Shown piece after piece: positions 1-64,000 of a stretch of 64,000 nucleotides of DNA (its first letter is position 1; each line of letters opens with the position of its first letter). Source of the DNA: Nitratireductor soli (lineage in GTDB: Bacteria > Pseudomonadota > Alphaproteobacteria > Rhizobiales > Rhizobiaceae); assembly GCF_001050155.1 (NCBI RefSeq), contig NZ_LFVY01000010.1, forward strand, positions 1 to 64,000. The letters run 5' to 3'. The position numbers and the translations under genes are program-made. The notes beneath the pieces were generated by a model. The model saw only the letters and a list, made by a program, of their open reading frames with translations, ran no database searches and was not told where the DNA came from.

Positions 1-20
1 TCATCCCCCTGCCGGGACCT

Positions 21-42
21 TCTCCCCGTAAGGACGGGGAGA
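21..42. repeat. REP-like palindrome at the window edge
   Basis: The 8-base arms CTCCCCGT and ACGGGGAG surround the loop AAGG, with one further T-A pair outside. The flanks (CCCCCT on the left, GAGGGG on the right) are also partly complementary, as in short interspersed palindromes common between genes in this order. It lies just past the 3' end of the Nudix gene. Bases 1-84 hold no other feature that I can see. Confidence 0.5.
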
Positions 43-84
43 GGGTAAGGGTGAGGGGCCGCTTCAATACAAACCTGAAACGAA

Positions 85-555
85 CTAGCGGAAGCCGATC
101 GCGCCCGCGCTTGCCAGCGCCTCGCCGGCATCGGCGGCCACGTCCTCCGGCAGATTGCCGCGCGGGAACCAGGCGGCCTCGGCAATCCCGGTCGAAGGAT
201 CCGCGGTGGCCGCACCGCTGAGGACCGACGCGGCGTAGGTAACGATGAGGCGACTGCCATTGAAGGGACAGAGCGCATCGTCGAAAACCGAGATGATGCA
301 ATGCGGCAGGACCAGAATACCGAGCTGTTCGTGAAGCCGCCGCGTCGCCGCCAGCGCCATGGCCTCGCCGGGCAGAACGGACCCGCCGGGCAGCATCCAT
401 TGCGCCGCGTACCCACCCGCTCGATAGCGGGCGAGAAGAACCCGCCGGTGCCGGTCCTCGATCAGAAGCCGACAATCCACCGCGATGGTCCGCATTGCCG
501 GCCCGACGGTCCGCCGCTTGGCAGCTGTCGGCGCTCGAACATGCACGATGGTCAT
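85..555 (-). CDS. Nudix-domain protein with degenerate Nudix box
   Basis: A 156-residue Nudix-fold protein. Nudix hydrolases cleave nucleoside diphosphates linked to another moiety. The box is at residues 58-80 and fits the consensus at Gly58, Glu64, Arg72, Glu76, Gly79 and Ile80. The Glu of the RE pair is Arg73 and the second Glu of the EE pair is Gln77, so two positions that normally bind metal are altered. The start follows an AGGA-type ribosome site. The gene lies 67 bases downstream of bhcD on the same strand and may be co-transcribed with it. Its substrate is unknown, and it may be catalytically impaired or have a shifted function. Confidence 0.75.
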   Translation of the reverse strand: MTIVHVRAPTAAKRRTVGPAMRTIAVDCRLLIEDRHRRVLLARYRAGGYAAQWMLPGGSVLPGEAMALAATRRLHEQLGILVLPHCIISVFDDALCPFNGSRLIVTYAASVLSGAATADPSTGIAEAAWFPRGNLPEDVAADAGEALASAGAIGFR

Positions 556-622
556 CGGTCCTGCTCCCGGTTTGAATTCGTCACCCTATGTCGAGACCGG
601 CAGGCGACCATGGACGGCGCGA

Positions 623-1588
623 TCACACCGCCACGGATTGCGCCATCCCCTTGTCGATCGCCTTGGCCACCGCCACCGAGGCAATCGCCAGATCCTGCAA
701 TCCGACGCCCGTACCGTCGAACAGGGTGATCTCGTCGGGCGACGACCGGCCGGGGTGCTGCCCGTCGATCACCGCACCAATCGGCGTGATCGCCGCCGCA
801 TCGACCAGGCCGGCCGCCACGGCGTGCTGGCACTCACCGATGGCCGCCGCCTGCGCGACTTCATCGGTGAACAGCGTTGCCGCGGCAACGAGCGCCGCAT
901 CGACCTCCTGCTTTCCCTTGGTGTCGGTTCCCATGCAGGCCAGATGCGTTCCGGGCCTGACCTGCGCAAGGCTGAGGATCGGCGCGAAACTCGATGTGAT
1001 GGTGATGATGACATCGGCCTCGGCTCCGAGCCGGTCGAGATCGACCGCCTCGAAAGGCAACCCCAACTCAGCCGCGGTCGCCTCCAGGCGGCCCAGCATC
1101 TCGGGATGCAGATTCCAGCCGACGACCTTGTCGAAATCGCGCTGCGCGACGGCGGCCCGCATCTGGAACGCCGACTGGAAACCGGCGCCAACCATGCCCA
1201 GCACCCGCGCATCGCGGCGTGCCAGATGCTTGATCGAAACCGCCGAGGCCGCCGCCGTGCGCAGGGCCGTCAGATGATTGCCGCCGACCATCGCCATTGG
1301 CCGGCCGCTGTCCGGGTCGAACAGGAAGACGGTCGACTGGTGGTTGGTCAGCCCCTTCTTCTCATTGCCAGGCCAATAGCCGCCGGATTTCAGCCCCAGC
1401 ACCATGCCGGCGCGGTCGAAGCCCGATTTGAAGCCGTACAGCGCATCCGCATGGCCGATGGCTTCCCGGATGACCGGGAAATTGTAGGCGTCGCCCCGCG
1501 CCATCGCCGAAAAAATGGCCTCGACAGCTGCAAACGCGTCGTCGCGCCCCATGATTTCGCGGCAGGTCGCCTCGCTGACGATGTGCAT
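623..1588 (-). CDS. bhcD: Iminosuccinate reductase BhcD (ornithine cyclodeaminase/mu-crystallin fold)
   Basis: A 321-residue protein of the ornithine cyclodeaminase/mu-crystallin family, with a Rossmann motif GAGFQS near residue 127 and the family segment LTALRTAAASA before it. Alone it could be annotated as ornithine cyclodeaminase, but it follows bhcA, bhcB and bhcC. In that setting the known enzyme is iminosuccinate reductase, which reduces the product of BhcB to L-aspartate with NAD(P)H and so regenerates the amino donor of the beta-hydroxyaspartate cycle. The start at 1588 lies 11 bases after the bhcC stop. A longer open frame exists upstream but would run deep into bhcC. The function is assigned mainly from gene order. 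Confidence 0.88.
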   Translation of the reverse strand: MHIVSEATCREIMGRDDAFAAVEAIFSAMARGDAYNFPVIREAIGHADALYGFKSGFDRAGMVLGLKSGGYWPGNEKKGLTNHQSTVFLFDPDSGRPMAMVGGNHLTALRTAAASAVSIKHLARRDARVLGMVGAGFQSAFQMRAAVAQRDFDKVVGWNLHPEMLGRLEATAAELGLPFEAVDLDRLGAEADVIITITSSFAPILSLAQVRPGTHLACMGTDTKGKQEVDAALVAAATLFTDEVAQAAAIGECQHAVAAGLVDAAAITPIGAVIDGQHPGRSSPDEITLFDGTGVGLQDLAIASVAVAKAIDKGMAQSVAV

Positions 1589-1599
1589 GGCCGGCGTTC

Positions 1600-2763
1600 T
1601 CAATAGGCCAGGCCGCGCGCCGTCACCGGCCACAGGCTTTCCACCTTGCCGTTGCGGACGCCGACATACCAGTCGTGCACGTTGCAGGTCGGGTCGCAAT
1701 GGCCAGGCACCAGGCGCAGCTTCTCGTTGATCTTCAGCACCCCGCCCAGATCCTCGATGACGCCATGCTCGTCCGAGCATTTGACGTATTTCACGTCGTC
1801 GCGGCCGTGGATGAAGGGCAGGCCCGAATCCACCGACTGCGCCTTCAGGCCGGCATCGCAGATCGCCTTGTCCTTCTTGGCGTGGCTCATCACGCTGGTC
1901 AGGATGAACAGCGCGTTCTCCCATTCGCCCTGGTCGATGCGCTTGCCGTCACGGTCCAGTATGCGGCCGTAATCGGCGTCCATGAAGGCATAGGAACCGC
2001 ATTGCAGCTCGTTGTAGACGCCGGAATTGCTCTCGAAATAGTAGCTGCCCGTGCCGCCGCCGGAGACCAGTTCGGGCGCCAGCCCTTCCTTCTTCAACGC
2101 CTCGACCGCATCCTTCACCTGGGCGATGGCCGCATCCAGCTTGGCCTTGCGGTCCTCATAGCTGGCGAGATGCTGCATCGCTCCCTGATAGGCCTGGATG
2201 CCGGTGAGCTTCAGACCTGGCGCGGCATCGATGGCCTTGGCGATCTCCACCACGGCTTCGCTGGTGAGGACGCCGCAGCGGCCCGCCCCGCAATCGATCT
2301 CGACGAAGCATTCGAGCGCCGTGCCATGCTTCTGCACGGCCGCCGAAAGGTCAGCGACATTGTCGAAATCGTCGACGCAGACGATGATGCGCGCGCCGTA
2401 GTTCGGCAGGCGGGCGAGACGGTCGATCTTGGCCGGGTCGCGCACCTGGTTCGACACCAGAATGTCCTTGATGCCGCCACGGGCGAAGGCTTCCGCCTCG
2501 GACACCTTCTGGCAGCAGATGCCGACGGCGCCGCCGAGCCTTTCCTGCAGCTTCGCCACGTCGACCGATTTGTGCATCTTGCCGTGCACCCGGTGGCGCA
2601 TGCCATGCGCCCGTGCATAGTCGCCCATCTTCCGGATGTTGCGCTCCAGCGCATCGAGATCGAGGACCAGGCAGGGGGTCTGGATGTCCTTCTCGTCCAT
2701 GCCGATGGCGGCCGGGATGTCGTATCCGACCTCGTGGCCGGCAATGGTTTCGTGCTTTGTCAT
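1600..2763 (-). CDS. bhcC: Beta-hydroxyaspartate aldolase BhcC (D-threonine aldolase-like, PLP fold type III)
   Basis: A 387-residue PLP enzyme of the D-threonine aldolase/DSD1 type. The probable Schiff-base lysine is Lys62 in RVHGKMHKS, after the strand TPCLVLDLDALERN. The C-terminal HCDPTC is the metal-binding segment of this family. In the beta-hydroxyaspartate cycle BhcC condenses glyoxylate with glycine to give (2R,3S)-beta-hydroxyaspartate. The start at 2763 follows GAGGAG with good spacing. The gap to bhcB is 10 bases and to bhcD 11. On sequence alone it could be called D-threonine aldolase; the four-gene order supports BhcC. Confidence 0.9.
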   Translation of the reverse strand: MTKHETIAGHEVGYDIPAAIGMDEKDIQTPCLVLDLDALERNIRKMGDYARAHGMRHRVHGKMHKSVDVAKLQERLGGAVGICCQKVSEAEAFARGGIKDILVSNQVRDPAKIDRLARLPNYGARIIVCVDDFDNVADLSAAVQKHGTALECFVEIDCGAGRCGVLTSEAVVEIAKAIDAAPGLKLTGIQAYQGAMQHLASYEDRKAKLDAAIAQVKDAVEALKKEGLAPELVSGGGTGSYYFESNSGVYNELQCGSYAFMDADYGRILDRDGKRIDQGEWENALFILTSVMSHAKKDKAICDAGLKAQSVDSGLPFIHGRDDVKYVKCSDEHGVIEDLGGVLKINEKLRLVPGHCDPTCNVHDWYVGVRNGKVESLWPVTARGLAY

Positions 2764-2773
2764 GGGTATCTCC

Positions 2774-3727
2774 TCAAGCCTTGGCCCAGGGCAGTTTGCC
2801 AAGATCGACGTTGCCGCCGGTGATGATGACGCCGACGCGCTTGCCGGCGAAAAGGGGTTTGTTCTTCAGGATCGTCGCCAGCGGCACGGCGCTCGACGGC
2901 TCCATGACGATCTTCATGCGCTGCCAGATCAGCCGCATCGCCTCGACGATCTCCTCCTCGGTCGCCGTCAGAACGTCCTCCACATGCCTGGAGACGAAAT
3001 GCCAAGTGAGTTCCTTCAGCGGCACTTTCAGCCCGTCGGCGACCGTCTCGGGCGCGTCGTCGGCGATGATGTGGCCGGCCTTGAAGGAGCGGCAGGCATC
3101 GTCGGCATTCTTCGGCTCGGCTGCATACACCTTGGTTTTCGGCGCGATGGTCGACAAGGTCAGGCAGGAGCCCGACACCATGCCGCCGCCGCCGATCGGC
3201 GCGACGACCGCGTCGAGTTCACCCAGTTCATCGATCATCTCCCTGGAACAGGTTGCCTGGCCGGCGATCACCCGGGCGTCGTTGTAGGGGTGGACGAACT
3301 CGGCGCCGGTCTCGGCCACCACTTCGGCGAACACCGCCTCGCGCGACGAGGTGCTCGGCTCGCATTCGACGATCCTGCCGCCATAGCCGCGCACCGCCGC
3401 CTTCTTGGCCTCCGGCGCCGTGCGCGGCATGACCACGGTTGCGGGGATGCCGCGCCGGCCCGCCGCATAGGCGAGCGACAGGGCATGATTGCCCGACGAA
3501 TGGGTCGCCACGCCGACCGCCGCCTTCGCCGCGTCCAGGCCGAACACCGCGTTCGACGCGCCGCGCGCCTTGAAGGCGCCGGCCTTCTGGAAATTCTCGC
3601 ATTTGAAGAACAGGCTGGCGCCGATCAGATCATTCATGAACGTGCTGGTCAGCACCGGTGTCCGGTGGATATGCGGGGCGATGCGCTCATGCGCGGCCTC
3701 GACATCGGCATAGGTCGGTATGTCCAT
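2774..3727 (-). CDS. bhcB: Beta-hydroxyaspartate dehydratase BhcB (threonine dehydratase-like)
   Basis: A 317-residue PLP fold type II protein. PLP would bind Lys53 in KAGAFKARGA, the substrate loop is SSGNHALS (residues 77-84), and a glycine loop GGGGM holds the PLP phosphate. Such proteins are often annotated as threonine or serine/threonine dehydratase. Between bhcA and bhcC the role is erythro-beta-hydroxyaspartate dehydratase, which yields iminosuccinate. I chose the ATG at 3727 because GAGGAG lies 7 bases upstream. An ATG two codons earlier (3733) is only one base from that site and seems less likely. The gap to bhcA is 11 bases. Confidence 0.9.
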   Translation of the reverse strand: MDIPTYADVEAAHERIAPHIHRTPVLTSTFMNDLIGASLFFKCENFQKAGAFKARGASNAVFGLDAAKAAVGVATHSSGNHALSLAYAAGRRGIPATVVMPRTAPEAKKAAVRGYGGRIVECEPSTSSREAVFAEVVAETGAEFVHPYNDARVIAGQATCSREMIDELGELDAVVAPIGGGGMVSGSCLTLSTIAPKTKVYAAEPKNADDACRSFKAGHIIADDAPETVADGLKVPLKELTWHFVSRHVEDVLTATEEEIVEAMRLIWQRMKIVMEPSSAVPLATILKNKPLFAGKRVGVIITGGNVDLGKLPWAKA

Positions 3728-3738
3728 CCTCATGCTCC

Positions 3739-4935
3739 TCAGGCTGCCGCGCGCGCCGAGCCGGCATTCTCGCGGCTGGTGCGATAGTATTCCTGCGCGG
3801 CGGCAACGCCAGAGCCAAGCGTGACCGGCAAGCCGAGATCCGCCATGACCATTTCCGCCGTGGCGATGCCCGACAACGCCATGACGTCGGTCATTGAGCC
3901 AAGATGGCCGATGCGGAACAGCTTGCCGGCCACCTCGCCCAGCCCGACACCGAACGCCACACCGTATTTTTCGGCGGCATGGGTGACGATGCGGGTGGCG
4001 TCGAAACCGTCGGGAACGACGACGGCGCTGACCGTGTCGGAGTAAAGCTCCGGCCGCTGGGCACACAGCGAAAGGCCCCAGGCAGCGACCGCCCGGCGGA
4101 CGCCTTCGGCGATCCGGTGATGACGGGCGAGAACGCGCGGCAGCCCCTCCTCCTCGAGCATGGCGATCGAAACGCTGAGCCCGCGGATCAGGTTGACCGG
4201 GGGCGTATAGGGATATCCACCGCCGGCATTGCTTTTCAGCATGTCGCGAAAATCGAAGAAGCAGCGCGGACACTGTGCCGAGGCGACCGCCTGGATGGCC
4301 TTCGGACCGATGCCGAGAATGGCGAGCCCCGCCGGCAGCATGAACCCCTTCTGCGAGCCGGTGATGGCGATATCGACCCCCCAATCGTCCATGCGGAAAT
4401 CCATCGAGGCGATGGAGCTGACGCCGTCGACGTAGAGAAGCGCCGGGTGGCGGGCCGCATCGATGGCGCGGCGAACGGCGGCAATGTCGCTCACCACGCC
4501 CGTGGCGGTCTCGTTATGGCAGACCAGGATGGCCTTGATGGCGTGGCCGGCATCGGCCTTCAGCGCTTCTTCGAACGCCTCGGCCGGCGCGCCCTCGCCC
4601 CAGGGCGTCTCGATGACCTCGACCTCAAGCCCGTGCCGGCGGCACAGATCGATCCAGCGATGCGAGAACATGCCGTAGCGCGCCGCCAGCACCTTGTCTC
4701 CGGGCGACAAGGTGTTGGTGATGGCCGCTTCCCAGGCGCCGGTGCCGGTGGAAGGAAACAGGATGATCTCCGCCTGCTTCGAACGCAGGATGCGGCGCAC
4801 GCCGTCCTGCGCCGGCTTCAGCATCTCGGCGAAGGCCGGCGAACGGTGGTCGATCGACGGATAGTCGACCGCGCGGCGCAGCCGCTCGGGGATGTTGGTG
4901 GGACCCGGAATGAAGATCGGGTTCTGGGTGGACAT
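3739..4935 (-). CDS. bhcA: L-aspartate:glyoxylate aminotransferase BhcA (class V)
   Basis: A 398-residue class V aminotransferase related to serine-glyoxylate aminotransferase. It has the N-terminal IPGPTNIPERL, Asp170 to pair with the PLP ring nitrogen, and Lys196 in TGSQKGF for the Schiff base. In the beta-hydroxyaspartate cycle BhcA transfers the amino group of aspartate to glyoxylate, giving glycine and oxaloacetate, the net product. It is the first gene of the bhcABCD unit and reads away from bhcR across a 242-base AT-rich spacer. The start at 4935 has GGAG about 9 bases upstream; a longer frame to 4971 lacks a better site. Confidence 0.9.
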   Translation of the reverse strand: MSTQNPIFIPGPTNIPERLRRAVDYPSIDHRSPAFAEMLKPAQDGVRRILRSKQAEIILFPSTGTGAWEAAITNTLSPGDKVLAARYGMFSHRWIDLCRRHGLEVEVIETPWGEGAPAEAFEEALKADAGHAIKAILVCHNETATGVVSDIAAVRRAIDAARHPALLYVDGVSSIASMDFRMDDWGVDIAITGSQKGFMLPAGLAILGIGPKAIQAVASAQCPRCFFDFRDMLKSNAGGGYPYTPPVNLIRGLSVSIAMLEEEGLPRVLARHHRIAEGVRRAVAAWGLSLCAQRPELYSDTVSAVVVPDGFDATRIVTHAAEKYGVAFGVGLGEVAGKLFRIGHLGSMTDVMALSGIATAEMVMADLGLPVTLGSGVAAAQEYYRTSRENAGSARAAA

Positions 4936-5034
4936 CAGCTTCGTCTCCAAGCCTGACAGGGGATCCGGCATTGCTGCGAATGCCGGGTTTCTGGAGACAG
5001 ATTAGGGCGCCGAGGCGGATCAGCGCAATTTTTT

Positions 5035-5049
5035 TGAAAAATATTTTCA
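5035..5049. promoter_or_regulatory. Candidate BhcR operator, site 1 (IclR-type palindrome)
   Basis: TGAAAAATATTTTCA has perfect 6-base arms TGAAAA/TTTTCA around ATA. It resembles the IclR-type box TGGAAATNATTTCCA, matching at 12 of the 14 defined positions by eye. It lies in the spacer between bhcA and bhcR. Binding is inferred from sequence and position. Confidence 0.55.
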
Positions 5050-5060
5050 TTTTCTGAATT

Positions 5061-5076
5061 AAATGATTAATCGTTT
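5061..5076. promoter_or_regulatory. Candidate BhcR operator or promoter palindrome, site 2
   Basis: AAATGATTAATCGTTT is a near-palindrome with the perfect core GATTAATC. It sits 11 bases from site 1, inside the most AT-rich stretch of the window (about 5030-5100). It may be a second regulator site or part of the bhcA/bhcR divergent promoters. Confidence 0.4.
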
Positions 5077-5177
5077 GATTTTACGTAATTTATTTGTTTT
5101 GCGCAGGCCGCAAAAGTTCTTCGCATCGTTGACGAAAAGCAGCGGCGGACTAAACTGGCGGGCAATGGGAGAACATC

Positions 5178-6002
5178 ATGGCACCGCAGGTCGGTCGGGC
5201 GCGTGGGCGCCCGCGCTCGTTTCACAACACCGCGCAGAACTCGCTGATCCAGTCGCTGGACCGGGCCATGGACGTGCTGAAGGTCGTGGCCGGCGGCAGC
5301 GGCCTTTCGCTGACGGAAATCGCCGATCGCTCCGGCCAGTCGGCTTCGACCGCCTACCGCATCCTGATAACGCTGGAAAAGCACCGCGTCGTGCAGTTCG
5401 ACGAACCGGCGCAGCTCTGGCATGTGGGGCTGGAAGCATTCCGCATCGGCAGCAGCTTCCTCGGCCGCACCAGCATCGTCGAGCAGAGCCGCCCGGTGAT
5501 GCAGCGCATCATGGCCGAGACCGGCGAGACGGCCAACCTGGCGATCATCGACCGTGGCGAGGTGATCTTCGTCAGCCAGGTGGAGACGCATGAGCCGATC
5601 CGCGCCTTCTTCCGGCCGGGCACACGCGGCCCGGTGCACGCCTCCGGGATCGGCAAGGCGCTCCTCGCCTTCCTGCCGGAGATCCAGGCCCAGACGATCT
5701 TGAAGCAGGGCGCGCAGGACGCCTACACGGACAAGACGATCGTCTCCGGCGAAGCGCTCGCCGCCGAAATGGCGACGATCCGCACACGTGGCTGGGCGAT
5801 CGACGACGAGGAGCGGACGCCCGGCATGCGCTGCATCGCAGCGCCAATCTTCAACCAGTTCGGCGAAGCGGTGGCCGGCGTCTCGCTGTCCGGCCCCGCC
5901 TTCCGCATCACGCCGAAGCGCGATGCGGATTACGGGGTTCTGGTGCGCAAGGCGGCCGACGAGATCACCCGCGCGATCGGCGGCATGCCGCCGCGCGGGT
6001 AA
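5178..6002 (+). CDS. bhcR: IclR-family regulator BhcR of the beta-hydroxyaspartate cycle
   Basis: A 274-residue IclR-type protein. A winged helix-turn-helix lies at about residues 35-80 (LSLTEIADRSGQSASTAYRI), followed by the C-terminal IclR effector domain, which includes ASGIGKALLAF. It is divergent from bhcA, the arrangement known for BhcR, a glyoxylate-responsive regulator of bhcABCD in Paracoccus denitrificans. The start at 5178 has a GGGAGA ribosome site. Two palindromes in the spacer are its likely targets. The regulator type is clear; the ligand is inferred from the family. Confidence 0.88.
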   Translation: MAPQVGRARGRPRSFHNTAQNSLIQSLDRAMDVLKVVAGGSGLSLTEIADRSGQSASTAYRILITLEKHRVVQFDEPAQLWHVGLEAFRIGSSFLGRTSIVEQSRPVMQRIMAETGETANLAIIDRGEVIFVSQVETHEPIRAFFRPGTRGPVHASGIGKALLAFLPEIQAQTILKQGAQDAYTDKTIVSGEALAAEMATIRTRGWAIDDEERTPGMRCIAAPIFNQFGEAVAGVSLSGPAFRITPKRDADYGVLVRKAADEITRAIGGMPPRG

Positions 6003-6017
6003 TTGTCCACGCCGCTT

Positions 6018-7310
6018 CTACTCCGCAAAGAAGGCGAAGCGCAGGGTGAACAGCGCGGCGACGATCCACGTCGCCGGATGCACCTCGCGCGGCCGTCCGG
6101 CCAGCGTCTTCAGCACGGCGTAGCTGACGAAACCAAAGGCCAGCCCGTTGGCGATCGAATAGGTGAACGGCATCATCAATGCCGTCAGCGCCGCCGGCGC
6201 CGCCTCGGTCACGTCGTCCCATTTCACCTCGATGAGCTCGCGCATCATCAACGCCGCCACATAAAGAAGCGCCGGCGCGGTGGCATAGGCCGGCACCGAG
6301 CCTGCCAGCGGCGAGAACATCAGCGCGGCGATGAACAGGGCCGCCACGACCAGCGCAGTCAGGCCCGTGCGTCCGCCGGCCTGCACGCCCGACGCGCTCT
6401 CTACATAGGCCGTGGTGCTGCTGGTGCCGAGCATCGAGCCGGCGACGATCGCCGTCGAATCGGCCATCAGGGCCCGGCCGAGCCGGTTCGGTTCGCCCTG
6501 CTTCATCAGGCCGGCGCGCTTGGCGACACCAATCAGCGTGCCGGTGGCGTCGAACACCTCGACCAGCACGAAGACCAGGATCACGTGCAGGAACCCGGCC
6601 TGCAGGGCGCCCCAGATGTCGAGCTGCAGGAAGGTGGGCAGGATGCTGGGCGGCAGGGAAACCACGCCCTGGAATTCATTGATGCCGAGAAGCATCGACA
6701 CGATGGTGACGACCAGCATGCCGATCAGGATGGCGCCGCGCACCTTGTGCGCGTCGAGGGCCGCGATGATGAAGAACCCGGCAATGGCGAGCAGCGGACC
6801 GGGCTGCGAAAGATCGCCAAGGGTGACGAAGGTCGCCTCGGAGGCGACGACGATGCCGGAGCCCTTCAGCGCGATGATGGCCAGGAACAGGCCGATGCCG
6901 GCGACGATGGCGCAGCGCATCGACTGGGGAATGCCCGAGACGAGCCAGCGGCGCGCACCGGTGACCGTCAGGATCAGGAAGATGACGCCGGAGATGAACA
7001 CCGCGCCCAGCGCCTGCTGCCAGGTGAAGCCCATGCCGCCAACCACGGTGAAGGCGAAAAAGGCATTCAGGCCCATGCCCGGCGCCATGCCGATCGGCCA
7101 TTTTGCCAGCAATGCCATGACCAGCGTTCCGAGCGCGGCGGCAAGGCATGTCGCGACGAACACCGCCCCGCGGTCCATGCCGGTGGTCGACAGGATCGCC
7201 GGGTTGACGAAGATGATGTAGGACATGGTGAGAAAGGTGGTGAGCCCGGCGACCACCTCGGTCCTGATGGAGGTGCCATGCGCCTCCAGCTCGAAAAACT
7301 TGGCTATCAT
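6018..7310 (-). CDS. NCS2/AzgA-type purine permease
   Basis: A 430-residue, very hydrophobic inner-membrane protein of the AzgA branch of the nucleobase:cation symporters. The first helix region is GLTTFLTMSYIIFVNPAI and the substrate signature is APGMGLNAFFAF. AzgA-like proteins import adenine, guanine or hypoxanthine. The start at 7310 follows GGGAGGA. It converges on bhcR with 15 bases between the stops. Purine breakdown through allantoin can release glyoxylate, so the neighbourhood with bhcABCD may be functional, but this is inference. The exact base transported is unknown. Confidence 0.85.
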   Translation of the reverse strand: MIAKFFELEAHGTSIRTEVVAGLTTFLTMSYIIFVNPAILSTTGMDRGAVFVATCLAAALGTLVMALLAKWPIGMAPGMGLNAFFAFTVVGGMGFTWQQALGAVFISGVIFLILTVTGARRWLVSGIPQSMRCAIVAGIGLFLAIIALKGSGIVVASEATFVTLGDLSQPGPLLAIAGFFIIAALDAHKVRGAILIGMLVVTIVSMLLGINEFQGVVSLPPSILPTFLQLDIWGALQAGFLHVILVFVLVEVFDATGTLIGVAKRAGLMKQGEPNRLGRALMADSTAIVAGSMLGTSSTTAYVESASGVQAGGRTGLTALVVAALFIAALMFSPLAGSVPAYATAPALLYVAALMMRELIEVKWDDVTEAAPAALTALMMPFTYSIANGLAFGFVSYAVLKTLAGRPREVHPATWIVAALFTLRFAFFAE

Positions 7311-7329
7311 AAATTCCTCCCAACCTCCC

Positions 7330-7355
7330 CTTTCACGGCAACCGAGGCGTGAAAG
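7330..7355 (-). promoter_or_regulatory. Leader hairpin before the purine permease gene
   Basis: On the minus strand CTTTCACG and CGTGAAAG form a perfect 8-base stem with a 10-base loop, a few bases upstream of the GGGAGGA ribosome site. It could affect translation or be the 3' part of a larger leader structure. No known riboswitch was identified. I see nothing else in 7356-7499. Confidence 0.35.
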
Positions 7356-7499
7356 CAGGGAGCCGCTCAACTCCTCTGAGCGTCGCGCAGCAGGCTAGAG
7401 GCATGGCGCGCTGTCACAAGCGCGCGAGCGCTAAATCAGTTTCAAGAAAATATTGATGGCTGCCCCGCGCCGCATAAGCGCGCTCTCACCCGCGCGAAA

Positions 7500-8696
7500 T
7501 CAGGCGACTTCGCGCAGGCGCGGCTTGCCGCCGCCCGGCACCAACGGCTTGTCGACCGCCATGGACGCAGCCTTCACGACCTTCGCGTCCGCCTTCCGGG
7601 CGGTCAGGAAGCGGGCGACACCATACTGGATGGCGATACCCGCGGCCAGCAGCGCGGCGTCGGCCGGCACGTTCGTTTCGAAGCGGATGCGCAGGATCTG
7701 CAGGACGATGGCCAGCACCGAACCGGTTGCGAATACAGCCAGCCCGTTGCGGCCCATCAACTCGATGGGACCGAAGATCGGCAGTTTGAACAGGCCGACG
7801 ACCCAGGCGGCATTGGTCAGCACATAGGCCAGCGCCAGCGCATGCAACAGGCGCGGCAACGCCAGGAAAGTCTTGTCGAAGCCGCCCATGAAGAACGGCA
7901 CAACCTGCGCGCCCGGCAGCTTGCCGAGCTGGTACATCACCCAGACGCAGGAAACCGCCAGATAAGCGGTGCACAGCCAGAACAGCCACGGCTTGAAGGG
8001 CACGAGCTTGCGCCCGTCGAGCATCGCCAGTCCGCCGGCAATGCCGATCGCATAGATCAGCTGCCAGGCGAAAGGATTGAAGAACCAGCCGCCCGGATTG
8101 GGATAGTTCGGCATGTTCAGGCGCAGAAAGCCCGCCGCCATCCAGACCAGGACCGAAACGGCGACCAGCGCCAGCCGGCTGCGCAGGCCGATCAGAATGT
8201 AGAGCGGCGAGACGAGCAGCAGCGTCGCGTAGAGCGGCAGGATGTTGAAATAGCCCAGCTGGTGGCCGAGCAGCGGAATGCCGACCATGGTCTGCAGGGG
8301 CTGGTCGAGCAGGCGGGCGAAGTTGATCTTGCCGACCATCTCCACCGTGCCGAGATAGAGAACGCCAGCGGCAACCAGGCCGATGGCGAACATGGACGAG
8401 ACGAGATGCGTCACATAGAGCGTCCACGCGCGCCGCCAGACCCGCGTGCAGGCGGACAGGAACGGGTCGGCACGAAAACTGCGCGAATAGGCAAGCCCGA
8501 CGGCGATGCCGGACATCAGGACGAACGCCTCCGCCGCATCGGAAAAGCCGAAATTGCGCGAGGTCAGGCGTTCGAACGCATTGCCCGGCACATGATTGAT
8601 GAAGATCGTCATCAACGCCAGGCCGCGAAACACGTCGAGGCGCTGGTCGCGCCCATGGTTGCGTTCGGGGCTGGCTGGCACGAAGGGAGCGTTCAT
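7500..8696 (-). CDS. opgC: OpgC, membrane protein for succinylation of periplasmic glucans
   Basis: A 398-residue multi-spanning membrane protein of the OpgC family (acyltransferase-like). The N-terminal RLDVFRGLALMTIFINH and the segment EAFVLMSGIAVGLAYSR are typical. OpgC adds succinyl groups to osmoregulated periplasmic glucans. It lies 10 bases after opgH and is the last gene of the opg operon. The start at 8696 has a GAGGGG site; longer frames start inside opgH. About ten membrane helices are visible. Substitution with another acyl group cannot be excluded. Confidence 0.85.
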   Translation of the reverse strand: MNAPFVPASPERNHGRDQRLDVFRGLALMTIFINHVPGNAFERLTSRNFGFSDAAEAFVLMSGIAVGLAYSRSFRADPFLSACTRVWRRAWTLYVTHLVSSMFAIGLVAAGVLYLGTVEMVGKINFARLLDQPLQTMVGIPLLGHQLGYFNILPLYATLLLVSPLYILIGLRSRLALVAVSVLVWMAAGFLRLNMPNYPNPGGWFFNPFAWQLIYAIGIAGGLAMLDGRKLVPFKPWLFWLCTAYLAVSCVWVMYQLGKLPGAQVVPFFMGGFDKTFLALPRLLHALALAYVLTNAAWVVGLFKLPIFGPIELMGRNGLAVFATGSVLAIVLQILRIRFETNVPADAALLAAGIAIQYGVARFLTARKADAKVVKAASMAVDKPLVPGGGKPRLREVA

Positions 8697-8706
8697 CGCG
8701 CGCCCC

Positions 8707-10569
8707 TCACCGTTTCGCATCGGCGGAGGCCAGGACGCCCTGCTCAACCGGCCTGCCGGCGCCGTCATCATGCGCGATGCCGCCGCGCCACCGCGCCAGG
8801 ACCGCCTCCTGACGTGTCACCACCGGGGCCGGATCGTCATCGGCGCTGGTGCGGAACACACCGGCCTGCCGCGACCCGGCGGACGCCGTCCAGGAACTGA
8901 CATGTATCAGCAGCGGCGCGAACACCTGCGGCGCGGCCACCAGCAGCAGCCAGGACACGTATTCGGGCGCGAACTGAAAGGCGAAGCCGAGCGTGACCAG
9001 GCCGGTCGCACTGATCCACCAGCTTGCCGCCCAGGCTTCGGACAGGCTGACGGATCCCGCCTCGCGGTTGGTCGCCGGCCACCCGCCATCCATGCCGGAA
9101 AGCACTTCCAGCACGGCACGGCATTGATACATCAGCATGATCGGCGCAAGCAGGCTCGTGGTGGCGATCTCGGTCAGCGTGTTGAGCAGCGCCCTTCTGG
9201 TGCCGCCGAACCCGGCATTGACGCCGCTGAGCGCGCCGCGCGCGACGATCACCAGCTTCGGCCCGATCAGCAGGCCGAACACGCCGACCAGAAGGGTCAG
9301 CGCCAGGCCCTGCTCGACGCGCGGGAAAACCGGAAACAGGCCGGGCTCGGGGAAATAGTCCGGCACCCCCTTCAAGGTCGGCGCGGCGATGCTGGCCAGG
9401 ATGAACAACGCCCATAAGGGCGATGCGACATAAGCCATGATGTTCTGCAGGAAGACGAACCGGCTCCACGCCTTCAGCCCCGGCGCCGTCATCACCCGGC
9501 CATGCTGCAAATTGCCCTGGCACCAGCGCCGGTCGCGCTTGGCGAAATCGATGACATTGTCCGGCCCCTCCTCGAAGGAGCCGGTCAGATCCGGATCGAC
9601 CCGCACGGTCCAGCCATTGCGCGTCAAAAGCGCCGCCTCGACATAATCATGGCTGAGGATATGCCCGCCGAAAGGCGGCGTGCCGCTCAATTCCGGCAGG
9701 CCGCAACTCTGTGCGAAGGCCCGTGTGCGGACAATCGCATTATGTCCCCAGAAGGGACCGGCATCGCCCTGCAGCTCAGCCAGGCCGCGCGTGTAGACCG
9801 GGGAATAGAAGGCCGTGGAGAATTGCATGGCGCGGCCGAAATAGGAGCGCGCATGAACGATCTTCGGCAAGGTCTGCAAGAGGCCGAGCTTGGGGTCGGC
9901 ATCCATGCGCCGTACCATCTCGGCCATGGTCGCCCCCTCCATCAGGCTGTCGGCGTCGAGGACGATCAGATAATCGTAGAGCGCGCCGGAAGTGCGGATG
10001 AAGTCGGCGACGTTGCCGGCCTTCTTGCCGGTGTTCATCTCGCGCCGGCGATAATAGAGCGCGGCATCCGCCCCGCATTCGCCCCGCAGGCGCTCGAACC
10101 AGCGCGCCTCCTCCTGCGCAACCTGCGCGTCGCGCGTGTCCGACAGGATGGCGAAGTCGAAACGCCCGGCAATGCCCAAAGCCTTGAGGCTGCCGATCAT
10201 GGCGGCGACATGCGAAAAGGTCTTGACCGGGTCTTCATTGTAGACGGGCACCAGGACGGCGGTCCGCGCCTTCGTTGGCGTCGGCACGAAGGGCGGGGTT
10301 TCAAGCTTGAGCGGGAAGCTCAACAGGCCGTTGAAGGCATAGGCCGCACCCCAGGCCAGCCACGCCGTGCTGGTGGCCAGAAGGCCGACGCGCGCCGCAT
10401 CGACCCATTGAATACCATCGCTCGAGAAGTAGCCGATCGCCAGCGCGGAAACCAGGCCGGCCATCAACAGGCAGAACAGGATCGAAAGGACACGTCTTAC
10501 GCTGACCATCATACGATACAGGGCGGATTTCGGCCGCCATCCCTGAAACTGCGCTGGCTTTGCGGCCAA
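8707..10569 (-). CDS. opgH: OpgH glucan glucosyltransferase (N-terminus interrupted by an in-frame stop)
   Basis: A 620-residue family 2 glycosyltransferase of the inner membrane that makes the beta-glucan backbone from UDP-glucose. Helices at about residues 25-80 precede the catalytic domain, which has VPVYNED, LDADS, the LSHD acidic motif and RRWCQGN; C-terminal helices follow. The frame opens with TTG directly after a TAG, and the same frame continues upstream for 51 codons with opgH-like sequence (see 10570-10725). The present start is therefore doubtful: the true protein may begin at 10725 or 10722 and be broken by the TAG, or translation may restart at this TTG or at the ATG pair about 20 codons in. 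The catalytic part is intact. Confidence 0.85.
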   Translation of the reverse strand: MAAKPAQFQGWRPKSALYRMMVSVRRVLSILFCLLMAGLVSALAIGYFSSDGIQWVDAARVGLLATSTAWLAWGAAYAFNGLLSFPLKLETPPFVPTPTKARTAVLVPVYNEDPVKTFSHVAAMIGSLKALGIAGRFDFAILSDTRDAQVAQEEARWFERLRGECGADAALYYRRREMNTGKKAGNVADFIRTSGALYDYLIVLDADSLMEGATMAEMVRRMDADPKLGLLQTLPKIVHARSYFGRAMQFSTAFYSPVYTRGLAELQGDAGPFWGHNAIVRTRAFAQSCGLPELSGTPPFGGHILSHDYVEAALLTRNGWTVRVDPDLTGSFEEGPDNVIDFAKRDRRWCQGNLQHGRVMTAPGLKAWSRFVFLQNIMAYVASPLWALFILASIAAPTLKGVPDYFPEPGLFPVFPRVEQGLALTLLVGVFGLLIGPKLVIVARGALSGVNAGFGGTRRALLNTLTEIATTSLLAPIMLMYQCRAVLEVLSGMDGGWPATNREAGSVSLSEAWAASWWISATGLVTLGFAFQFAPEYVSWLLLVAAPQVFAPLLIHVSSWTASAGSRQAGVFRTSADDDPAPVVTRQEAVLARWRGGIAHDDGAGRPVEQGVLASADAKR

Positions 10570-10725
10570 CTATTTCCAAGCGAGCCGCTTGAGGAGCGAG
10601 GCAAACAGCGCGCCGCGCGCACGCGGCCGCTCCAGCACCTGCTCCGGCATCGCCATGGGAGCCACCGGGAGCGCAAAACCATCGAGCCCCGGTGTCGGGT
10701 TACCCGCATCAAGAACGCGCATCAT
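10570..10725 (-). pseudogene. opgH: Detached N-terminal segment of opgH ending at in-frame TAG
   Basis: A 51-codon reading frame begins MMRVLDAG at 10725 and ends in AWK followed by TAG at 10572-10570. The next codon in the same frame opens the main opgH frame. The segment LPVAPMAMPEQ looks like the cytosolic N-terminus found in some OpgH proteins. The ATGATG start overlaps the 3' end of the opgG-type gene, as expected for translational coupling. A nonsense mutation or a base-call error at the TAG is the simplest explanation. Confidence 0.6.
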
Positions 10726-12316
10726 CGGTCTTTCTCCATTGGTAGCTCCAGATTTCCGAGAGCCGCTTGTCGTCAAGGTTGAGGTAGGCATTCATCTCCA
10801 CCGGCCCGGCGCCATTCGGCTTGAGGTCGATCACGAGACGCCACATCCCATTGTTGTCGATACGCGAAACCGTCGAGTGGACGATGTCGCCGCGGCTGAC
10901 ATTCACAACCGCCTCAATGTTCGAGTCGGTCGAAAGGTTCCGCAAAACCTCGCCATCGAAATCGACGACGAATTTCCGCAGCCCTTCGGTGTTCTCGACG
11001 CCCGAAACGCCGCCAGCGCCGCTGCGCAAGGCCATGACGCGGGCAAAGCGCGCAGTCGTCTCCTCGATGGCACCCCAGCTCAGACGGTAACGGAATTCCA
11101 GTTCTTCGCCGGCCTTGACCTGCTTTTCCGGCACCCAGAAGGCGACGATGTTGTCGTTGACCTCAAGCTTCGTCGGGATCTCGACCAGATTGATCGCGCC
11201 CTTGCCCCATGAATCGAGCGGCTCGGCAAGCAGCGATGGCCGCCGCTCATAGCCTGCGCCCGCGTCCTGGAAATGCACGAAATCGCGATCGCGCTGGAAA
11301 AGACCGAACGCCTTCGGATTCTCCTCAACGAAGAACGATGTCGCCAGTTCGGACGGATTGTTGAGGTTGCGCCAGAGCTCGTCGCCGTTCTGGCGGACGA
11401 TCTTCAGGCCGTCGCTGTCGTGAACCTGCCCGCGATAATCGTCGAACGCGCTGTCGTTGTTTTCGGCGAACAGGAACATCGACGTCATCGGCGCGATGCC
11501 GATCCGCTCGATGTCCTGCCGGGCGAAGATGCGCGCCGTGACCGTCATCACCGTATCGCGTCCCGGCGCGATGACGAAGCGGAACGCGCCGGTCACGCTC
11601 TGGCTGTCGAGCGCCGCGTGGATGGTGATCTCCTTGCTGCGCCGGTTTGGCCGTTCGATGTAGAAATCGGTGAAGCGCGGGAATTCCTCGCCATTGGTGG
11701 TCGCCGTGTTGATCGCCAGGCCGCGCGCCGAAAGCCCGTACAGCGTGTTGCGGCCGAGCGCGCGGAAATAGCTGGCGCCGAGGAACGAGACCAGCTCGTC
11801 CATCACGTCGGGGGCGTTGAGGGGATAGTGCAGCCGGAAGCCGGCCTCGCCGGTCATCACCAGATCCTCGAAGCGCGCCGGATCGAGCGGTTTGCGGTAC
11901 TCGAAATCGCGCCCGGTGAAGACGACCTGGCGAGCCATGCCGGCATCGACCGAGTGGAGCATCACCGGTTCCTTGAACAGCCAGCCCATATGGAAGGCCT
12001 GCAACTCGAACGGCGCCTCTCCCTGCCACAACGCATGGTCGGGGCGGAAGCGAATGGCGCGGTGCTGATCATAGGTCAGTTCGGCGATCTGCTCGGGCAG
12101 TTCGAATTCGGGAGCGCTGTAGGTTTCGGCCGCCTTTGCCTTCATCGCTTCGGTAAGCTGCTCGAAGGAAAACGGCACCGGATCCCCGCTTGCATGAGCA
12201 TCGGGAACCACCGGGGCAGCGTCTTGGGAAAACGCTGACGAAGAAAGGGCCATCAGGCTGGATGTGCCCAGCAGCGGCGCCGTCAGGCAGGAAGCAAGAA
12301 AGGAGCGTCGATCCAT
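10709..12316 (-). CDS. OpgG/OpgD periplasmic glucan biosynthesis protein with Tat signal
   Basis: A 535-residue protein of the MdoG/OpgG family, which acts on osmoregulated periplasmic glucans during or after export. The N-terminus MDRRSFLAS has a twin-arginine motif followed by a hydrophobic stretch and an ASA-type cleavage region. This suggests Tat export, as in OpgD rather than the Sec-exported OpgG. The FRPDHALWQGE and FYIERP segments fit the family. It is the first gene of opgG/D-opgH-opgC, and its last codons overlap the probable native opgH start. Whether to call it opgG or opgD is not settled by sequence alone. Confidence 0.85.
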   Translation of the reverse strand: MDRRSFLASCLTAPLLGTSSLMALSSSAFSQDAAPVVPDAHASGDPVPFSFEQLTEAMKAKAAETYSAPEFELPEQIAELTYDQHRAIRFRPDHALWQGEAPFELQAFHMGWLFKEPVMLHSVDAGMARQVVFTGRDFEYRKPLDPARFEDLVMTGEAGFRLHYPLNAPDVMDELVSFLGASYFRALGRNTLYGLSARGLAINTATTNGEEFPRFTDFYIERPNRRSKEITIHAALDSQSVTGAFRFVIAPGRDTVMTVTARIFARQDIERIGIAPMTSMFLFAENNDSAFDDYRGQVHDSDGLKIVRQNGDELWRNLNNPSELATSFFVEENPKAFGLFQRDRDFVHFQDAGAGYERRPSLLAEPLDSWGKGAINLVEIPTKLEVNDNIVAFWVPEKQVKAGEELEFRYRLSWGAIEETTARFARVMALRSGAGGVSGVENTEGLRKFVVDFDGEVLRNLSTDSNIEAVVNVSRGDIVHSTVSRIDNNGMWRLVIDLKPNGAGPVEMNAYLNLDDKRLSEIWSYQWRKTDDARS

Positions 12317-12563
12317 GAATGGGACTCGTATGCGTGATGCGTTGCGGAAGGGATGTCGCAGCTAAAACCGTGCGATTTCCAAACGCATGAATTGCGGTAA
12401 GGTTTAGGCAAAGCACATAACATTCGAAGACCGACTGTTATCAAAAATGAAGCCGGCCGCGGCGAAATCTCTCTCACTTCTCCACGCGGTTTGCAATGGG
12501 CTTCATCCAGGATAACAGCTTGATTTCAACCGCTTGCGCTGATCCGGTCACGCAGGTTGGAGA

Positions 12564-12892
12564 TTGGCTCCAAGAACTGGGTTCGGCCGCATCGACCATG
12601 GCGGAAACGCCGCGGAAAACGGCCTGTCGCCGCGCCCGAAACAGCTCCTGATTTTCGGCAACCCCAAGGGCGGAACGCCTTTGATGCCACTGCGCCAGAC
12701 GGCTGGCATCGACTGCCCCTTCAAGGCGCCTGCCCGGAAAGACGAAGAAGGCCGAACCGAACCGACCCGCAACGACACCGTCTGACCTTCCGAACGGCAT
12801 CAGATCGATGACCGGGCCGGGCCGCTTGTCGAGGCGATCATCCAGGGCATGGCCAAAATGTCGCAGGTGGCCAGCCAGGCCCTGGGAGTAGT
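12564..12892 (+). pseudogene. Degraded DUF302 gene
   Basis: The frame from 12564 reads GFGRIDHGGNAAENGL and then LLIFGNPKGGTPLM, QTAGID and DEEGRT, which is the core of the DUF302 domain. It stops at TGA (12783-12785), where the family has Trp. The same frame then continues with ERHQIDDRAGPLVEAII, the usual DUF302 C-terminus, to about 12892. The N-terminal third is not readable in one frame. The gene is therefore broken by at least one stop and probably frameshifts. I see nothing else in 12317-12563 or 12893-13104. Confidence 0.65.
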
Positions 12893-13104
12893 GAGCTATA
12901 GTGGTCTGGAGCGAACCGAACGGCATCCCGTCCGGCGTCCACCGGTCGCGCCGCTTGCAATCGGACTTTGAATCGTGCCCAATTCACCAACGGCCGATGC
13001 GATTTCCTGCATCGGCGCGCCGGTGGGAGGAGAGCCGCAGCGCGGTTTCGAAGCACCCGCCGGCTCCCACCGATTTTCATGGACAGATTTTCAAGGATTG
13101 ACCG

Positions 13105-13887
13105 ATGGATCTTGGACTGAAGAACAAGCGCGCCCTCGTCCTGGGCGCCAGCCGCGGCCTCGGCGCGGCGATTGCCGAGGGGCTGGCCCGCGAAGGCGTT
13201 AACGTGACGGCAGCCGCCCGCAACAAGGAGGCGATCGCCGCGTGGGCGGGCAAGCTGCCCGAGGGTGCCGGCACGGTCACCGTCACGCCGCTTGATCTCT
13301 CCGACCTCGCCGCCATCGACGCGCTGGTCGACAAGCTTCTGGCCGAAGGGGGCGTCGACATTCTGGTCAACAATACGGGCGGCCCGCCCCCCTCGACCGC
13401 GCTCGACGCCAAGCGCGGCGACTGGCTTGCCAATTTCGAGACCATGGCCGCCAACATCTTCCACCTGACCCAGCGCCTGCTGCCGGCCATGCGCGAGCGC
13501 AAATGGGGCCGCGTCCTGACCATCACCTCGTCGGGCGTCGAGCAACCCATCCCCGTCCTGGCCCTGTCGAACGGCATTCGCTCGGCCATCGTCGGCTGGT
13601 CGAAGACGCTGTCGAGCGAGGTCGCCAAGGACGGCGTGACGGTCAACATCCTGATGCCCGGCCGCATCCACACCCAGCGCGTGGTGGAGCTCGACACCGC
13701 CGCCGCACAACGCTCCGGCAAGGCGGTCGAGGATGTTTCGGCGGCGGCCGCCGAGACGATCCCCATGGGCCGCTACGGCGACCCGGAGGAGTTCGCCAAC
13801 GTGGCGGTGTTCCTCGCCTCCGAGCGCGCTTCCTACGTCACCGGCGCGAAAATCCGCATCGACGGCGGAGCGACCCGCTCGGTCTAG
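13105..13887 (+). CDS. Atypical short-chain dehydrogenase/reductase without the YxxxK pair
   Basis: A 260-residue SDR-fold protein. The nucleotide-binding GASRGLGAA is at residues 14-22, followed by NNTGG and the catalytic-serine strand TITSSGV; the C-terminal YVTGAKIRIDGG is typical. The segment that should hold Tyr-x3-Lys reads LALSNGIRSAIVGWSK, so Tyr is replaced by Asn and Lys by Arg. It may belong to an SDR subgroup with altered chemistry. It is often annotated as 3-oxoacyl-ACP reductase, which I would not trust here. It converges with the beta-glucosidase gene, and both stop codons lie in one CTAG. Confidence 0.8.
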   Translation: MDLGLKNKRALVLGASRGLGAAIAEGLAREGVNVTAAARNKEAIAAWAGKLPEGAGTVTVTPLDLSDLAAIDALVDKLLAEGGVDILVNNTGGPPPSTALDAKRGDWLANFETMAANIFHLTQRLLPAMRERKWGRVLTITSSGVEQPIPVLALSNGIRSAIVGWSKTLSSEVAKDGVTVNILMPGRIHTQRVVELDTAAAQRSGKAVEDVSAAAAETIPMGRYGDPEEFANVAVFLASERASYVTGAKIRIDGGATRSV

Positions 13888-15245
13888 GCCCTATTTGCCA
13901 ACGCCCGCCCAAGAGCATGCCATGAGGCCTTGGGCGTGCGCGCGAGCGTGTCGAAATCGACATGCACAAGGCCGAAGCGCTTGTCGTAGCCGAGCGACCA
14001 TTCGTAATTGTCGAGCAGCGACCAGACGATATAGCCCTTCACCGGCGCGCCCTCGGCAATGGCGCGCCGCACCTGGCGCAGATGCTGGTTGAGGAAGTCG
14101 ATCCGCGCCGGATCGTCGACCCGTCCGCCGGCGACGCGGTCGGCCGACGCCATGCCGTTTTCGGTAATGTAGATCGGCAAGCCCTTCGTATAGGTCCGGT
14201 CGGCCCAGGTGATGAAATGATGCAGCCCCTCGGGGAAAATCTCCCAGTCCATCAGCGTCTTGGGCAGCGGTCCCTGGACGTCCTTCAACGCCGGGAACTG
14301 GCCTGACCCGTCGCCGGCGAGCAGCCTGCGCGTATAGTAGTTGATGCCCAGCCAGTCGACCGGCGCGGCGATCGTCTCGAAATCCTGCTCGAAGCCCTTG
14401 GGCATATGGGGCCCAAGCCCTTCCAGAACATCTTCCGGATAGGCCTTGTCGAACACGCCGCCCAGGAACCAGCGATTGTAGATGCCGTCGTAAAGACGGG
14501 CGGCACGCGCCGCCTCGGGGCTGTCGTCGGCCGGCGCGGCATACTCGAAATTGGTGACGAGGCCGAGATTACCCATGCCCAGAGCCCGCATCGCCTGGGT
14601 CGCGCGGCCATGCGCCAGAAGCACATGGTGCATCGCCCTTGCGGCAGCGCGGATGTCACGCAGGCCCGGCGCGTGATCGCCCATGAAATGGCTGAGCCAG
14701 GCGACGCACCATGGCTCGTTGATCGTCGCCGCCGTCTCCACCCGGTCGCCGATGCGCTTCATGATCACCTCGGCATAGTCGGCGAAGCGCTCGGCGATGT
14801 CCCGGTTGGTCCAGCCGCCCTGGTCGGCCAACGGCGCCGGCAGGTCCCAGTGATAAAGCGTGGCGAACGGCTTCAGCCCCCGCGCCCGCATGCCGTCGAC
14901 CAGCCGGTCGTAAAAGTCGAGCCCTTCCTCGTTCGGCCTGCCCCGCCCCTCGGGCAGGACGCGCGCCCATGACGTCGAGAAGCGATAGCAATCGAACCCG
15001 GCGTCACGCACCAGGTCGAGGTCGCTCTCCCAGCGATGGTAGTGATCGCAGGCCGTCGCTCCATTCTCGCCGCGCGCCGTGTTTCCGGGCGTGGCGGCAA
15101 ACGTGTCCCAGTGCGACATGCCGCAGCCGCCGAACCGGCTGCCCTCGATCTGATAGCTCGAAGTGGCCGTGCCGAACACGAAGCCCGGCGGGAAATCGGC
15201 CCGCGAATACGCCAGTTCCATCGGTTCTGCGGCAATGTCGGACAT
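13884..15245 (-). CDS. Family GH1 beta-glucosidase
   Basis: A 453-residue GH1 enzyme that hydrolyses beta-glucosides with retention. The acid/base Glu177 is in TINEPW and the nucleophile Glu361 in YITENG. The N-terminal FPPGFVFGTATSSYQIEG and the C-terminal SLLDNYEWSLGY are standard. No signal peptide is seen, so it acts in the cytosol. The start at 15245 has AGGAG 8 bases upstream. It reads away from aglR's 3' end and next to the alpha-glucoside operon, so this locus handles several glucosides. The natural substrate is not known. Confidence 0.92.
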   Translation of the reverse strand: MSDIAAEPMELAYSRADFPPGFVFGTATSSYQIEGSRFGGCGMSHWDTFAATPGNTARGENGATACDHYHRWESDLDLVRDAGFDCYRFSTSWARVLPEGRGRPNEEGLDFYDRLVDGMRARGLKPFATLYHWDLPAPLADQGGWTNRDIAERFADYAEVIMKRIGDRVETAATINEPWCVAWLSHFMGDHAPGLRDIRAAARAMHHVLLAHGRATQAMRALGMGNLGLVTNFEYAAPADDSPEAARAARLYDGIYNRWFLGGVFDKAYPEDVLEGLGPHMPKGFEQDFETIAAPVDWLGINYYTRRLLAGDGSGQFPALKDVQGPLPKTLMDWEIFPEGLHHFITWADRTYTKGLPIYITENGMASADRVAGGRVDDPARIDFLNQHLRQVRRAIAEGAPVKGYIVWSLLDNYEWSLGYDKRFGLVHVDFDTLARTPKASWHALGRALANRA

Positions 15246-15282
15246 GCGGGTGCTCCTGGCCTCATCGCAAATGCGAGCTATG

Positions 15283-15330
15283 GCATCGTGCTTTCCGAAA
15301 ATCGGAATCGATTTTCGGAAAGCACGATGC
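15283..15330. repeat. RIME-like repeat, first palindrome
   Basis: A perfect inverted repeat with 22-base arms and a 4-base GAAT loop; the left arm begins GCATCGTGCTTTCC. With the second palindrome at 15343-15390 it resembles the mosaic intergenic elements (RIME type) of rhizobia. It lies 38 bases upstream of the beta-glucosidase start, so it sits in that gene's leader or promoter region. Confidence 0.65.
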
Positions 15331-15342
15331 ATAGATTCAAAG

Positions 15343-15390
15343 TGTTAGAGCGTCCTTTGTGCGTCCAATTGGACGCACGGCGCTCTAACA
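15343..15390. repeat. RIME-like repeat, second palindrome
   Basis: The outer arms TGTTAGAGCG and CGCTCTAACA enclose a perfect 20-base palindrome, GTGCGTCCAATTGGACGCAC (15359-15378). It ends 8 bases past the aglR stop and could also act as its transcription end. Confidence 0.6.
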
Positions 15391-15397
15391 GTGGATA

Positions 15398-16453
15398 TCA
15401 GCGCCGGCTGGGCGGCGCCGTGGTTTGCCCAATGACGAAATCGGCCTCCCAAAGCTCGCTTTCGAGCGGCCGCCGTGGATCGTCTATCCGATCGAGCAGC
15501 ATGCGCGCGACACGCTTGCCCGCGTCGCGGATCGACGAGCGCATGGCGGTGAAATAGGGAATGTCGCGCGGCGCGTCGGTGTCGATCGGCTCGAGAAACG
15601 AAAGGCAATCGTCGAAGGCCAGCACCGACATGTCCGGCCCCGGCCGCAAGCCCGCCTCGCCGAGCGCGCGGGCAACGCCCATCGCCGGCAGCACGCTGGC
15701 GACGAGGATCGCCGTCGGCGGCTCCTGCAGTGCCATGAGTTCGCGCGTCGCGCGGTATCCCTGCGGCTCCGTCATGTCGCCGCTGAACATCAGCGTTTCA
15801 TCCAGCCTGATGCCGCGCTCCGCAAGCGCCGTGGCATAGCCCTGCCGCCGCCGCTCGGCGAAGTTCATCGTTTCCAGCCCGTTGACGAGCGCGATGCGCC
15901 GATGGCCGAGATCGACCAGAAACTCGGTCGCGCGGTGAAAGGCACGCCTGTTGTTGACATCCATCCAGGCATAGTCGCTGCCCTCCTCATCGCTGCGGCC
16001 ATGCACGACGAAGGGCAGGCCAAGCGCGTTCAGGATGCCGATCCGCCGGTCGCCGGTGAGCGGGCCATGCACCACCACGCCGTCGACCCGCTGGTCCTGG
16101 GCAAGGTTGAGATAGATGCGCTCCTGCTCCTCGAGCGGCGCCAGACGAAGCAGGATGTCGTAGCCCGACTCGGCGTAGACTTCGCCCGCGCCGGCGATGA
16201 AGTCGGCGAAATGCGGGTTGATCATGATGTGCGTCGAGAGGCTGACCACATGGCCGATGAGGCGCGACTTGCCGGTGGCGAGACTGGCGGCACTCGGGCT
16301 CGGACGGTAGTTCAGCCGCTCCGCCGCCTCCACGACACGGGCGCGTGTCTTCTCCGCCACCTCGGGAAAGCCGTTCAGCGCCCGCGACACGGTGGTCTGC
16401 GAGAGGCCCAGCGTCTCCGACAGCATCTTCAGATTGACCGCCTTATGCGCCAC
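15398..16453 (-). CDS. aglR: LacI-family repressor AglR of the alpha-glucoside operon
   Basis: A LacI/GalR-type repressor of about 351 residues from the GTG at 16453, which has GAGGAG 8 bases upstream. A TTG ten codons earlier is possible but less well placed. The helix-turn-helix is near residues 4-25 (MLSETLGLSQTTVSRALNGF), followed by the hinge and a periplasmic-binding-protein-like sugar domain. It is divergent from aglE, which starts 289 bases away. Palindromes with the core AAGCGCTT in this spacer are its likely operators, one in front of aglE and one before its own ribosome site, which suggests autoregulation. Confidence 0.88.
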   Translation of the reverse strand: MAHKAVNLKMLSETLGLSQTTVSRALNGFPEVAEKTRARVVEAAERLNYRPSPSAASLATGKSRLIGHVVSLSTHIMINPHFADFIAGAGEVYAESGYDILLRLAPLEEQERIYLNLAQDQRVDGVVVHGPLTGDRRIGILNALGLPFVVHGRSDEEGSDYAWMDVNNRRAFHRATEFLVDLGHRRIALVNGLETMNFAERRRQGYATALAERGIRLDETLMFSGDMTEPQGYRATRELMALQEPPTAILVASVLPAMGVARALGEAGLRPGPDMSVLAFDDCLSFLEPIDTDAPRDIPYFTAMRSSIRDAGKRVARMLLDRIDDPRRPLESELWEADFVIGQTTAPPSRR

Positions 16454-16469
16454 CAGGGCGTCTCCTCTC

Positions 16470-16480
16470 CCAAAGCGCTT
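16470..16480. promoter_or_regulatory. Candidate AglR half-operator before aglR
   Basis: CCAAAGCGCTT shares the left arm and core with the perfect site at 16645-16660 but lacks the TGG on its right side. It lies directly upstream of the aglR ribosome site, where binding would repress aglR itself. Confidence 0.45.
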
Positions 16481-16607
16481 CAAAAAATTGGTGTCATATC
16501 ATCACCGACGGATCAAGAGCGCACTGCGAATAACGTTCCATTCCGGCACTCATCCAGCGCATAGGCACCGTGTTTTGGCAAAAATTGCCGGAAACTTGCC
16601 GCGAACC

Positions 16608-16636
16608 CTTGACTCAAACCTTGCGCGGCCTGATGG
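16608..16636 (+). promoter_or_regulatory. Candidate aglE promoter
   Basis: CTTGAC (16608-16613) equals the alphaproteobacterial -35 consensus. It is followed after 17 bases by TGATGG, a weak -10. The predicted transcription start, near 16643, falls at the edge of the AglR palindrome. Confidence 0.35.
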
Positions 16637-16644
16637 TATCGAAA

Positions 16645-16660
16645 TCCAAAGCGCTTTGGA
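16645..16660. promoter_or_regulatory. AglR operator upstream of aglE
   Basis: TCCAAAGCGCTTTGGA is a perfect 16-base palindrome of the type bound by LacI-family repressors (central CG flanked by symmetric arms). It lies 82 bases before aglE and at the predicted transcription start. Confidence 0.75.
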
Positions 16661-16741
16661 AACTGGCATGAGGATGCTTCGAGCGCTGCGGCAGAGAATG
16701 ATTGAGGAGGAGCGGCCTGACGGCCGCGAGTGGAGGAACTC

Positions 16742-18097
16742 ATGAAGACGTCCATGCTAGCCGGCGCGGTCGCGCTGGCGCTTTCCTGTAGCGCGGCCCA
16801 TGCGGCCGACCTGAAATTCGCGCCCGGCGAGGATGCGCGCTTCAACTGGAAGAGCTTTGAGGACTTCAAGGCCGCGCACGATTTCTCCGGCCAGGAGATG
16901 AGCCTGTTCGGCCCGTGGCTCAGCTCCGACAAGGATCTGATCGAATCGGTCACCGCCTATTTCGAGGAAGCGACCGGCGCCACGGTGAACTATTCCGGCT
17001 CAGATTCCTTCGAACAGCAGATCGTCATCGACACCCAGGCCGGCAGCGCGCCGAACGTCGCCGTCTTCCCGCAGCCGGGCCTGGCCTCCGACCTCGCGTC
17101 GAAGGGCCTGCTCGTCCCGCTCGGCAACGAGACCGCCGACTGGATGAAGGAGAATTACGCCGCCGGCCAATCCTGGGTCGACCTTGGCACCTACAAGGGC
17201 ACGGACGGCACGGACAGCTTCTTTGCCTTTGCCTACAAGGCCGATGTGAAATCGCTCGTCTGGTACGTGCCGGAGAATCTCGAGGATGCCGGCTATGAAG
17301 TGCCGCAGACGATGGAAGAGCTGAAAGCCCTGTCCGAGCAGATCGTCGCCGACGGCGAGACGCCCTGGTGCATCGGGCTGGGTTCCGGCGGCGCCACCGG
17401 CTGGCCGGCCACCGACTGGGTCGAGGACATGATGCTGCGCACGCAGCCGCCCGAAGTCTACGACCAGTGGGTCAAGAACGAGATCCCCTTCGACGATGAT
17501 CGCATCGTCGCGGCGATCGATGAATTCGGCACCTTCGCCAAGAACGACAAATATGTCGATGGCGGCGCCGGCGCCGTGGTATCGACCGACTTCCGCGACA
17601 GCCCGAAGGGCCTCTTCGCCTCGCCGCCGAAATGCTACCTGCACCATCAGGCATCTTTCATCCCTTCCTTTTTCCCGGAGGGAACGGAGCTTGGCCGCGA
17701 CGCCGACTTCTTCTACTTCCCCGCCTATGCGGAGAAGGACCTCGGCACGCCGGTCCTGGGCGCCGGCACGCTGTTCGCCATCACCAAGGATTCGGAAGTG
17801 GCGCGCGCCTTCATCGACTTTCTGAAGACGCCGATCGCCCATGAGGTGTGGATGGCGCAGGCAGGCTTCCTGACCCCGCTGAAGAGCGCCAATCCGGAAG
17901 CCTACGCCAATGACGCCTTGCGCAAGCAGGGCGAGATCCTGACCAATGCCACCACCTTCCGCTTCGACGGGTCCGACCTGATGCCCGGCAAGATCGGCGC
18001 CGGTGCTTTCTGGACCGGCATGATCGACTATGTCGGCGGCAAAGCTGCCAAGGAGGTCGGCGCCGACATCCAGAAGGAATGGGACGCCATCAAGTAG
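16742..18097 (+). CDS. aglE: Alpha-glucoside ABC transporter substrate-binding protein AglE
   Basis: A 451-residue periplasmic binding protein of the CUT1 sugar family. A signal peptide occupies about residues 1-22 (MKTSMLAGAVALALSCSAAHA) with an AHA-type cleavage site. It would deliver sucrose, maltose, trehalose or similar alpha-glucosides to AglF/AglG. The start at 16742 follows GGAGGAACTC; a GTG four codons earlier overlaps that ribosome site. It is the first gene of aglEFGAK, as in Sinorhizobium meliloti, and is followed by a stem-loop before aglF. Confidence 0.92.
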   Translation: MKTSMLAGAVALALSCSAAHAADLKFAPGEDARFNWKSFEDFKAAHDFSGQEMSLFGPWLSSDKDLIESVTAYFEEATGATVNYSGSDSFEQQIVIDTQAGSAPNVAVFPQPGLASDLASKGLLVPLGNETADWMKENYAAGQSWVDLGTYKGTDGTDSFFAFAYKADVKSLVWYVPENLEDAGYEVPQTMEELKALSEQIVADGETPWCIGLGSGGATGWPATDWVEDMMLRTQPPEVYDQWVKNEIPFDDDRIVAAIDEFGTFAKNDKYVDGGAGAVVSTDFRDSPKGLFASPPKCYLHHQASFIPSFFPEGTELGRDADFFYFPAYAEKDLGTPVLGAGTLFAITKDSEVARAFIDFLKTPIAHEVWMAQAGFLTPLKSANPEAYANDALRKQGEILTNATTFRFDGSDLMPGKIGAGAFWTGMIDYVGGKAAKEVGADIQKEWDAIK

Positions 18098-18117
18098 GAC
18101 CGACGTGCATGACGCCC

Positions 18118-18142
18118 CGCCCGCCGGCGCTGTCGGCGGGCG
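18118..18142 (+). terminator. Stem-loop between aglE and aglF
   Basis: A perfect 9-base stem, CGCCCGCCG and CGGCGGGCG, has a 7-base loop. It lacks a U-tract, so it is more likely an attenuating or RNA-protecting hairpin that gives the binding protein mRNA a higher level than the downstream permease genes. Confidence 0.5.
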
Positions 18143-18191
18143 TGGAGGGCGCCAGGCTGGAAACCGGAACCGCAGCTTCCAGGAGGCTGAC

Positions 18192-19346
18192 ATGGCCATT
18201 TCCTCGACCATAACCACCCCGACGACCGGATCGCCCGGCCCCGGCGGGTTCTTCGTCACGCTCGCCATCGCCCTGTTCATCATGCTTGCGGGCATCGTGG
18301 TGAGCGTCGTCTGCGCGGTCGCCGTATTCGCCGCGCTGAACGCGATCCTGCCGGACATCAAGCTGGTCCAGGCGGTGCTCGTCATGCTGCTCGGCGTCGC
18401 CGCCTGCTTCGGTTATTTCTGGGGTTCGAACCGCATCCTCGACACGATCTATCCGGCGCACGGCGCGCGGATCGCCGACAACATCAACAAGGCCAACAGC
18501 ATAAGGCCCTGGCTTTTCCTCGGCCCAGCCGTCGTCATCCTCGGCGTCTATCTCGTCTATCCGGTCGTCAATTCGATCTTCCTCAGCTTCCACGGGCCGG
18601 ACGGCCGCCAATGGGTGGGCGGGGCGAACTATGCCTGGCTCGTCACCGATGCCGCCTTCCGCGAAAGCATGTTCAACAACATTCTCTGGCTGCTGGTGGT
18701 GCCGGCGGCCGCCACATTCTTCGGCCTGATCGCCGCGGCACTGACCGACCGCATCGGCTGGGGCAATCTGGCCAAGAGCCTGATCTTCATGCCGATGGCG
18801 ATTTCCTTCGTCGGCGCCAGCGTGATCTGGAAATTCATCTACGATTACCGTCCCCAGGGAACGGAGCAGATCGGCCTGCTGAACGCCATCGTCACCTTCT
18901 TCGGTGGCGAACCGCAGGCCTGGATCACCCTGCCCCTGTGGAACAGCTTCTTCCTGATGGTCATCCTCATCTGGATCCAGACCGGCTTCGCCATGGTCAT
19001 CCTCTCGGCGGCCCTGCGCGGCATTCCGGAGGAGACCATCGAAGCGGCCATCATCGACGGCGCTTCGCCGCTGCAGATCTTCTACAAGATCAAGGTGCCG
19101 CAGATCTGGGGCACCATCGCCGTGGTCTGGACCACCATCACCATCCTCGTCCTCAAGGTGTTCGACATCGTCCTGGCCATGACCAACGGCCAGTGGGGCA
19201 GCCAGGTGCTGGCCAACTACATGTTCGACTGGATGTTCCGCGGCCTCGATTTCGGCCGCGCCTCGACCATCGCCCTGGTCATCATGGCCATGGTCACGCC
19301 GATCATGATCTGGAACATCCGCGAAGCGCGAAAGGACATGAAATGA
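18192..19346 (+). CDS. aglF: Alpha-glucoside ABC transporter permease AglF
   Basis: A 384-residue inner-membrane permease of the CUT1 family. Two extra N-terminal helices (about residues 20-80) precede the usual six-helix core. The cytosolic EAA loop, which contacts the ATPase AglK, is around IPEETIEAAIIDGAS. The start at 18192 follows AGGAGGCTGAC. Its stop overlaps the aglG start in ATGA, so the two permeases are translationally coupled. It forms the channel with AglG. Confidence 0.92.
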   Translation: MAISSTITTPTTGSPGPGGFFVTLAIALFIMLAGIVVSVVCAVAVFAALNAILPDIKLVQAVLVMLLGVAACFGYFWGSNRILDTIYPAHGARIADNINKANSIRPWLFLGPAVVILGVYLVYPVVNSIFLSFHGPDGRQWVGGANYAWLVTDAAFRESMFNNILWLLVVPAAATFFGLIAAALTDRIGWGNLAKSLIFMPMAISFVGASVIWKFIYDYRPQGTEQIGLLNAIVTFFGGEPQAWITLPLWNSFFLMVILIWIQTGFAMVILSAALRGIPEETIEAAIIDGASPLQIFYKIKVPQIWGTIAVVWTTITILVLKVFDIVLAMTNGQWGSQVLANYMFDWMFRGLDFGRASTIALVIMAMVTPIMIWNIREARKDMK

Positions 19347-20476
19347 GCACGGTCGTCGGAAGTCGCCCGGCCCTGACCTGGGCCGTTCATCTGGCCGTCC
19401 TGTTCCTGGTGGCGCTGTGGACGCTGCCGACGCTCGGTATCCTCGTTTCCTCGCTGCGCGACAAGGACCAGCTCGCCATCAGCGGCTGGTGGACGGCGCT
19501 GACCGCCTCCGAACGCAACCTCGTTGCGCGCGCCGCACCGCCCGAGGACGCACAGCCGGAAGGCGGGCGCTGGGTGTTGACGGGCAACGTGTTCAACGGC
19601 GACGGCGCGGCCGCGGCCTTCGGCGTCTCCTCACGCGAGCCATCGGCCTTCGCCGCCGGCGACACCGCCGAACTGGGCGATGGCGCGACGGTGACCGTCG
19701 AGGCCAATGGCGACTACGTCATCGCCTATCCGGAAAAGCCTGACGGCAAGCGCGGCCAGCGCATCTTCATAAGCTCCGTCGAACCGCCGAAATTCACCAC
19801 GGAGAATTATGAGAACGTGCTGTTCTCAGAGGGGCTGGGCAAGAGCTTCATCAACACGATGACGGTGACGATCCCGGCGACCGTCATCCCGATCCTGATC
19901 GCGGCTTACGCGGCCTATGCGCTGGCCTGGATGGAGTTTCCTGGCCGCGCCCTGCTGCTCGCCACAATCGTCGGCCTTCTGGTGGTGCCGCTGCAGATGT
20001 CGCTGATCCCGCTGCTCCGGCTCTACAACGAAGTCGGCATCGGCAAATCCTTCATCGGCATCTGGCTGGCGCATACGGGCTTCGGCTTGCCGCTGGCCAT
20101 CTATCTCCTGCGCAACTACATGGCCGGCCTGCCACGCGAGATCATCGAAAGCGCCAAGGTGGACGGCGCGTCCGACTTCGAGATCTTCCGCAAGATCATC
20201 CTGCCATTGTCCTTCCCGGCGCTCGCCTCCTTCGCCATCTTCCAGTTCCTGTGGACCTGGAACGATCTGCTCGTCGCCACCGTCTTCCTCGGCAACAACG
20301 AGGAACAGCTGGTGCTGACAGGGCGCTTGCGCGAACTGCTCGGATCGCGCGGCGGCAATTGGGAAATCCTGACGGCCTCGGCCTTCGTCGCCATCATCGT
20401 GCCGATCCTCGTCTTCTTCGCCATGCAACGTTATCTGGTCCGCGGCCTCCTGGCCGGGTCCGTCAAAGGAGGCTGA
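19343..20476 (+). CDS. aglG: Alpha-glucoside ABC transporter permease AglG
   Basis: A 377-residue CUT1 permease. One N-terminal helix is followed by a periplasmic insert of about 110 residues (roughly 45-155), then the remaining helices. The EAA loop is near REIIESAKVDGASDFEIF. Such an insert is usual for AglG and may touch the binding protein. It overlaps aglF by four bases. The aglA start lies 8 bases after its stop. Confidence 0.92.
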   Translation: MSTVVGSRPALTWAVHLAVLFLVALWTLPTLGILVSSLRDKDQLAISGWWTALTASERNLVARAAPPEDAQPEGGRWVLTGNVFNGDGAAAAFGVSSREPSAFAAGDTAELGDGATVTVEANGDYVIAYPEKPDGKRGQRIFISSVEPPKFTTENYENVLFSEGLGKSFINTMTVTIPATVIPILIAAYAAYALAWMEFPGRALLLATIVGLLVVPLQMSLIPLLRLYNEVGIGKSFIGIWLAHTGFGLPLAIYLLRNYMAGLPREIIESAKVDGASDFEIFRKIILPLSFPALASFAIFQFLWTWNDLLVATVFLGNNEEQLVLTGRLRELLGSRGGNWEILTASAFVAIIVPILVFFAMQRYLVRGLLAGSVKGG

Positions 20477-20484
20477 CCGCTCCC

Positions 20485-22167
20485 ATGAATGTCCTGCACG
20501 ATGTCCCGTTCGAATATGCCCCGGGGGCGATGAGCCGGCATGCCGAGGACCCCGATTGGTGGCGCGGCGCGGTGATCTATCAGATCTATCCGCGCTCGTT
20601 CCAGGATTCGAACGGCGACGGCATCGGCGACCTGAAGGGCATCACCCAGCGCCTGCCCTACATCGCCTCGCTGGGTGTCGACGCGATCTGGATATCGCCC
20701 TTCTTCAAATCGCCCATGCTCGATTTCGGCTATGACGTGTCGGACTACAAGCAGGTCGATCCGATGTTCGGCTCGCTGGCCGATTTCGACGCCATGATCA
20801 CCGAGGCGCACCGTCTCGGCCTCAAGGTGATGATCGACCAGGTGATTTCGCACTCCTCCGACCGCCATCCCTGGTTCGTCGAAAGCCGCGAGAACCGCAC
20901 CAACCCGCGCGCCGACTGGTATGTCTGGGCCGATCCCAAGCCGGACGGCAGCCCGCCCAACAACTGGCTGTCGATCTTCGGCGGCTCGGCCTGGCAATGG
21001 GACACCAGCCGCTGCCAGTACTACCTGCACAATTTCCTCGCCAGCCAGCCGGATCTGAACTTCCACAACCACCAGGTCCAGGACGCGCTGCTCGACACGG
21101 TGCGCTTCTGGCTCGACCGCGGCGTCGACGGCTTCCGCCTCGACACGATCAATTTCTACTTCCATTCGGCCGGTCTCGAAGACAATCCGCCGCTTGGCCA
21201 GGACCAGCGCAACGCCAAGATCGCTCCGGCGGTCAATCCCTACAATTACCAGGAACACCTGTACGACAAGAACCAGCCGGAGAACCTGGCGTTCCTGAAG
21301 CGCTTCCGCGCGCTGCTCGACGAATATCCAGGCTCCACCGCCGTCGGCGAGGTGGGCGATGCCCAGCGCGGGCTCGACATCGTCGCCGATTACACCAGCG
21401 GCGGCGACAAAGTGCATATGTGCTACTCCTTCGAGTTCCTCTCGCAGGAGCCGCTGACGCCAGCCCGGGTGCGCGGCGTCATCGAGACCTTCCAGCAAAA
21501 GGCGCCGGACGGCTGGTCGTGCTGGAGCTTTTCAAACCACGACGTGGTGCGGCACGCCTCGCGCTGGGCCGACCAGGTGCATGACCGCGACGCATTCTTG
21601 AAGATGACGACGACCCTCGTCCTGTCGCTGCGCGGCTCGGTCTGTCTCTATCAGGGCGAGGAACTGGGGCTGACGGAGGCGGTGCTCGACCTGAAGGATC
21701 TGCAGGACCCGTACGGCATCCAGTTCTGGCCGACCTTCAAGGGCCGCGACGGCTGCCGCACGCCGATGGTCTGGTCGGAAAGCCAGGTCAATGCGGGCTT
21801 TTCCTCCGGCAAGCCATGGCTGCCCGTACCGCCGGAACACCTGCATCTGGCCGTTTCTGCGCAAGGCGGCGGCGACACGCTGCTGGCCCACTATCGTGGC
21901 GCCCTCGCCTTTCGCGCCCGGCATGAGGAATTCGCCAAGGGCGACATCGCCTTTCGCGACGCGGGAGACGACGTGCTCCTGTTCGAACGATCCATGGCCG
22001 GCGCCTCCATACTGGTCGCCATCAATATGAGCGACCGCCCGGCGGAAGTGACGCTCGACCTCAAGGCCTACACGGAAATGACCGATTCCGGCGCCGCCGG
22101 GCAGATTGAAGACGGCACACTGAAGCTGCCGCCTTACGCAAGCTGGTTCGCCCGCAAGGGACGATGA
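20485..22167 (+). CDS. aglA: Family GH13 alpha-glucosidase AglA
   Basis: A 560-residue GH13 enzyme. The nucleophile is Asp220 in DGFRLDTINF, the acid/base Glu289 in AVGEVGD, and the third acid Asp353 in SFSNHDV; the N-terminal YQIYPRSFQDSNGDGIGDL is the family's region I. It has no signal peptide, so imported sucrose, maltose or similar sugars are split to glucose in the cytosol. The start at 20485 fits gene spacing, with the AGGAGG site lying inside the aglG end. It is the fourth gene of aglEFGAK. Confidence 0.92.
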   Translation: MNVLHDVPFEYAPGAMSRHAEDPDWWRGAVIYQIYPRSFQDSNGDGIGDLKGITQRLPYIASLGVDAIWISPFFKSPMLDFGYDVSDYKQVDPMFGSLADFDAMITEAHRLGLKVMIDQVISHSSDRHPWFVESRENRTNPRADWYVWADPKPDGSPPNNWLSIFGGSAWQWDTSRCQYYLHNFLASQPDLNFHNHQVQDALLDTVRFWLDRGVDGFRLDTINFYFHSAGLEDNPPLGQDQRNAKIAPAVNPYNYQEHLYDKNQPENLAFLKRFRALLDEYPGSTAVGEVGDAQRGLDIVADYTSGGDKVHMCYSFEFLSQEPLTPARVRGVIETFQQKAPDGWSCWSFSNHDVVRHASRWADQVHDRDAFLKMTTTLVLSLRGSVCLYQGEELGLTEAVLDLKDLQDPYGIQFWPTFKGRDGCRTPMVWSESQVNAGFSSGKPWLPVPPEHLHLAVSAQGGGDTLLAHYRGALAFRARHEEFAKGDIAFRDAGDDVLLFERSMAGASILVAINMSDRPAEVTLDLKAYTEMTDSGAAGQIEDGTLKLPPYASWFARKGR

Positions 22168-22180
22168 AAAGGGGGAGGAA

Positions 22181-23269
<1,089 letters not shown>

Positions 23270-23295
23270 GTACAGGAACAAACGGCTCCTCTTTT

Positions 23296-23324
23296 CTTGA
23301 CCCGAATCGAAAGCTTACCTAACC
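23296..23324 (+). promoter_or_regulatory. Candidate visNR promoter
   Basis: CTTGAC and CTAACC are 17 bases apart, fitting the alphaproteobacterial housekeeping promoter (CTTGAC-N17-CTATAT) at the -35 but only half at the -10. It would give a leader of roughly 215 bases before visN, which is long. In 23325-23548 I see only the small reading frame described next and a short TGCCGG/CCGGCA hairpin near 23434. Confidence 0.35.
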
Positions 23325-23478
23325 ATGGGTAATGCGGGCCGGGGGCCGGTTCTCGCCATCATCTTTGTCGACGTGGGCGCACGCTCGTCTCCGTCAAGCG
23401 ACCCGTTTGCCGGGCGCCTGTTTTACTGAGTATGCCGGTTTTTGCCGGCAGCCTTCGTTCTTGCTGAGCGGGAGAACG

Positions 23479-23508
23479 ATGGTCTCCGTATTGCCTATCC
23501 GCGACTGA
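23479..23508 (+). CDS. Possible 9-codon upstream frame in the visN leader
   Basis: The frame MVSVLPIRD begins at an ATG preceded by GGGAG with 4 bases between and ends in TGA 40 bases before visN. It may be chance, but its ribosome site is as good as that of neighbouring genes, so a leader-peptide role in visN translation is possible. Confidence 0.2.
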   Translation: MVSVLPIRD

Positions 23509-23548
23509 ACAGGCACCCCGGCGGGCGCGCCGGCAGCAGTGGGATGCG

Positions 23549-24241
23549 ATGACAACCGACATGCGCGAGAGAACTGCCGCACCGCGCCGCAAGGCGGCGA
23601 CGAGGCGTGATCTCGCGACGCTGGCGCGCCAGGGCTGCCGCGAGGCTGGCGCCGCCTTCTACCTGATCGCCGATACCGCGCCGGGCGGCGCATCGGGCGC
23701 CCTGCGCATCCTGGTGTCCAACTGGAGCTTCGACACGATCGAGGATGTCGGCCTGAGCGCCATCGCCCGCCTTGTCGAAAGCCCCATCTCGACCTCTCCC
23801 GGTGCCGCGCCCTGCGCATGGCACCCGCTCGCCCTGGCTGCCCTGTTGGCCCAAGACGACGTCGCCAGACTGTGTCAGCACGACCATCAGGAAATGTTCC
23901 TGCTCAAGCTGCCGGCCGGCAAGGGCCGCTTCATCGGGCTGTTTTCGGCAATGACGGCAGGCAGCGTCGACGCGGCCCGGCTGGCCCGCACGCAGATGGC
24001 GCTCTGCCATATGCTGTCCGGGCTGGAGAACGAGAAGGCTGCTTCGGGCGAGCTTCTTTCCGAGCGCGAGCGCGAATGCCTGTCGTGGGTGTCGCAGGGC
24101 AAGACCGCAGACGAGGTTTCGCAGATCCTCAACGTCTCATCGAATACGGTGAACAGCTACGTGGCGCATGCGATCCACAAATTGTCGGCCAAGAACCGCG
24201 CCATGGCCATCGCCACCGCCATCCGGCGCGGGATCATCTGA
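23549..24241 (+). CDS. visN: VisN, LuxR-type master regulator of motility
   Basis: A 230-residue protein with an N-terminal ligand-like domain of unknown ligand and a C-terminal LuxR-type helix-turn-helix (about residues 165-228, LSERERECLSWVSQGKTADE). In rhizobia VisN and VisR form a heterodimer that tops the flagellar hierarchy and activates rem. Its stop is directly followed by the visR start with no gap. Its place between agl and the motA operon matches the rhizobial island layout. The assignment rests on domain type, pairing and neighbourhood. Confidence 0.85.
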   Translation: MTTDMRERTAAPRRKAATRRDLATLARQGCREAGAAFYLIADTAPGGASGALRILVSNWSFDTIEDVGLSAIARLVESPISTSPGAAPCAWHPLALAALLAQDDVARLCQHDHQEMFLLKLPAGKGRFIGLFSAMTAGSVDAARLARTQMALCHMLSGLENEKAASGELLSERERECLSWVSQGKTADEVSQILNVSSNTVNSYVAHAIHKLSAKNRAMAIATAIRRGII

Positions 24242-24943
24242 GTGACCGCCGCAGGCAAACCATATCGATCCATCGACACGCCCGCGCCCGACGCGACGCA
24301 TGAAATCGCCCGGAAACTGCGCGCGCTTTGCGCGGGCATCGGCGCGGAGAGTTTTCATCTCTGCTTTCTCGACGGCGTGACGGAACGGCACCTCATCCCG
24401 TGCATCGACAGCGCCTTTCCAGGTGAACTGTCCCAGACCCGAACGCTCCTTGGCCGATTACCCTGGCGCTTCGCCGACATCGCTGCCGACGCCTCGCATC
24501 CCTTCTGGTGGGGAGAAAACCCGCCGGAGGATTTTGCGCAGCTTTTCTGCGAACGCATCCCTTCCATGGAAGACGGCGTGGGCATCGCCCTGCCGCTGAG
24601 CACGGAACACCGCCGGCTGGGCGTCGTGTTCTTCATCGGCCGCACGCTCAAGGTGGAGCCGCAGGCTTTGCTCGACACGCACAGCGCGTGCCACGCATTG
24701 TTCAGCGCGTTGGCTGAACTCTACCCCGACACGGACGAAGCGCCTGTGCCGGCAATCTCCAAGCGGGAACTGCAGTGTCTGAAGCTGACGGCCAACGGCC
24801 TGACCAGCGAGGACATCGCCAGGCGCCTCGGCCTGTCGGTGCACACGGCGAACCAGTATCTCGCCAGCACCACGCAGAAACTCAATGCCGTCAATCGCAT
24901 CCATGCTGTTGCGAAAGCCTTGCGCATCGGCTTGATCGATTGA
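24242..24943 (+). CDS. visR: VisR, LuxR-type master regulator of motility
   Basis: A 233-residue partner of VisN with the same build: an N-terminal sensor-like domain and a LuxR helix-turn-helix at about residues 168-230 (SKRELQCLKLTANGLTSEDI). The GTG start abuts the visN TGA, so translation is coupled. It converges on the small unknown gene at 24956 with only 12 bases between, leaving no room for a separate terminator. Confidence 0.85.
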   Translation: MTAAGKPYRSIDTPAPDATHEIARKLRALCAGIGAESFHLCFLDGVTERHLIPCIDSAFPGELSQTRTLLGRLPWRFADIAADASHPFWWGENPPEDFAQLFCERIPSMEDGVGIALPLSTEHRRLGVVFFIGRTLKVEPQALLDTHSACHALFSALAELYPDTDEAPVPAISKRELQCLKLTANGLTSEDIARRLGLSVHTANQYLASTTQKLNAVNRIHAVAKALRIGLID

Positions 24944-24955
24944 CGAAACTGCCGT

Positions 24956-25396
24956 TCAGCCGTTGATCAGGGGCCGTGCCGTCCGGACGATCCGGGCAGC
25001 GCCGAGCGCCTGTTCCAGGTAGCGTGAATTCTCCTCGGGATCCTCTGCAGGATCCTCGAACGCCACGTAGTTGACCTCGACGGCTGCGTTGACGGCGCTG
25101 AGCTCCAGCGTGAAATAGACCGTCGCACCACGCGGCCGCAACTCCAGATCGAGCACGATGCGCGGATTGCCCGTCCAGCAGACATGCGCTTCGCAGCCAT
25201 GCCCGAGGCGCAGCGTTCCCGGCATGAAATACAATTCCGCCGCCGATTCGACGATGTCGGCGATGCTCGCCATGCTTTCCAGCCGGATGAAGGCAACATA
25301 ATCCGCGACATCGACAAGCCGAAGTTCGTTGGCCACCGACCGGATGGCATTGCCAACGATGATCTCGCGCCCGGGCGAATGCGGTTGCCTATTCAT
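24956..25396 (-). CDS. Uncharacterised protein coupled to flhB
   Basis: A 146-residue protein without a signal peptide or membrane segment. I recognise no family. It appears as an alternating alpha/beta domain with a central ILDLELRPRGATVYFTLELS-like strand pair and an acidic C-terminal third (DPAEDPEEN). Its ATG lies inside the last codons of flhB (8-base overlap), so it is the last gene of motA-fliM-fliN-fliG-flhB and is translated with it. A role in flagellar export or regulation is possible from position only. Confidence 0.65.
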   Translation of the reverse strand: MNRQPHSPGREIIVGNAIRSVANELRLVDVADYVAFIRLESMASIADIVESAAELYFMPGTLRLGHGCEAHVCWTGNPRIVLDLELRPRGATVYFTLELSAVNAAVEVNYVAFEDPAEDPEENSRYLEQALGAARIVRTARPLING

Positions 25397-26483
25397 GATG
25401 TATCCCTGCTGACTGCGGTCTCTCCCCGGTCCGGTAGATGCGACGGATCAGCTCCGCCACAGCCTTGTAGAACTGGGATGGAATGAGGTTATCAACCGAA
25501 ACTTGTTTGTACATGGAGCGCGCGAGCACCGGCTCTTCGAACACCGGAATGTTATGTGCCAGCGCTATCTCCTTGATTTTCAGGGCAATCAAGTCTCTTC
25601 CCTTGGCCACGACAACGGGAGCGGCGTCCTCGTCGCGCCGGTAGCGCATGGCAATGGCGAAATGCGTCGGATTGGCGATCACGAGCGTTGCTTGTGGCAC
25701 AGCACTCATCATGCGCTGCCGGGCGCGGTCGCGCGCCAGCGAGCGCAGGCGCGCCTTGACGATCGGATCGCCCTCGCTCTGCTTGTGCTCGTCCTTCACC
25801 TCCTGCCGCGTCATGCGCAGGTCCTGGCGCCACTGGTAACGCGACCAGAACAGGTCGGCGACGGCGATCACGGCGATCACCAGGGTCACCACCACCAGGC
25901 TTTCGACGGCGATGTCGCGAATGACACCGGTGAACTCCACCGGATTGGTGATCATGCCGGCCAACAGCCGCGTCTCCGCCTCGCGCATGGCGAAGATGAG
26001 AAACCCGCCGGCGACCAGAAGCTTGCCCACCGACTTGGCGAACTCGACCATCCCCTTGACGCCGAAAATGCGGCTCCAGCCCTGCTTCAGCGAAATGCGC
26101 GACAGTTTCGGCTGGATGCGGTTGAGCACGAAGCGCGGCATGTTCTGCAGAACCGAAGCGGTGATGCCGGCGACGATCAGCAACACCATGACGACGCCAA
26201 CCGCCTTGACGATCTCGAAGAAGACCAATTGGTAGATGGCGATGGCGTCGGCCTGCGTTTCCAGCCTCCAGCCATCGGCGCGCTCGAGGAAGATCGAAAG
26301 AAAGCTGCCCAGGCGTATGGCGCTGCCCTGGGCAAAGAAGATCGTGAAAGCCAGGATCGCCAGGAAGGAAGCGAAGACCGGGATTTCCTTCGAGAAGGGC
26401 AATTGGCCCTTGTCGACGGAATCGCGGATTTTCTTCTCCGTCGCTTCCTCGGTCTTGCTTTCCTTGTCCGCTCCTTCAGACAT
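25389..26483 (-). CDS. flhB: Flagellar export switch protein FlhB
   Basis: A 364-residue inner-membrane protein of the type III export gate. Four helices lie in the N-terminal two thirds. The cytosolic domain holds ANPTHFAIAM, whose NPTH is the self-cleavage site that switches substrate class from rod/hook to filament. The N-terminal TEEATEKKIRDS is typical. It follows fliG after a 120-base gap filled by a repeat element. Confidence 0.95.
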   Translation of the reverse strand: MSEGADKESKTEEATEKKIRDSVDKGQLPFSKEIPVFASFLAILAFTIFFAQGSAIRLGSFLSIFLERADGWRLETQADAIAIYQLVFFEIVKAVGVVMVLLIVAGITASVLQNMPRFVLNRIQPKLSRISLKQGWSRIFGVKGMVEFAKSVGKLLVAGGFLIFAMREAETRLLAGMITNPVEFTGVIRDIAVESLVVVTLVIAVIAVADLFWSRYQWRQDLRMTRQEVKDEHKQSEGDPIVKARLRSLARDRARQRMMSAVPQATLVIANPTHFAIAMRYRRDEDAAPVVVAKGRDLIALKIKEIALAHNIPVFEEPVLARSMYKQVSVDNLIPSQFYKAVAELIRRIYRTGERPQSAGIHHE

Positions 26484-26504
26484 GCCCGCAACCCATCGCG
26501 ACTA

Positions 26505-26603
26505 GTGCATTTTGCAGTCAGGTGGAATCACCTGGCGTCCGCATAAATGCGGAAAAACAAAGAGATAGAGCGGGACAGCGTTTCCATGAAACGATGAACC
26601 GGT
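26505..26603 (+). repeat. Three-copy intergenic repeat, copy A
   Basis: About 100 bases made of several hairpins: CAGGTG/CACCTG, CCGCAT/ATGCGG and GTTTC/GAAAC arms. It is closely similar to the reverse complement of 59553-59652 and to the shorter copy at 57995-58072. It fills the gap between fliG and flhB on the flagellar minus-strand unit and may affect mRNA ends or stability there. Confidence 0.7.
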
Positions 26604-27608
26604 CTAGGCGGCTTTCTGCATGCCGGGCAGCTCGAAGCCGCCCTTCTGCGACAATTGAACGGCGGTCGCCGAGATGCGCTTGCGTGCCTGCTGGATCTCC
26701 TCGGCGGGCACGTCCTCGCCACCGCCGCCAAGCTCGGCCTCGATCATGCGCCGCGTGCGCTGGCCGAGCGCCGACAGGACGGCCTCTACCGTGTCCGCGG
26801 GCGCATTGCGCAACGCCAGGGTGACCAGGTCGCTCGGCAACCCGTCGAACAGAGCGACGCGCGCCTTCTGCGACAGGAGGACCACCTCCTCGAAGCTGAA
26901 GAGCTGCGAGCGGATCGCGTCGACATCGTTCGAGCCTGCCAGCTCCAGTTCGTGGATCACCTCGTCGGCCTGCGCCTTGTCGAGCTCGTTCAGCATGTTG
27001 GCGACGCGCGACAGGCCGGCTGCGGCATCCTTGCCGCTGCGCATCGAGCCCAGGAGCTCGCCGAGCCGCTTTTCGATCAGCTTCTTGGCCGGCGCCGGCA
27101 TGTTGCCGGTCGTCGCCATGCGGCTCAAAACGGCGCCGCGCAGCGACTTGTCCAGAGTGACCAGAACCTTCGCGGCCGCCCCCGGCGTGATGCCGGCCAG
27201 AATGACGGCAATGACCTGCGGATGCTCGCCGGAAAGGATTTCCAGGAGCCGCGGCGGCTCCAGCCTTTCCAATTCCGCCCAGACCTGTTCCGCCTCCGGG
27301 GATGCGGTGCTGCCGCGCCCCATCAGCAGATTGATCTCTTCTTCCGACAGCGTCTCGGTCAGGAGCGTGTCCATGCTGTCGGACGAATCGAGCAGGCCGG
27401 CGCCCTCGGTGAACTCACTTTCGAATTCGGCGACCACCTGTTCGAGCTGGGCTTGCGGAATGGTGCGCAACAGGCGGGCGCCGTCAATCAGCGCCTTCAG
27501 TTCTTCCTGCTTGAAGAATTTCAGCAGACGCCCGGCCGAGGGCTTGCCCATCGCCACCAGTATGGCGGCCGCCTTCTGGGCCTGTGTCAATGCCAGCGCT
27601 TCCGTCAT
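26604..27608 (-). CDS. fliG: Flagellar motor switch protein FliG
   Basis: A 334-residue rotor protein that binds FliF through its N-terminal domain, FliM through its middle domain (ehPQViAvIL-type segment GEHPQVIAVILAG), and MotA through its C-terminal domain. The start at 27608 is preceded by a GGGAGAA site. Length and domain order match the family. It is the fourth gene of the motA unit. Confidence 0.95.
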   Translation of the reverse strand: MTEALALTQAQKAAAILVAMGKPSAGRLLKFFKQEELKALIDGARLLRTIPQAQLEQVVAEFESEFTEGAGLLDSSDSMDTLLTETLSEEEINLLMGRGSTASPEAEQVWAELERLEPPRLLEILSGEHPQVIAVILAGITPGAAAKVLVTLDKSLRGAVLSRMATTGNMPAPAKKLIEKRLGELLGSMRSGKDAAAGLSRVANMLNELDKAQADEVIHELELAGSNDVDAIRSQLFSFEEVVLLSQKARVALFDGLPSDLVTLALRNAPADTVEAVLSALGQRTRRMIEAELGGGGEDVPAEEIQQARKRISATAVQLSQKGGFELPGMQKAA

Positions 27609-27646
27609 AGCCGCGAATTCTCCCTGTCACGAACCTGAACTTGATT

Positions 27647-28021
27647 TCACGCGCCGCCGGCGGTTCCGGCGATCTCGGTAAGCTTGACGCCGAAGCGCGA
27701 CGGGTCGTCATCGACCAGCGTGATCTCGCCGCGCGCAATGCGACGGCCATTGACGACGATCTCCACCGGCTCGCCGATGCGCCGGTTGAGCGAAACCGTT
27801 GAACCCTTCTTCAGCGCCATCAGCTGCGACACCGGCATTTCCGCGCTTCCCAGCACGATCTGCACCTCGACCGGAATGCTCATCACCAGGTCGCGGTTGT
27901 CGCCGGAAGCGCCGGCCTCTGCGCCGGGTGCGTCTTCGTGCAACACGCCTTTCAGTTCCTCGATCGCCTTGTTCAGCTCTTCGTCGCCGTCTTGCTGCGG
28001 CTCGGGCACGGCCTTACTCAT
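27647..28021 (-). CDS. fliN: Flagellar motor switch protein FliN
   Basis: A 124-residue C-ring protein. A variable acidic N-terminus (residues 1-45) is followed by the SpoA/FliN domain, with [20 protein letters not shown] and [16 protein letters not shown]. It forms the bottom of the C-ring with FliM and helps dock export substrates. An AAGGAGAAAG site precedes the ATG. Confidence 0.95.
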
Positions 28022-28051
28022 TGTCTTTCTCCTTCACCGCATTCTCTACGC

Positions 28052-28990
28052 TCAACGCGCGAATAGCCCGTCGACGGCGTCCTGCCGGGCGTCGAACGGC
28101 TGTTTGATCCTCACCGTGTAGTGATTTCCCGACTTGCCGAAATCACACACGAAAACCGTCTTGTCGCGCACCGACAGGCGCGCTTCCGACTGGACGCCCT
28201 CGCCGAATTCGATCACCTGCCCGGGGCTCAGCGCCGCCAGATCGCCGAGCGGCATGCGCATCAGCGGAATGGTTGCCTTGATCCTGACGGTCGAGCGAAG
28301 CACCTCGTCGGAGAAACGATGCCGCCAGTCAGCAGCCTGGGCGCGCTCGACACGCTGGTCCGGCTGAGCTGCATCGCGCAGTTCCAGAAGCAGCCTTTGT
28401 GGCATCCACGCCGTCAGCACACCGCCGCCGACTTCGCCGCCAAGCGAAAAGCGGATCCGCACACCCGGCCCGTCGCGCACCGCGAGGCGGCGGAAATCGC
28501 CGCCCGACAGGAGGGCGGGCAGCGGCAGCCGCAGGCCCAGAGCCCGTGCGCCCGTACCGTTCAGCGCCTTGGCGAACGCCTCGAAGGCGAGTACTGCAAC
28601 GTCGCGCTCGATGGCCGATGGCGGCCGGTCTATCGGCGGCACCGGAAGATCGGGATCGCCGCCGAACAGCGCGCTGACGAGCAGCGAAATACCCTGCGGA
28701 TCGAGCCGCATGGTGAGCGCATCGCCGGAAACTTCCGCGGGAACGATCACCAGCGCGTCGCAGGACCCTTCCGGCGGCTTCAACTCGCTCAGCCGGACAA
28801 TGTCGATGTCCAGGAGATCGAGCGCAACCACTGTTGGGAACTTGTCCTGAAAGGCGCTGGCCACACTCGGCAGGGCACGCATGGCGCAGGCACGCGCGGC
28901 TTCGGTGACGCGGCGGGGATCGCCGGTCGCGCCGACCAGCCGCTCGACAATGAGGCTACGCATCAGTTCGGGATTGTCCGTCAGCGCCAT
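28052..28990 (-). CDS. fliM: Flagellar motor switch protein FliM (divergent rhizobial form)
   Basis: A 312-residue FliM. The C-terminal SpoA domain is clear (IKATIPLMRMPLGDLAALSP), and the middle CheC-like domain is divergent. The N-terminus MALTDNPELMRSLIVERL lacks the usual LSQxEIDALL segment that binds phosphorylated CheY in enteric bacteria. Rhizobial motors change speed rather than direction, so a different CheY contact would fit. It lies between fliN and motA. Confidence 0.9.
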   Translation of the reverse strand: MALTDNPELMRSLIVERLVGATGDPRRVTEAARACAMRALPSVASAFQDKFPTVVALDLLDIDIVRLSELKPPEGSCDALVIVPAEVSGDALTMRLDPQGISLLVSALFGGDPDLPVPPIDRPPSAIERDVAVLAFEAFAKALNGTGARALGLRLPLPALLSGGDFRRLAVRDGPGVRIRFSLGGEVGGGVLTAWMPQRLLLELRDAAQPDQRVERAQAADWRHRFSDEVLRSTVRIKATIPLMRMPLGDLAALSPGQVIEFGEGVQSEARLSVRDKTVFVCDFGKSGNHYTVRIKQPFDARQDAVDGLFAR

Positions 28991-29036
28991 GGTTGGCCGC
29001 CTTCGTTTCCAGGCCGGGTCATCACGTATCGGGTCA

Positions 29037-29915
29037 TCATGCGGCCTGCTTCTCTGCGCTGCCGCCGGGATTCATGGTGCTCTGCTCGACCGCGTCGATC
29101 GACGGCCGGTCGTAGGCCGAGATCGTCTTGCGGCCGAATTCGAGCGCCACCTGCGGCAGCGAGCCGTTCATGTAGGCAAGCAGGGTCTGCTTGACGATCA
29201 CGTAGAGCCGGTTGTTCTTCTCGCGGATGATCTTCACCTTGGTGGCGATCGGCCCGATCACCGCATAGGACAGGAAAATGCCGAGGAACGTGCCGACCAG
29301 CGCCGCGCCCACCAACGCACCCAGAATCTCCGGTGACTGGTCGAGCGCGCCCATCGCCTTGATGACACCGAGCACGGCGGCAACGATGCCCAGCGCCGGC
29401 AGGCCCTCGGAAACGGCGATCAGCGCGTGATAGGATTTCAGCTTGTCGCGGCGGATGGTCTGGATTTCCTCGTCCATCAGCGCTTCGATCTCGAACGGCC
29501 GTGCATTGCCGATGATGATGATGCGGCAATAGTCGCAGATGAAATGCGTCAGGTCGTGGTTCTTGAGGATGGTCGGATAGGTCTGGAAGATCGCCGATTC
29601 TTCCGGATTGTCGATATGCGCCTCGACCTCGCTGCGCGATTTGGTGCGCAACTCGCGCATCAGGCTGTGCAGCACGCCGAGCGTTTCCAGATACTCGGTC
29701 TCCTTGGGCACCGCGCCCTTGAAGGCTTCGAGACATGCCGTGCCCGTATCCTTGACGGTCGCCAACGGGTTGGCGACCAGAAACGTGCCAAACGCGGCGC
29801 CGCAGATGATGACGACTTCCCATGGCTGAATGAGCACATCCACGTGCCCGCCCATCGCCATGAAGCCGCCGATCACGCAGCCGAACGTTACCACCAGTCC
29901 GACAAGAATGCCCAT
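29037..29915 (-). CDS. motA: Flagellar stator protein MotA
   Basis: A 292-residue inner-membrane protein with four helices (about 1-20, 33-50, 170-190, 200-222) and a large cytosolic loop that touches FliG. It forms the proton-driven stator with MotB. The first helix [20 protein letters not shown] and the Pro-containing [13 protein letters not shown] are typical. It is the first gene of the minus-strand unit, 31 bases after the shared flagellar promoter motif. Confidence 0.95.
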
Positions 29916-29946
29916 CTACACCGTCACTTCCAATTGGCCTTTTCTC

Positions 29947-29973
29947 TTTCCTAGCCCCTGTGCCTTGCGTGAG
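29947..29973 (-). promoter_or_regulatory. Shared flagellar promoter motif before motA
   Basis: The minus strand reads CTCACGCAAG, 9 bases, CTAGGAAA. The first half and the CTA fit the motif found at four other flagellar units; the last bases do not fully fit. It ends 31 bases before motA. Confidence 0.6.
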
Positions 29974-30004
29974 GCTTGAATGCGGGACGAGCACGCTCGA
30001 AAGC

Positions 30005-30031
30005 CTCGCGCAAGAAAGGCGTTCTAATCTC
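30005..30031 (+). promoter_or_regulatory. Shared flagellar promoter motif before the DUF1217-flgF unit
   Basis: CTCGCGCAAG, 9 bases, CTAATCTC. It ends 29 bases before the TTG start. It lies back to back with the motA copy, so both units of this divergent region carry one. Confidence 0.7.
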
Positions 30032-30060
30032 CGGCCACGAATGATGGCGGAGGGTGCGCC

Positions 30061-31182
30061 TTGATCAACACGTTCACGAGCTTTCATCTGATCAATCGCG
30101 ACCTGTCGCGCTCGCTGGAACGCATCCAGTCGCAGCCGGTGGTGCAGCGCGAGACCGAATATTATCAGGCCAACATCGGCCGGGTGACGTCGATCAAGGA
30201 GTTCGTCGACGACGACCGCCTGTTCGGTTACGCCATGAAGGCGCATGGGCTGGAAGACATGACCTATGCCAAGGCATTCATGGTCAAGGTGCTGGAAGAA
30301 GGCGTCAGCGATGCCGAAAGCTTCGCCAACAAGCTGACCGACAAGCGCTATGCCGATTTCGCCCGCACCTATAATTTCGCCGCCGGCGGCGAGAACACCA
30401 CCACCTACAATCCCGCCCAGAAGGGCACGATCGACAAGTATGTCAGCGTCGCCATCAAGAATGGCGTCGATCCGAGCAGCGAGGCGCTGCTGAAGAACAT
30501 CAACGACTATCTGCAGAACATCACGCAGGTGAAATCGGCCGACGATCTTCTGGCCAACGACAAGCTTCTGAACTTCGCCCTGGTGGCCCATGGGTTTACC
30601 CACGAAGTGATCGACAAGCGCACGCTGAAGGCCATTCTGGAAGGGGGCATCGACGATCCGAAGAGCCCCGCCAACCAGCATGCCGACAAACGCTTTGCCG
30701 CCCTGGCAACCAGCTTCAACTTCGCCCGCTATGGCGAGGACGCCACCACCTACAATGAGACGCTCTCGCCGGCGATCGACAAATATCTGCGGCAGACGCT
30801 CGAGGAAGATGCCGGCAAGCAGAACGAAGGCGTGCGCCTGGCGCTCTATTTCCAGCGCAAGGCGCCGAATATCCGTTCCTATTATGAATTTCTGGCAGAT
30901 CCGGCGATTGCCAAGGTCATTCGTTCGACGCTCGGCTTTCCCGATGCGCTGGCCCAGGCGAACATCGACAAGCAGGTCGATCTGATCAAGGAGCGCATCG
31001 ATATCGAGGACTTCAAGGATCCCGACAAGGTCGATGAATTCCTCAAGCGTTTCACGACCATGTGGGAATTGTCGAACCCGTCCGGTTCCCAGCTCCCCTC
31101 GATCGCCGCCCTTTACAGCCAGCCGGCGGAATACGGCATTTCCACCGACGTGCTGTTCACCATCGCCCAGTTGAAGAGGTAG
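30061..31182 (+). CDS. DUF1217 protein of the flagellar cluster
   Basis: A 373-residue protein built of repeated alpha-helical DUF1217 modules: two segments, near residues 45-115 and 145-235, share the pattern A-HGL/F, then DKRYADFAxxYNF/DKRFAALATSFNF and G(E)xTTYN. No signal peptide or membrane segment is seen, and the function is unknown. The TTG start follows GGAGGG. As the first gene of the long flgF-fliP unit, conserved in rhizobial flagellar islands, it may be an export-related or secreted flagellar component. The latter is inference. Confidence 0.75.
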   Translation: MINTFTSFHLINRDLSRSLERIQSQPVVQRETEYYQANIGRVTSIKEFVDDDRLFGYAMKAHGLEDMTYAKAFMVKVLEEGVSDAESFANKLTDKRYADFARTYNFAAGGENTTTYNPAQKGTIDKYVSVAIKNGVDPSSEALLKNINDYLQNITQVKSADDLLANDKLLNFALVAHGFTHEVIDKRTLKAILEGGIDDPKSPANQHADKRFAALATSFNFARYGEDATTYNETLSPAIDKYLRQTLEEDAGKQNEGVRLALYFQRKAPNIRSYYEFLADPAIAKVIRSTLGFPDALAQANIDKQVDLIKERIDIEDFKDPDKVDEFLKRFTTMWELSNPSGSQLPSIAALYSQPAEYGISTDVLFTIAQLKR

Positions 31183-31191
31183 CGACGTTCC

Positions 31192-31908
31192 ATGCAGACC
31201 GGACTTTACGTGGCCCTTTCCTCCCAGGTCGCGCTCGAGCGGCGGCTGGGCACGCTTGCCGACAACGTCGCCAATGCCAGCACGGTGGGCTTCCGCGCCA
31301 CATCCGTCAATTTCCAGGACATCGTCAACGGTCTGGGGCCCGATTCGGTCGCCTTCGCGGCGCCCGGCAATCCCTCGCTCGACACCAATCCGGGCGGCCT
31401 GCGCGAGACCGGCAATCCGTTCGACTTCGCCGTTCAGGGTGATGCCTGGTTCGCCATCGACACGCCGGCCGGCACGGTCGTCACGCGCGACGGGCGCTTC
31501 ACCATGCGCGACACGGGCGAACTGGTCAGCATCGGCGGGCACCCGGTGCTCGATGCGGGCGGCGCGCCGCTGCTGCTCGATCCGCTGGGCGGATCGCCCG
31601 ACGTCAGCGGCGACGGGACGCTGCGCCAGAACGGCCGCCTGGTCGGCGCCATCGGGCTCTATGCCTTCGCCCCGTCGCAGAACTACGCCCGCTTCGGCAA
31701 TTCCGGTTTCCTGGCAAGCGACGCGCAGCCGGTGGTCGACAATCCCGATGTCGGCGTGGCGCAGGGCTTCATCGAGGAATCCAACGTCAACGCGATGCGT
31801 GAGATGATGCATCTGATCGAGGTGCAGCGGACCTTCGAGCAGGTCAGCGCACTGATGGGTGACAGCGACAGCGCCCTGCAGGACGCCATCAAGCTGCTTG
31901 GCGCATGA
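31192..31908 (+). CDS. flgF: Proximal rod protein FlgF
   Basis: A 238-residue rod protein. The N-terminal rod motif LADNVANASTVGFRA and the C-terminal amphipathic helix ending NAMREMMHLIEVQRTFEQ are those of FlgF/FlgG. It is exported by the type III gate and sits in the periplasmic rod. The start lies 9 bases after the DUF1217 gene, and its end overlaps fliI in ATGA. Confidence 0.9.
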   Translation: MQTGLYVALSSQVALERRLGTLADNVANASTVGFRATSVNFQDIVNGLGPDSVAFAAPGNPSLDTNPGGLRETGNPFDFAVQGDAWFAIDTPAGTVVTRDGRFTMRDTGELVSIGGHPVLDAGGAPLLLDPLGGSPDVSGDGTLRQNGRLVGAIGLYAFAPSQNYARFGNSGFLASDAQPVVDNPDVGVAQGFIEESNVNAMREMMHLIEVQRTFEQVSALMGDSDSALQDAIKLLGA

Positions 31909-33302
31909 ACCCCGACATGACGCAGGCCAACGCATCGCCAACGCCGGCCGGAGAAACCGTGCTGTCCGCCCTGGAGCAGGCCTATCGCGGCATCGCCGGC
32001 GACGACCGCTTCGTCGTCAGCCATGGCGGGCGGGTCACCGAAGTGTCGCCGACCCACTACAGCGTCAGCGGCTTGTCGCAAACGGCACGCCTCGGCGATC
32101 TCGTATCGTGCCGCGGACGGCGCGGTACGGGCGCCGGCGAGGTGGTCCGCATCAGCGCCGAGGGCGTGCTGGTCGCTCCGTTCGAAAAGACCGGCGAAAT
32201 CGGCATGGGAGAACCGGTCTTCAATCGGGGACCGCTCGGCCTGGCGCCTGGCCCTTCGTGGCGCGGCCGCGTGATCGACGCGCTCGGCCGGCCGGCCGAT
32301 GCAAAACCGGCGCCGGCCAAAGGCCCCGCCGCCATCGGTTCGTCGCCCGTCACCCCGCCGGCCATGCAGCGGCAGCGCGTCTGCGATCCCTTCCGCACCG
32401 GCGTTCGGGTGATCGACATCTTCACGCCGCTCTGCCACGGCCAGCGGCTCGGCATCTTCGCCGGCTCCGGCGTCGGCAAGTCGACGCTACTGTCGATGCT
32501 GGCCAATGCCGACGCCTTCGACACGGTGGTGATCGCCCTGGTCGGCGAACGCGGCCGCGAAGTGCGCGAATTCCTTGAAGACACGATCGGCGCCGAAAGC
32601 ATGAAGAAATCCGTCGCCGTGGTGGCGACCAGCGACGAAAGCGCCATGATGCGCCGCCGTGCGCCGGACACGGCCATGCGCGTCGCCGAGTATTTCCGCG
32701 ACCGCGGCGACAAGGTCCTGCTGATCCTCGATTCGATCACCCGCTTCGCCCATGCCCTGCGCGAAGTGGCCATCGGCGCCGGCGAACCGCCGGTGGCGCG
32801 CGGCTATCCCGCTTCCGTTTTCACCGAGCTGCCACGCCTGCTCGAGCGCGCCGGCCCCGGCGAGACGGGGCGCGGTTCCATCACCGCAATCCTCTCGGTG
32901 CTCGTCGATGGCGACGACCACAACGATCCGGTCGCCGATGCGGTGCGCGGCATCCTCGACGGGCATGTGGTGCTCGACCGATCGATCGCCGAGCAGGGCC
33001 GCTATCCGCCGGTCAATCCCCTTGCCTCGATCTCGCGCCTGGCCGACCGCGCCTGGTCGCCCGACCAGAAGCGCCTGGTGCTCAGGCTGCGCAACATGCT
33101 GGCGCGCTTCGAGGACACGCGCGACATCCGCCTGCTCGGCGCCTATCAGGCCGGCATCGACCCCGACCTCGACCAGGCCGTGCGGCAGGTGCCTTTGATC
33201 TATGAGGCGCTGACGCAAGCGCCGAGCGATCCTGCGTCCGCCGATCCCTTCGCTGACCTGGCGATCAAGCTGAGAGCCGGAGAACCCGTCCATGCCGGAT
33301 AA
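31905..33302 (+). CDS. fliI: Flagellar export ATPase FliI
   Basis: A 465-residue ATPase of the F1-beta/type III export family. It has Walker A GSGVGKST (about residues 183-190), Walker B VLLILDSITR and the export signature GRGSITAILSVLVDGDD. It unfolds and loads export substrates together with FliH. It overlaps flgF by four bases and the next gene by eleven. Confidence 0.95.
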   Translation: MNPDMTQANASPTPAGETVLSALEQAYRGIAGDDRFVVSHGGRVTEVSPTHYSVSGLSQTARLGDLVSCRGRRGTGAGEVVRISAEGVLVAPFEKTGEIGMGEPVFNRGPLGLAPGPSWRGRVIDALGRPADAKPAPAKGPAAIGSSPVTPPAMQRQRVCDPFRTGVRVIDIFTPLCHGQRLGIFAGSGVGKSTLLSMLANADAFDTVVIALVGERGREVREFLEDTIGAESMKKSVAVVATSDESAMMRRRAPDTAMRVAEYFRDRGDKVLLILDSITRFAHALREVAIGAGEPPVARGYPASVFTELPRLLERAGPGETGRGSITAILSVLVDGDDHNDPVADAVRGILDGHVVLDRSIAEQGRYPPVNPLASISRLADRAWSPDQKRLVLRLRNMLARFEDTRDIRLLGAYQAGIDPDLDQAVRQVPLIYEALTQAPSDPASADPFADLAIKLRAGEPVHAG

Positions 33303-33963
33303 GCTCGCAAGCCTCGAACTGCCGGACGGCAGCTTCACCGAAACCACCGGAACGCCCTTGCCGGGCGCGGCGAACAACCGTCCGCAACGGGCGAGATTTT
33401 TCTATCGCCGCTCGGAGAAGAAGCCCATCGTCAAGCCTTCCGGAGGCGGCACCGACTGGGCCGTCATGCTCGGCGGCATCGGCCTGGCGACGGTCTGCGC
33501 GCTGTTTCCCTGGTACATCTTCCTCAATCAGGAGGAATTCGGTGTTCGGCCGCTGGCCTTCGAGGGACGTCCGCCCGACGAAGGGCCCGCGCCCGCCTTC
33601 CTGCCGGAACTCGTCGGCATGCGCATTCCGCAGCGGATGATCGAACTGCCCCAGCTCGACTACAGCGCGACAGGCACCGTCAGCGCCGAGCCGCCCGAAG
33701 CGCTGCCCGAACAGCCCTTCCCCGGCGACGCCAACCCGTTTCGCGTCGTCCATGCCGCCAATGGACGGGCGATGATCGAGGACAAGGACGGCTACTGGAT
33801 CGTCCAGCGCGGCTCGTCATTGCCCGACGGCAGCCGTGTCTCGCGCATCCAGAACAACCAGGGAAAATGGGAAATCGTCACCACGCGCGACGCGGTGATC
33901 GCCGTCTCGGCCGAGGAACCTGCCGACACGCAAGGCCCGCGCAAGACTGGTTTTCTAAGGTAG
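33292..33963 (+). CDS. Uncharacterised single-pass membrane protein between fliI and flgB
   Basis: A 223-residue protein with a basic cytosolic N-terminus, one helix at about residues 55-77 (WAVMLGGIGLATVCALFPWY) and a periplasmic remainder. The C-terminal 70 residues (MIEDKDGYWIVQRGSSLPDG and on) look like a small beta domain. I do not recognise a named family. It overlaps fliI by eleven bases and stands before flgB, so it is part of the flagellar unit; a role in basal-body assembly is plausible from position and topology only. Confidence 0.65.
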   Translation: MPDKLASLELPDGSFTETTGTPLPGAANNRPQRARFFYRRSEKKPIVKPSGGGTDWAVMLGGIGLATVCALFPWYIFLNQEEFGVRPLAFEGRPPDEGPAPAFLPELVGMRIPQRMIELPQLDYSATGTVSAEPPEALPEQPFPGDANPFRVVHAANGRAMIEDKDGYWIVQRGSSLPDGSRVSRIQNNQGKWEIVTTRDAVIAVSAEEPADTQGPRKTGFLR

Positions 33964-34000
33964 CGGTCAACCGTGTTCGCATAGAACGAGAGACCAAACG

Positions 34001-34378
34001 ATGCAGCCCGTCAATCTGTTCGATCTCGCCACCCAGCAGGCCAGATGGCTTTCCGTCCGGCAGACGACGGTGGCCAGCAACGTCGCCAACGTCAACACGC
34101 CCGGCTACAGGGCGCTCGAAGTCGAACCGTTCGAGAAGGTGTTGAACGGCTCGCGTGTCGCCATGCAGGGGACCAGCGCCAACCATCTCAAGAGTGGCGC
34201 GACAAACGCCTCTTTCGCCGTCAACAACACGCCGGACCCGGCGGTCCTGCCGTCGCAGAACACCGTCAGCATCGAGAAGGAGCTGGTCAACGCCGGCGAG
34301 GTGCGCCGTTCCTTCGAGCTCAACACCGCCATCGTCAAGGCGTTCCACCGCATGCTCATGAACACGTCGAGAGGATAG
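34001..34378 (+). CDS. flgB: Proximal rod protein FlgB
   Basis: A 125-residue rod protein with the N-terminal motif ASNVANVNTPGYRA at about residues 26-39 and a C-terminal helix suited to coiled packing with FlgC. It has the usual length for the family. The flgC start lies 3 bases after its stop, and no promoter motif is seen in the 37-base gap before it. Confidence 0.93.
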   Translation: MQPVNLFDLATQQARWLSVRQTTVASNVANVNTPGYRALEVEPFEKVLNGSRVAMQGTSANHLKSGATNASFAVNNTPDPAVLPSQNTVSIEKELVNAGEVRRSFELNTAIVKAFHRMLMNTSRG

Positions 34379-34381
34379 GCC

Positions 34382-34801
34382 GTGGATCCGCTTTCCGCCG
34401 CACTCAAGGTTGCCGCGTCCGGCCTGCAGGCGCAGTCCGCGCGCCTGCAGGTCGTTTCGGAAAACCTGGCCAACGCCAAGTCGACCAGCGACGTGCCGGG
34501 CGGCGACCCCTACCGCCGCAAGACCATCAGCTTCGTCGCCGAGCTCGACCGCGACATGGGCGGCAGCATGGTCGAGATCGGTGCGGTCGCCACCGACCCG
34601 TCCGATTTCACGCTTGAATACGATCCCGGCCACGAGGCGGCGGACGAGCGCGGCTACGTCAGGATGCCGAATGTCAACGTGCTGGTCGAGATGGCCGACA
34701 TGCGCGAGGCCAATCGCGGCTATGCGGCCAATCTGCAGGTCATCAAGCAGGCGCGCGAACTGATTTCAATGACCATAGATCTGATGCGGAGCCAGTCATG
34801 A
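34382..34801 (+). CDS. flgC: Proximal rod protein FlgC
   Basis: A 139-residue rod protein with the N-terminal [20 protein letters not shown] and the C-terminal [20 protein letters not shown] motifs. The GTG start follows the AGAGGATAGG stretch at the flgB end. It overlaps fliE by four bases. Confidence 0.93.
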
Positions 34802-35106
34802 TTCCCCCCGTCGGCACCATTGCCCCCCTTTCGCCCTCCAATGCTTCGGCGCTCCAGCTCGGGCGGCAGGCAACGGCCTCGGAAACGGGCGAGGCCTTCA
34901 GCGCCATGCTTGGCGAGGCGGCGGCCAACACCATGGCCAAGCTTGGCCATGCCGAGACGGTGTCGCTGAAGGCATTGCAAGGCGAGGCCGACGCCCGAGA
35001 GGTGGTGGACGCGGTGATGAGCGCCGAACAGGCGCTGCAGGCGGCGATCGCCGTCCGCGACAAGCTCGTCACGGCCTATCTCGACGTCACCCGCATGGCC
35101 ATTTGA
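34798..35106 (+). CDS. fliE: Hook-basal body complex protein FliE
   Basis: A 102-residue protein joining the MS-ring to the proximal rod and needed to open rod export. The C-terminal half ([38 protein letters not shown]) carries the conserved helix pair. It has the usual size and lies in the classic flgB-flgC-fliE order. Confidence 0.92.
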
Positions 35107-35118
35107 GGAGCCTGACCC

Positions 35119-35907
35119 ATGAAAGCCCTGTCCATCGCGGCCACCGGCATGAGCGCCCAGCAGCTCAATCTGGAAGTGATCGCCAACAACATCGCCAACA
35201 TCAACACGACCGGCTTCAAGCGGGCACGGGCGGAATTCTCCGACCTGCTCTACCAGACGGAGCGCCTGCAGGGCGTGCCGAGCCGCGCCAACCAGGCGAT
35301 CGTGCCGGAAGGCGCCAATGTCGGCCTCGGCGTGCAGGCCGCCGCCGTGCGCAACCTGCACATCCAGGGCTCGCTGACCAACACCGGCAACAAGCTGGAT
35401 GTGGCGCTGGTCGGCCGCGGCTGGTTCGAGATCGAGGGCGCCGATGGCGAACCGCTCTACACCCGAGCCGGCGCGTTCAACACCAACGCCACCGGCCAGC
35501 TTGTGACGACGCAGGGCTATACGGTGGCCCCGGCGATCGTCGTGCCTGAGGACGCCATCGAGGTGGTCATCAACAAGACCGGCCAGGTCTTTGCCCGCCT
35601 CGACGGCCAGGCCGAACTGCAGAACCTCGGTCAGCTGACGCTGTCCAACTTCGCCAACGAGGCAGGCCTGGCGCCCATCGGCGACAATCTGTTCCGCGAG
35701 ACCCCCGCCTCCGGCGCGGCAACGCCCGGCGTCCCCGGCGATCCGGGTTTTGCGACGACCCAGCAGGGCTATCTGGAGAACTCCAACGTCGATCCGGTGA
35801 AGGAAATCACCGAGCTGATATCCGCCCAGCGCGCCTATGAAATGAACTCCAAGGTGATCCGTGCCGCCGATGAAATGGCTGCCACCGTCACCCAGTCGAT
35901 ACGGTAG
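35119..35907 (+). CDS. flgG: Distal rod protein FlgG
   Basis: A 262-residue distal rod protein that crosses the P- and L-rings. It shows [19 protein letters not shown] at about residues 24-42 and the C-terminal [20 protein letters not shown]. The length matches the family. It has a GGAG site 9 bases before the ATG. Confidence 0.95.
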
Positions 35908-35913
35908 GGCCAA

Positions 35914-36381
35914 TTGAACCGGCACAGCTCCCTCATGGCGCATTTTCTCGCGCTCCTGGCGATTTTCACGCTGGCGGTTCCCGCCGGTGCGCAGGAGCAG
36001 GCGGTTGTGTCCACCCGCGTCATCTATCCCGGCGAAACCATCACCATCGACGCGCTCGATGAAGTGGCGCTGCGCCGCCCGCCGCGCGGCAACACGGCAA
36101 TCGCCCGCATGATGGAGGAGATCGACGGCAAGGTTGCCAGGCGCACGCTCCTGCCTGGCCGGCTGATCCCCAGCAGCTATGTGCGCGATCCCTATCTGGT
36201 GGAAAACGGCACGCCGGTGACTGTGCTGTTCGTCGAAGGCGCCCTGTCCATTTCAATTCGCGCGGTCCCCCTGCAGGCGGGCGCCGCCGGCGACATGATC
36301 AAGCTCCGTAACGCCGACAGCGGCCGCACCTTCATGGGAACGGTGATGGCGGACGGCACGGTCAAGGTCGGCGCGATATGA
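35914..36381 (+). CDS. flgA: P-ring assembly chaperone FlgA
   Basis: A 155-residue periplasmic chaperone for the FlgI ring. A signal peptide covers about residues 1-26 with cleavage after AGA. The SAF-like domain follows, with GRLIPSSYVRDPYLVENG. The TTG at 35914 has AGGG near it; the ATG at 35935 lacks a ribosome site. It overlaps flgI by four bases. Confidence 0.88.
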   Translation: MNRHSSLMAHFLALLAIFTLAVPAGAQEQAVVSTRVIYPGETITIDALDEVALRRPPRGNTAIARMMEEIDGKVARRTLLPGRLIPSSYVRDPYLVENGTPVTVLFVEGALSISIRAVPLQAGAAGDMIKLRNADSGRTFMGTVMADGTVKVGAI

Positions 36382-37496
36382 TCGTCCGTTTCCTGACCGC
36401 CGCGCTCCTTTCCATCGCCCTCCTTCCCATCGCTTTGGCGACACCGGCCGGCGCCGCCTCGCGCATCAAGGATGTGGCGATGCTGCAGGCCGCCCGCGAC
36501 AACCAGCTTGTCGGCTATGGCCTCGTCATTGGCCTGCAGGGCAGCGGCGACAGCTTGCGCAACGCGCCCTTCACCGAACAATCCATGCGCGCCATGCTGG
36601 AAAATCTCGGCATCGCCTCCGAAGGCGGTCGCGCCCGCGCCAAGAACGTGGCGGCCGTCATCGTCACCGCCAACTTGCCGCCCTTCGTCCAGTCGGGCGC
36701 GCGCATCGACATCAATGTCTCCTCGCTGGGCGACGCGACGTCGCTTGCCGGCGGCACACTGGTCATGACACCGCTGCGCGCCGCCGATGGCGACATCTAC
36801 GCCGTGGCGCAAGGCTCCGTCATCGTCTCCGGCTTCAGCGCCCAGGGCCAGGCCGAGCAATTGACCCAGGGCGTGCCGACCGCCGGCCGCGTGCCCAACG
36901 GCGCCATCATTGAGCGCAAGGTCGAGGCCTCGCTGTCGGACACGGCCACGCTGGTCCTGCAATTGCGCAACGCGGATTTCTCGACCGCCGTCAGGGTTGC
37001 CGACGCCATCAACGCCTATACGGGTTCCCGCTTCGGCCAGCGGCTCGCGGTGGAAGAAGATTCCCGCACGATCCGCATCCAGCGGCCGAAGGGCATTTCC
37101 TTTGCCCGCTTCTATGCCGAGATCGAGAACCTGATGGTCGAATCCGACGGTCCGGCCCGCGTCGTCGTCGACGAACGCACCGGCACGGTGGTGATCGGCA
37201 ACGATGTACGCATCTCGCGCGTCGCCATCAGCCATGGCGCGCTGACCGTGCGCATCACCGAGATGCCGCGGATCGTCCAGCCGGAGCCTTTCTCGCGCGG
37301 CGAGACCGCCGTCGAACCCTTCACCCAGATCGTCGCCGACCAGCCGGACGCCAAGGTGGCGGTGCTCGACGGCCCCGATCTGCAAACCCTCGTCTCCGGT
37401 CTCAACCGGCTCGGCGTCAAGCCCGACGGCATCATCGCCATTCTCCAGGGCATCAAATCCGCCGGCGCCCTGCAGGCCGAACTCGTGCTGCAATAG
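36378..37496 (+). CDS. flgI: Flagellar P-ring protein FlgI
   Basis: A 372-residue P-ring subunit. A signal peptide at residues 1-27 is followed by SRIKDVAMLQAARDNQLVGYG, the family's mature start, and the C-terminal LVSGLNRLGVKPDGIIAILQ. It forms the bushing around the rod in the peptidoglycan layer. It starts inside the flgA stop. Confidence 0.95.
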   Translation: MIVRFLTAALLSIALLPIALATPAGAASRIKDVAMLQAARDNQLVGYGLVIGLQGSGDSLRNAPFTEQSMRAMLENLGIASEGGRARAKNVAAVIVTANLPPFVQSGARIDINVSSLGDATSLAGGTLVMTPLRAADGDIYAVAQGSVIVSGFSAQGQAEQLTQGVPTAGRVPNGAIIERKVEASLSDTATLVLQLRNADFSTAVRVADAINAYTGSRFGQRLAVEEDSRTIRIQRPKGISFARFYAEIENLMVESDGPARVVVDERTGTVVIGNDVRISRVAISHGALTVRITEMPRIVQPEPFSRGETAVEPFTQIVADQPDAKVAVLDGPDLQTLVSGLNRLGVKPDGIIAILQGIKSAGALQAELVLQ

Positions 37497-37504
37497 GCCG
37501 GATC

Positions 37505-38017
37505 ATGCGACGCACGCCATCCCTCAGACAGCTTGCCTCCGGCGCCTTCGCCGCCCTGGTCATCCTGACCCAGGCAGTCCCGCTTCATGCTCTGGCGGCC
37601 AATGAACCCGGCGAGATGCCCGCCGACGAAGTGCAGCGCTTCTGCGCCAACATCGCCGATGCCGCGCGCGACCGGCGCTATTCGCTGCAGGCGATGGAAC
37701 TCAAGAAGCTGAAGGGCGAGGTCGATGAGCGCATCGCCGCGCTCGAGGAAAAGCGCGCCGAATACGAATCCTGGCTGGAACGGCGCGAAGTCTTCCTCGC
37801 CAAGGCCGAAAACGGGATCGTTTCCATTTATGAGGCGATGCGCCCCGATGCCGCCGCCGAGCGACTGGCCGAAGTGTCGATCGACCTGGCGGCGGCGATC
37901 CTGATGAAGATCGAGCCGCGCAAGGCCGGTGTCATCCTGAATGAAATGAACAGCAAATCGGCGGCCATGCTGACCAGCATCATCGCCAGCGCGGCGCGTC
38001 CGGAGGACCCCACATGA
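37505..38017 (+). CDS. motE: MotE, periplasmic chaperone of MotC
   Basis: A 170-residue exported protein. The signal peptide is residues 1-32 (AVPLHALAA), followed by a coiled-coil stretch (about 60-100, with LKKLKGEVDERIAALEEKRA) and a FliG/MgtE-like helical end (AAAILMKIEPRKAGVILNEM). In rhizobia MotE folds and stabilises MotC in the periplasm. It lies between flgI and flgH, as in Sinorhizobium. Confidence 0.85.
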   Translation: MRRTPSLRQLASGAFAALVILTQAVPLHALAANEPGEMPADEVQRFCANIADAARDRRYSLQAMELKKLKGEVDERIAALEEKRAEYESWLERREVFLAKAENGIVSIYEAMRPDAAAERLAEVSIDLAAAILMKIEPRKAGVILNEMNSKSAAMLTSIIASAARPEDPT

Positions 38018-38718
38018 CATTCCAGCCCGCACTCGTCCTGCCGCTGCTGCTGGTTGCCGGCTGCTCGCAGACCATGAACGAGATCGGCAAGGAGCCGGCG
38101 ATGACGCAGGTCGGCGCCAGCATCGATCCGGAGATGATGGCTGCCTACAACTACCCGAAGCGCCCCGCGCCGGCGCTGACGCGCTATTCGCTCTGGGACG
38201 ACCGCCAGAGCCGGCTGTTCACCGATCCGCGCGCGCTGAACGCCGGCGACATCCTGACGGTCGAGATCTCCATCAACGACAAGGCACGCTTCAAGAACGA
38301 ATCCGAGCGCTCGCGCGACGCCAGCCGCAGCCTGGGCCTGTCCGGCTCCTATTCGCTTGGCGGCGCCGGCTCGTCGGCCGCCGCAGAGGGCCAGATCGGC
38401 TCGGGCACGTCGACCTCCGGCAGCGGCGCGACGGAGCGGTCGGAGAACATCCGCCTGCTGGTTGCCGCCGTGGTGACGCAGGTGCTGAACAACGGCAATC
38501 TGCGCATTCGCGGCACGCAGGAAGTGCGCGTCAACGCCGAACTGCGCATTCTGACCATCGATGGCATCGTCCGGCCGAGCGACATCGACCCGCAGAACAT
38601 GGTGTCCTACGAGCGCATCGCCGAGGCGCGCATCTCCTATGGCGGCCGTGGCCGCCTGACCGAGGTGCAGCAGCCGCCCTACGGTCAGCAGATACTCGAC
38701 ACGGTGCTTCCATTCTGA
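38014..38718 (+). CDS. flgH: Flagellar L-ring lipoprotein FlgH
   Basis: A 234-residue outer-membrane lipoprotein. A lipobox VAGCS places the lipidated Cys near residue 16. The family segments SLWDDRQSRLFTDPRALNAG and ILTVEISINDKARFKNES are present. It forms the L-ring around the distal rod. It overlaps motE by four bases. Confidence 0.95.
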   Translation: MTFQPALVLPLLLVAGCSQTMNEIGKEPAMTQVGASIDPEMMAAYNYPKRPAPALTRYSLWDDRQSRLFTDPRALNAGDILTVEISINDKARFKNESERSRDASRSLGLSGSYSLGGAGSSAAAEGQIGSGTSTSGSGATERSENIRLLVAAVVTQVLNNGNLRIRGTQEVRVNAELRILTIDGIVRPSDIDPQNMVSYERIAEARISYGGRGRLTEVQQPPYGQQILDTVLPF

Positions 38719-38747
38719 ACACGATCCCCTCTGGAGTCTGACAAAGC

Positions 38748-39239
38748 GTGGCCCTGCTTGAAAAACAAACTGCCGAACGCTCGGGACCATCGGCGATGGT
38801 CCAGGTGCTGCTGCTTGTCGGCCTGACGGCGCTGACGGCCGGTACCGGCTGGTTTGCCGGTGGCTATCTGCAAGGCCGCGCCGGCGGCGAGGCGGGCGAG
38901 CCGCTTGCCGCGGAGAGTGGCGGCGGCAACAAGGAAGACGGCAAGCCGCATGGCATGCCGGGCGTTCTCGACATTCAGGCGATCACCACCAATCTGGCCG
39001 AGCCGAGCGACGTCTGGGTGCGCGCCGAACTGTCGCTGGTCTTCGACGGCATGCCCGACCCGGCGGTCGCCGAGGCGGTCCATCAGGACCTGTTCGCCTA
39101 TATCCGCACGGTGCGCCTGCGCCAGGTGGAAACGGCAAGCGGGTTCCAGCATTTTCGTTCCGATCTCGAAGAACGCGCCCGCATCCGCAGCGACGGCGCG
39201 GTCGACAAGATCCTGTTCCGGGCGCTTTTGTTCGAATGA
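38748..39239 (+). CDS. fliL: Flagellar basal-body protein FliL
   Basis: A 163-residue single-pass inner-membrane protein. The helix is at about residues 19-40, and the periplasmic C-terminal domain resembles a stomatin-like ring former. It supports stator function and swarming torque. The GTG start has a GGAG site 10 bases before it. It overlaps fliP by four bases. Confidence 0.9.
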   Translation: MALLEKQTAERSGPSAMVQVLLLVGLTALTAGTGWFAGGYLQGRAGGEAGEPLAAESGGGNKEDGKPHGMPGVLDIQAITTNLAEPSDVWVRAELSLVFDGMPDPAVAEAVHQDLFAYIRTVRLRQVETASGFQHFRSDLEERARIRSDGAVDKILFRALLFE

Positions 39240-39970
39240 AACGCTTCCTCTTCGCCATAGCCGCGCTGTTGCTGCCCACGGCGGCGGTTGCGCAGACCAT
39301 AGACCTTGGCGCGCTCACCGGCGGTGCCGACGGCTCGACGGTCGGCACCATCATCCAGATGTTCGGCCTGTTGACGATCCTGTCGATCGCGCCGGGCATC
39401 CTGATCATGGTGACGAGCTTCACCCGCTTCGTCATCGCCTTCTCGATCCTGCGCGCCGGCATGGGCCTGCCATCGACGCCGGCCAATCTGATCCTCATCA
39501 GCCTGTCGCTGTTCATGACCTTCTACGTGATGGCGCCGACCTTCGACAAAGCCTGGGCCGACGGCGTCAAGCCGCTGATGAACAACGAGATCAGCGAAGA
39601 GATCGCCATCCAGCGCATCGCCCAACCCTTCCGCGGCTTCATGACAAGCAATGTGCGTGAAAAGGATTTCGCCCTGTTCGCCGACCTGGCCAATGAGCGC
39701 GGCAACATCGACGCCAATGTCGAGACGGCGGATCTGCGCGTGCTGATCCCCGCCTTCATGATCTCCGAAATCCGTCGCGGCTTCGAGATCGGCTTCCTGA
39801 TCGTCCTGCCGTTCCTGGTGATCGATCTGATCGTCGCCACCATCACCATGTCGATGGGCATGATGATGCTGCCGCCGACGGTCGTCTCGCTGCCGTTCAA
39901 GATCCTGTTCTTCGTCCTGATCGACGGCTGGAACCTGCTGGTCGGCAGCCTCGTCCGCTCCTTCGTGTGA
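39236..39970 (+). CDS. fliP: Flagellar export gate protein FliP
   Basis: A 244-residue export-gate membrane protein with a cleavable signal peptide (about residues 1-18, ending AVAQ). The conserved MVTSFTRFVIAFSILRAGMG and PFLVIDLIVATITMSMGMMM segments are present. It forms the core pore with FliQ and FliR. A strong terminator follows it, so it ends the flgF unit. Confidence 0.95.
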   Translation: MKRFLFAIAALLLPTAAVAQTIDLGALTGGADGSTVGTIIQMFGLLTILSIAPGILIMVTSFTRFVIAFSILRAGMGLPSTPANLILISLSLFMTFYVMAPTFDKAWADGVKPLMNNEISEEIAIQRIAQPFRGFMTSNVREKDFALFADLANERGNIDANVETADLRVLIPAFMISEIRRGFEIGFLIVLPFLVIDLIVATITMSMGMMMLPPTVVSLPFKILFFVLIDGWNLLVGSLVRSFV

Positions 39971-40028
39971 ATTGAACACGCGGCATTCCGGCACTGTTCA
40001 AGTGGAAACCGGCGACTGGACGTCCTGA

Positions 40029-40059
40029 ATGGAGCCGCACCGCGGCTCCATTTCATTTT
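40029..40059 (+). terminator. Rho-independent terminator after fliP
   Basis: A perfect 10-base stem, ATGGAGCCGC and GCGGCTCCAT, with an ACC loop is followed by TTCATTTT. The U-rich end runs into the fliF promoter motif, so this marks a unit boundary. Confidence 0.8.
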
Positions 40060-40084
40060 CGCACAAGCTTCGGAAGCTAGGCTC
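40058..40084 (+). promoter_or_regulatory. Shared flagellar promoter motif before fliF
   Basis: TTCGCACAAG, 9 bases, CTAGGCTC. It ends 31 bases before the fliF TTG start, directly after the terminator. Confidence 0.72.
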
Positions 40085-40115
40085 CCAGTCGTTATTTCCA
40101 TGGGAGCATTGGGCG

Positions 40116-41753
40116 TTGCCTGAGCAGTTTCAGACCGTTGTCGAAAACCTGAAAAGCCTGGGAGCCAGGCGGCTCGCCATCATGGGCGGCATCTTCACGC
40201 TGGTGATGGCCGTCATCGTCGCCGGCGCCACCTATCTCAACCGGCCGGCCTACGAGACCTTGTATGTCGGCCTCGACCGCTCCGACGTCAATCAGATCGG
40301 CCTGGTTCTCGGCGAGGCCGGCATTGGTTTCGACGTGGTTTCCGATGGCACCTCGGTTCTCGTGCCGGCCGGCAAGACCGCCCAGGCGCGCATGCTCCTG
40401 GCCGAGAAAGGCCTGCCGAGCAGCACCAATGCCGGCTACGAATTGTTCGACAATGTCGGTTCGCTCGGCCTGACGACATTCATGCAGCAGGTCACCCGGG
40501 TGCGCGCGCTGGAGGGCGAGATCGCCCGCACCATCCAGTCCATCGCCGGCATCAAGGCGGCCCGCGTCCACATCGTCATGCAGGAGCGCGGCACGTTTCG
40601 CGCCGAGGAGCGGCAGCCCTCGGCTTCCGTCGTCATTCGCGCCTCGAACGTCAACGTGGCGGGAACGGCTGCCTCGATCCGCTATCTGGTGGCGGCCGCC
40701 GTGCCTGGCCTCGATGCCGAGAAGGTGACCGTGCTCGATTCGGCAGGCACGCTTCTGGCCGCTGGCGACGACCCGGCCAACAACACCGCGCAGCGCTCCA
40801 TCGGCGTCGAGCGCAATGTCGAAGGCCAGATCGAGGAAAACATCCGCCGCGCGCTGACCCCCTATCTCGGACCAGAAAACTTCCGCGCCAGCGTCAAGGC
40901 CGACATCAACACCGACGCCCGGCAGATCGAGGAAGTGATCTATGATCCGCAATCGCGCGTCGAACGCTCGGTGCAGGTCGTCCGCTCGAGCGACAGCGCC
41001 AATCGCGAGACGGCGATCCAGCCGACATCGGTGGCGCAGAACCTGCCGCAGGACGAGACGGCGGCAACCGAAGGGCCAAAATCCTCCGAGGAGAGCGAAC
41101 GGCGCGAGGAAACCACCAATTACGAACTGAACACAAAGCGCATCGCCACCACCAGCAACGGCTACAGCGTCGAGAAGATGTCCATCGCCGTGGTGGTCAA
41201 CCGCGCCCGGCTGATGCAGATCCTGGAAGCCAATGCGACGCCCGACCAGGTGGCCGAGCGGATTGCCGAGATCGAGAAGGTCGTGGCCTCCGCCACCGGC
41301 TTCAACCAGACGCGCGGCGACATCATCAGCGTCTCGGCGGTCGAGTTCATCGACGGACTGGACGGAACGCCGATCCCCGAACCCGGCATTCTCGATACGC
41401 TCGGTCAGCAGACCGGCACGATGATCAATGCCGCGGCCTTCATCCTGGTCGCCTTCCTTGTCACCTGGTTCGGCCTGCGCCCGCTCGGCACGACGCTGAT
41501 GCGCCCCATGATGGTCGAGGGGCCGGCCGGAGAGAACATGCAACGCTCGCTGCCGACGCCGGAAGAGCAGGCGCAACTGACCGCCGACGGCTATTTGGAC
41601 CCGATCCTCGAGGAGGACGACACCTACGGCACGCACCGCCTGAAGATTCGACCCGCCCCGCAGGAGCGGCTGGCCCGCATGGTCGACCTCAATGAAGAGC
41701 GCACCGCGCATATCCTGCGCAAATGGGCGCGCGCCGAAGCGGAGGCGGTCTGA
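40116..41753 (+). CDS. fliF: Flagellar MS-ring protein FliF
   Basis: A 545-residue MS-ring subunit. The first helix is at about residues 20-40, followed by ring-building motifs (QVTRVRALEGEIARTIQSI and VHIVMQERG), a long periplasmic part, a second helix near residue 455 (MINAAAFILVAFLVTWFGL) and a cytosolic tail that binds FliG. I chose the TTG at 40116 because GGGAG lies 9 bases upstream and the protein then starts like other FliF proteins. A frame from 40029 would run through the terminator and is unlikely. Confidence 0.93.
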   Translation: MPEQFQTVVENLKSLGARRLAIMGGIFTLVMAVIVAGATYLNRPAYETLYVGLDRSDVNQIGLVLGEAGIGFDVVSDGTSVLVPAGKTAQARMLLAEKGLPSSTNAGYELFDNVGSLGLTTFMQQVTRVRALEGEIARTIQSIAGIKAARVHIVMQERGTFRAEERQPSASVVIRASNVNVAGTAASIRYLVAAAVPGLDAEKVTVLDSAGTLLAAGDDPANNTAQRSIGVERNVEGQIEENIRRALTPYLGPENFRASVKADINTDARQIEEVIYDPQSRVERSVQVVRSSDSANRETAIQPTSVAQNLPQDETAATEGPKSSEESERREETTNYELNTKRIATTSNGYSVEKMSIAVVVNRARLMQILEANATPDQVAERIAEIEKVVASATGFNQTRGDIISVSAVEFIDGLDGTPIPEPGILDTLGQQTGTMINAAAFILVAFLVTWFGLRPLGTTLMRPMMVEGPAGENMQRSLPTPEEQAQLTADGYLDPILEEDDTYGTHRLKIRPAPQERLARMVDLNEERTAHILRKWARAEAEAV

Positions 41754-42391
41754 TGCCGCCCGCCCTCGCGCTGATCGATGCCCTGCCCGATTTCGGCAGC
41801 GTTGCACCGCCTACGGGAAACTCAGGCCCGTGGGCCGATTTCGGTGCAACCGTGCCCGAGCGGCGCGACCCCGCGCCCGGTCATGACCTGCAAACGATCG
41901 TCAGCGCCGAAGTGGCGGCGGCCGAGGCGGCTCTCGCCGAGCGGTTGACGCACGAACACGCGTTCGCCATGGCTGAAGAAGAGGCCCGCCACGCCGAAGC
42001 GCTCGCGGCGGCCCAGAGCGAACTCGCCGATCAGGCGGGGCGGATCATCGAGCAGCGCTTCGACGCGATGGAACGGCAGGTGACGGCACTCACAAGCGAA
42101 GCGGCGGCGCGCATTCTGAGCGTGGTCCTGACCCAGGATCTGCAGCAGCGCTCGGTCGGTGAGCTGGAACGGATCATCCGCCAGGCGCTGGACGACCGCG
42201 AGACCGTGCGCATCCGCGTCAGCGGCGCGCCGGCTCTCTGGGAGGCGCTGAAGGCCGGGCTCGGCGACAAGGCCAGCCATGTCGATTTCGCCGAGGCGCC
42301 AGGCCTGGATGTCAGCCTGTCGCTTGACGAGAAGCTCTTCGAAACGCGCCTGGCGGAGTGGTCGGACACGCTGTCGGAGCTGATCCCATGA
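41753..42391 (+). CDS. FliH-like export regulator
   Basis: A 212-residue soluble protein. A Pro-rich N-terminus is followed by an Ala/Glu-rich coiled-coil (about residues 50-110) and a C-terminal domain like the FliH/HrpE end (VRIRVSGAPALWEALKAGLG). FliH regulates FliI and tethers it to the C-ring. It overlaps fliF and motB by one and four bases. Identity is inferred from architecture and position between fliF and motB, since FliH proteins diverge strongly. Confidence 0.7.
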   Translation: MPPALALIDALPDFGSVAPPTGNSGPWADFGATVPERRDPAPGHDLQTIVSAEVAAAEAALAERLTHEHAFAMAEEEARHAEALAAAQSELADQAGRIIEQRFDAMERQVTALTSEAAARILSVVLTQDLQQRSVGELERIIRQALDDRETVRIRVSGAPALWEALKAGLGDKASHVDFAEAPGLDVSLSLDEKLFETRLAEWSDTLSELIP

Positions 42392-43722
42392 GCATGGCCG
42401 AGAGCGGAGCCCGCCCGCCCGAAATCATCATCGTGCGACGCGGCGGCGGCGACGAGGAAGACGGTCATCACGGCGGCGCATGGAAGATCGCCTTCGCCGA
42501 CTTCATGACCGCGATGATGTGCTTCTTCCTGGTGATGTGGCTGGTCAACGCGGCCAATGACCAGACGCGCTCGGCGCTCGCCAGCTACTTCAACCCGGTC
42601 AAGCTGATCGACCGCAACACCAGCACCAAGGGGCTGGAGGATCTCGGCGAAGACCCCGAGGAGGCAACGCCGCAGACCGAGACGAACGAGGAGAAATCTC
42701 CGTCGCCGACCGACAATCAGGAACACACGTCCGGCCCGATGGATTTCGAGAACGCGGTCGGCCAATCCGACGCGCGCAAACTCTCCGACGAGAACCTGTT
42801 TTCCGATCCCTATTCGGTTCTGGCCGAGATCGCCGCCGACACCGGCACGCAGGCCAATGTGTCGGCGAAAGGCGAAGGCGGCGCGCAGACGGCGGGGCCC
42901 TCTTCCGGCGCCGCCGGGGGCGAATCCTATCGCGACCCCTTCGCGCCCGACTTCTGGTCGCAGCAGGTCGCGACCCCCGATATCGGCGTCCAGGGCGATC
43001 CCGACAAGGCGCGCGACAATCCAGCCGGCACCGATGTCGACCTGGCGACCAATGGCCAGAACGAGCCGGCCGCCGGCAGCGCGGCCAGGGCCGAGATCGA
43101 AGACAGTGGCGCGGGCATCGCGCTGGCACCGGTTGCCGAGGTCGAGCCTCTGAAACCGTCGGCCGAGGAGGTCGCGGCCGCCGAAGCGAAGCAGGCGGAA
43201 CTCGCCATGGCCGCCGAGGAAGCCGCAGCCACCGTCGCTGCGCCCACCCCCCCTTCCGCGCGGACCGAGGAGATCGCCGCCGGCATTCGCTCCGAACTGG
43301 CACGACAGTTCGCCGACAGTCCGCTGGCCGGCTCCGTCACCGTGGTCGCCTCCGAGAGCGGGGTGATCGTCTCGATCACCGACGACCTCGAGCAGGGCAT
43401 GTTTCCGGTCGGCTCGGCTGTGCCGGAACGGGAACTGGTCCTGGCGATGGACAAGATCGGCCGCGTGCTCACTGCCCAGTCGGGGCTGATCAGGATCCGC
43501 GGTCACACCGATGGCCGGCCGTTCCGCAGCGAGACCTATGACAATTGGCGCCTGTCCACGGCGCGCGCCCAGGCCGCCTATTACATGCTGGTGCGCGGTG
43601 GCCTCGACGAGCAGCGCATCGAGCAGGTCGCGGGCTTTGCCGACCGCAAGCTGAAGATCGCCGACGATCCGTATGCCAACGCCAACCGGCGCATCGAGAT
43701 CCTGCTGGAATTGCCGCAATGA
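42388..43722 (+). CDS. motB: Flagellar stator protein MotB
   Basis: A 444-residue stator partner of MotA. The single helix (about residues 35-57) carries the proton-binding Asp38 in AFADFMTAMM. A long, acidic linker (about 65-300) precedes the C-terminal OmpA-like peptidoglycan-binding domain with RIRGHTDGRPF. The protein is longer than enteric MotB (about 310), as in other rhizobia. It overlaps the fliH-like gene and motC by four bases each. Confidence 0.93.
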   Translation: MSMAESGARPPEIIIVRRGGGDEEDGHHGGAWKIAFADFMTAMMCFFLVMWLVNAANDQTRSALASYFNPVKLIDRNTSTKGLEDLGEDPEEATPQTETNEEKSPSPTDNQEHTSGPMDFENAVGQSDARKLSDENLFSDPYSVLAEIAADTGTQANVSAKGEGGAQTAGPSSGAAGGESYRDPFAPDFWSQQVATPDIGVQGDPDKARDNPAGTDVDLATNGQNEPAAGSAARAEIEDSGAGIALAPVAEVEPLKPSAEEVAAAEAKQAELAMAAEEAAATVAAPTPPSARTEEIAAGIRSELARQFADSPLAGSVTVVASESGVIVSITDDLEQGMFPVGSAVPERELVLAMDKIGRVLTAQSGLIRIRGHTDGRPFRSETYDNWRLSTARAQAAYYMLVRGGLDEQRIEQVAGFADRKLKIADDPYANANRRIEILLELPQ

Positions 43723-44948
43723 AATGGCAGCCGACCGTTGCCGCGTTCCTGATGACAGGAGCCGCGCTTTGCGGCAACGCATCGGCGACATCGCTGCAAC
43801 CCTTCCAGATGGTCCGGTCGCTGCAGGTGGTGCAGGATCGCATCGCCAATGGCGACCATGCCGCCCTGCCGATGCAGCAGAAGCTGCTCGGCATCATCGA
43901 CGACCGGCTGCGCGCGGCCAGCGCCGGCGATTTCACCGACCAGCGCAATCTGCGCGCGCTGTTGATCTATGGCTTGAGCGGCGGCAACCCCAGGACACTC
44001 GAAACCATATTCTCCGAACTCGATCTCGAAGGAGAACAAGCCAAGCTGGGCAGTGCCATCGTCAGCTATGCGCGCGGTGACTTCCAGAGCGCGCGCGACG
44101 GCCTGCGCGCCATCGACCCGATGGCGCTCGACCCGGAAGTGGGACCGGCCGTCGCGCTGGTGACGGCGGCCGTGCTTGCCGCCGACGAACCGGCCACCGC
44201 CGCCAGGCTGCTCGACGATGCCCGCCTGCTCAGCCCCGGCACGCTGATCGAGGAAGCCGCCCTGCGGCGCAGCATCCCGGTGGCGGCCGCCTTGAACGAC
44301 ACGCAGCGCTTTGCCAGCGCCTCAGAGCAATATGCGCGCCGCTTCCTGCGCTCGCCTTATGCCAGCCAGTTCGCCGATTCCTTCGTCGCGGCAATCGTCG
44401 CCCTGCACGAGACCGTCGATCTCAGCGTCATCGACGACGTGGTGGCCCAGATGAGCAACGAGCAAGCGCGGATCATCTATCTGCGCCTGGCGCGCAAGAG
44501 CGCCATCGAGGGCTATGACCGGCTGCAGGCATTCGCCTCTGAGAAGGCCACGAACCACGCCGAGCAGAGCGAAGCCGGCGAGGACCCGCGCGCCACGCTC
44601 TACGCCAACATGGCCTCGGTCACCTCGGACAATGTCGATGCGGTGCTCACCGCGCTGGCCGGCATCGACCGCGAGCGCCTCTCCGAACAGGACAGAGAAC
44701 TGCTGGACGCGGCAAAGGCGGTCGCCCGCGCCGTGCTCAATCGCCCGATCGACGAGGCCGAAGACCACGCTGCTCAAAATGCCGTCGCGGCGGCAATGGA
44801 GCGAAGTCGCCCTCCAGCCGAGGGAGAGGCCGAAAAGACCCACACGCCCGCCGACGACGAAATCGAAGCGGCGGAAACCTATCTGCGCGACATGCGCGAC
44901 AGGCTGCAGGCCGTCGACGCCCTGCTGGTGAAGGAGACGGGAGAATGA
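43719..44948 (+). CDS. motC: MotC, periplasmic motor protein of rhizobia
   Basis: A 409-residue exported protein with a signal peptide at residues 1-24 (LCGNASA) and a mostly helical body. In Sinorhizobium MotC is a periplasmic motor protein that binds MotB and needs MotE. Position directly after motB and before fliK/motD matches that species. The C-terminal part is acidic and likely coiled (about 340-409). Confidence 0.85.
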   Translation: MKWQPTVAAFLMTGAALCGNASATSLQPFQMVRSLQVVQDRIANGDHAALPMQQKLLGIIDDRLRAASAGDFTDQRNLRALLIYGLSGGNPRTLETIFSELDLEGEQAKLGSAIVSYARGDFQSARDGLRAIDPMALDPEVGPAVALVTAAVLAADEPATAARLLDDARLLSPGTLIEEAALRRSIPVAAALNDTQRFASASEQYARRFLRSPYASQFADSFVAAIVALHETVDLSVIDDVVAQMSNEQARIIYLRLARKSAIEGYDRLQAFASEKATNHAEQSEAGEDPRATLYANMASVTSDNVDAVLTALAGIDRERLSEQDRELLDAAKAVARAVLNRPIDEAEDHAAQNAVAAAMERSRPPAEGEAEKTHTPADDEIEAAETYLRDMRDRLQAVDALLVKETGE

Positions 44949-46261
44949 ACGCGGTGCTCGGCAGTGCGATGCCCACCACCCCACAGGGACACGAGACCAA
45001 CGCCCGATTGCGCAACAGCGCCGCGCCCCACGACACCGGCTTTCGCGAAGCGCTCGACGGCAAGGGCAAGGCCGACAAGGAGACCCTGCCCGTCGATGCG
45101 GCAGCACCCGAGGCGAAAAGGCCGGGGCTGGTGCCCGTCCGCTGGTCCCTGCCTCACCCGGTTCACCAGACGACAGGAAAGGCAGCGGCGCGAGGCGATG
45201 CCGAGGATGAGGGCAACGGCGCGAAAGACGACGCCGATGCGGAAAGCCTTCCCGCCGACCTGCCTGACGACCTGCCCGGCGACCGGCACACCCAGGACAT
45301 TCCCCATGCGGTCGGCGCCGGCCCCGTGGAACGAACCGGCGCGGAAGTGCTGCCTGCGCCAACGGCACAGGCAGATGCCAAAAATCCGCAAGCGGACGGC
45401 GAGTTGGCGCCCGGCAGCGACCCCGGAAAACGATCATCAGCCGCAGCCCAGGGCACGCCGATGCCGGGTCAGCCGGCAATGCCCGCAGCCCCCATGCCGC
45501 CCGCCAATCAGCGCGCCCGTGAGAATGCGGCTTCGGCCTCGATGCTGAACCGGCAAGGCACGCAACCGTCCCAAAGCGCCACAACACCAACTGAAATCCG
45601 CGCCGAAACCTTCAGGCAACGCGGCGCGGATGCTTCGGGCAAGGCCGAGATTCCGGCGAATGCGATGCGACCGGAAACGCGTGCCGCGCAGACCGCCCAG
45701 GAAACCCTGCCGCGCGACGGGCAGGGCGAAATCCGCGTCCTGTCGATCCAGCGGGCCCCGGCGCCCGTCGCCGCCGGCGAACAAGCCGCCGCCGGCCAGA
45801 AATCCGCGACGCCGGAGACCGCACAAACGCAATTGCCGACACAATCGGAGGCAGGCCGCGTCCTGCAGACGCTCAAGATCCAGCTTCACCCGGCCGAACT
45901 CGGTCCCGTCACCGCCCGCTTGCGCATCGTCGCAGATCAACTCATGGTTGATATACAGGTCGAGACGGCCGAGGCGCGCCATCGGCTCGGCAGCGACAGC
46001 GACGCCATCGTCAAGGCGCTGCGCGGGCTCGGCTACGACATCGACCGCGTTACCGTTCAGCAGGCAGCGCCGGGCACGCCGTCGAGCGGCACGGGCACCG
46101 GCAATGCGCGTGATGGCGCCTTCCAGTCCGCCGCCAATGGCCAGGATGGCGGCGACCCTTCGCGTGGCGCTGGCCGCGACGAACGGCAGGATCACCCGGG
46201 CCGCCAGGGCGGCCCATCACAGGACAGCGGCGATGCGCCTGGCAGCGGTCTTTACATTTAG
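44945..46261 (+). CDS. fliK: Hook-length control protein FliK (rhizobial MotD)
   Basis: A 438-residue protein with a low-complexity N-terminal three quarters rich in Ala, Pro, Gln and Asp. The conserved C-terminal FliK domain follows at about residues 305-375 (LKIQLHPAELGPVTARLRI). The rhizobial MotD was shown to be FliK, which measures the hook and triggers the FlhB switch. It overlaps motC by four bases, and its 3' end overlaps the transglycosylase gene by 29. Confidence 0.87.
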   Translation: MNAVLGSAMPTTPQGHETNARLRNSAAPHDTGFREALDGKGKADKETLPVDAAAPEAKRPGLVPVRWSLPHPVHQTTGKAAARGDAEDEGNGAKDDADAESLPADLPDDLPGDRHTQDIPHAVGAGPVERTGAEVLPAPTAQADAKNPQADGELAPGSDPGKRSSAAAQGTPMPGQPAMPAAPMPPANQRARENAASASMLNRQGTQPSQSATTPTEIRAETFRQRGADASGKAEIPANAMRPETRAAQTAQETLPRDGQGEIRVLSIQRAPAPVAAGEQAAAGQKSATPETAQTQLPTQSEAGRVLQTLKIQLHPAELGPVTARLRIVADQLMVDIQVETAEARHRLGSDSDAIVKALRGLGYDIDRVTVQQAAPGTPSSGTGTGNARDGAFQSAANGQDGGDPSRGAGRDERQDHPGRQGGPSQDSGDAPGSGLYI

Positions 46262-46784
46262 CCTCGGCCTGATGGGCGCGGCTCACGCCGCGACCAACCC
46301 TTGCGAGGGGGAGATCCTGCGCGCGGCGGAGAAATACGACATTCCGCCCGGAATCCTTTATGCCGTAGGCCTCACGGAGACCGGCATCAAGGGAAGCCTG
46401 CAACCCTACGCGCTCAACATCGAGGGCAAGGCCGTGTTCGCCCGCGGCGCCGGAGAGGCCATGCGGGCCTTCGAACAGGCCCGGCGGAACGGCGCGAAAC
46501 TGATCGATCTCGGCTGCATGCAGATCAACCATCACTACCATGCCGGCAAATTTCCAAACTTGCGCGCCATGCTCGATCCGCACCGCAATGTCGACTATGC
46601 GGCGCGCTTTCTGGTCGAGCTGAAGCGGCGGCACGGCTCCTGGTCGATGGCTGTGGCACGCTATCACGCCGGGCCGAACAACGACCCCGCGCAGAAGCGT
46701 TATGTCTGCCGCGTCATCACCAACATGGTCGCGACGGGCTTCGGGTCATGGACCTCGGAAGCAAGATCTTTCTGCACCCCCTGA
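46233..46784 (+). CDS. Small lytic transglycosylase of the flagellar cluster
   Basis: A 183-residue exported enzyme with a signal peptide at residues 1-19 (GAAHA) and an SLT domain. The catalytic Glu49 is in GLTETGIKG, followed by LGCMQINHHYH and VARYHAGPNN. It would open peptidoglycan for rod passage, a role FlgJ's C-terminal domain plays in enteric bacteria. The start lies within the fliK end (29-base overlap). The FlgJ-like gene at 56458 lacks such a domain, so the two may share the FlgJ task. Confidence 0.88.
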   Translation: MRLAAVFTFSLGLMGAAHAATNPCEGEILRAAEKYDIPPGILYAVGLTETGIKGSLQPYALNIEGKAVFARGAGEAMRAFEQARRNGAKLIDLGCMQINHHYHAGKFPNLRAMLDPHRNVDYAARFLVELKRRHGSWSMAVARYHAGPNNDPAQKRYVCRVITNMVATGFGSWTSEARSFCTP

Positions 46785-46930
46785 TTGAATCTTTCTCGAG
46801 CCCGGAAATAAACTGGTGACAAACCGGCCACACCCGACTCCCTATTATTGATTCCTTAAATCTGATGGTTGTGCGTGATTCGCCCGACCGGTTACGACTT
46901 GACACACAAAGTGATTCGGAGGGCGGGCCG

Positions 46931-47605
46931 GTGATTGTGGTGATAGACGAGCGTGAGCTGGTAACGGAGGGTTATCACTCACTTTTCAACAGGGAGGGCG
47001 TCGCCAGTGCTGGCTTCGCCCCGGAGGAATTCGGCGAATGGGTGCAAACCGTCGCCGATGACGAGTTGAAGGCGGTCAGCGCCTTTCTCCTCGGCCAATG
47101 CGGGGCCGGCAATCTGTCGGCGCAAAGCATCCGCGACCGTTCGCCGGCGCCACTGATCGCGCTCAGCGAGCGCAATTCTCTGGACGACACGCTGCGCCTG
47201 TTCGAATGGGGCGTCGACGATGTGGTCCGCAAGCCGGTGCACATCCGCGAAATCCTGGCGCGCATCACGGCGATCAGCCGGCGCGCCTTGCAGGACACGG
47301 TGAACTTCACGCAGATCGGCACGATGCGCATCTATTTCGACGGGCGCGATCCGGAAATCGACGGCCAACCCCTGCCGCTGCCGCGCCGCGAGCGCCGGAT
47401 CCTCGAATACCTCGCCGGCAATCCGACGCGCCGCGTGACCAAGACGCAGATTTTCAATGCCATCTACGGCATCTTCGACGAGGACGTCGAAGAAAATGTC
47501 GTCGAGAGCCACATCAGCAAGCTGCGCAAGAAGCTGCGTGAGAAGCTCGGCTTCGACCCTGTCGATTCCAAGCGTTACCTCGGCTACCGGCTGGTCGACG
47601 CCTAG
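46931..47605 (+). CDS. ftcR: FtcR/Rem flagellar transcription activator
   Basis: A 224-residue OmpR-type regulator. The GTG at 46931 has GGAGGG 7 bases upstream and gives [15 protein letters not shown], which fits FtcR of Brucella and Rem of Sinorhizobium; a longer frame to 46865 lacks a good site. The receiver-like domain (1-115) has no Asp at the usual phosphorylation strand ([11 protein letters not shown]) but keeps Lys in VVRKPV. The winged helix is at about 130-224 ([20 protein letters not shown]). It is the likely binder of flagellar promoters under VisNR. Bases 46785-46930 hold only its leader. Confidence 0.88.
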
Positions 47606-47657
47606 CCACCCCGCGCCGTTTGCGCCAGGCGTCGCATTCTTGCTTCGCCTGGCCAGT

Positions 47658-47684
47658 TTCGCGCAAGTCACAATCCGTAATCTC
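47658..47684 (+). promoter_or_regulatory. Shared flagellar promoter motif before flgE
   Basis: TTCGCGCAAG, 9 bases, GTAATCTC. It ends 35 bases before flgE. Confidence 0.7.
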
Positions 47685-47719
47685 ACCGTGATCGGCGTAG
47701 ACTACGAGGAGACATCCCG

Positions 47720-48976
47720 ATGGGCCTTTACGGCATGATGCGAACCGGCGTATCCGGCATGGCGGCGCAATCCAACCGGTTGTCGACGGTTGCCGACAAC
47801 ATCGCCAATTCCAGTACCAATGGCTACAAGCGGGCAAAGGCGGAATTTTCCTCCCTTGTCCTGCCTTCCTCGGGGGGCTCTTATAATTCGGGCGGCGTGA
47901 CCACCTCGATCCGCTATTCGATTTCCCAGTCCGGGCCATTGCAATACACCACGTCCGGCACCGATCTGGCGATCGAGGGCGGCGGGTTCTTCGTCGTGCA
48001 GGATGCCAGCGGCAAGCCTTTCCTGACGCGCGCCGGATCGTTCGTTCCCAATGCGGAGGGCGAACTGGTCAACGCCGCCGGCTACAAACTCATGGGCTAC
48101 AGCTATGCCAACGGCACGCCCGCCGTTACCGCCAATGGCTATGCCGGACTGGAAGCGGTGACGATCGCCCAGTCGGAACTCGTATCGACGCCATCGCGCA
48201 ACGGCACGCTGACGGCCAATCTGCCCGCCAGCGCCGAAATCGTGCCGGGCGCCGACCTGCCTTCGGGCAATGCGGCGGGCGCCCAGTACTCGCACAAGAC
48301 ATCGCTCGTCGCCTACGACAATCTCGGCGGCCAGAAGCTGCTCGATGTCTACATGACCAAATCCGGCGCGAACACCTGGGAAGTGACGGTCTACGACCGC
48401 GCCGACGCCGCGCCCAACACATCCTTCCCATACGCCAACCCGCCATTGTCGACGACAACGCTGAACTTCGACCCGACGAATGGCAAGCTCGCCGGCGGCA
48501 GCCCGACGGACATCACGCTGGCGGTTCCAGGTGGCGACACGCTGACGCTCGACCTGTCCGACATGACGCAGCTCGATGCCGGCTTCTCGGCCAAGGGCGA
48601 GGTCGACGGCAGCGCACCCTACGCGATCGACAGCGTGGAAATCGGCAATGACGGAACGATCTTCGCCCAGTATGCCGACGGCTCGATGCGCGCGCTTTAC
48701 CGCATCCCGGTCGCCAATGTGCAAAGCCCGGACCAGCTCCAGGTGGTCACCGGCAACGTCTTCTCCGAAGGCGCTGAATCGGGAGGCGTGCAGCTCGGCT
48801 TCGCAGGTGAAGGCGGGCTTGGCAAGGTGGTCGCCGGCGCGCTGGAAAGCTCCAATGTCGACATCGCCCAGGAGCTGACCGACATGATCGAGGCGCAGCG
48901 CAACTACACAGCAAACTCGAAAGTGTTCCAGACCGGCTCCGACCTGATGGAACTGCTCGTCAACCTGAAACGATAG
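47720..48976 (+). CDS. flgE: Flagellar hook protein FlgE
   Basis: A 418-residue hook subunit. It has the N-terminal motif ADNIANSSTNGYKRAKAEF, a Gly/Ser/Thr-rich exposed middle and the C-terminal NVDIAQELTDMIEAQRNYTA. Exported by the type III gate, it forms the universal joint. It is the first gene of flgE-flgK-flgL-flaF-flbT-flgD-fliQ and has its own promoter motif. Confidence 0.95.
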   Translation: MGLYGMMRTGVSGMAAQSNRLSTVADNIANSSTNGYKRAKAEFSSLVLPSSGGSYNSGGVTTSIRYSISQSGPLQYTTSGTDLAIEGGGFFVVQDASGKPFLTRAGSFVPNAEGELVNAAGYKLMGYSYANGTPAVTANGYAGLEAVTIAQSELVSTPSRNGTLTANLPASAEIVPGADLPSGNAAGAQYSHKTSLVAYDNLGGQKLLDVYMTKSGANTWEVTVYDRADAAPNTSFPYANPPLSTTTLNFDPTNGKLAGGSPTDITLAVPGGDTLTLDLSDMTQLDAGFSAKGEVDGSAPYAIDSVEIGNDGTIFAQYADGSMRALYRIPVANVQSPDQLQVVTGNVFSEGAESGGVQLGFAGEGGLGKVVAGALESSNVDIAQELTDMIEAQRNYTANSKVFQTGSDLMELLVNLKR

Positions 48977-49013
48977 GCCGGTTCCTGCGGCACGAGGGAG
49001 TGGAAGAGAGTAA

Positions 49014-50462
49014 ATGTCACTGACATCTGCACTAAGCATCGCGCAAACCGCGCTGTTCAACACCTCGCGCCAGACCAGCGTTGTATCGCGCAACGTTGCC
49101 GAAGCCTCCAATCCCGACTACGCGCGCCGCAGCGCCGTGCTGACCAGCACGCTGCCCGGCGCGCGCATCGCCAAGATCAAGCGCGCCGCAGATGAGGTTC
49201 TGTTCCGCCAGAACCTGTTCGCCGTCTCCTCCTGGCAGGGGCAGAAGGCCATGTCGGGCGGGCTCAACACGCTGCAGCTGACGGTCAACGGCGCCGACAA
49301 TGCGACAGCGCCGGCAACGGCGATCAGCAAATTGCAGGCCGCGCTGCAACTCTATGCCTCGACGCCGTCGAACACCACGCTGGCCGAGAGCGCGGTGCAG
49401 GCGGCCCACCAGGTCGTCCGCTCGCTGAACAGCGGCGCCGGCGCGATCCAGACCTTCCGTGCCGAGGCCGACGCCGAGATTGCCACGGCCGTTGGCGATC
49501 TGAACCGGCTCTTGGCAGAGTTCGAAGTGGTCAACACCGAAGTGGTCAACGGAACGCGCACCGGGCGCGATGTGGCCGATGGGCTCGACCGCCGCGACGC
49601 GCTCCTGAAGCAGATCTCCCAGTATGTGGCGATCTCCACCAACACGCGCTCGGGCAACGACCTGGTCATCATGACCGGCGACGGCGCGACGTTGTTTGAA
49701 ACCGTGCCGCGCCCCGTTACCTTCAACGCCAACAGCACCTATGGCCCAGCCACCACCGGCAATGCCGTCTACATCGATGGCGTGCCGATGACGCCCGGTG
49801 TCGGCGGCAACACCAGCGCCAGGGGTTCGATCGCCGCCCGCCTGCAATTGCGCGACGACACCGCCGTGATGATGCAGCGTCAGCTGGACGAAGTGGCGCG
49901 CGGCCTGATCACCACCTTCGCCGAGACCGACCCGAACGGGGTCCTGGCCGATGTCGCCGGCCTGTTCACCTGGTCGGGCGGCCCCGGCGTACCGCCTGCC
50001 GGCACGCTGGAAGTCGGCCTGGCCGCCGGCATCCGCGTCAATGCGTTGATGGACCCGGCCGCCGGCGGCAGCGCGTCGCTGCTGCGCGACGGCGCGACCT
50101 ATCTGCACAACACCAGCGGCGCGGCATCCTACTCCGATCTGCTCAGAACCTATTCCGAACGTCTTGAAGAGCCGATGGCCTTCGACCCGGCGGCCGGTCT
50201 CGACACGACGCGCAGCGTCACGGCCTTCTCCTTCGACACGGTCAGCTGGCTGGAAAGCAACCGCCAGCAGGCCGACAGCGGCGCCGAGGGCAAGGAAGCG
50301 CTGGCCGTCCGCACGGCGACCGCATTGTCCAACCTCACCAGCGTCAATGTCGATGAGGAAATGGCGCTGCTCCTCGATCTGGAGCATGCCTACGAAGCCT
50401 CGGCGCGTCTCCTCTCGGTGATCAACGAGATGCTCGCCACGCTCATGCAGGCGACGCGATAG
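49014..50462 (+). CDS. flgK: Hook-filament junction protein FlgK
   Basis: A 482-residue first junction protein. The N-terminal SVVSRNVAEASNPDYARRSA corresponds to the family's xxNIANxxTxGY motif, and the C-terminal MALLLDLEHAYEASARLLSV is conserved. It sits between hook and filament. It is separated from flgE by 37 bases. Confidence 0.92.
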   Translation: MSLTSALSIAQTALFNTSRQTSVVSRNVAEASNPDYARRSAVLTSTLPGARIAKIKRAADEVLFRQNLFAVSSWQGQKAMSGGLNTLQLTVNGADNATAPATAISKLQAALQLYASTPSNTTLAESAVQAAHQVVRSLNSGAGAIQTFRAEADAEIATAVGDLNRLLAEFEVVNTEVVNGTRTGRDVADGLDRRDALLKQISQYVAISTNTRSGNDLVIMTGDGATLFETVPRPVTFNANSTYGPATTGNAVYIDGVPMTPGVGGNTSARGSIAARLQLRDDTAVMMQRQLDEVARGLITTFAETDPNGVLADVAGLFTWSGGPGVPPAGTLEVGLAAGIRVNALMDPAAGGSASLLRDGATYLHNTSGAASYSDLLRTYSERLEEPMAFDPAAGLDTTRSVTAFSFDTVSWLESNRQQADSGAEGKEALAVRTATALSNLTSVNVDEEMALLLDLEHAYEASARLLSVINEMLATLMQATR

Positions 50463-50474
50463 AAGGTCCATGAC

Positions 50475-51524
50475 ATGAAAACCTCCTTCATCTCATCTCT
50501 GGCGATGTCGCAGACGCTGCGCTACCAGGTGATGCGCATGCAGGTCGAGCTTGCCCAGAGAACGAAGGAGTCCCAGACCGGGACCGTGGCCGATGTCGGC
50601 GTCGCGCTCGGCGGCCATGCCGGGCGCAATCTCTCGATGAACCGTGACATCGAACGCCTCGGCGGCCTGATCGATTCCAACTCGCTGGCAGCCAGCCGGT
50701 TGAAGGCGACGCAGGACGCCATGTCGCAGATCAACGACATCGGCCAGAGCCTGCTTGCCGTGCTGACGGCCCCCAGTTCCAGTGTCGATCAGATCGCCAT
50801 CACCCGCTCCGAAGCCGAGCGCGTGCTGAAGTCGATGACCGGTATTCTCAATACGAGCATGAATGGCGAGTATCTTTTCGCCGGCATCAACACCGATGTG
50901 AAGCCGGTCACCGATTTCTCCGACCCTGCCTCGCCGGCCAAGATCGCTTTCGACGCAGCCTTCATGGCAAAATTCGGCTTCCCGCAATCCGACCCGGCCG
51001 CCGCCGGCATCAGCGCCGCCGACATGGAAGATTTCCTGACCAACTACGTCGAGCCGCAGTTTCTCGGCGCCGGCTGGCAGACCAATTGGTCGAGCGCATC
51101 CGACCAGAAGATCACCACCCGCATCGCGATGAACGAGACGGCCGAGACATCGATCACCGCCAATGAGCAAGGCCTGCGCAAGCTGGCGATGGCGGCGTCG
51201 ACCATTTCTGAATTGCTGAGCGGACCGCTCAGCGACGCAACGCGCGGCGTCCTCTACGCCCGCGTCATGACGATGGTGGGCGAGGCAACCGCCGACATCG
51301 CCAACGCCCAGGCCAGGGCCGGCATCGTCGAAAACCGCATCGAGGATGCCAGCGCCCGCACCTCTTCGCAGATCGACCTTTTCAAGAACCTCATCAAGGA
51401 TTCGGAAGGCATCGACCCCTACGAGGCGGCGACCAGGGTCAACGACCTGCTGGCCCAGCTCGACGCTTCATACGCGCTGACGGCGCGCCTCCAGCAACTC
51501 AGCCTGCTCAATTACCTGCGGTAG
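50475..51524 (+). CDS. flgL: Hook-filament junction protein FlgL
   Basis: A 349-residue second junction protein with flagellin-like ends: the N-terminal coil (residues 10-70) and the C-terminal helix ending ALTARLQQLSLLNYLR. It contacts FlgK and the first flagellin layer. It starts 12 bases after flgK. Confidence 0.9.
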   Translation: MKTSFISSLAMSQTLRYQVMRMQVELAQRTKESQTGTVADVGVALGGHAGRNLSMNRDIERLGGLIDSNSLAASRLKATQDAMSQINDIGQSLLAVLTAPSSSVDQIAITRSEAERVLKSMTGILNTSMNGEYLFAGINTDVKPVTDFSDPASPAKIAFDAAFMAKFGFPQSDPAAAGISAADMEDFLTNYVEPQFLGAGWQTNWSSASDQKITTRIAMNETAETSITANEQGLRKLAMAASTISELLSGPLSDATRGVLYARVMTMVGEATADIANAQARAGIVENRIEDASARTSSQIDLFKNLIKDSEGIDPYEAATRVNDLLAQLDASYALTARLQQLSLLNYLR

Positions 51525-51557
51525 CCGAGCGCCAGGAAACCACGAGACGGGAAGCCC

Positions 51558-51905
51558 ATGTATCAGTTTTCCTACAGCGAAGTTCAGACCGATTCGCTGG
51601 CCGATGCCAAGGACCGCGAGCAGCAGGTGTTGAGCCGCTCGATCGACCTGTTGATCGCCGCCCGCGACAAGGGTGTGCAATCGCAGGAGACGGTCGAGGC
51701 GATCCACTTCATGATGCGCGTCTGGACCGCCTTCATCGACGATCTGGGCAATCCGGAAAACGAGCTCCCGAAAGAGCTGCGCGCCAATCTGATTTCCATC
51801 GGCATCTGGCTCCTGCGCGAGGCGGAGGAAGTGCGTCAGGGCCGTTCGGAAAATTTCGACGGCCTGATCGAGGTGTCGCAGATCATCCGCGACGGCATCC
51901 AATGA
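51558..51905 (+). CDS. flaF: Flagellin synthesis regulator FlaF
   Basis: A 115-residue all-helical protein of the FlaF family. In alphaproteobacteria FlaF promotes flagellin translation or secretion and opposes FlbT. It shows MYQFSYSEVQ at the start and INLISI-like ANLISIGIWLLREAEEVRQG near the end. It overlaps flbT by four bases, so both are made in fixed ratio. Confidence 0.92.
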   Translation: MYQFSYSEVQTDSLADAKDREQQVLSRSIDLLIAARDKGVQSQETVEAIHFMMRVWTAFIDDLGNPENELPKELRANLISIGIWLLREAEEVRQGRSENFDGLIEVSQIIRDGIQ

Positions 51906-52339
51906 AAAGCACGCTGAAGATCTCCATGAAGGCCAATGAGAAGATCTACGTCAACGGCGCGGTCATCAGGACCGACCGCAAGGTGACGCTGGAGTTTCTC
52001 AACAATGTGCAGTTCCTGATGGAGAACCATGTCCTGCAGGCCGAGGATGCACGCACGCCGCTGCGTCAGCTCTACTTCGCCGTGCAGATCATGCTGATGA
52101 CACCGGACAGCGCCGACGAGGCGCGTAAGATATTCTCCAGCCTCCTGCCGCGCCTTCTGGAAAATTTCAGCAATGAACGCATTCGCGCCGGGCTCAAACA
52201 GGCCGACCAGATGGTCGGCGACGGGCAGGTCTACGACGCGCTGCGGGAAATCCGCGCGCTTTACCCAATCGAAGAAGAAATCATGCAACAGGCCGGGGCC
52301 GGCGAGACACTCGCGCTCGCCATGGCGGCCGGGGAGTAA
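51902..52339 (+). CDS. flbT: Flagellin mRNA repressor FlbT
   Basis: A 145-residue FlbT-family protein. FlbT binds the flagellin mRNA leader and reduces its translation until the hook is complete. The beta-rich start KSTLKISMKANEKIYVNGAV and the helical segment RQLYFAVQIMLMTPD are family traits. It is paired with flaF. Confidence 0.92.
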   Translation: MKSTLKISMKANEKIYVNGAVIRTDRKVTLEFLNNVQFLMENHVLQAEDARTPLRQLYFAVQIMLMTPDSADEARKIFSSLLPRLLENFSNERIRAGLKQADQMVGDGQVYDALREIRALYPIEEEIMQQAGAGETLALAMAAGE

Positions 52340-52343
52340 ACCG

Positions 52344-52745
52344 ATGAATGTCACTTCCGCCACATCGACGCCGCAGGCGCAGGACCGGAACACGCCCGCC
52401 GCGGAAGCGCCGCAGACCGTCGACTACAAATCCTTCCTGCGTCTCCTGGTTGCCCAGATGAAGAACCAGGATCCGACCAGCCCGATGGAATCGACCGATT
52501 ATGTGGCGCAATTGGCCACCTTCTCCCAGGTCGAGCAGACGGTGCAGACCAATGCCAAGCTGGACCAGATCCTGCAGGCGTCGGCACTCGCCCAGGCCGG
52601 CAGCCTGGTCGGCCGCGAAATCACCTCGGCCGATGGCAAGATCACCGGCAAGGTTGCCGAGGTCAGGCTCTACAGCGATGGCGTGATGGCCGTTCTGGAA
52701 AGCGGTGACAAGATCCCGGTCGGACCGGGCGTCGTCATTCGCTGA
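52344..52745 (+). CDS. flgD: Hook cap protein FlgD
   Basis: A 133-residue short FlgD. The conserved N-terminal part is FLRLLVAQMKNQDPTSPMES, followed by YVAQLATFSQVEQ. The C-terminal immunoglobulin-like part of longer FlgD proteins (about 230 residues) is missing, as in other rhizobia. It caps the growing hook. The start at 52344 lies 4 bases after flbT. Confidence 0.92.
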   Translation: MNVTSATSTPQAQDRNTPAAEAPQTVDYKSFLRLLVAQMKNQDPTSPMESTDYVAQLATFSQVEQTVQTNAKLDQILQASALAQAGSLVGREITSADGKITGKVAEVRLYSDGVMAVLESGDKIPVGPGVVIR

Positions 52746-52751
52746 CAGCCG

Positions 52752-53018
52752 ATGAACGAAGCCGATGCCCTCGATATCGTCCAGTATGCGATCTGGACCG
52801 TGCTGGTCGCCTCCAGCCCGGCTGTCGCCGTGGCGATGATCGTCGGCGTCGGCATTGCGCTGGTCCAGGCGCTCACCCAGGTACAGGAAATCACCCTGAC
52901 CTTCGTGCCGAAGATCGTCGCCATTCTGGTCGCGGTCGCCTTTTCGGGCCCATTCGTCGCCTCGCAGATTTCCGCCTTCACCACCGTCATCTTCCAGCGC
53001 ATCGAAGGCGGGTTCTGA
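52752..53018 (+). CDS. fliQ: Flagellar export gate protein FliQ
   Basis: An 88-residue protein with two membrane helices (about 15-38 and 52-75) around LTQVQEITLTFVPKI, which is diagnostic for FliQ. It joins FliP and FliR in the export pore. It is the last gene before the flhA promoter motif. Confidence 0.95.
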   Translation: MNEADALDIVQYAIWTVLVASSPAVAVAMIVGVGIALVQALTQVQEITLTFVPKIVAILVAVAFSGPFVASQISAFTTVIFQRIEGGF

Positions 53019-53038
53019 CAAGGTTCCGCTGCTCCGCC

Positions 53039-53065
53039 TTCGCGCAAGCTTGAAGCACTAGCCTC
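53039..53065 (+). promoter_or_regulatory. Shared flagellar promoter motif before flhA
   Basis: TTCGCGCAAG, 9 bases, CTAGCCTC. It starts 21 bases after the fliQ stop and ends 58 bases before flhA. Confidence 0.7.
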
Positions 53066-53123
53066 GACGCCGGGTGTGTGAACGCCCGCGATCGAGTGGC
53101 CCGCAATCGAGTGGAAGGCAGGC

Positions 53124-55211
53124 ATGGCTTTAAGCGAAGCAATCACCGGCAACGAACCCCGCAAGAACGGCCGCGATGTCGGCTTTGCGCTGGGCATCGT
53201 CGTCATTCTGGCGGTCCTGTTCCTGCCCGTGCCGCCCTTCCTCATCGACGTCGGACTGGCCTTCTCGATCGCTTTGTCGGTGCTGATCCTGATGGTCGCC
53301 CTGTGGATCCAGCGGCCGCTCGATTTCTCATCCTTCCCGACGATCCTGCTGATCGCCACAATGCTGCGCCTGTCGCTCAACATCGCCACGACGCGCGTCA
53401 TCCTGTCGGAGGGCCATCAGGGGCCGGACGCCGCAGGCTATGTCATCGGCGGTTTCTCGCGCCTCGTCATGAGCGGCGACTTCGTCATCGGCCTGATCGT
53501 CTTCATGATCCTCGTCGTCGTCAATTTCGTCGTCATCACCAAGGGTTCGACCCGCATCGCCGAAGTGGGCGCGCGCTTTACCCTTGATGCCATCCCCGGC
53601 AAGCAGATGTCGATCGATGCGGATCTGTCCGCCGGCACGATCGACGACAAGGAGGCCCAGCGCCGCCGCGCCGAGCTGGAGGAGGAAAGCTCATTCTTCG
53701 GCGCCATGGACGGCGCCTCGAAGTTCGTCCGCGGCGACGCCATTGCCGGCCTTCTCATCACCGCCATCAACATCGTTGGCGGCATCGCCATCGGCTACGC
53801 ACGGCATGACATGGGCGTCGGCGAAGCGGCCGATGTGTTCACCAAGCTGTCGGTTGGCGATGGTCTGGTCTCGCAGATACCGGCGCTGATCGTCTCTCTG
53901 GCCGCCGGCCTTCTGGTCTCCAAGGGCGGCACGCGCGGCTCGGCCGACCAGGCCGTCTTCGGCCAGTTGAGCGCCTATCCGCGCGCCCTGTTCGTCGCTG
54001 CCATGCTGCTGCTCTTTCTCGGCCTGATGCCGGGATTGCCGCTCATTCCCTTCGTCGCGCTGGCCGGGGTCATGGCCGGCGTCGGCTATGTGCTGCCCTT
54101 GCGCGCCCGGCAGAGGCGCGACAAGGCCAATGAGGCGGTCCGCCAGGAACAGCTCAATGTCGAGGAAGATGAGCGCAATTCGGTCAAATCCTCGCTGAAG
54201 ACCGCCGAGATCGAACTCCTGATCGGCAAGCAATTATCGACCCGCCTGCTGGCGACGCATCAGGAACTGGCCTACCGCATGGGCAAGATGCGCAAGAAAT
54301 TCGCCACCCAATATGGTTTCGTCGTTCCCGAAGTGCGCCTGACCGACGATTACGCGATCCCGCCGAAGAGCTACCAGATCAAGATTCACGGCACGGTGGT
54401 CACCGAGTACCAGATGCGTGTCGGCGAACTGATGGTGCTGGTCGGCGCCAACCGCATGCCCGAGATTCCGGGTGAAGAGGTCAAGGAGCCGGCTTTCGGC
54501 ATGCGCGCCTTCTCGGTGCCCGAAATGTTCGCCGACGATCTGAAGCGCGAGCAATTCGCCTTCGCCGACAACATGTCCGTCCTGCTGACCCATCTGAGCG
54601 AGGTGATCCGCAACAACCTGCCCCAGCTCCTGTCCTACAAGGACATGAAGGCGCTGATCGAACGCCTCGATCCGGAATACCGCAAGCTGGCCGACGAGAT
54701 ATGCTCCTCGCACATCACCTATCCCGGCCTGCAGGCCGTGTTGAAGCTGTTGCTGGCCGAGCGCGTCTCGATCCGCAACCTCCATCTCATCATCGAAGCC
54801 ATCGCGGAGATCGCCCCCCACATCCGCCGCACCGAGCAGATCGTCGAGCATGTGCGCATCCGCATGGCGCAGCAGATCTGCGGCGACCTGACCGAAGGCA
54901 GCATGCTGAAAGTGCTGCGGCTCGGCGGGCGCTGGGACCTGGCCTTCCACCAGAGCCTGAAGCGCGACGCCAAGGGCGAGATCCGTGAGTTCGACATCGA
55001 TCCCCGCCAGTTGGAGGAATTCGGCCAGGAAGCGAGCAAGGCCATCCGCGCCCATCTCGATGCCGGCGAGCGCTTCGTGCTGGTGACGGCGCCCGAGGCG
55101 CGGCCCTATGTGCGCATGATCATCGAGCGGCTGTTCCCCACCCTGCCGGTGCTCAGCCATGTGGAAATCGCCAAGGGGATCGAGCTCAGCGTGCTCGGTT
55201 CCATTTCATAG
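53124..55211 (+). CDS. flhA: Flagellar export gate protein FlhA
   Basis: A 695-residue export gate protein. Eight or so helices fill residues 20-330, with the FHIPEP loop near [17 protein letters not shown] and [14 protein letters not shown], and a large cytosolic domain (about 360-695) binds chaperone-substrate complexes. FlhA couples the proton gradient to export. It starts a unit with fliR and three small assembly genes. Confidence 0.95.
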
Positions 55212-55256
55212 GCCGGGCCTGGCCGATGCAGCCGACCGCCCGAGCACTGTAAAGCG

Positions 55257-56003
55257 ATGCTGGAGACACCGCTCCTCGCCGCGTTCCTCGCCTTCTGCCG
55301 CATCGGCGGTTGCTTTCTGACCATGCCGGGCCTGGCAAGCGCCCGCGTGCCGATGCAGGTCCGGCTGTTCGTCGCCGTGGCCGCGACGCTGGCCTTGCTG
55401 GCGCATATGTGGGACAGCATCGTGCCGCATGTCTCCACCGAACCCGGCAGGCTTCTCGTGCTGATCGCCTCGGAGCTTGCCATCGGCGCGCTGATCGGCC
55501 TCGTCGCGCGCTTCTACGTCCTGGCGCTGCAGTTCATCGGATCGGCGATGGCCATGATGACCGGCTTCGGCATGGCCGGCGGCGGCCCGCCCATCGAGGA
55601 CAATGACCCCCAGCCGCCCATGGCGGCGATCATCTCCTTCGGCGCGCTGATGCTGCTGTTCGTCCTCGATTTCCACCACGAGATCATCCGCGCCCTCGTC
55701 ATTTCCTACCGGCTGGCGCCGATCGAGAGCCTGTTCGATCCGCAATCGGCGCTGACCGACATCACCGACACGCTGTCGGACGCCTTCTATGTGATGATCC
55801 GGCTCGGCAGCCCGTTCATCGCCTATGCGATCCTCGTCAATCTGGCGATCGGCTTCATCAACAAGCTGACCCCGCAGATTCCCGTCTACTTCATCTCCCT
55901 GCCCTTCGTCATCGTCGGTGGGCTGATCCTCCTGTATTTCGCCATCGGTTCGCTGCTCGGCCTTTTTGCCCAGGGCTTCTTTCCCATCCTGACCGGGCTG
56001 TAG
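55257..56003 (+). CDS. fliR: Flagellar export gate protein FliR
   Basis: A 248-residue membrane protein with about six helices. It is the third core pore subunit with FliP and FliQ. The segments PGLASARVPMQVRLFVAVA and LIGLVARFYVLALQFIGSAM are typical. It is separated from flhA by 45 bases. Confidence 0.94.
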   Translation: MLETPLLAAFLAFCRIGGCFLTMPGLASARVPMQVRLFVAVAATLALLAHMWDSIVPHVSTEPGRLLVLIASELAIGALIGLVARFYVLALQFIGSAMAMMTGFGMAGGGPPIEDNDPQPPMAAIISFGALMLLFVLDFHHEIIRALVISYRLAPIESLFDPQSALTDITDTLSDAFYVMIRLGSPFIAYAILVNLAIGFINKLTPQIPVYFISLPFVIVGGLILLYFAIGSLLGLFAQGFFPILTGL

Positions 56004-56012
56004 GAGAGCGGC

Positions 56013-56402
56013 ATGGCCAATCAGAGACGGCAAAGACTGGAGAAGCTGGTGCTGGTCATGCAACGCCTGAAGAACGTCCACGAGGCGCAGCGTGCCGGCC
56101 ATCTGGCAATGGCGGCGGCGGCCGACACCGAAGCCGGCGAGATCACCGCGCGGCTTGACGCCGGCGACGCGATGGCCGCCCTTTTTCCCGAGCTTTATCA
56201 CCGCCGGGTCGCCAATGCGCTGCAGCGCAGCCGCGAAAGCAGCGCGCGCGCCCAGGCCGAAGCCCGCAACATCATGGCTGCCGACGCCCGCAGCAACGCG
56301 CTGGCACGCGCCTATCGCGAGGCGACGGACCTGGAGGAGCGCGACCGGGCCGACAAGGATCGGCTGGAATTCATCGAACGCGGCGCCGCGCCCAAGACAT
56401 AA
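56013..56402 (+). CDS. FliJ-like flagellar export chaperone
   Basis: A 129-residue, highly charged helical protein (RRQRLEKLVLVMQRLKNVHE, then long Ala/Arg/Glu-rich coils). Its size, coiled-coil nature and place in an export-gate operon fit FliJ, the stalk-like partner of FliI and FlhA. Sequence conservation is weak in this family, so the name is inference. In 56403-56457 only a short GAGGCT/AGCCTC hairpin is seen. Confidence 0.6.
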   Translation: MANQRRQRLEKLVLVMQRLKNVHEAQRAGHLAMAAAADTEAGEITARLDAGDAMAALFPELYHRRVANALQRSRESSARAQAEARNIMAADARSNALARAYREATDLEERDRADKDRLEFIERGAAPKT

Positions 56403-56457
56403 CGCTTGGGGGCTTGGCGGTTGAGGCTCAAGCCTCCCACAAGCTTGTTTTGGGAAT

Positions 56458-57033
56458 ATGACAAGACAACAACGGACTATGGAGGACGTCTTGGCGATAT
56501 CGCCTCCCGGCGACATTGTTTTGAACGTGGCACGCGCCGCCGACCCGGCAAAGGCCGCAGCCGCCCGTGCGCGACTGCAGGCCCATGCGGGCGCGGCGGC
56601 GGGCTTTTCGGCCGTTTTCGATGCGGGTCCCGCGCGCAGCGCTCGCACGACGGATGCAGCGCGTCCAGAAACCGAGACCAAGTTCGAGGCGATGATCCTG
56701 CAGAACTTCCTGCAAAGCCTTTTGCCCGAGGACACGACGTCGCTCTATGGCGAAGGCATGGCGGGCGAGATGTGGCGCTCCATGCTGGCCCAGCAACTGA
56801 GCGAGACATTGGCTGCGCAGGGCGGGCTCGGCATCGCCAGCCGCGTGCTCGGCGATCACACGCTGGACAATGAGAAGAAAGTGCCGATCGGCGCCGTTTC
56901 CTCGACCCCCGAGCAAGAGGAGGCGGGCAAGCGCGCCCTGCTCTCCGCCGCGCTCATCGAGGAGATCGAACGCCGCGCGGCCAAAACCCTCGGCATCGGC
57001 GCCGCTTCCACCGATGACGGCAAAACAAGCTGA
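56458..57033 (+). CDS. FlgJ-type rod assembly protein (rod-binding domain only)
   Basis: A 191-residue protein with the FlgJ N-terminal rod-capping domain (FEAMILQNFLQSLLPED, then GEGMAGEMWRSMLAQQLSE). It lacks the muramidase domain of enteric FlgJ; the separate transglycosylase at 46233 could supply that activity. A second possible start is at 56479. It lies in the flhA unit. Confidence 0.8.
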   Translation: MTRQQRTMEDVLAISPPGDIVLNVARAADPAKAAAARARLQAHAGAAAGFSAVFDAGPARSARTTDAARPETETKFEAMILQNFLQSLLPEDTTSLYGEGMAGEMWRSMLAQQLSETLAAQGGLGIASRVLGDHTLDNEKKVPIGAVSSTPEQEEAGKRALLSAALIEEIERRAAKTLGIGAASTDDGKTS

Positions 57034-57056
57034 CGCCCTGAAACGGAAACACCTTC

Positions 57057-57479
57057 ATGTATGATCTGACGACCATCGCCAAATCCGACACCGCCGCATC
57101 CCCGACCGGCTCGGCCGCCCATCACGGCGGCGCCAGCGCCCTGGCCATCATGCGCCGCATCGAGGAAACGATCGACGCCGAAACGCTGGCGATCCGCAAC
57201 GACCCGCAATTCGACCTGAAAGCGTCGAACACGCGCAAGAGCCGCCACCTGTACGAGTTGAGCAAAGCGCTGAAAAGCGCCAATGAGGCGAGCCTGGCAG
57301 CGCTGCATCGCGACGCGCTGGTGCGGCTGCGCGACAAGCTGGCGACCAATGAGGCGACCATCAAGGCGCACATGAGCGCCGTCAGTGAGGTCGCGGCGCT
57401 CCTTCAGGATGCCATCGAGCGCACCCAGACGGACGGCACCTATTCCGAACGTGAGTTCGGCCAGGCATCGCCCGCATGA
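57057..57479 (+). CDS. FlgN-like export chaperone
   Basis: A 140-residue helical protein. The region around residues 28-125 has the long heptad-like helices of FlgN, the chaperone that keeps FlgK and FlgL exportable. No exact motif proves this. It follows the flgJ-like gene and overlaps the next gene by four bases. The call rests on size, helicity and neighbourhood. Confidence 0.55.
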   Translation: MYDLTTIAKSDTAASPTGSAAHHGGASALAIMRRIEETIDAETLAIRNDPQFDLKASNTRKSRHLYELSKALKSANEASLAALHRDALVRLRDKLATNEATIKAHMSAVSEVAALLQDAIERTQTDGTYSEREFGQASPA

Positions 57480-57994
57480 TCAAGTTCGTCCTGGCCGCCA
57501 TCTGGATTTGCGCCGTCTCCGTCGGAGCGGTGCTGTATTCCTTCCAGTCTTCCCAAGCCAGGAGCACCTCCGCGCCACCACCCGCCTTCTTCGGCGGGCT
57601 CGACCACATCAGCACCGATCTGGTTTCGGTCCCGCTGGTCAAGAGTGGAACGGTAGAGGGCTATTTCCTCACCCGCCTCTCCTATTCCATCGATTCGCAG
57701 CAGTTGAAGACGCTCACCGTGCCGGTCAAAGCAGTGCTGGTCGATGAGATCTATTCCTATCTCTACGCCAACCCGCAGATCGACTACTCCAGGAACGGCG
57801 CTTTCGACATCGGCGCCTTCCGCGATGGATTGCGCGAGAGCATCAACGAACGGGTGGGCAGCAAGCTGATCCACGACGTGTTCATCGAACAGGCCGATTA
57901 TCTGACCAAGAGCGAGATCCGCTCCAACACGGCGCCGCGCCGCATCGGCTCTGACAAAGGTGCCGCGCCGGCGCCCAAAAGCGACGGTCACTAA
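57476..57994 (+). CDS. Uncharacterised membrane-anchored protein at the end of the flagellar island
   Basis: A 172-residue protein with one N-terminal helix (about residues 4-22, an uncleaved anchor or signal peptide) and a periplasmic domain. That domain reads SGTVEGYFLTRLSYSIDSQQ and VDEIYSYLYANP, resembling the beta-alpha pattern of FliL-like periplasmic parts. I know no named family for it. It overlaps the FlgN-like gene by four bases and closes the island. Confidence 0.6.
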   Translation: MIKFVLAAIWICAVSVGAVLYSFQSSQARSTSAPPPAFFGGLDHISTDLVSVPLVKSGTVEGYFLTRLSYSIDSQQLKTLTVPVKAVLVDEIYSYLYANPQIDYSRNGAFDIGAFRDGLRESINERVGSKLIHDVFIEQADYLTKSEIRSNTAPRRIGSDKGAAPAPKSDGH

Positions 57995-58072
57995 AGCATT
58001 CTTGCGGCCAGGAGGAATTACCTGACGTCAGCGTAGATGCGAAAACAAGAAGATAGACCGGTTCAGGCGCTG
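57995..58072 (+). repeat. Three-copy intergenic repeat, copy B (short, diverged)
   Basis: It aligns with copy A over the AGCATT, CAGG(N)GGAAT/TACCTGACGTC and GATAGACCGGTTCA blocks but has several changes and lacks the last hairpin arm. It directly follows the stop of the island's last gene. Confidence 0.6.
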
Positions 58073-58609
58073 CTGTCGCGCGCCTCGCACAGCTCCATCC
58101 ACCCCGACCTGCCATCAGCGCCAGCGGTGGCGCCAAGGTGCACGATGCGCGCCGGAGAGCGGCACACCCATCCCGTTCAGGCTCGCATCTTCGTTTACAT
58201 ATACAAATGATAAACCCCCTGCGTGAAATCGACCAGGGAACGCGTACTTATGATTGCGTGAAAGCCGAAAGGACCCATGATTACCCCGGCGCCACTGAGT
58301 ACAGGTGTAATAAAATTGTAAATTTACGATAACAATTACATAGTCTTATTGATCATATCCGAACTCTTCCCATTGATAACGATGCATCGCCAAGATCACA
58401 CGCAAGGATTGTGATCACTTTATGCGGCTTCGCCTCAATCCTGTCCAAATGCGATCTGTTTAATGCACTCATAGGTGTTGCCTTATACGGTAGACGTGTG
58501 CAAACAGTCTTCCCTGTCGCGCCGCCCCAATGCGGTGGACTCGGAAAGCAGCGCCTGAGCGGCGCGAAATATGCGGGCCGGTACAATTGTTTGGAGAGTA
58601 GTAGTGAAT
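58073..58609. other. AT-rich gap without a gene
   Basis: I find no convincing gene. Its composition is clearly more AT-rich than its surroundings from about 58200 to 58500. It holds a perfect 10-base palindrome GTAAATTTAC (58318-58327) and an inverted repeat GATCACA/TGTGATC with a 9-base spacer (58394-58416). These may be regulator sites for the MarR gene downstream. Confidence 0.4.
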
Positions 58610-59149
58610 ATGACGCAGCCCACGGCCAATTGCGATAGCCCACCGAATGCCGAACACGAATGCATGGAAGCGTTCACGACGAGGACTGACTTACCGCCTA
58701 TGGCGACGGCGATAGGCCACAAGCTGCGCCGGGCCCAGCTGCTCGTGTTTCAGGATTTCCATGAAACATTCGCGCCGTTGAAACTCCGCCCGACCGAGTT
58801 CGCCGTTCTGACGCTGATTTCGGCCGATCCCGGACAGAAGCAAACGGAGATCGCCGAACAGCTCGGCATCAAGCGTGCGAATTTCGTCGCCTTGATGGAT
58901 TGCCTGGAGAACCGTGGTCTCGCCGAACGCCGCAAAGGCGACATCGACCGCCGCTCGCACTCGCTGCATCTGACGGAGAAGGGCAAAGCCTTTGTCGGCC
59001 AGATGACCCGGCTCTGGCAACAGCATGAAACGCGGATGGTCAAGCAATTGGGCGGGGAAGAAAACCGCGACATGCTGATACAACTGCTTGATCGCGTGCT
59101 CGGCATGTGCGACGCCGCGACGCAAACGCGCCATCTGGAAAGACGTTGA
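58610..59149 (+). CDS. MarR-family transcription regulator
   Basis: A 179-residue winged-helix protein with the MarR core: LRPTEFAVLTLISADPGQKQ, the recognition part IAEQLGIKRANFVALMDCLE and the wing GDIDRRSHSLHLTEKGKAF. GGAGAG precedes it. The ATG at 58610 is given; a GTG two codons earlier (58604) is equally possible. MarR proteins usually respond to phenolic or lipophilic ligands. Its target is unknown, with the SCP2-like gene downstream and the AT-rich gap upstream as candidates. Confidence 0.85.
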   Translation: MTQPTANCDSPPNAEHECMEAFTTRTDLPPMATAIGHKLRRAQLLVFQDFHETFAPLKLRPTEFAVLTLISADPGQKQTEIAEQLGIKRANFVALMDCLENRGLAERRKGDIDRRSHSLHLTEKGKAFVGQMTRLWQQHETRMVKQLGGEENRDMLIQLLDRVLGMCDAATQTRHLERR

Positions 59150-59160
59150 CGTAAACGTCA
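59147..59160. promoter_or_regulatory. Inverted repeat upstream of the SCP2-like gene
   Basis: TGACGTAAACGTCA has perfect 6-base arms around AA. It overlaps the MarR-gene stop and lies about 110 bases before the SCP2-like gene. Similar ACGTnnACGT palindromes are regulator sites in other proteobacteria. The rest of 59161-59270 shows no clear feature. Confidence 0.35.
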
Positions 59161-59270
59161 TTCCATGGCTAGTTGCCGGTCGCTCGGAGCCGATAGCATA
59201 ATCATGTTTCAAGGCAGCTTCCAGCACCGAAGAGCGGTTTCAGCCGTGCAGTTCTGACAGGAGAGGATCA

Positions 59271-59552
59271 ATGGGAATGGAAGCGACCGCCGAGAAGATC
59301 AGGGCCAGACTTGCCGGAGCCGACTTCAGCAGTTCGGTAAAATTCGATTGCGGCACCGAGGGCGTGGTGGTTATCGACGGCGCCAGTGTATCGACCGACG
59401 ACGCGGCAACCGATTGCGTCATCAGCCTCTCCAAGGATGACCTGGAGGCCATGGTCGCCGGCGAGTTGTCCCCGACAGCCGCCTTCATGCAGGGCAAGCT
59501 GAAGGTCGATGGCGACATGTCGGTCGCCATGCAGCTGAGCCAGATCCTCTAG
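59271..59552 (+). CDS. SCP2 (sterol-carrier-like) domain protein
   Basis: A 93-residue stand-alone SCP2 domain. It shows SVKFDCGTEGVVVIDGASVS, then DDLEAMVAGELSPTAAFMQG and KLKVDGDMSVAMQL, which cover the whole fold. SCP2 domains bind lipids or acyl-CoA in a hydrophobic tunnel. A GGAG site precedes the ATG. It is a cytosolic protein of unknown ligand, and regulation by the adjacent MarR protein is possible. Confidence 0.88.
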   Translation: MGMEATAEKIRARLAGADFSSSVKFDCGTEGVVVIDGASVSTDDAATDCVISLSKDDLEAMVAGELSPTAAFMQGKLKVDGDMSVAMQLSQIL

Positions 59553-59652
59553 GCTGGTTCAGCGTTTCATGGAAATGCTGAACCGGTCTATCTCCATCTT
59601 CTTCTGCATTGATGCGGACGTCAGGTGATTTCACCTGACTGCGAAAATGCTC
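59553..59652 (-). repeat. Three-copy intergenic repeat, copy C (inverted)
   Basis: The reverse complement matches copy A nearly throughout: GCATTTT, GCAGTCAGGTG(A/G)AATCACCTG, CGTCCGCAT, GATAGA, and TTCCATGAAACG. It starts directly after the SCP2-like stop and may serve as its mRNA end. The remaining 59653-59758 shows nothing clear. Confidence 0.7.
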
Positions 59653-59758
59653 CGGACCCTGGCCACCGAGCGGGTGTTTCACGCGAACGCCCGCCACCCT
59701 TCGACGCTCGGCCTCGCCGAACCCCGCCGGTAACGGCAAGGCGCCCGCCAGGGTCGTT

Positions 59759-60334
59759 TCAAGCCGCCAGACTGCGGGCGGCGCGCCGTGTCGATGCCTT
59801 GCGGCCGGCCGGCAACAGCGTGCCCCTCATGTCGTCAAGCGCGCCAGCCACCAGTTCCAGAGCCAGGAAACGCTCCCGCTCATAGGGCCCGGGCATGGCC
59901 AGCTTACCGGTCTTGGCCGCTGAAAAGCCGAACCTGGCGTAATAGGGCGCATCGCCGACCAGGAGGATCGCCCGATGCTCCAGCCGTGCCGCCTCGGCGA
60001 TGGCCTGGCGCATCAGCGCCGCGCCGACCCCCTGCCCCTTGAGCACGGTATCGACCGCCAGCGGTCCAAGCAGCAGGGCTGCGGGTCCGTCCTCGCCGAG
60101 CCGCACATCCCACAGGCGCACCGTGCCGATCAGGCGCCCCTCGGCATCCTTTGCAACGAAGGCCAGCCCTTCGGCCGGCAGCCGGGCGCGGCGGATTTTC
60201 TCCGAGGATTTGCGCTTGCGCTTCGGCCCCATCGCGCGATCGAGCAGCGCCTCGCGCGCGGCAACATCAAAAGCGCTCTCCTGCACCACGGCAAAGGCAG
60301 GCACAGGTGCGCCATTCTCAACAGCTTCGTTCAT
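59759..60334 (-). CDS. GNAT-family N-acetyltransferase
   Basis: A 191-residue protein with the GNAT fold. The acetyl-CoA loop is near residues 90-115 (VDTVLKGQGVGAALMRQAI), followed by the AILLVGDAPYYARFGF strand-helix typical of the YhbS branch. An N-terminal acid-rich segment and a basic stretch (KRKRKSSEKIRRAR) precede it. The substrate is unknown. It lies downstream of the ornithine decarboxylase gene on the same strand, 87 bases away, and may be co-transcribed with it. Confidence 0.85.
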   Translation of the reverse strand: MNEAVENGAPVPAFAVVQESAFDVAAREALLDRAMGPKRKRKSSEKIRRARLPAEGLAFVAKDAEGRLIGTVRLWDVRLGEDGPAALLLGPLAVDTVLKGQGVGAALMRQAIAEAARLEHRAILLVGDAPYYARFGFSAAKTGKLAMPGPYERERFLALELVAGALDDMRGTLLPAGRKASTRRAARSLAA

Positions 60335-60421
60335 TTCGCCATTCCTTCAAGCCGGCCATTCAAGCCGACAACACCGATGCCGCGCCCAGGCGGCACAGTT
60401 TCAACGGCGGGGCGCCCCCGC

Positions 60422-61555
60422 TCAGATCACGTAGGATCGGAGCGGTTCGAACCCGTTGAAGGCGACCGAAGCGTAGGTCGTGGTGTAGGCGCCCGTGCCT
60501 TCGATCAGCACCTCGTCGCCGATGGTCAGCGACAGGGGCAGCGCATAGGGCGTCTTCTCATACATCACGTCGGCCGAATCGCAGGTCGGGCCGGCCAGCA
60601 CGCAGGGCGCGGTGGCATCCCCGTCGCGCGGCGTGACCAGCGGATAGCGGATCGCCTCGTCCATCGTCTCGGCCAGACCGCCGAACTTGCCGATGTCGAG
60701 ATAGACCCAGCGCACATTGTCGTTGTCGGCCTTCTTCGAGATCAGCACGACTTCCGATTTGATGACGCCGGCATTGCCCACCATGCCACGGCCGGGCTCG
60801 ATGATGGTCTCGGGAATGCGGTTGCCGAAATGCTTGCGCAGCGCCGAGAAGATCGCCTGGCCATAGGCCTGCGCCGCCGGCACGTCGCGCAGGTAGCGGG
60901 TCGGAAAACCACCGCCCATATTGACCATCTTCAGGACGATGCCCTCGTCGGAAAGCCGGGCGAACACCTGGCGCGCGTCGCCCAGCGCCCGGTCCCAGGC
61001 GGCCAGGTCCGTCTGCTGCGAGCCGACATGGAAGGAAACGCCATAGGCGTCGAGGCCGAGCGCGCGGGCATGGCGCAGCACGTCGACGGCCATCGCCGGC
61101 ACGCAGCCGAACTTGCGCGACAGCGGCCATTCGGCGCCGGCGCCGTCGGTCAGGACGCGGCAGAACACTTTGCTGCCGGGCGCGGCGCGGGCGATCTTCT
61201 CCACCTCTTCGACGCTGTCCACGGCGAACAGGCGGATGCCGAGATCGAAGGCGCGCGCGATATCGCGCTCCTTCTTGATCGTGTTGCCGTAGGAGATGCG
61301 GTCGGCGGTGGCGCCGGCGTTCATCGCCATTTCGATTTCGGCGACCGAGGCCGTGTCGAAGGACGAGCCGAGCTGCGCCAGCAGACGCAGGATCTCCGGC
61401 GCCGGGTTGGCCTTCACCGCGTAGTAGATCCTGGAATCGGGCAACGCCTTCTCGAAGGCGCAGAAATTGTCGCGAACGACATCGAGGTCGACGACGAGGC
61501 AGGGACCGTCGGGACGTCGGGTGGCGAGGAAGTCGAGGATGCGCTGCGTGGCCAT
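60422..61555 (-). CDS. Ornithine decarboxylase (eukaryote-like, PLP fold type III)
   Basis: A 377-residue decarboxylase of the alanine-racemase-like fold that makes putrescine from ornithine and possibly cadaverine from lysine. PLP binds Lys48 in YYAVKANP; EPGRGMVG binds the phosphate; Cys325 in PTCDSADVM completes the second active site of the dimer. The ATG at 61555 follows GGAGAG at 5 bases; the ATG one codon earlier is too close. A leader of about 430 bases precedes it, as is usual for this gene in alphaproteobacteria. Confidence 0.92.
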   Translation of the reverse strand: MATQRILDFLATRRPDGPCLVVDLDVVRDNFCAFEKALPDSRIYYAVKANPAPEILRLLAQLGSSFDTASVAEIEMAMNAGATADRISYGNTIKKERDIARAFDLGIRLFAVDSVEEVEKIARAAPGSKVFCRVLTDGAGAEWPLSRKFGCVPAMAVDVLRHARALGLDAYGVSFHVGSQQTDLAAWDRALGDARQVFARLSDEGIVLKMVNMGGGFPTRYLRDVPAAQAYGQAIFSALRKHFGNRIPETIIEPGRGMVGNAGVIKSEVVLISKKADNDNVRWVYLDIGKFGGLAETMDEAIRYPLVTPRDGDATAPCVLAGPTCDSADVMYEKTPYALPLSLTIGDEVLIEGTGAYTTTYASVAFNGFEPLRSYVI

Positions 61556-61993
61556 CATGTCTCTCCATCGGCGGCGCCGCGCGCCGCGTCACTGAAGCTC
61601 AAATCTGCGGCCGAAAACCATTCGGCCGCGGTGGACAAAGGGCGCGGATACGCACATCGATGGACCGGCAGGTGGAGGCACCGGAACCAGGACATGCGGC
61701 GACGCGCTTCTGTGCGTTCCCGCCTTGCGGCGAATACGCGCTTTGTCTGCCTCAGCTTTGGTATGGGAGACCCCAACCGCACTGCCGGCAATGAAGGTGT
61801 GCCTCTTCAGTAACCCCGATTTTTGGACAATCGGCAGACACCAGAAAGGCCCGCACCGTCGTTGCTTCAAGATGTCCTCGGTTTGGCGGTTGGCCGTCAG
61901 ACCGACTGGAGTGGTTAAGTCCAGGTACCGTACCGGTTTCCTCGCCATATTCGAGGTCCGGCGGACACCCACAGGCACGTGCGACTTTGGGCA
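61556..61993 (-). ncRNA. Long 5' leader of ornithine decarboxylase, candidate speF RNA motif
   Basis: About 435 untranslated bases lie between a predicted start near 61993 and the gene. A speF RNA motif of comparable length is known upstream of this gene in alphaproteobacteria (Rfam speF). The only strong stem I could confirm is at 61607-61629, so the match is inferred from gene identity, position and length. Confidence 0.5.
61607..61629 (-). promoter_or_regulatory. Stem-loop in the ornithine decarboxylase leader
   Basis: A perfect 9-base stem, GCGGCCGAA and TTCGGCCGC, has a 5-base loop and lies about 50 bases before the start codon. It is not followed by a U-tract, so it is more likely a translation-control element than a terminator. 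Confidence 0.5.
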
Positions 61994-61999
61994 GCGCGG

Positions 62000-62027
62000 A
62001 TATAGGCGCGTCGCTTGTCACAATCAA
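62000..62027 (-). promoter_or_regulatory. Candidate ornithine decarboxylase promoter
   Basis: On the minus strand TTGATT and CTATAT are 16 bases apart; CTATAT equals the alphaproteobacterial -10 consensus. It lies 75 bases from the divergent amidase gene. Confidence 0.5.
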
Positions 62028-62102
62028 CGAAAATTTTTGCCATGCTTGAAAAAAAGGATTCGAACGCCGACTTTGAACCCAGCAGCAAACGAGGGATGAA
62101 CG

Positions 62103-63290
62103 ATGACCGGGACACGCGACACGCTGAACGCATTCCTCGACTATCCCGACGCGCCGGTGCCCTCGTCGGCCGAGGGTCCGCTTGCCGGCTTCACCCTGGG
62201 CGTCAAGGACATCTACGATATCGCCGGCTATGCGACCGGCGGCGGCAACCCGGATCGCGAGAAGGCCTTTCCCCCGGCAGCAAAGACCGCCCCGGCCATC
62301 CAGGCGCTGCTCGATGCGGGCGCCCGCTTCATCGGCAAGACCCAGACCGACGAACTCACCTATTCGATGATCGGCCTGAACGCCCACTATCCCGCCCCCG
62401 TCAACCGCGCCGCGCCGCAGCGCGTCACCGGCGGCTCCTCGTCCGGATCGGCCGCGGCGGTCGCCGGCGGACTGGCCGACATCGCCATCGGTTCCGACAC
62501 CAATGGCTCGATCCGTGCGCCGGCCTCCTTCTGCGGACTGCTCGGCCTGCGCACCACGCATGGCCGCATTCCCCTTGCCGGCACGATGGCGCTCTCACCG
62601 TCCTTCGACACGCTGGGCTGGTTCGCCGCCGACCGCACCGTCTACGCCAAGGTCGGCGAGGTCCTGCTCGGCGAGGATACGCACAAGGCACGGCTTACCA
62701 AGCCGGTGCGCATCGAAGCCCTGGACGCCTGCCTGTTCGGCGACCAGGAACGTGACGCCTATGGGACGATGCTGCGCATGGTGACCCGTCATTTCGATCG
62801 CCAGCCGGCTTTCCTGGCGCTGTCGGAAACCCCGGACGCGCTGTTCGAATACTTCAGGAGAATACAGGCATTCGAGGCGTGGCGTGTGCACGGTCCCTTC
62901 ATCACCGAAGCGCAGCCGCGGCTCGGTCCCGGTGTCAAGGAGCGCTTCGATTATGCGCGCGGCATCAGCGACGAGGCCATGGAAAACGCCAGCCAGGGCC
63001 GGCGCCGCTTCCAGCAGGAATTCGCCGCGCTGTTCGATGACGACATGGTGCTTGTCCTGCCTTCGCAACCGACCGCCGCCCCGCTCAAGAGCGCGACGCT
63101 CGAGGAACTGAACTCCTATCGCAATCGCGCGCTGACGCTTACAGCCTTTGCCGGACTGCTCGGCTGGCCGCAGATCAGCATCCCCCTTGGCCAGGTGCAT
63201 GACGCACCCTTTGGCATCTCATTGCTTGGACCGGCCGGCAGTGATCGGCAGCTCATTCGGCTGGCGGCAGAAATCCTCTCCGGAAACTGA
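62103..63290 (+). CDS. Amidase-signature hydrolase
   Basis: A 395-residue amidase of the Ser-cisSer-Lys type. Lys35 is in LGVKDIYD, the Gly/Ser loop GGSSSGSAA is at residues 110-118, and the nucleophile Ser136 is in SDTNGSIRAPAS. It has no signal peptide. Family members hydrolyse many carboxamides, including indoleacetamide and glutamyl-tRNA amides; this short, stand-alone form is not GatA. The substrate is unknown. The LysR regulator starts 11 bases after it, on the same strand. Confidence 0.88.
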   Translation: MTGTRDTLNAFLDYPDAPVPSSAEGPLAGFTLGVKDIYDIAGYATGGGNPDREKAFPPAAKTAPAIQALLDAGARFIGKTQTDELTYSMIGLNAHYPAPVNRAAPQRVTGGSSSGSAAAVAGGLADIAIGSDTNGSIRAPASFCGLLGLRTTHGRIPLAGTMALSPSFDTLGWFAADRTVYAKVGEVLLGEDTHKARLTKPVRIEALDACLFGDQERDAYGTMLRMVTRHFDRQPAFLALSETPDALFEYFRRIQAFEAWRVHGPFITEAQPRLGPGVKERFDYARGISDEAMENASQGRRRFQQEFAALFDDDMVLVLPSQPTAAPLKSATLEELNSYRNRALTLTAFAGLLGWPQISIPLGQVHDAPFGISLLGPAGSDRQLIRLAAEILSGN

Positions 63291-63301
63291 AGGGAAGTTC
63301 A

Positions 63302-64000
63302 TTGGACACTCTCAGCCGCATGCGCGCCTTCGTCGATGTGGTCGACGCGGAAGGTTTTTCCGCCGCCGCCCGGAAGGTCGGCAGGTCGAAAGCCCTTTTG
63401 TCGAAATATGTGCGCGAACTGGAGGACGAGCTCGGTGCGCTCCTGCTCAACCGCACCACCAGGCAATTGTCGCTGACGGAGGCCGGCCACACCTATTTCG
63501 CGCGGGCCATCGAATTGCTGCGCGATATGGAGGACTTGACCGAAGCGGTGCGCCAATCCTCCGGCGATGTCAGAGGCCGCATCAAGCTGTCGGCGCCGCG
63601 CACCTATGCCGATGCGCCGATCGGCCAGTCGCTGATCGATTTCGCCAAGGCCAATCCCGACATTACCCTCGACATCAATCTCGACGACCGCTTCGTCGAT
63701 CTGGTGGAAGAAGGGTTCGACCTGGCGATCCGCATCACCAAGCTCAGCGATTCATCGCTGATCGCCAAGCGGCTTGCGCCGTTTCGCGTGGTACTCTGCG
63801 CCTCGCCGGAACTGATCGCCATCCATGGCAGACCGTCGACGCCGCAGGAGCTGACACATCTGCCGTGCATCGTCGATACCAATGGCCGCTACCGGCAGAA
63901 CTGGCCGTTCCTGGACGACAGCGGCCAGACGATCAACGTTCCGGTGACCGGCCGCATCGAGGTCAACAGCCCGCTGACGGCGCGCGCCGCCGCCCTGTCC
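63302..64000 (+). CDS. LysR-family regulator (3' end beyond the window)
   Basis: The first 233 codons of a LysR-type regulator. The N-terminal helix-turn-helix is at about residues 3-60 (FSAAARKVGRSKALLSKYVR), followed by the effector domain from about residue 90. The TTG start at 63302 follows AGGGAAG. It probably belongs to the CrgA/AaeR-like branch that commonly governs neighbouring genes. It is adjacent to the amidase gene and could be co-transcribed with it. The C-terminus is cut by the window end. Confidence 0.88.
   Translation, partial: MDTLSRMRAFVDVVDAEGFSAAARKVGRSKALLSKYVRELEDELGALLLNRTTRQLSLTEAGHTYFARAIELLRDMEDLTEAVRQSSGDVRGRIKLSAPRTYADAPIGQSLIDFAKANPDITLDINLDDRFVDLVEEGFDLAIRITKLSDSSLIAKRLAPFRVVLCASPELIAIHGRPSTPQELTHLPCIVDTNGRYRQNWPFLDDSGQTINVPVTGRIEVNSPLTARAAALS

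Follow-up and report, generated by a model that had tools for sequence, protein, structure and literature searches.

A candidate FtcR/Rem operator in place of the -35 element before flagellar operons of Nitratireductor soli and related bacteria

In a stretch of 64,000 nucleotides from Nitratireductor soli (contig NZ_LFVY01000010.1, positions 1 to 64,000; the window hereafter), an earlier note had described one bipartite motif in front of five flagellar transcription units, which raises the question of what kind of promoter element this is and which regulator would act on it. Checked against the sequence, the coordinates, the strands and the fixed 9-base spacer were correct for all five sites, which end 31 (motA), 29 (DUF1217), 31 (fliF), 35 (flgE) and 58 (flhA) bases before the start codons. 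The observation was nevertheless only partly confirmed: while the sites themselves stand, the consensus (T/C)TCGCGCAAG-N9-CTANNCTC had been overstated and is exact only in the DUF1217 and flhA sites. The fliF and flgE sites deviate from it by one mismatch each, and the motA site (CTCACGCAAG...CTAGGAAA) is not matched even with three mismatches allowed. At up to three mismatches the window contains five matches, four of them at these sites and one at 33936-33962; shuffled controls of the window (n = 100) gave a mean of 1.6, and this loose pattern alone is weak evidence because 3 of the 100 shuffles also reach five matches.

An alignment of 105 thinned sites yielded a longer motif of about 31 bp, YCAKY-YTCRCRCAAG-NYWSR-N5-TANNNT, whose positions are strongly conserved between flanking bases near background. 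The conserved YCAKY just upstream and the final T of TANNNT had previously been missed, as had a sixth site in front of flgB; in the motA site, whose -10 is the weakest among the five, this T is an A. The flgB site carries CCCGCGCAAG in place of YTCRCRCAAG and overlaps the 3' end of the upstream ORF 33292-33963. We kept it because copies elsewhere break the frame of this ORF (one locus, read by eye) and because the box recurs before flgB in five genomes of other families; it also scores at least 14 in 18 of 19 other loci, and a sixth promoter at this position is probable from these comparisons. A potential seventh site at 25485-25516 (minus strand), before ORF 24956-25396, was rejected. Its score is 14.8 in the window, and 20 of 25 loci reach 13.6 or more, but it lies inside the 3' coding part of flhB and its copies, read by eye, encode M-[YFL]-x-Q-V-S-[VL]-D in frame, so the protein conservation of flhB can explain it. 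The retained sites and the genes around them are collected in Table 1; the DUF1217 site is divergent from the motA site, and the flgE site lies just downstream of ftcR.

Table 1. Putative FtcR boxes in the window, the genes behind them and the candidate regulators (scores from the 32-column matrix, E values of the boxes from the scan of the genome).
Feature	Position	Strand	Details
FtcR box (putative) and -10, motA promoter	29947..29978	-	CAAGC-CTCACGCAAG ... TAGGAA; score 21.9; E 0.005
FtcR box (putative) and -10, DUF1217-flgF promoter	30000..30031	+	score 29.5; E 0.007
Sixth, weaker FtcR box (putative), before flgB	33931..33962	+	score 15.5
FtcR box (putative) and -10, fliF promoter	40053..40084	+	score 37.4; E 6.5e-4
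FtcR box (putative) and -10, flgE promoter	47653..47684	+	score 33.9; E 0.015
FtcR box (putative) and -10, flhA promoter	53034..53065	+	score 31.5; E 0.014
ftcR (rem), OmpR/PhoB-type activator, probable binder	46922..47605	+	exact start uncertain
visN-like LuxR-type regulator	23549..24241	+	NF047402 E 4e-19, 68.9 bits vs. cut-off 250
visR-like LuxR-type regulator	24242..24943	+	NF047403 E 4e-27, 95 bits vs. cut-off 300
motA	29037..29915	-	first gene behind the motA site
DUF1217 protein gene	30061..31182	+	TTG start; first of its unit
flgB-like rod gene	34001..34378	+	followed by flgC-like, fliE and flgG-like genes
fliF	40116..41753	+	TTG start
flgE	47720..48976	+	
flhA	53124..55211	+	

The pattern YTCRCRCAAGN10TA matches the 5.1 Mb genome of the organism six times, five of these matches being the sites in the window; a reversed control pattern gave five matches. 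The remaining match (contig C44, position 207385) was taken as chance and has a matrix score of 11.2; by eye, its neighbours are ORFs resembling a tRNA-dihydrouridine synthase and a cation-efflux protein. With the 32-column matrix the five sites score 21.9 to 37.4 and 100 random sequences from a first-order Markov model of the window reach 19.7 at most, although these scores are no independent test because the matrix was trained on homologous sites, the motA and DUF1217 sites of the window included. A profile trained on 40 sites, among them the motA and DUF1217 sites of the window while its fliF, flgE and flhA sites were left out, returned nine matches in the genome. The five promoters occupy the top five places (E 6.5e-4 to 0.015; next 0.075), and matches six to nine lie on contigs C13, C3, C33 and C23; the C13 region contains no site scoring at least 18.

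The motif recurs before the same genes in other genomes. Counting only upstream regions where the protein match began within the first 25 residues, we found the pattern before fliF in 72 of 72, flgE in 76 of 77 and flhA in 34 of 35 cases, and before motA and DUF1217 in 19 of 24 and 14 of 20, respectively (the window's own included in both). Away from these starts it is rare: of 993 starts belonging to 28 other genes of the island, 12 reach a score of 14; this set leaves out flgG (g35119, 87/112), which cross-matches flgE, and ORF 24956 (17/25), the flhB case mentioned above. Thus distributed, before class II flagellar operons and with few copies elsewhere, the sites look like an FtcR/Rem regulon. 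For the 117 loci scored, counts are not independent and expectations are rough, because the genomes are related and some occur twice. Two side observations concern the same loci: the flgE row of the matrix scoring has misses (23/112), some of which may be motA-side loci whose best match is a paralogous rod gene, and in eight Mesorhizobium loci sites of the CAAC type lie some 8.6-8.8 kb in front of ftcR.

FtcR, encoded in the same island, had been named as the obvious candidate binder, and it emerges as the best candidate both by co-occurrence and by its PhoB-like DNA-binding domain. The protein contains a Trans_reg_C domain; its best NCBIfam match is PhoB and the second is the CtrA model, both below cut-off. 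The core SKLRK of the recognition helix is present in 57 of 59 loci, and the receiver is atypical, as the FtcR alignment shows neither an invariant Asp nor an invariant Glu in positions 41-76. FtcR is present in 47 of 199 genomes of the order. In the 46 FtcR-positive genomes besides that of the window, 19 of 22 motif matches of the own family lie within 40 kb of ftcR (0.04 expected), as do 16 of 51 in other families (0.68 expected). A FtcR-type FlhA occurs in 42 genomes, all of which (42/42) also contain FtcR. Nearness of the box to ftcR partly reflects gene clustering. In 100 FtcR-negative genomes with a placed flhA of another type, 1 of 42 motif matches lies within 40 kb of flhA, a control that answers the clustering incompletely, the flagella of those genomes being of another type. 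Four genomes encode two types of FlhA; their motif matches are found near the FtcR-type cluster, and the second flhA has none within 40 kb. Three further two-FlhA genomes have no motif match near either cluster.

Sites and ftcR co-occur across genomes with few exceptions. G045 has no site of at least 12 in 20 kb around ftcR despite the usual FtcR helix, G024 has none in two 20-kb regions and a different helix (ESHICRLRRRLK), and G058 has weak sites only (17.5 and 12.4). The regions from other families show where boxes lie, not how often, because most of them were chosen for having a motif match. There is no box before ftcR itself, neither in the window nor in any of 95 loci (none scores at least 14), which contrasts with the autoregulation of FtcR reported for Brucella in the accessible part of PMC9456535. 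Taken together, these distributions make it very probable that FtcR/Rem would bind at the sites.

The arrangement of the box suits such a regulator. Its left half reads best as a direct repeat of two imperfect 11-bp units, C[CA]AG[CT]YTCRCR / CAAG[CT]Y[TA][CG][GA]. Identity is 50% at lag 11, a value reached by 0.16% of random pairings of the same columns, and 15-36% at the remaining lags between 6 and 17. Operators of the OmpR/PhoB type are tandem direct repeats of about 11 bp, and the repeat found here has this form, if imperfectly. In ten sites outside the training set, hand-picked among matrix-found sites as illustration only, 6-8 of 9 repeat positions are identical. The right half behaves as a -10 element, since the last position of TANNNT is a T in 90 of the 105 thinned sites, the TA itself having been one of the selection criteria. 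A TTGACA-like hexamer is absent 16-18 bases upstream of it, and the putative operator takes the place of the -35 at a fixed distance from TANNNT. The earlier interpretation of a -10 without a normal -35, preceded by an activator site with FtcR as the candidate binder, is thus supported at the sequence level, and the left half would be a two-unit repeat across the -35 region rather than one box.

The bipartite form and the fixed spacing would also suit the -35 and -10 of an alternative sigma factor. The -35/-10 spacers of the sigma-70 family are about 16-18 bases long, whereas the gap between CRCAAG and the TA of the -10 is only 10 bases, the conserved bases extend as a repeat over 15 positions upstream of the spacer, and the distribution of the motif follows FtcR. 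We therefore regard this explanation as very unlikely.

The motif may instead be bound by VisN/VisR, LuxR-type proteins encoded by visN/visR-like genes in the same island; in S. meliloti they form the upper tier of the regulatory cascade. An inverted-repeat reading of the left half is compatible with such binders, but its fit is slightly poorer than that of the direct repeat (46% over 10 pairs, reached by 1.0% of random pairings). The VisN model NF047402 has no match at E 1e-10 in 11 of 13 FtcR-positive genomes searched outside the family, nor in one genome of the own family, in a search whose sensitivity is limited by the fast evolution of VisN (about 68 bits for the window's own) and which gave weak matches in G058, G059 and the E. 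coli control. All of these twelve genomes except G045 and G024 have a site of at least 18 in the regions examined, in all but one before a matched flagellar gene. According to PMC8429497, rem homologues are also present in A. caulinodans and B. diazoefficiens, which lack visNR. Control of the sites by VisN/VisR thus seems highly improbable.

Another OmpR/PhoB-type regulator such as CtrA might bind the repeat, since these proteins share the DNA-binding fold and the CtrA model is the second-best, sub-threshold match of FtcR. CtrA recognizes a TTAA-type site, which is absent from the motif, and to our knowledge it is general in the order, whereas the genomic place of the motif follows ftcR. Although PMC6180460 describes CtrA as acting on flagellar genes of class III in S. 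meliloti, we give such a regulator very little chance of being the binder. Conservation by descent of the island alone, without a regulatory role, would accord with the synteny in much of the family, but is hardly credible for strongly conserved positions between flanks near background, with few sites before 28 other genes of the same islands and a box retained before fliF at about 30 kb from ftcR in one genome (7 kb here).

The best explanation, to which we assign a probability of roughly 85%, is that each site is a class II flagellar promoter at which a FtcR/Rem operator replaces the -35 element, so that the flagellar operons are jointly switched on. A FtcR/Rem dimer would bind the imperfect 11-bp direct repeat, which extends from the -35 region into the upstream part of the spacer, and would recruit RNA polymerase with the housekeeping sigma factor to the TANNNT, which begins five bases after the second repeat unit; as at PhoB-activated promoters, no -35 element is present. 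FtcR, whose production is under VisN/VisR in S. meliloti and R. leguminosarum, could then activate motA and the units starting with DUF1217-flgF, flgB, fliF, flgE and flhA together. Observed here are the motif and its spacing, how specific it is within the genome, that it is conserved in front of the same genes, and that it co-occurs with FtcR, while the binding, the repeat geometry, the -10, the transcription starts and the operon extents are predicted.

Slightly better than an even bet, in our view, is the wider reading that a single conserved FtcR operator sets one discrete flagellar type of the Alphaproteobacteria apart, and that the regulator, operators and structural genes of this type would be inherited as a self-contained unit across the Hyphomicrobiales. 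The box would also recruit genes outside the island, such as that for a protein of unknown function of about 210 aa in rhizobia, and TGTGGGCA, the published Brucella motif discussed below, would then not be the flagellar operator. With a box of this length and a predicted transcription start, much of the regulon could be read from the sequence of FtcR-containing genomes, including targets outside the flagellar island, and the published motif could be tested concretely.

As far as the accessible parts of the papers go, Rem/FtcR is known as an activator of class II flagellar genes (PMC8429497, PMC4018554, PMC6180460; for fliF, PMC9456535), and rem mutants of S. meliloti and R. leguminosarum lose motility (reviewed in PMC8429497). 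Two known systems share with our locus the orthologous regulator and class II flagellar targets that include the fliF region: the regulon of Rem in Sinorhizobium meliloti (Rotter et al. 2006, via citing papers) and the fliF promoter controlled by FtcR in Brucella melitensis (an earlier study cited in PMC9456535). The literature searched, as far as accessible, gave no motif for either set of flagellar promoters. The ChIP-seq motif TGTGGGCA of Brucella FtcR, found in 118 of 363 peaks (PMC9456535, accessible part), belongs to the same regulator family but is unrelated in sequence to the box described here. It is exact in none of 6 window regions, where one copy with a single mismatch lies before flgB, and in none of 228 upstream regions. 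Hence TGTGGGCA may not be the flagellar operator; alternatively, FtcR would bind in a different way there. LafR, the lateral-flagella regulator of Bradyrhizobium, is a Rem homologue (PMC8429497, accessible part); boxes lie close to the FtcR-type flagellar cluster in G166, a genome of family f35 that has two FlhA types, and no description of a LafR operator was found in the accessible literature. Nor did we find this operator described there, although Rotter 2006 or Tambalo 2010 may contain it, and among the matches listed for the letters TCGCGCAAG no title concerned flagellar regulation. Rem/FtcR/LafR is known as a direct class II activator in rhizobia and relatives. A counterpart of the proposed operator in architecture is the pho box of E. 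coli, a tandem direct repeat with an 11-bp period in place of the -35, where PhoB, likewise an activator of the OmpR/PhoB type, acts on a -10 just downstream. Unlike the pho box (TGTCA), the repeat at the putative FtcR sites is CAAGCTTCG-like, and FtcR differs from PhoB in its atypical receiver.

The 27-bp motif marks a promoter architecture shared by class II flagellar genes that is genuine, specific and conserved in many relatives; most likely it is the operator of FtcR (Rem). The five copies and their constant spacer were found where the earlier note had placed them, at the distances from the start codons it had listed. Its consensus was exact in two of the five sites, but was one letter off in fliF and flgE and more than three off in motA, and a loose search with it yielded five matches against 1.6 expected, just four of them being the noted sites, which taken alone would not be convincing. 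In the whole genome of 5.1 Mb, the pattern YTCRCRCAAGN10TA matched six times, including the five flagellar promoters (reversed control pattern: five matches). A sequence-only profile was built from 40 natural sites, including those of the window's motA and DUF1217 and leaving out those of fliF, flgE and flhA. Its scan of the same genome gave nine matches below an E limit of 10, with exactly these five flagellar sites at the top (E 6.5e-4 to 0.015; next match E 0.075). A sixth promoter, predicted before flgB, is added to these; a seventh candidate was set aside as flhB coding sequence.

For relatives, we used 80 named loci near ftcR plus 29 near motA matches (own genome included), cut out the 200 bases upstream wherever the gene start could be placed, and found the pattern before 72/72 fliF, 76/77 flgE, 34/35 flhA, 19/24 motA and 14/20 DUF1217 genes. 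With a 32-column matrix of the full box (YCAKY-YTCRCRCAAG-NYWSR-N5-TANNNT), scores of at least 14 were obtained in 117 loci before 75/78 fliF, 44/49 flhA, 89/112 flgE, 15/20 DUF1217 and 19/23 motA starts, which are confirmation as the matrix was partly built from the same sites, and, as tests, before 18/19 flgB starts and 12 of the 993 starts that belong to 28 other genes (flaF 3, fliP 3, flgF 2, ORF 41723 2, flgJ 1, fliL 1). ftcR is among these other genes: none of its 95 starts reached this score, and the box does not seem to control it directly; judging from gene order, transcription running on from the fliF unit might act back on ftcR. A flgJ-like gene stands directly behind box-like sites in two genomes of another family (table), versus a site of at least 14 in 1 of 25 flgJ loci of the own family.

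FtcR was found in 47 of the 199 genomes of the order, the closest relatives of the window's FtcR come from Nitratireductor, and the recognition-helix core SKLRK is present in 57 of 59 loci. Across the 46 FtcR-positive genomes besides the window's own, YTCRCRCAAGN10TANNNT matches within 40 kb of ftcR make up 19 of 22 in the own family and 16 of 51 in other families, where the match density elsewhere in these genomes would predict 0.04 and 0.68. The high-identity FlhA type occurs in 42 genomes, all FtcR-positive, and was not found in five FtcR-positive ones (G040, G091, G096, G139, G190); in 100 FtcR-negative genomes with a listed position for an flhA of the other type, 1 of 42 motif matches is within 40 kb of that flhA. 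Among the FlhA matches listed, seven genomes (G142, G172, G198, G166, G058, G203, G219) carry both types, with 67–69% and 45–47% identity to the window's FlhA, which suggests two flagellar systems.

Of 20 regions examined in other families, most picked for having a motif match, those of nine genomes (G172, G142, G198, G113, G166, G068, G059, G127, G200) have sites of at least 18 before motA, flgE, flgB, flhA or fliF. Counting against FtcR as the binder, G045 and G024 contain FtcR and no site of at least 12 in the regions read, and G058 has weak sites only; the recognition helix deviates in G024 and not in G045. No site was seen in the regions read of G190, which lacks the FtcR-type FlhA. In G040 and G108, ftcR is the sole flagellar gene of the window matched in the regions with the strong boxes of L248 and L252 (table).

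The available parts of three papers describe a cascade from VisNR via Rem to class II genes (PMC8429497, PMC4018554, PMC6180460). Binding by VisNR itself is disfavoured because, of 13 FtcR-positive genomes from other families that were searched, 11 gave no VisN match at E 1e-10, although VisN diverges fast. The island's VisN (68.9 bits, NCBIfam cut-off 250) and VisR (95 bits, cut-off 300) fall far short, and curated models would therefore not name them.

Positions of further boxes, similar sites and genes
Locus	Positions	Score	Feature
Window	23549-24943		visN and visR
L243	3132-3163	21.7	before flgJ-like gene
L244	1807-1838	21.1	before flgJ-like gene
L248	9929-9960		strong box near ftcR
L252	9162-9193		strong box near ftcR
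L272	3008-3039	27-32	before gene for 210-220-aa protein
L276	2801-2832	27-32	same
L277	2672-2703	27-32	same
L278	3053-3084	27-32	same
L279	3175-3206	27-32	same
L280	3068-3099	27-32	same
L072, L103, L105, L112, L115, L116, L119, L135 (Mesorhizobium)	near 1220-1475		CTCGCGCAAC replaces CAAG; about 8.6-8.8 kb before ftcR

In an alignment thinned to 105 sites, where the letters used for selection are invariant by construction, A at −2 (96 sites), C or A at −3 (104) and T at 26 (90) stood out, with weaker preferences at −4, −1, 0 and 11–15 and flanks at background. The left half can be taken for the second unit in a putative two-unit repeat, C[CA]AG[CT]YTCRCR + CAAG[CT]Y[TA][CG][GA], with 50% identity at lag 11, reached by 0.16% of random pairings of the same columns, and 15–36% at the remaining lags between 6 and 17; an inverted repeat is the weaker reading (1.0% of random pairings). 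TANNNT on the right (TAGGAA in motA) is a plausible −10, and the earlier note rightly saw no normal −35, the hexamers 16–18 bases upstream being unlike TTGACA. That the two halves form a sigma factor's −35/−10 pair is contradicted by their being too close together.

Six boxes (table), beyond the regions that were looked at initially, stand before a gene for a protein of roughly 210–220 aa, followed by a LysM/M23 lipoprotein gene. The protein gave no Pfam match in five copies scanned and has relatives in 4 of 25 genomes searched, where nearby boxes score 29.8, 28.6, 22.4 and 12.5; its gene may also belong to the FtcR regulon. The available part of PMC9456535 gives TGTGGGCA as the FtcR ChIP motif and demonstrates binding on ftcR and betI fragments; exact copies of this octamer occur in 0/6 window regions and 0/228 upstream regions. 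That of PMC8639532 gives no motif. In the literature searched, the sequence and reach of the motif appear undescribed, and an OmpR/PhoB-type operator replacing the −35 is of a known kind.
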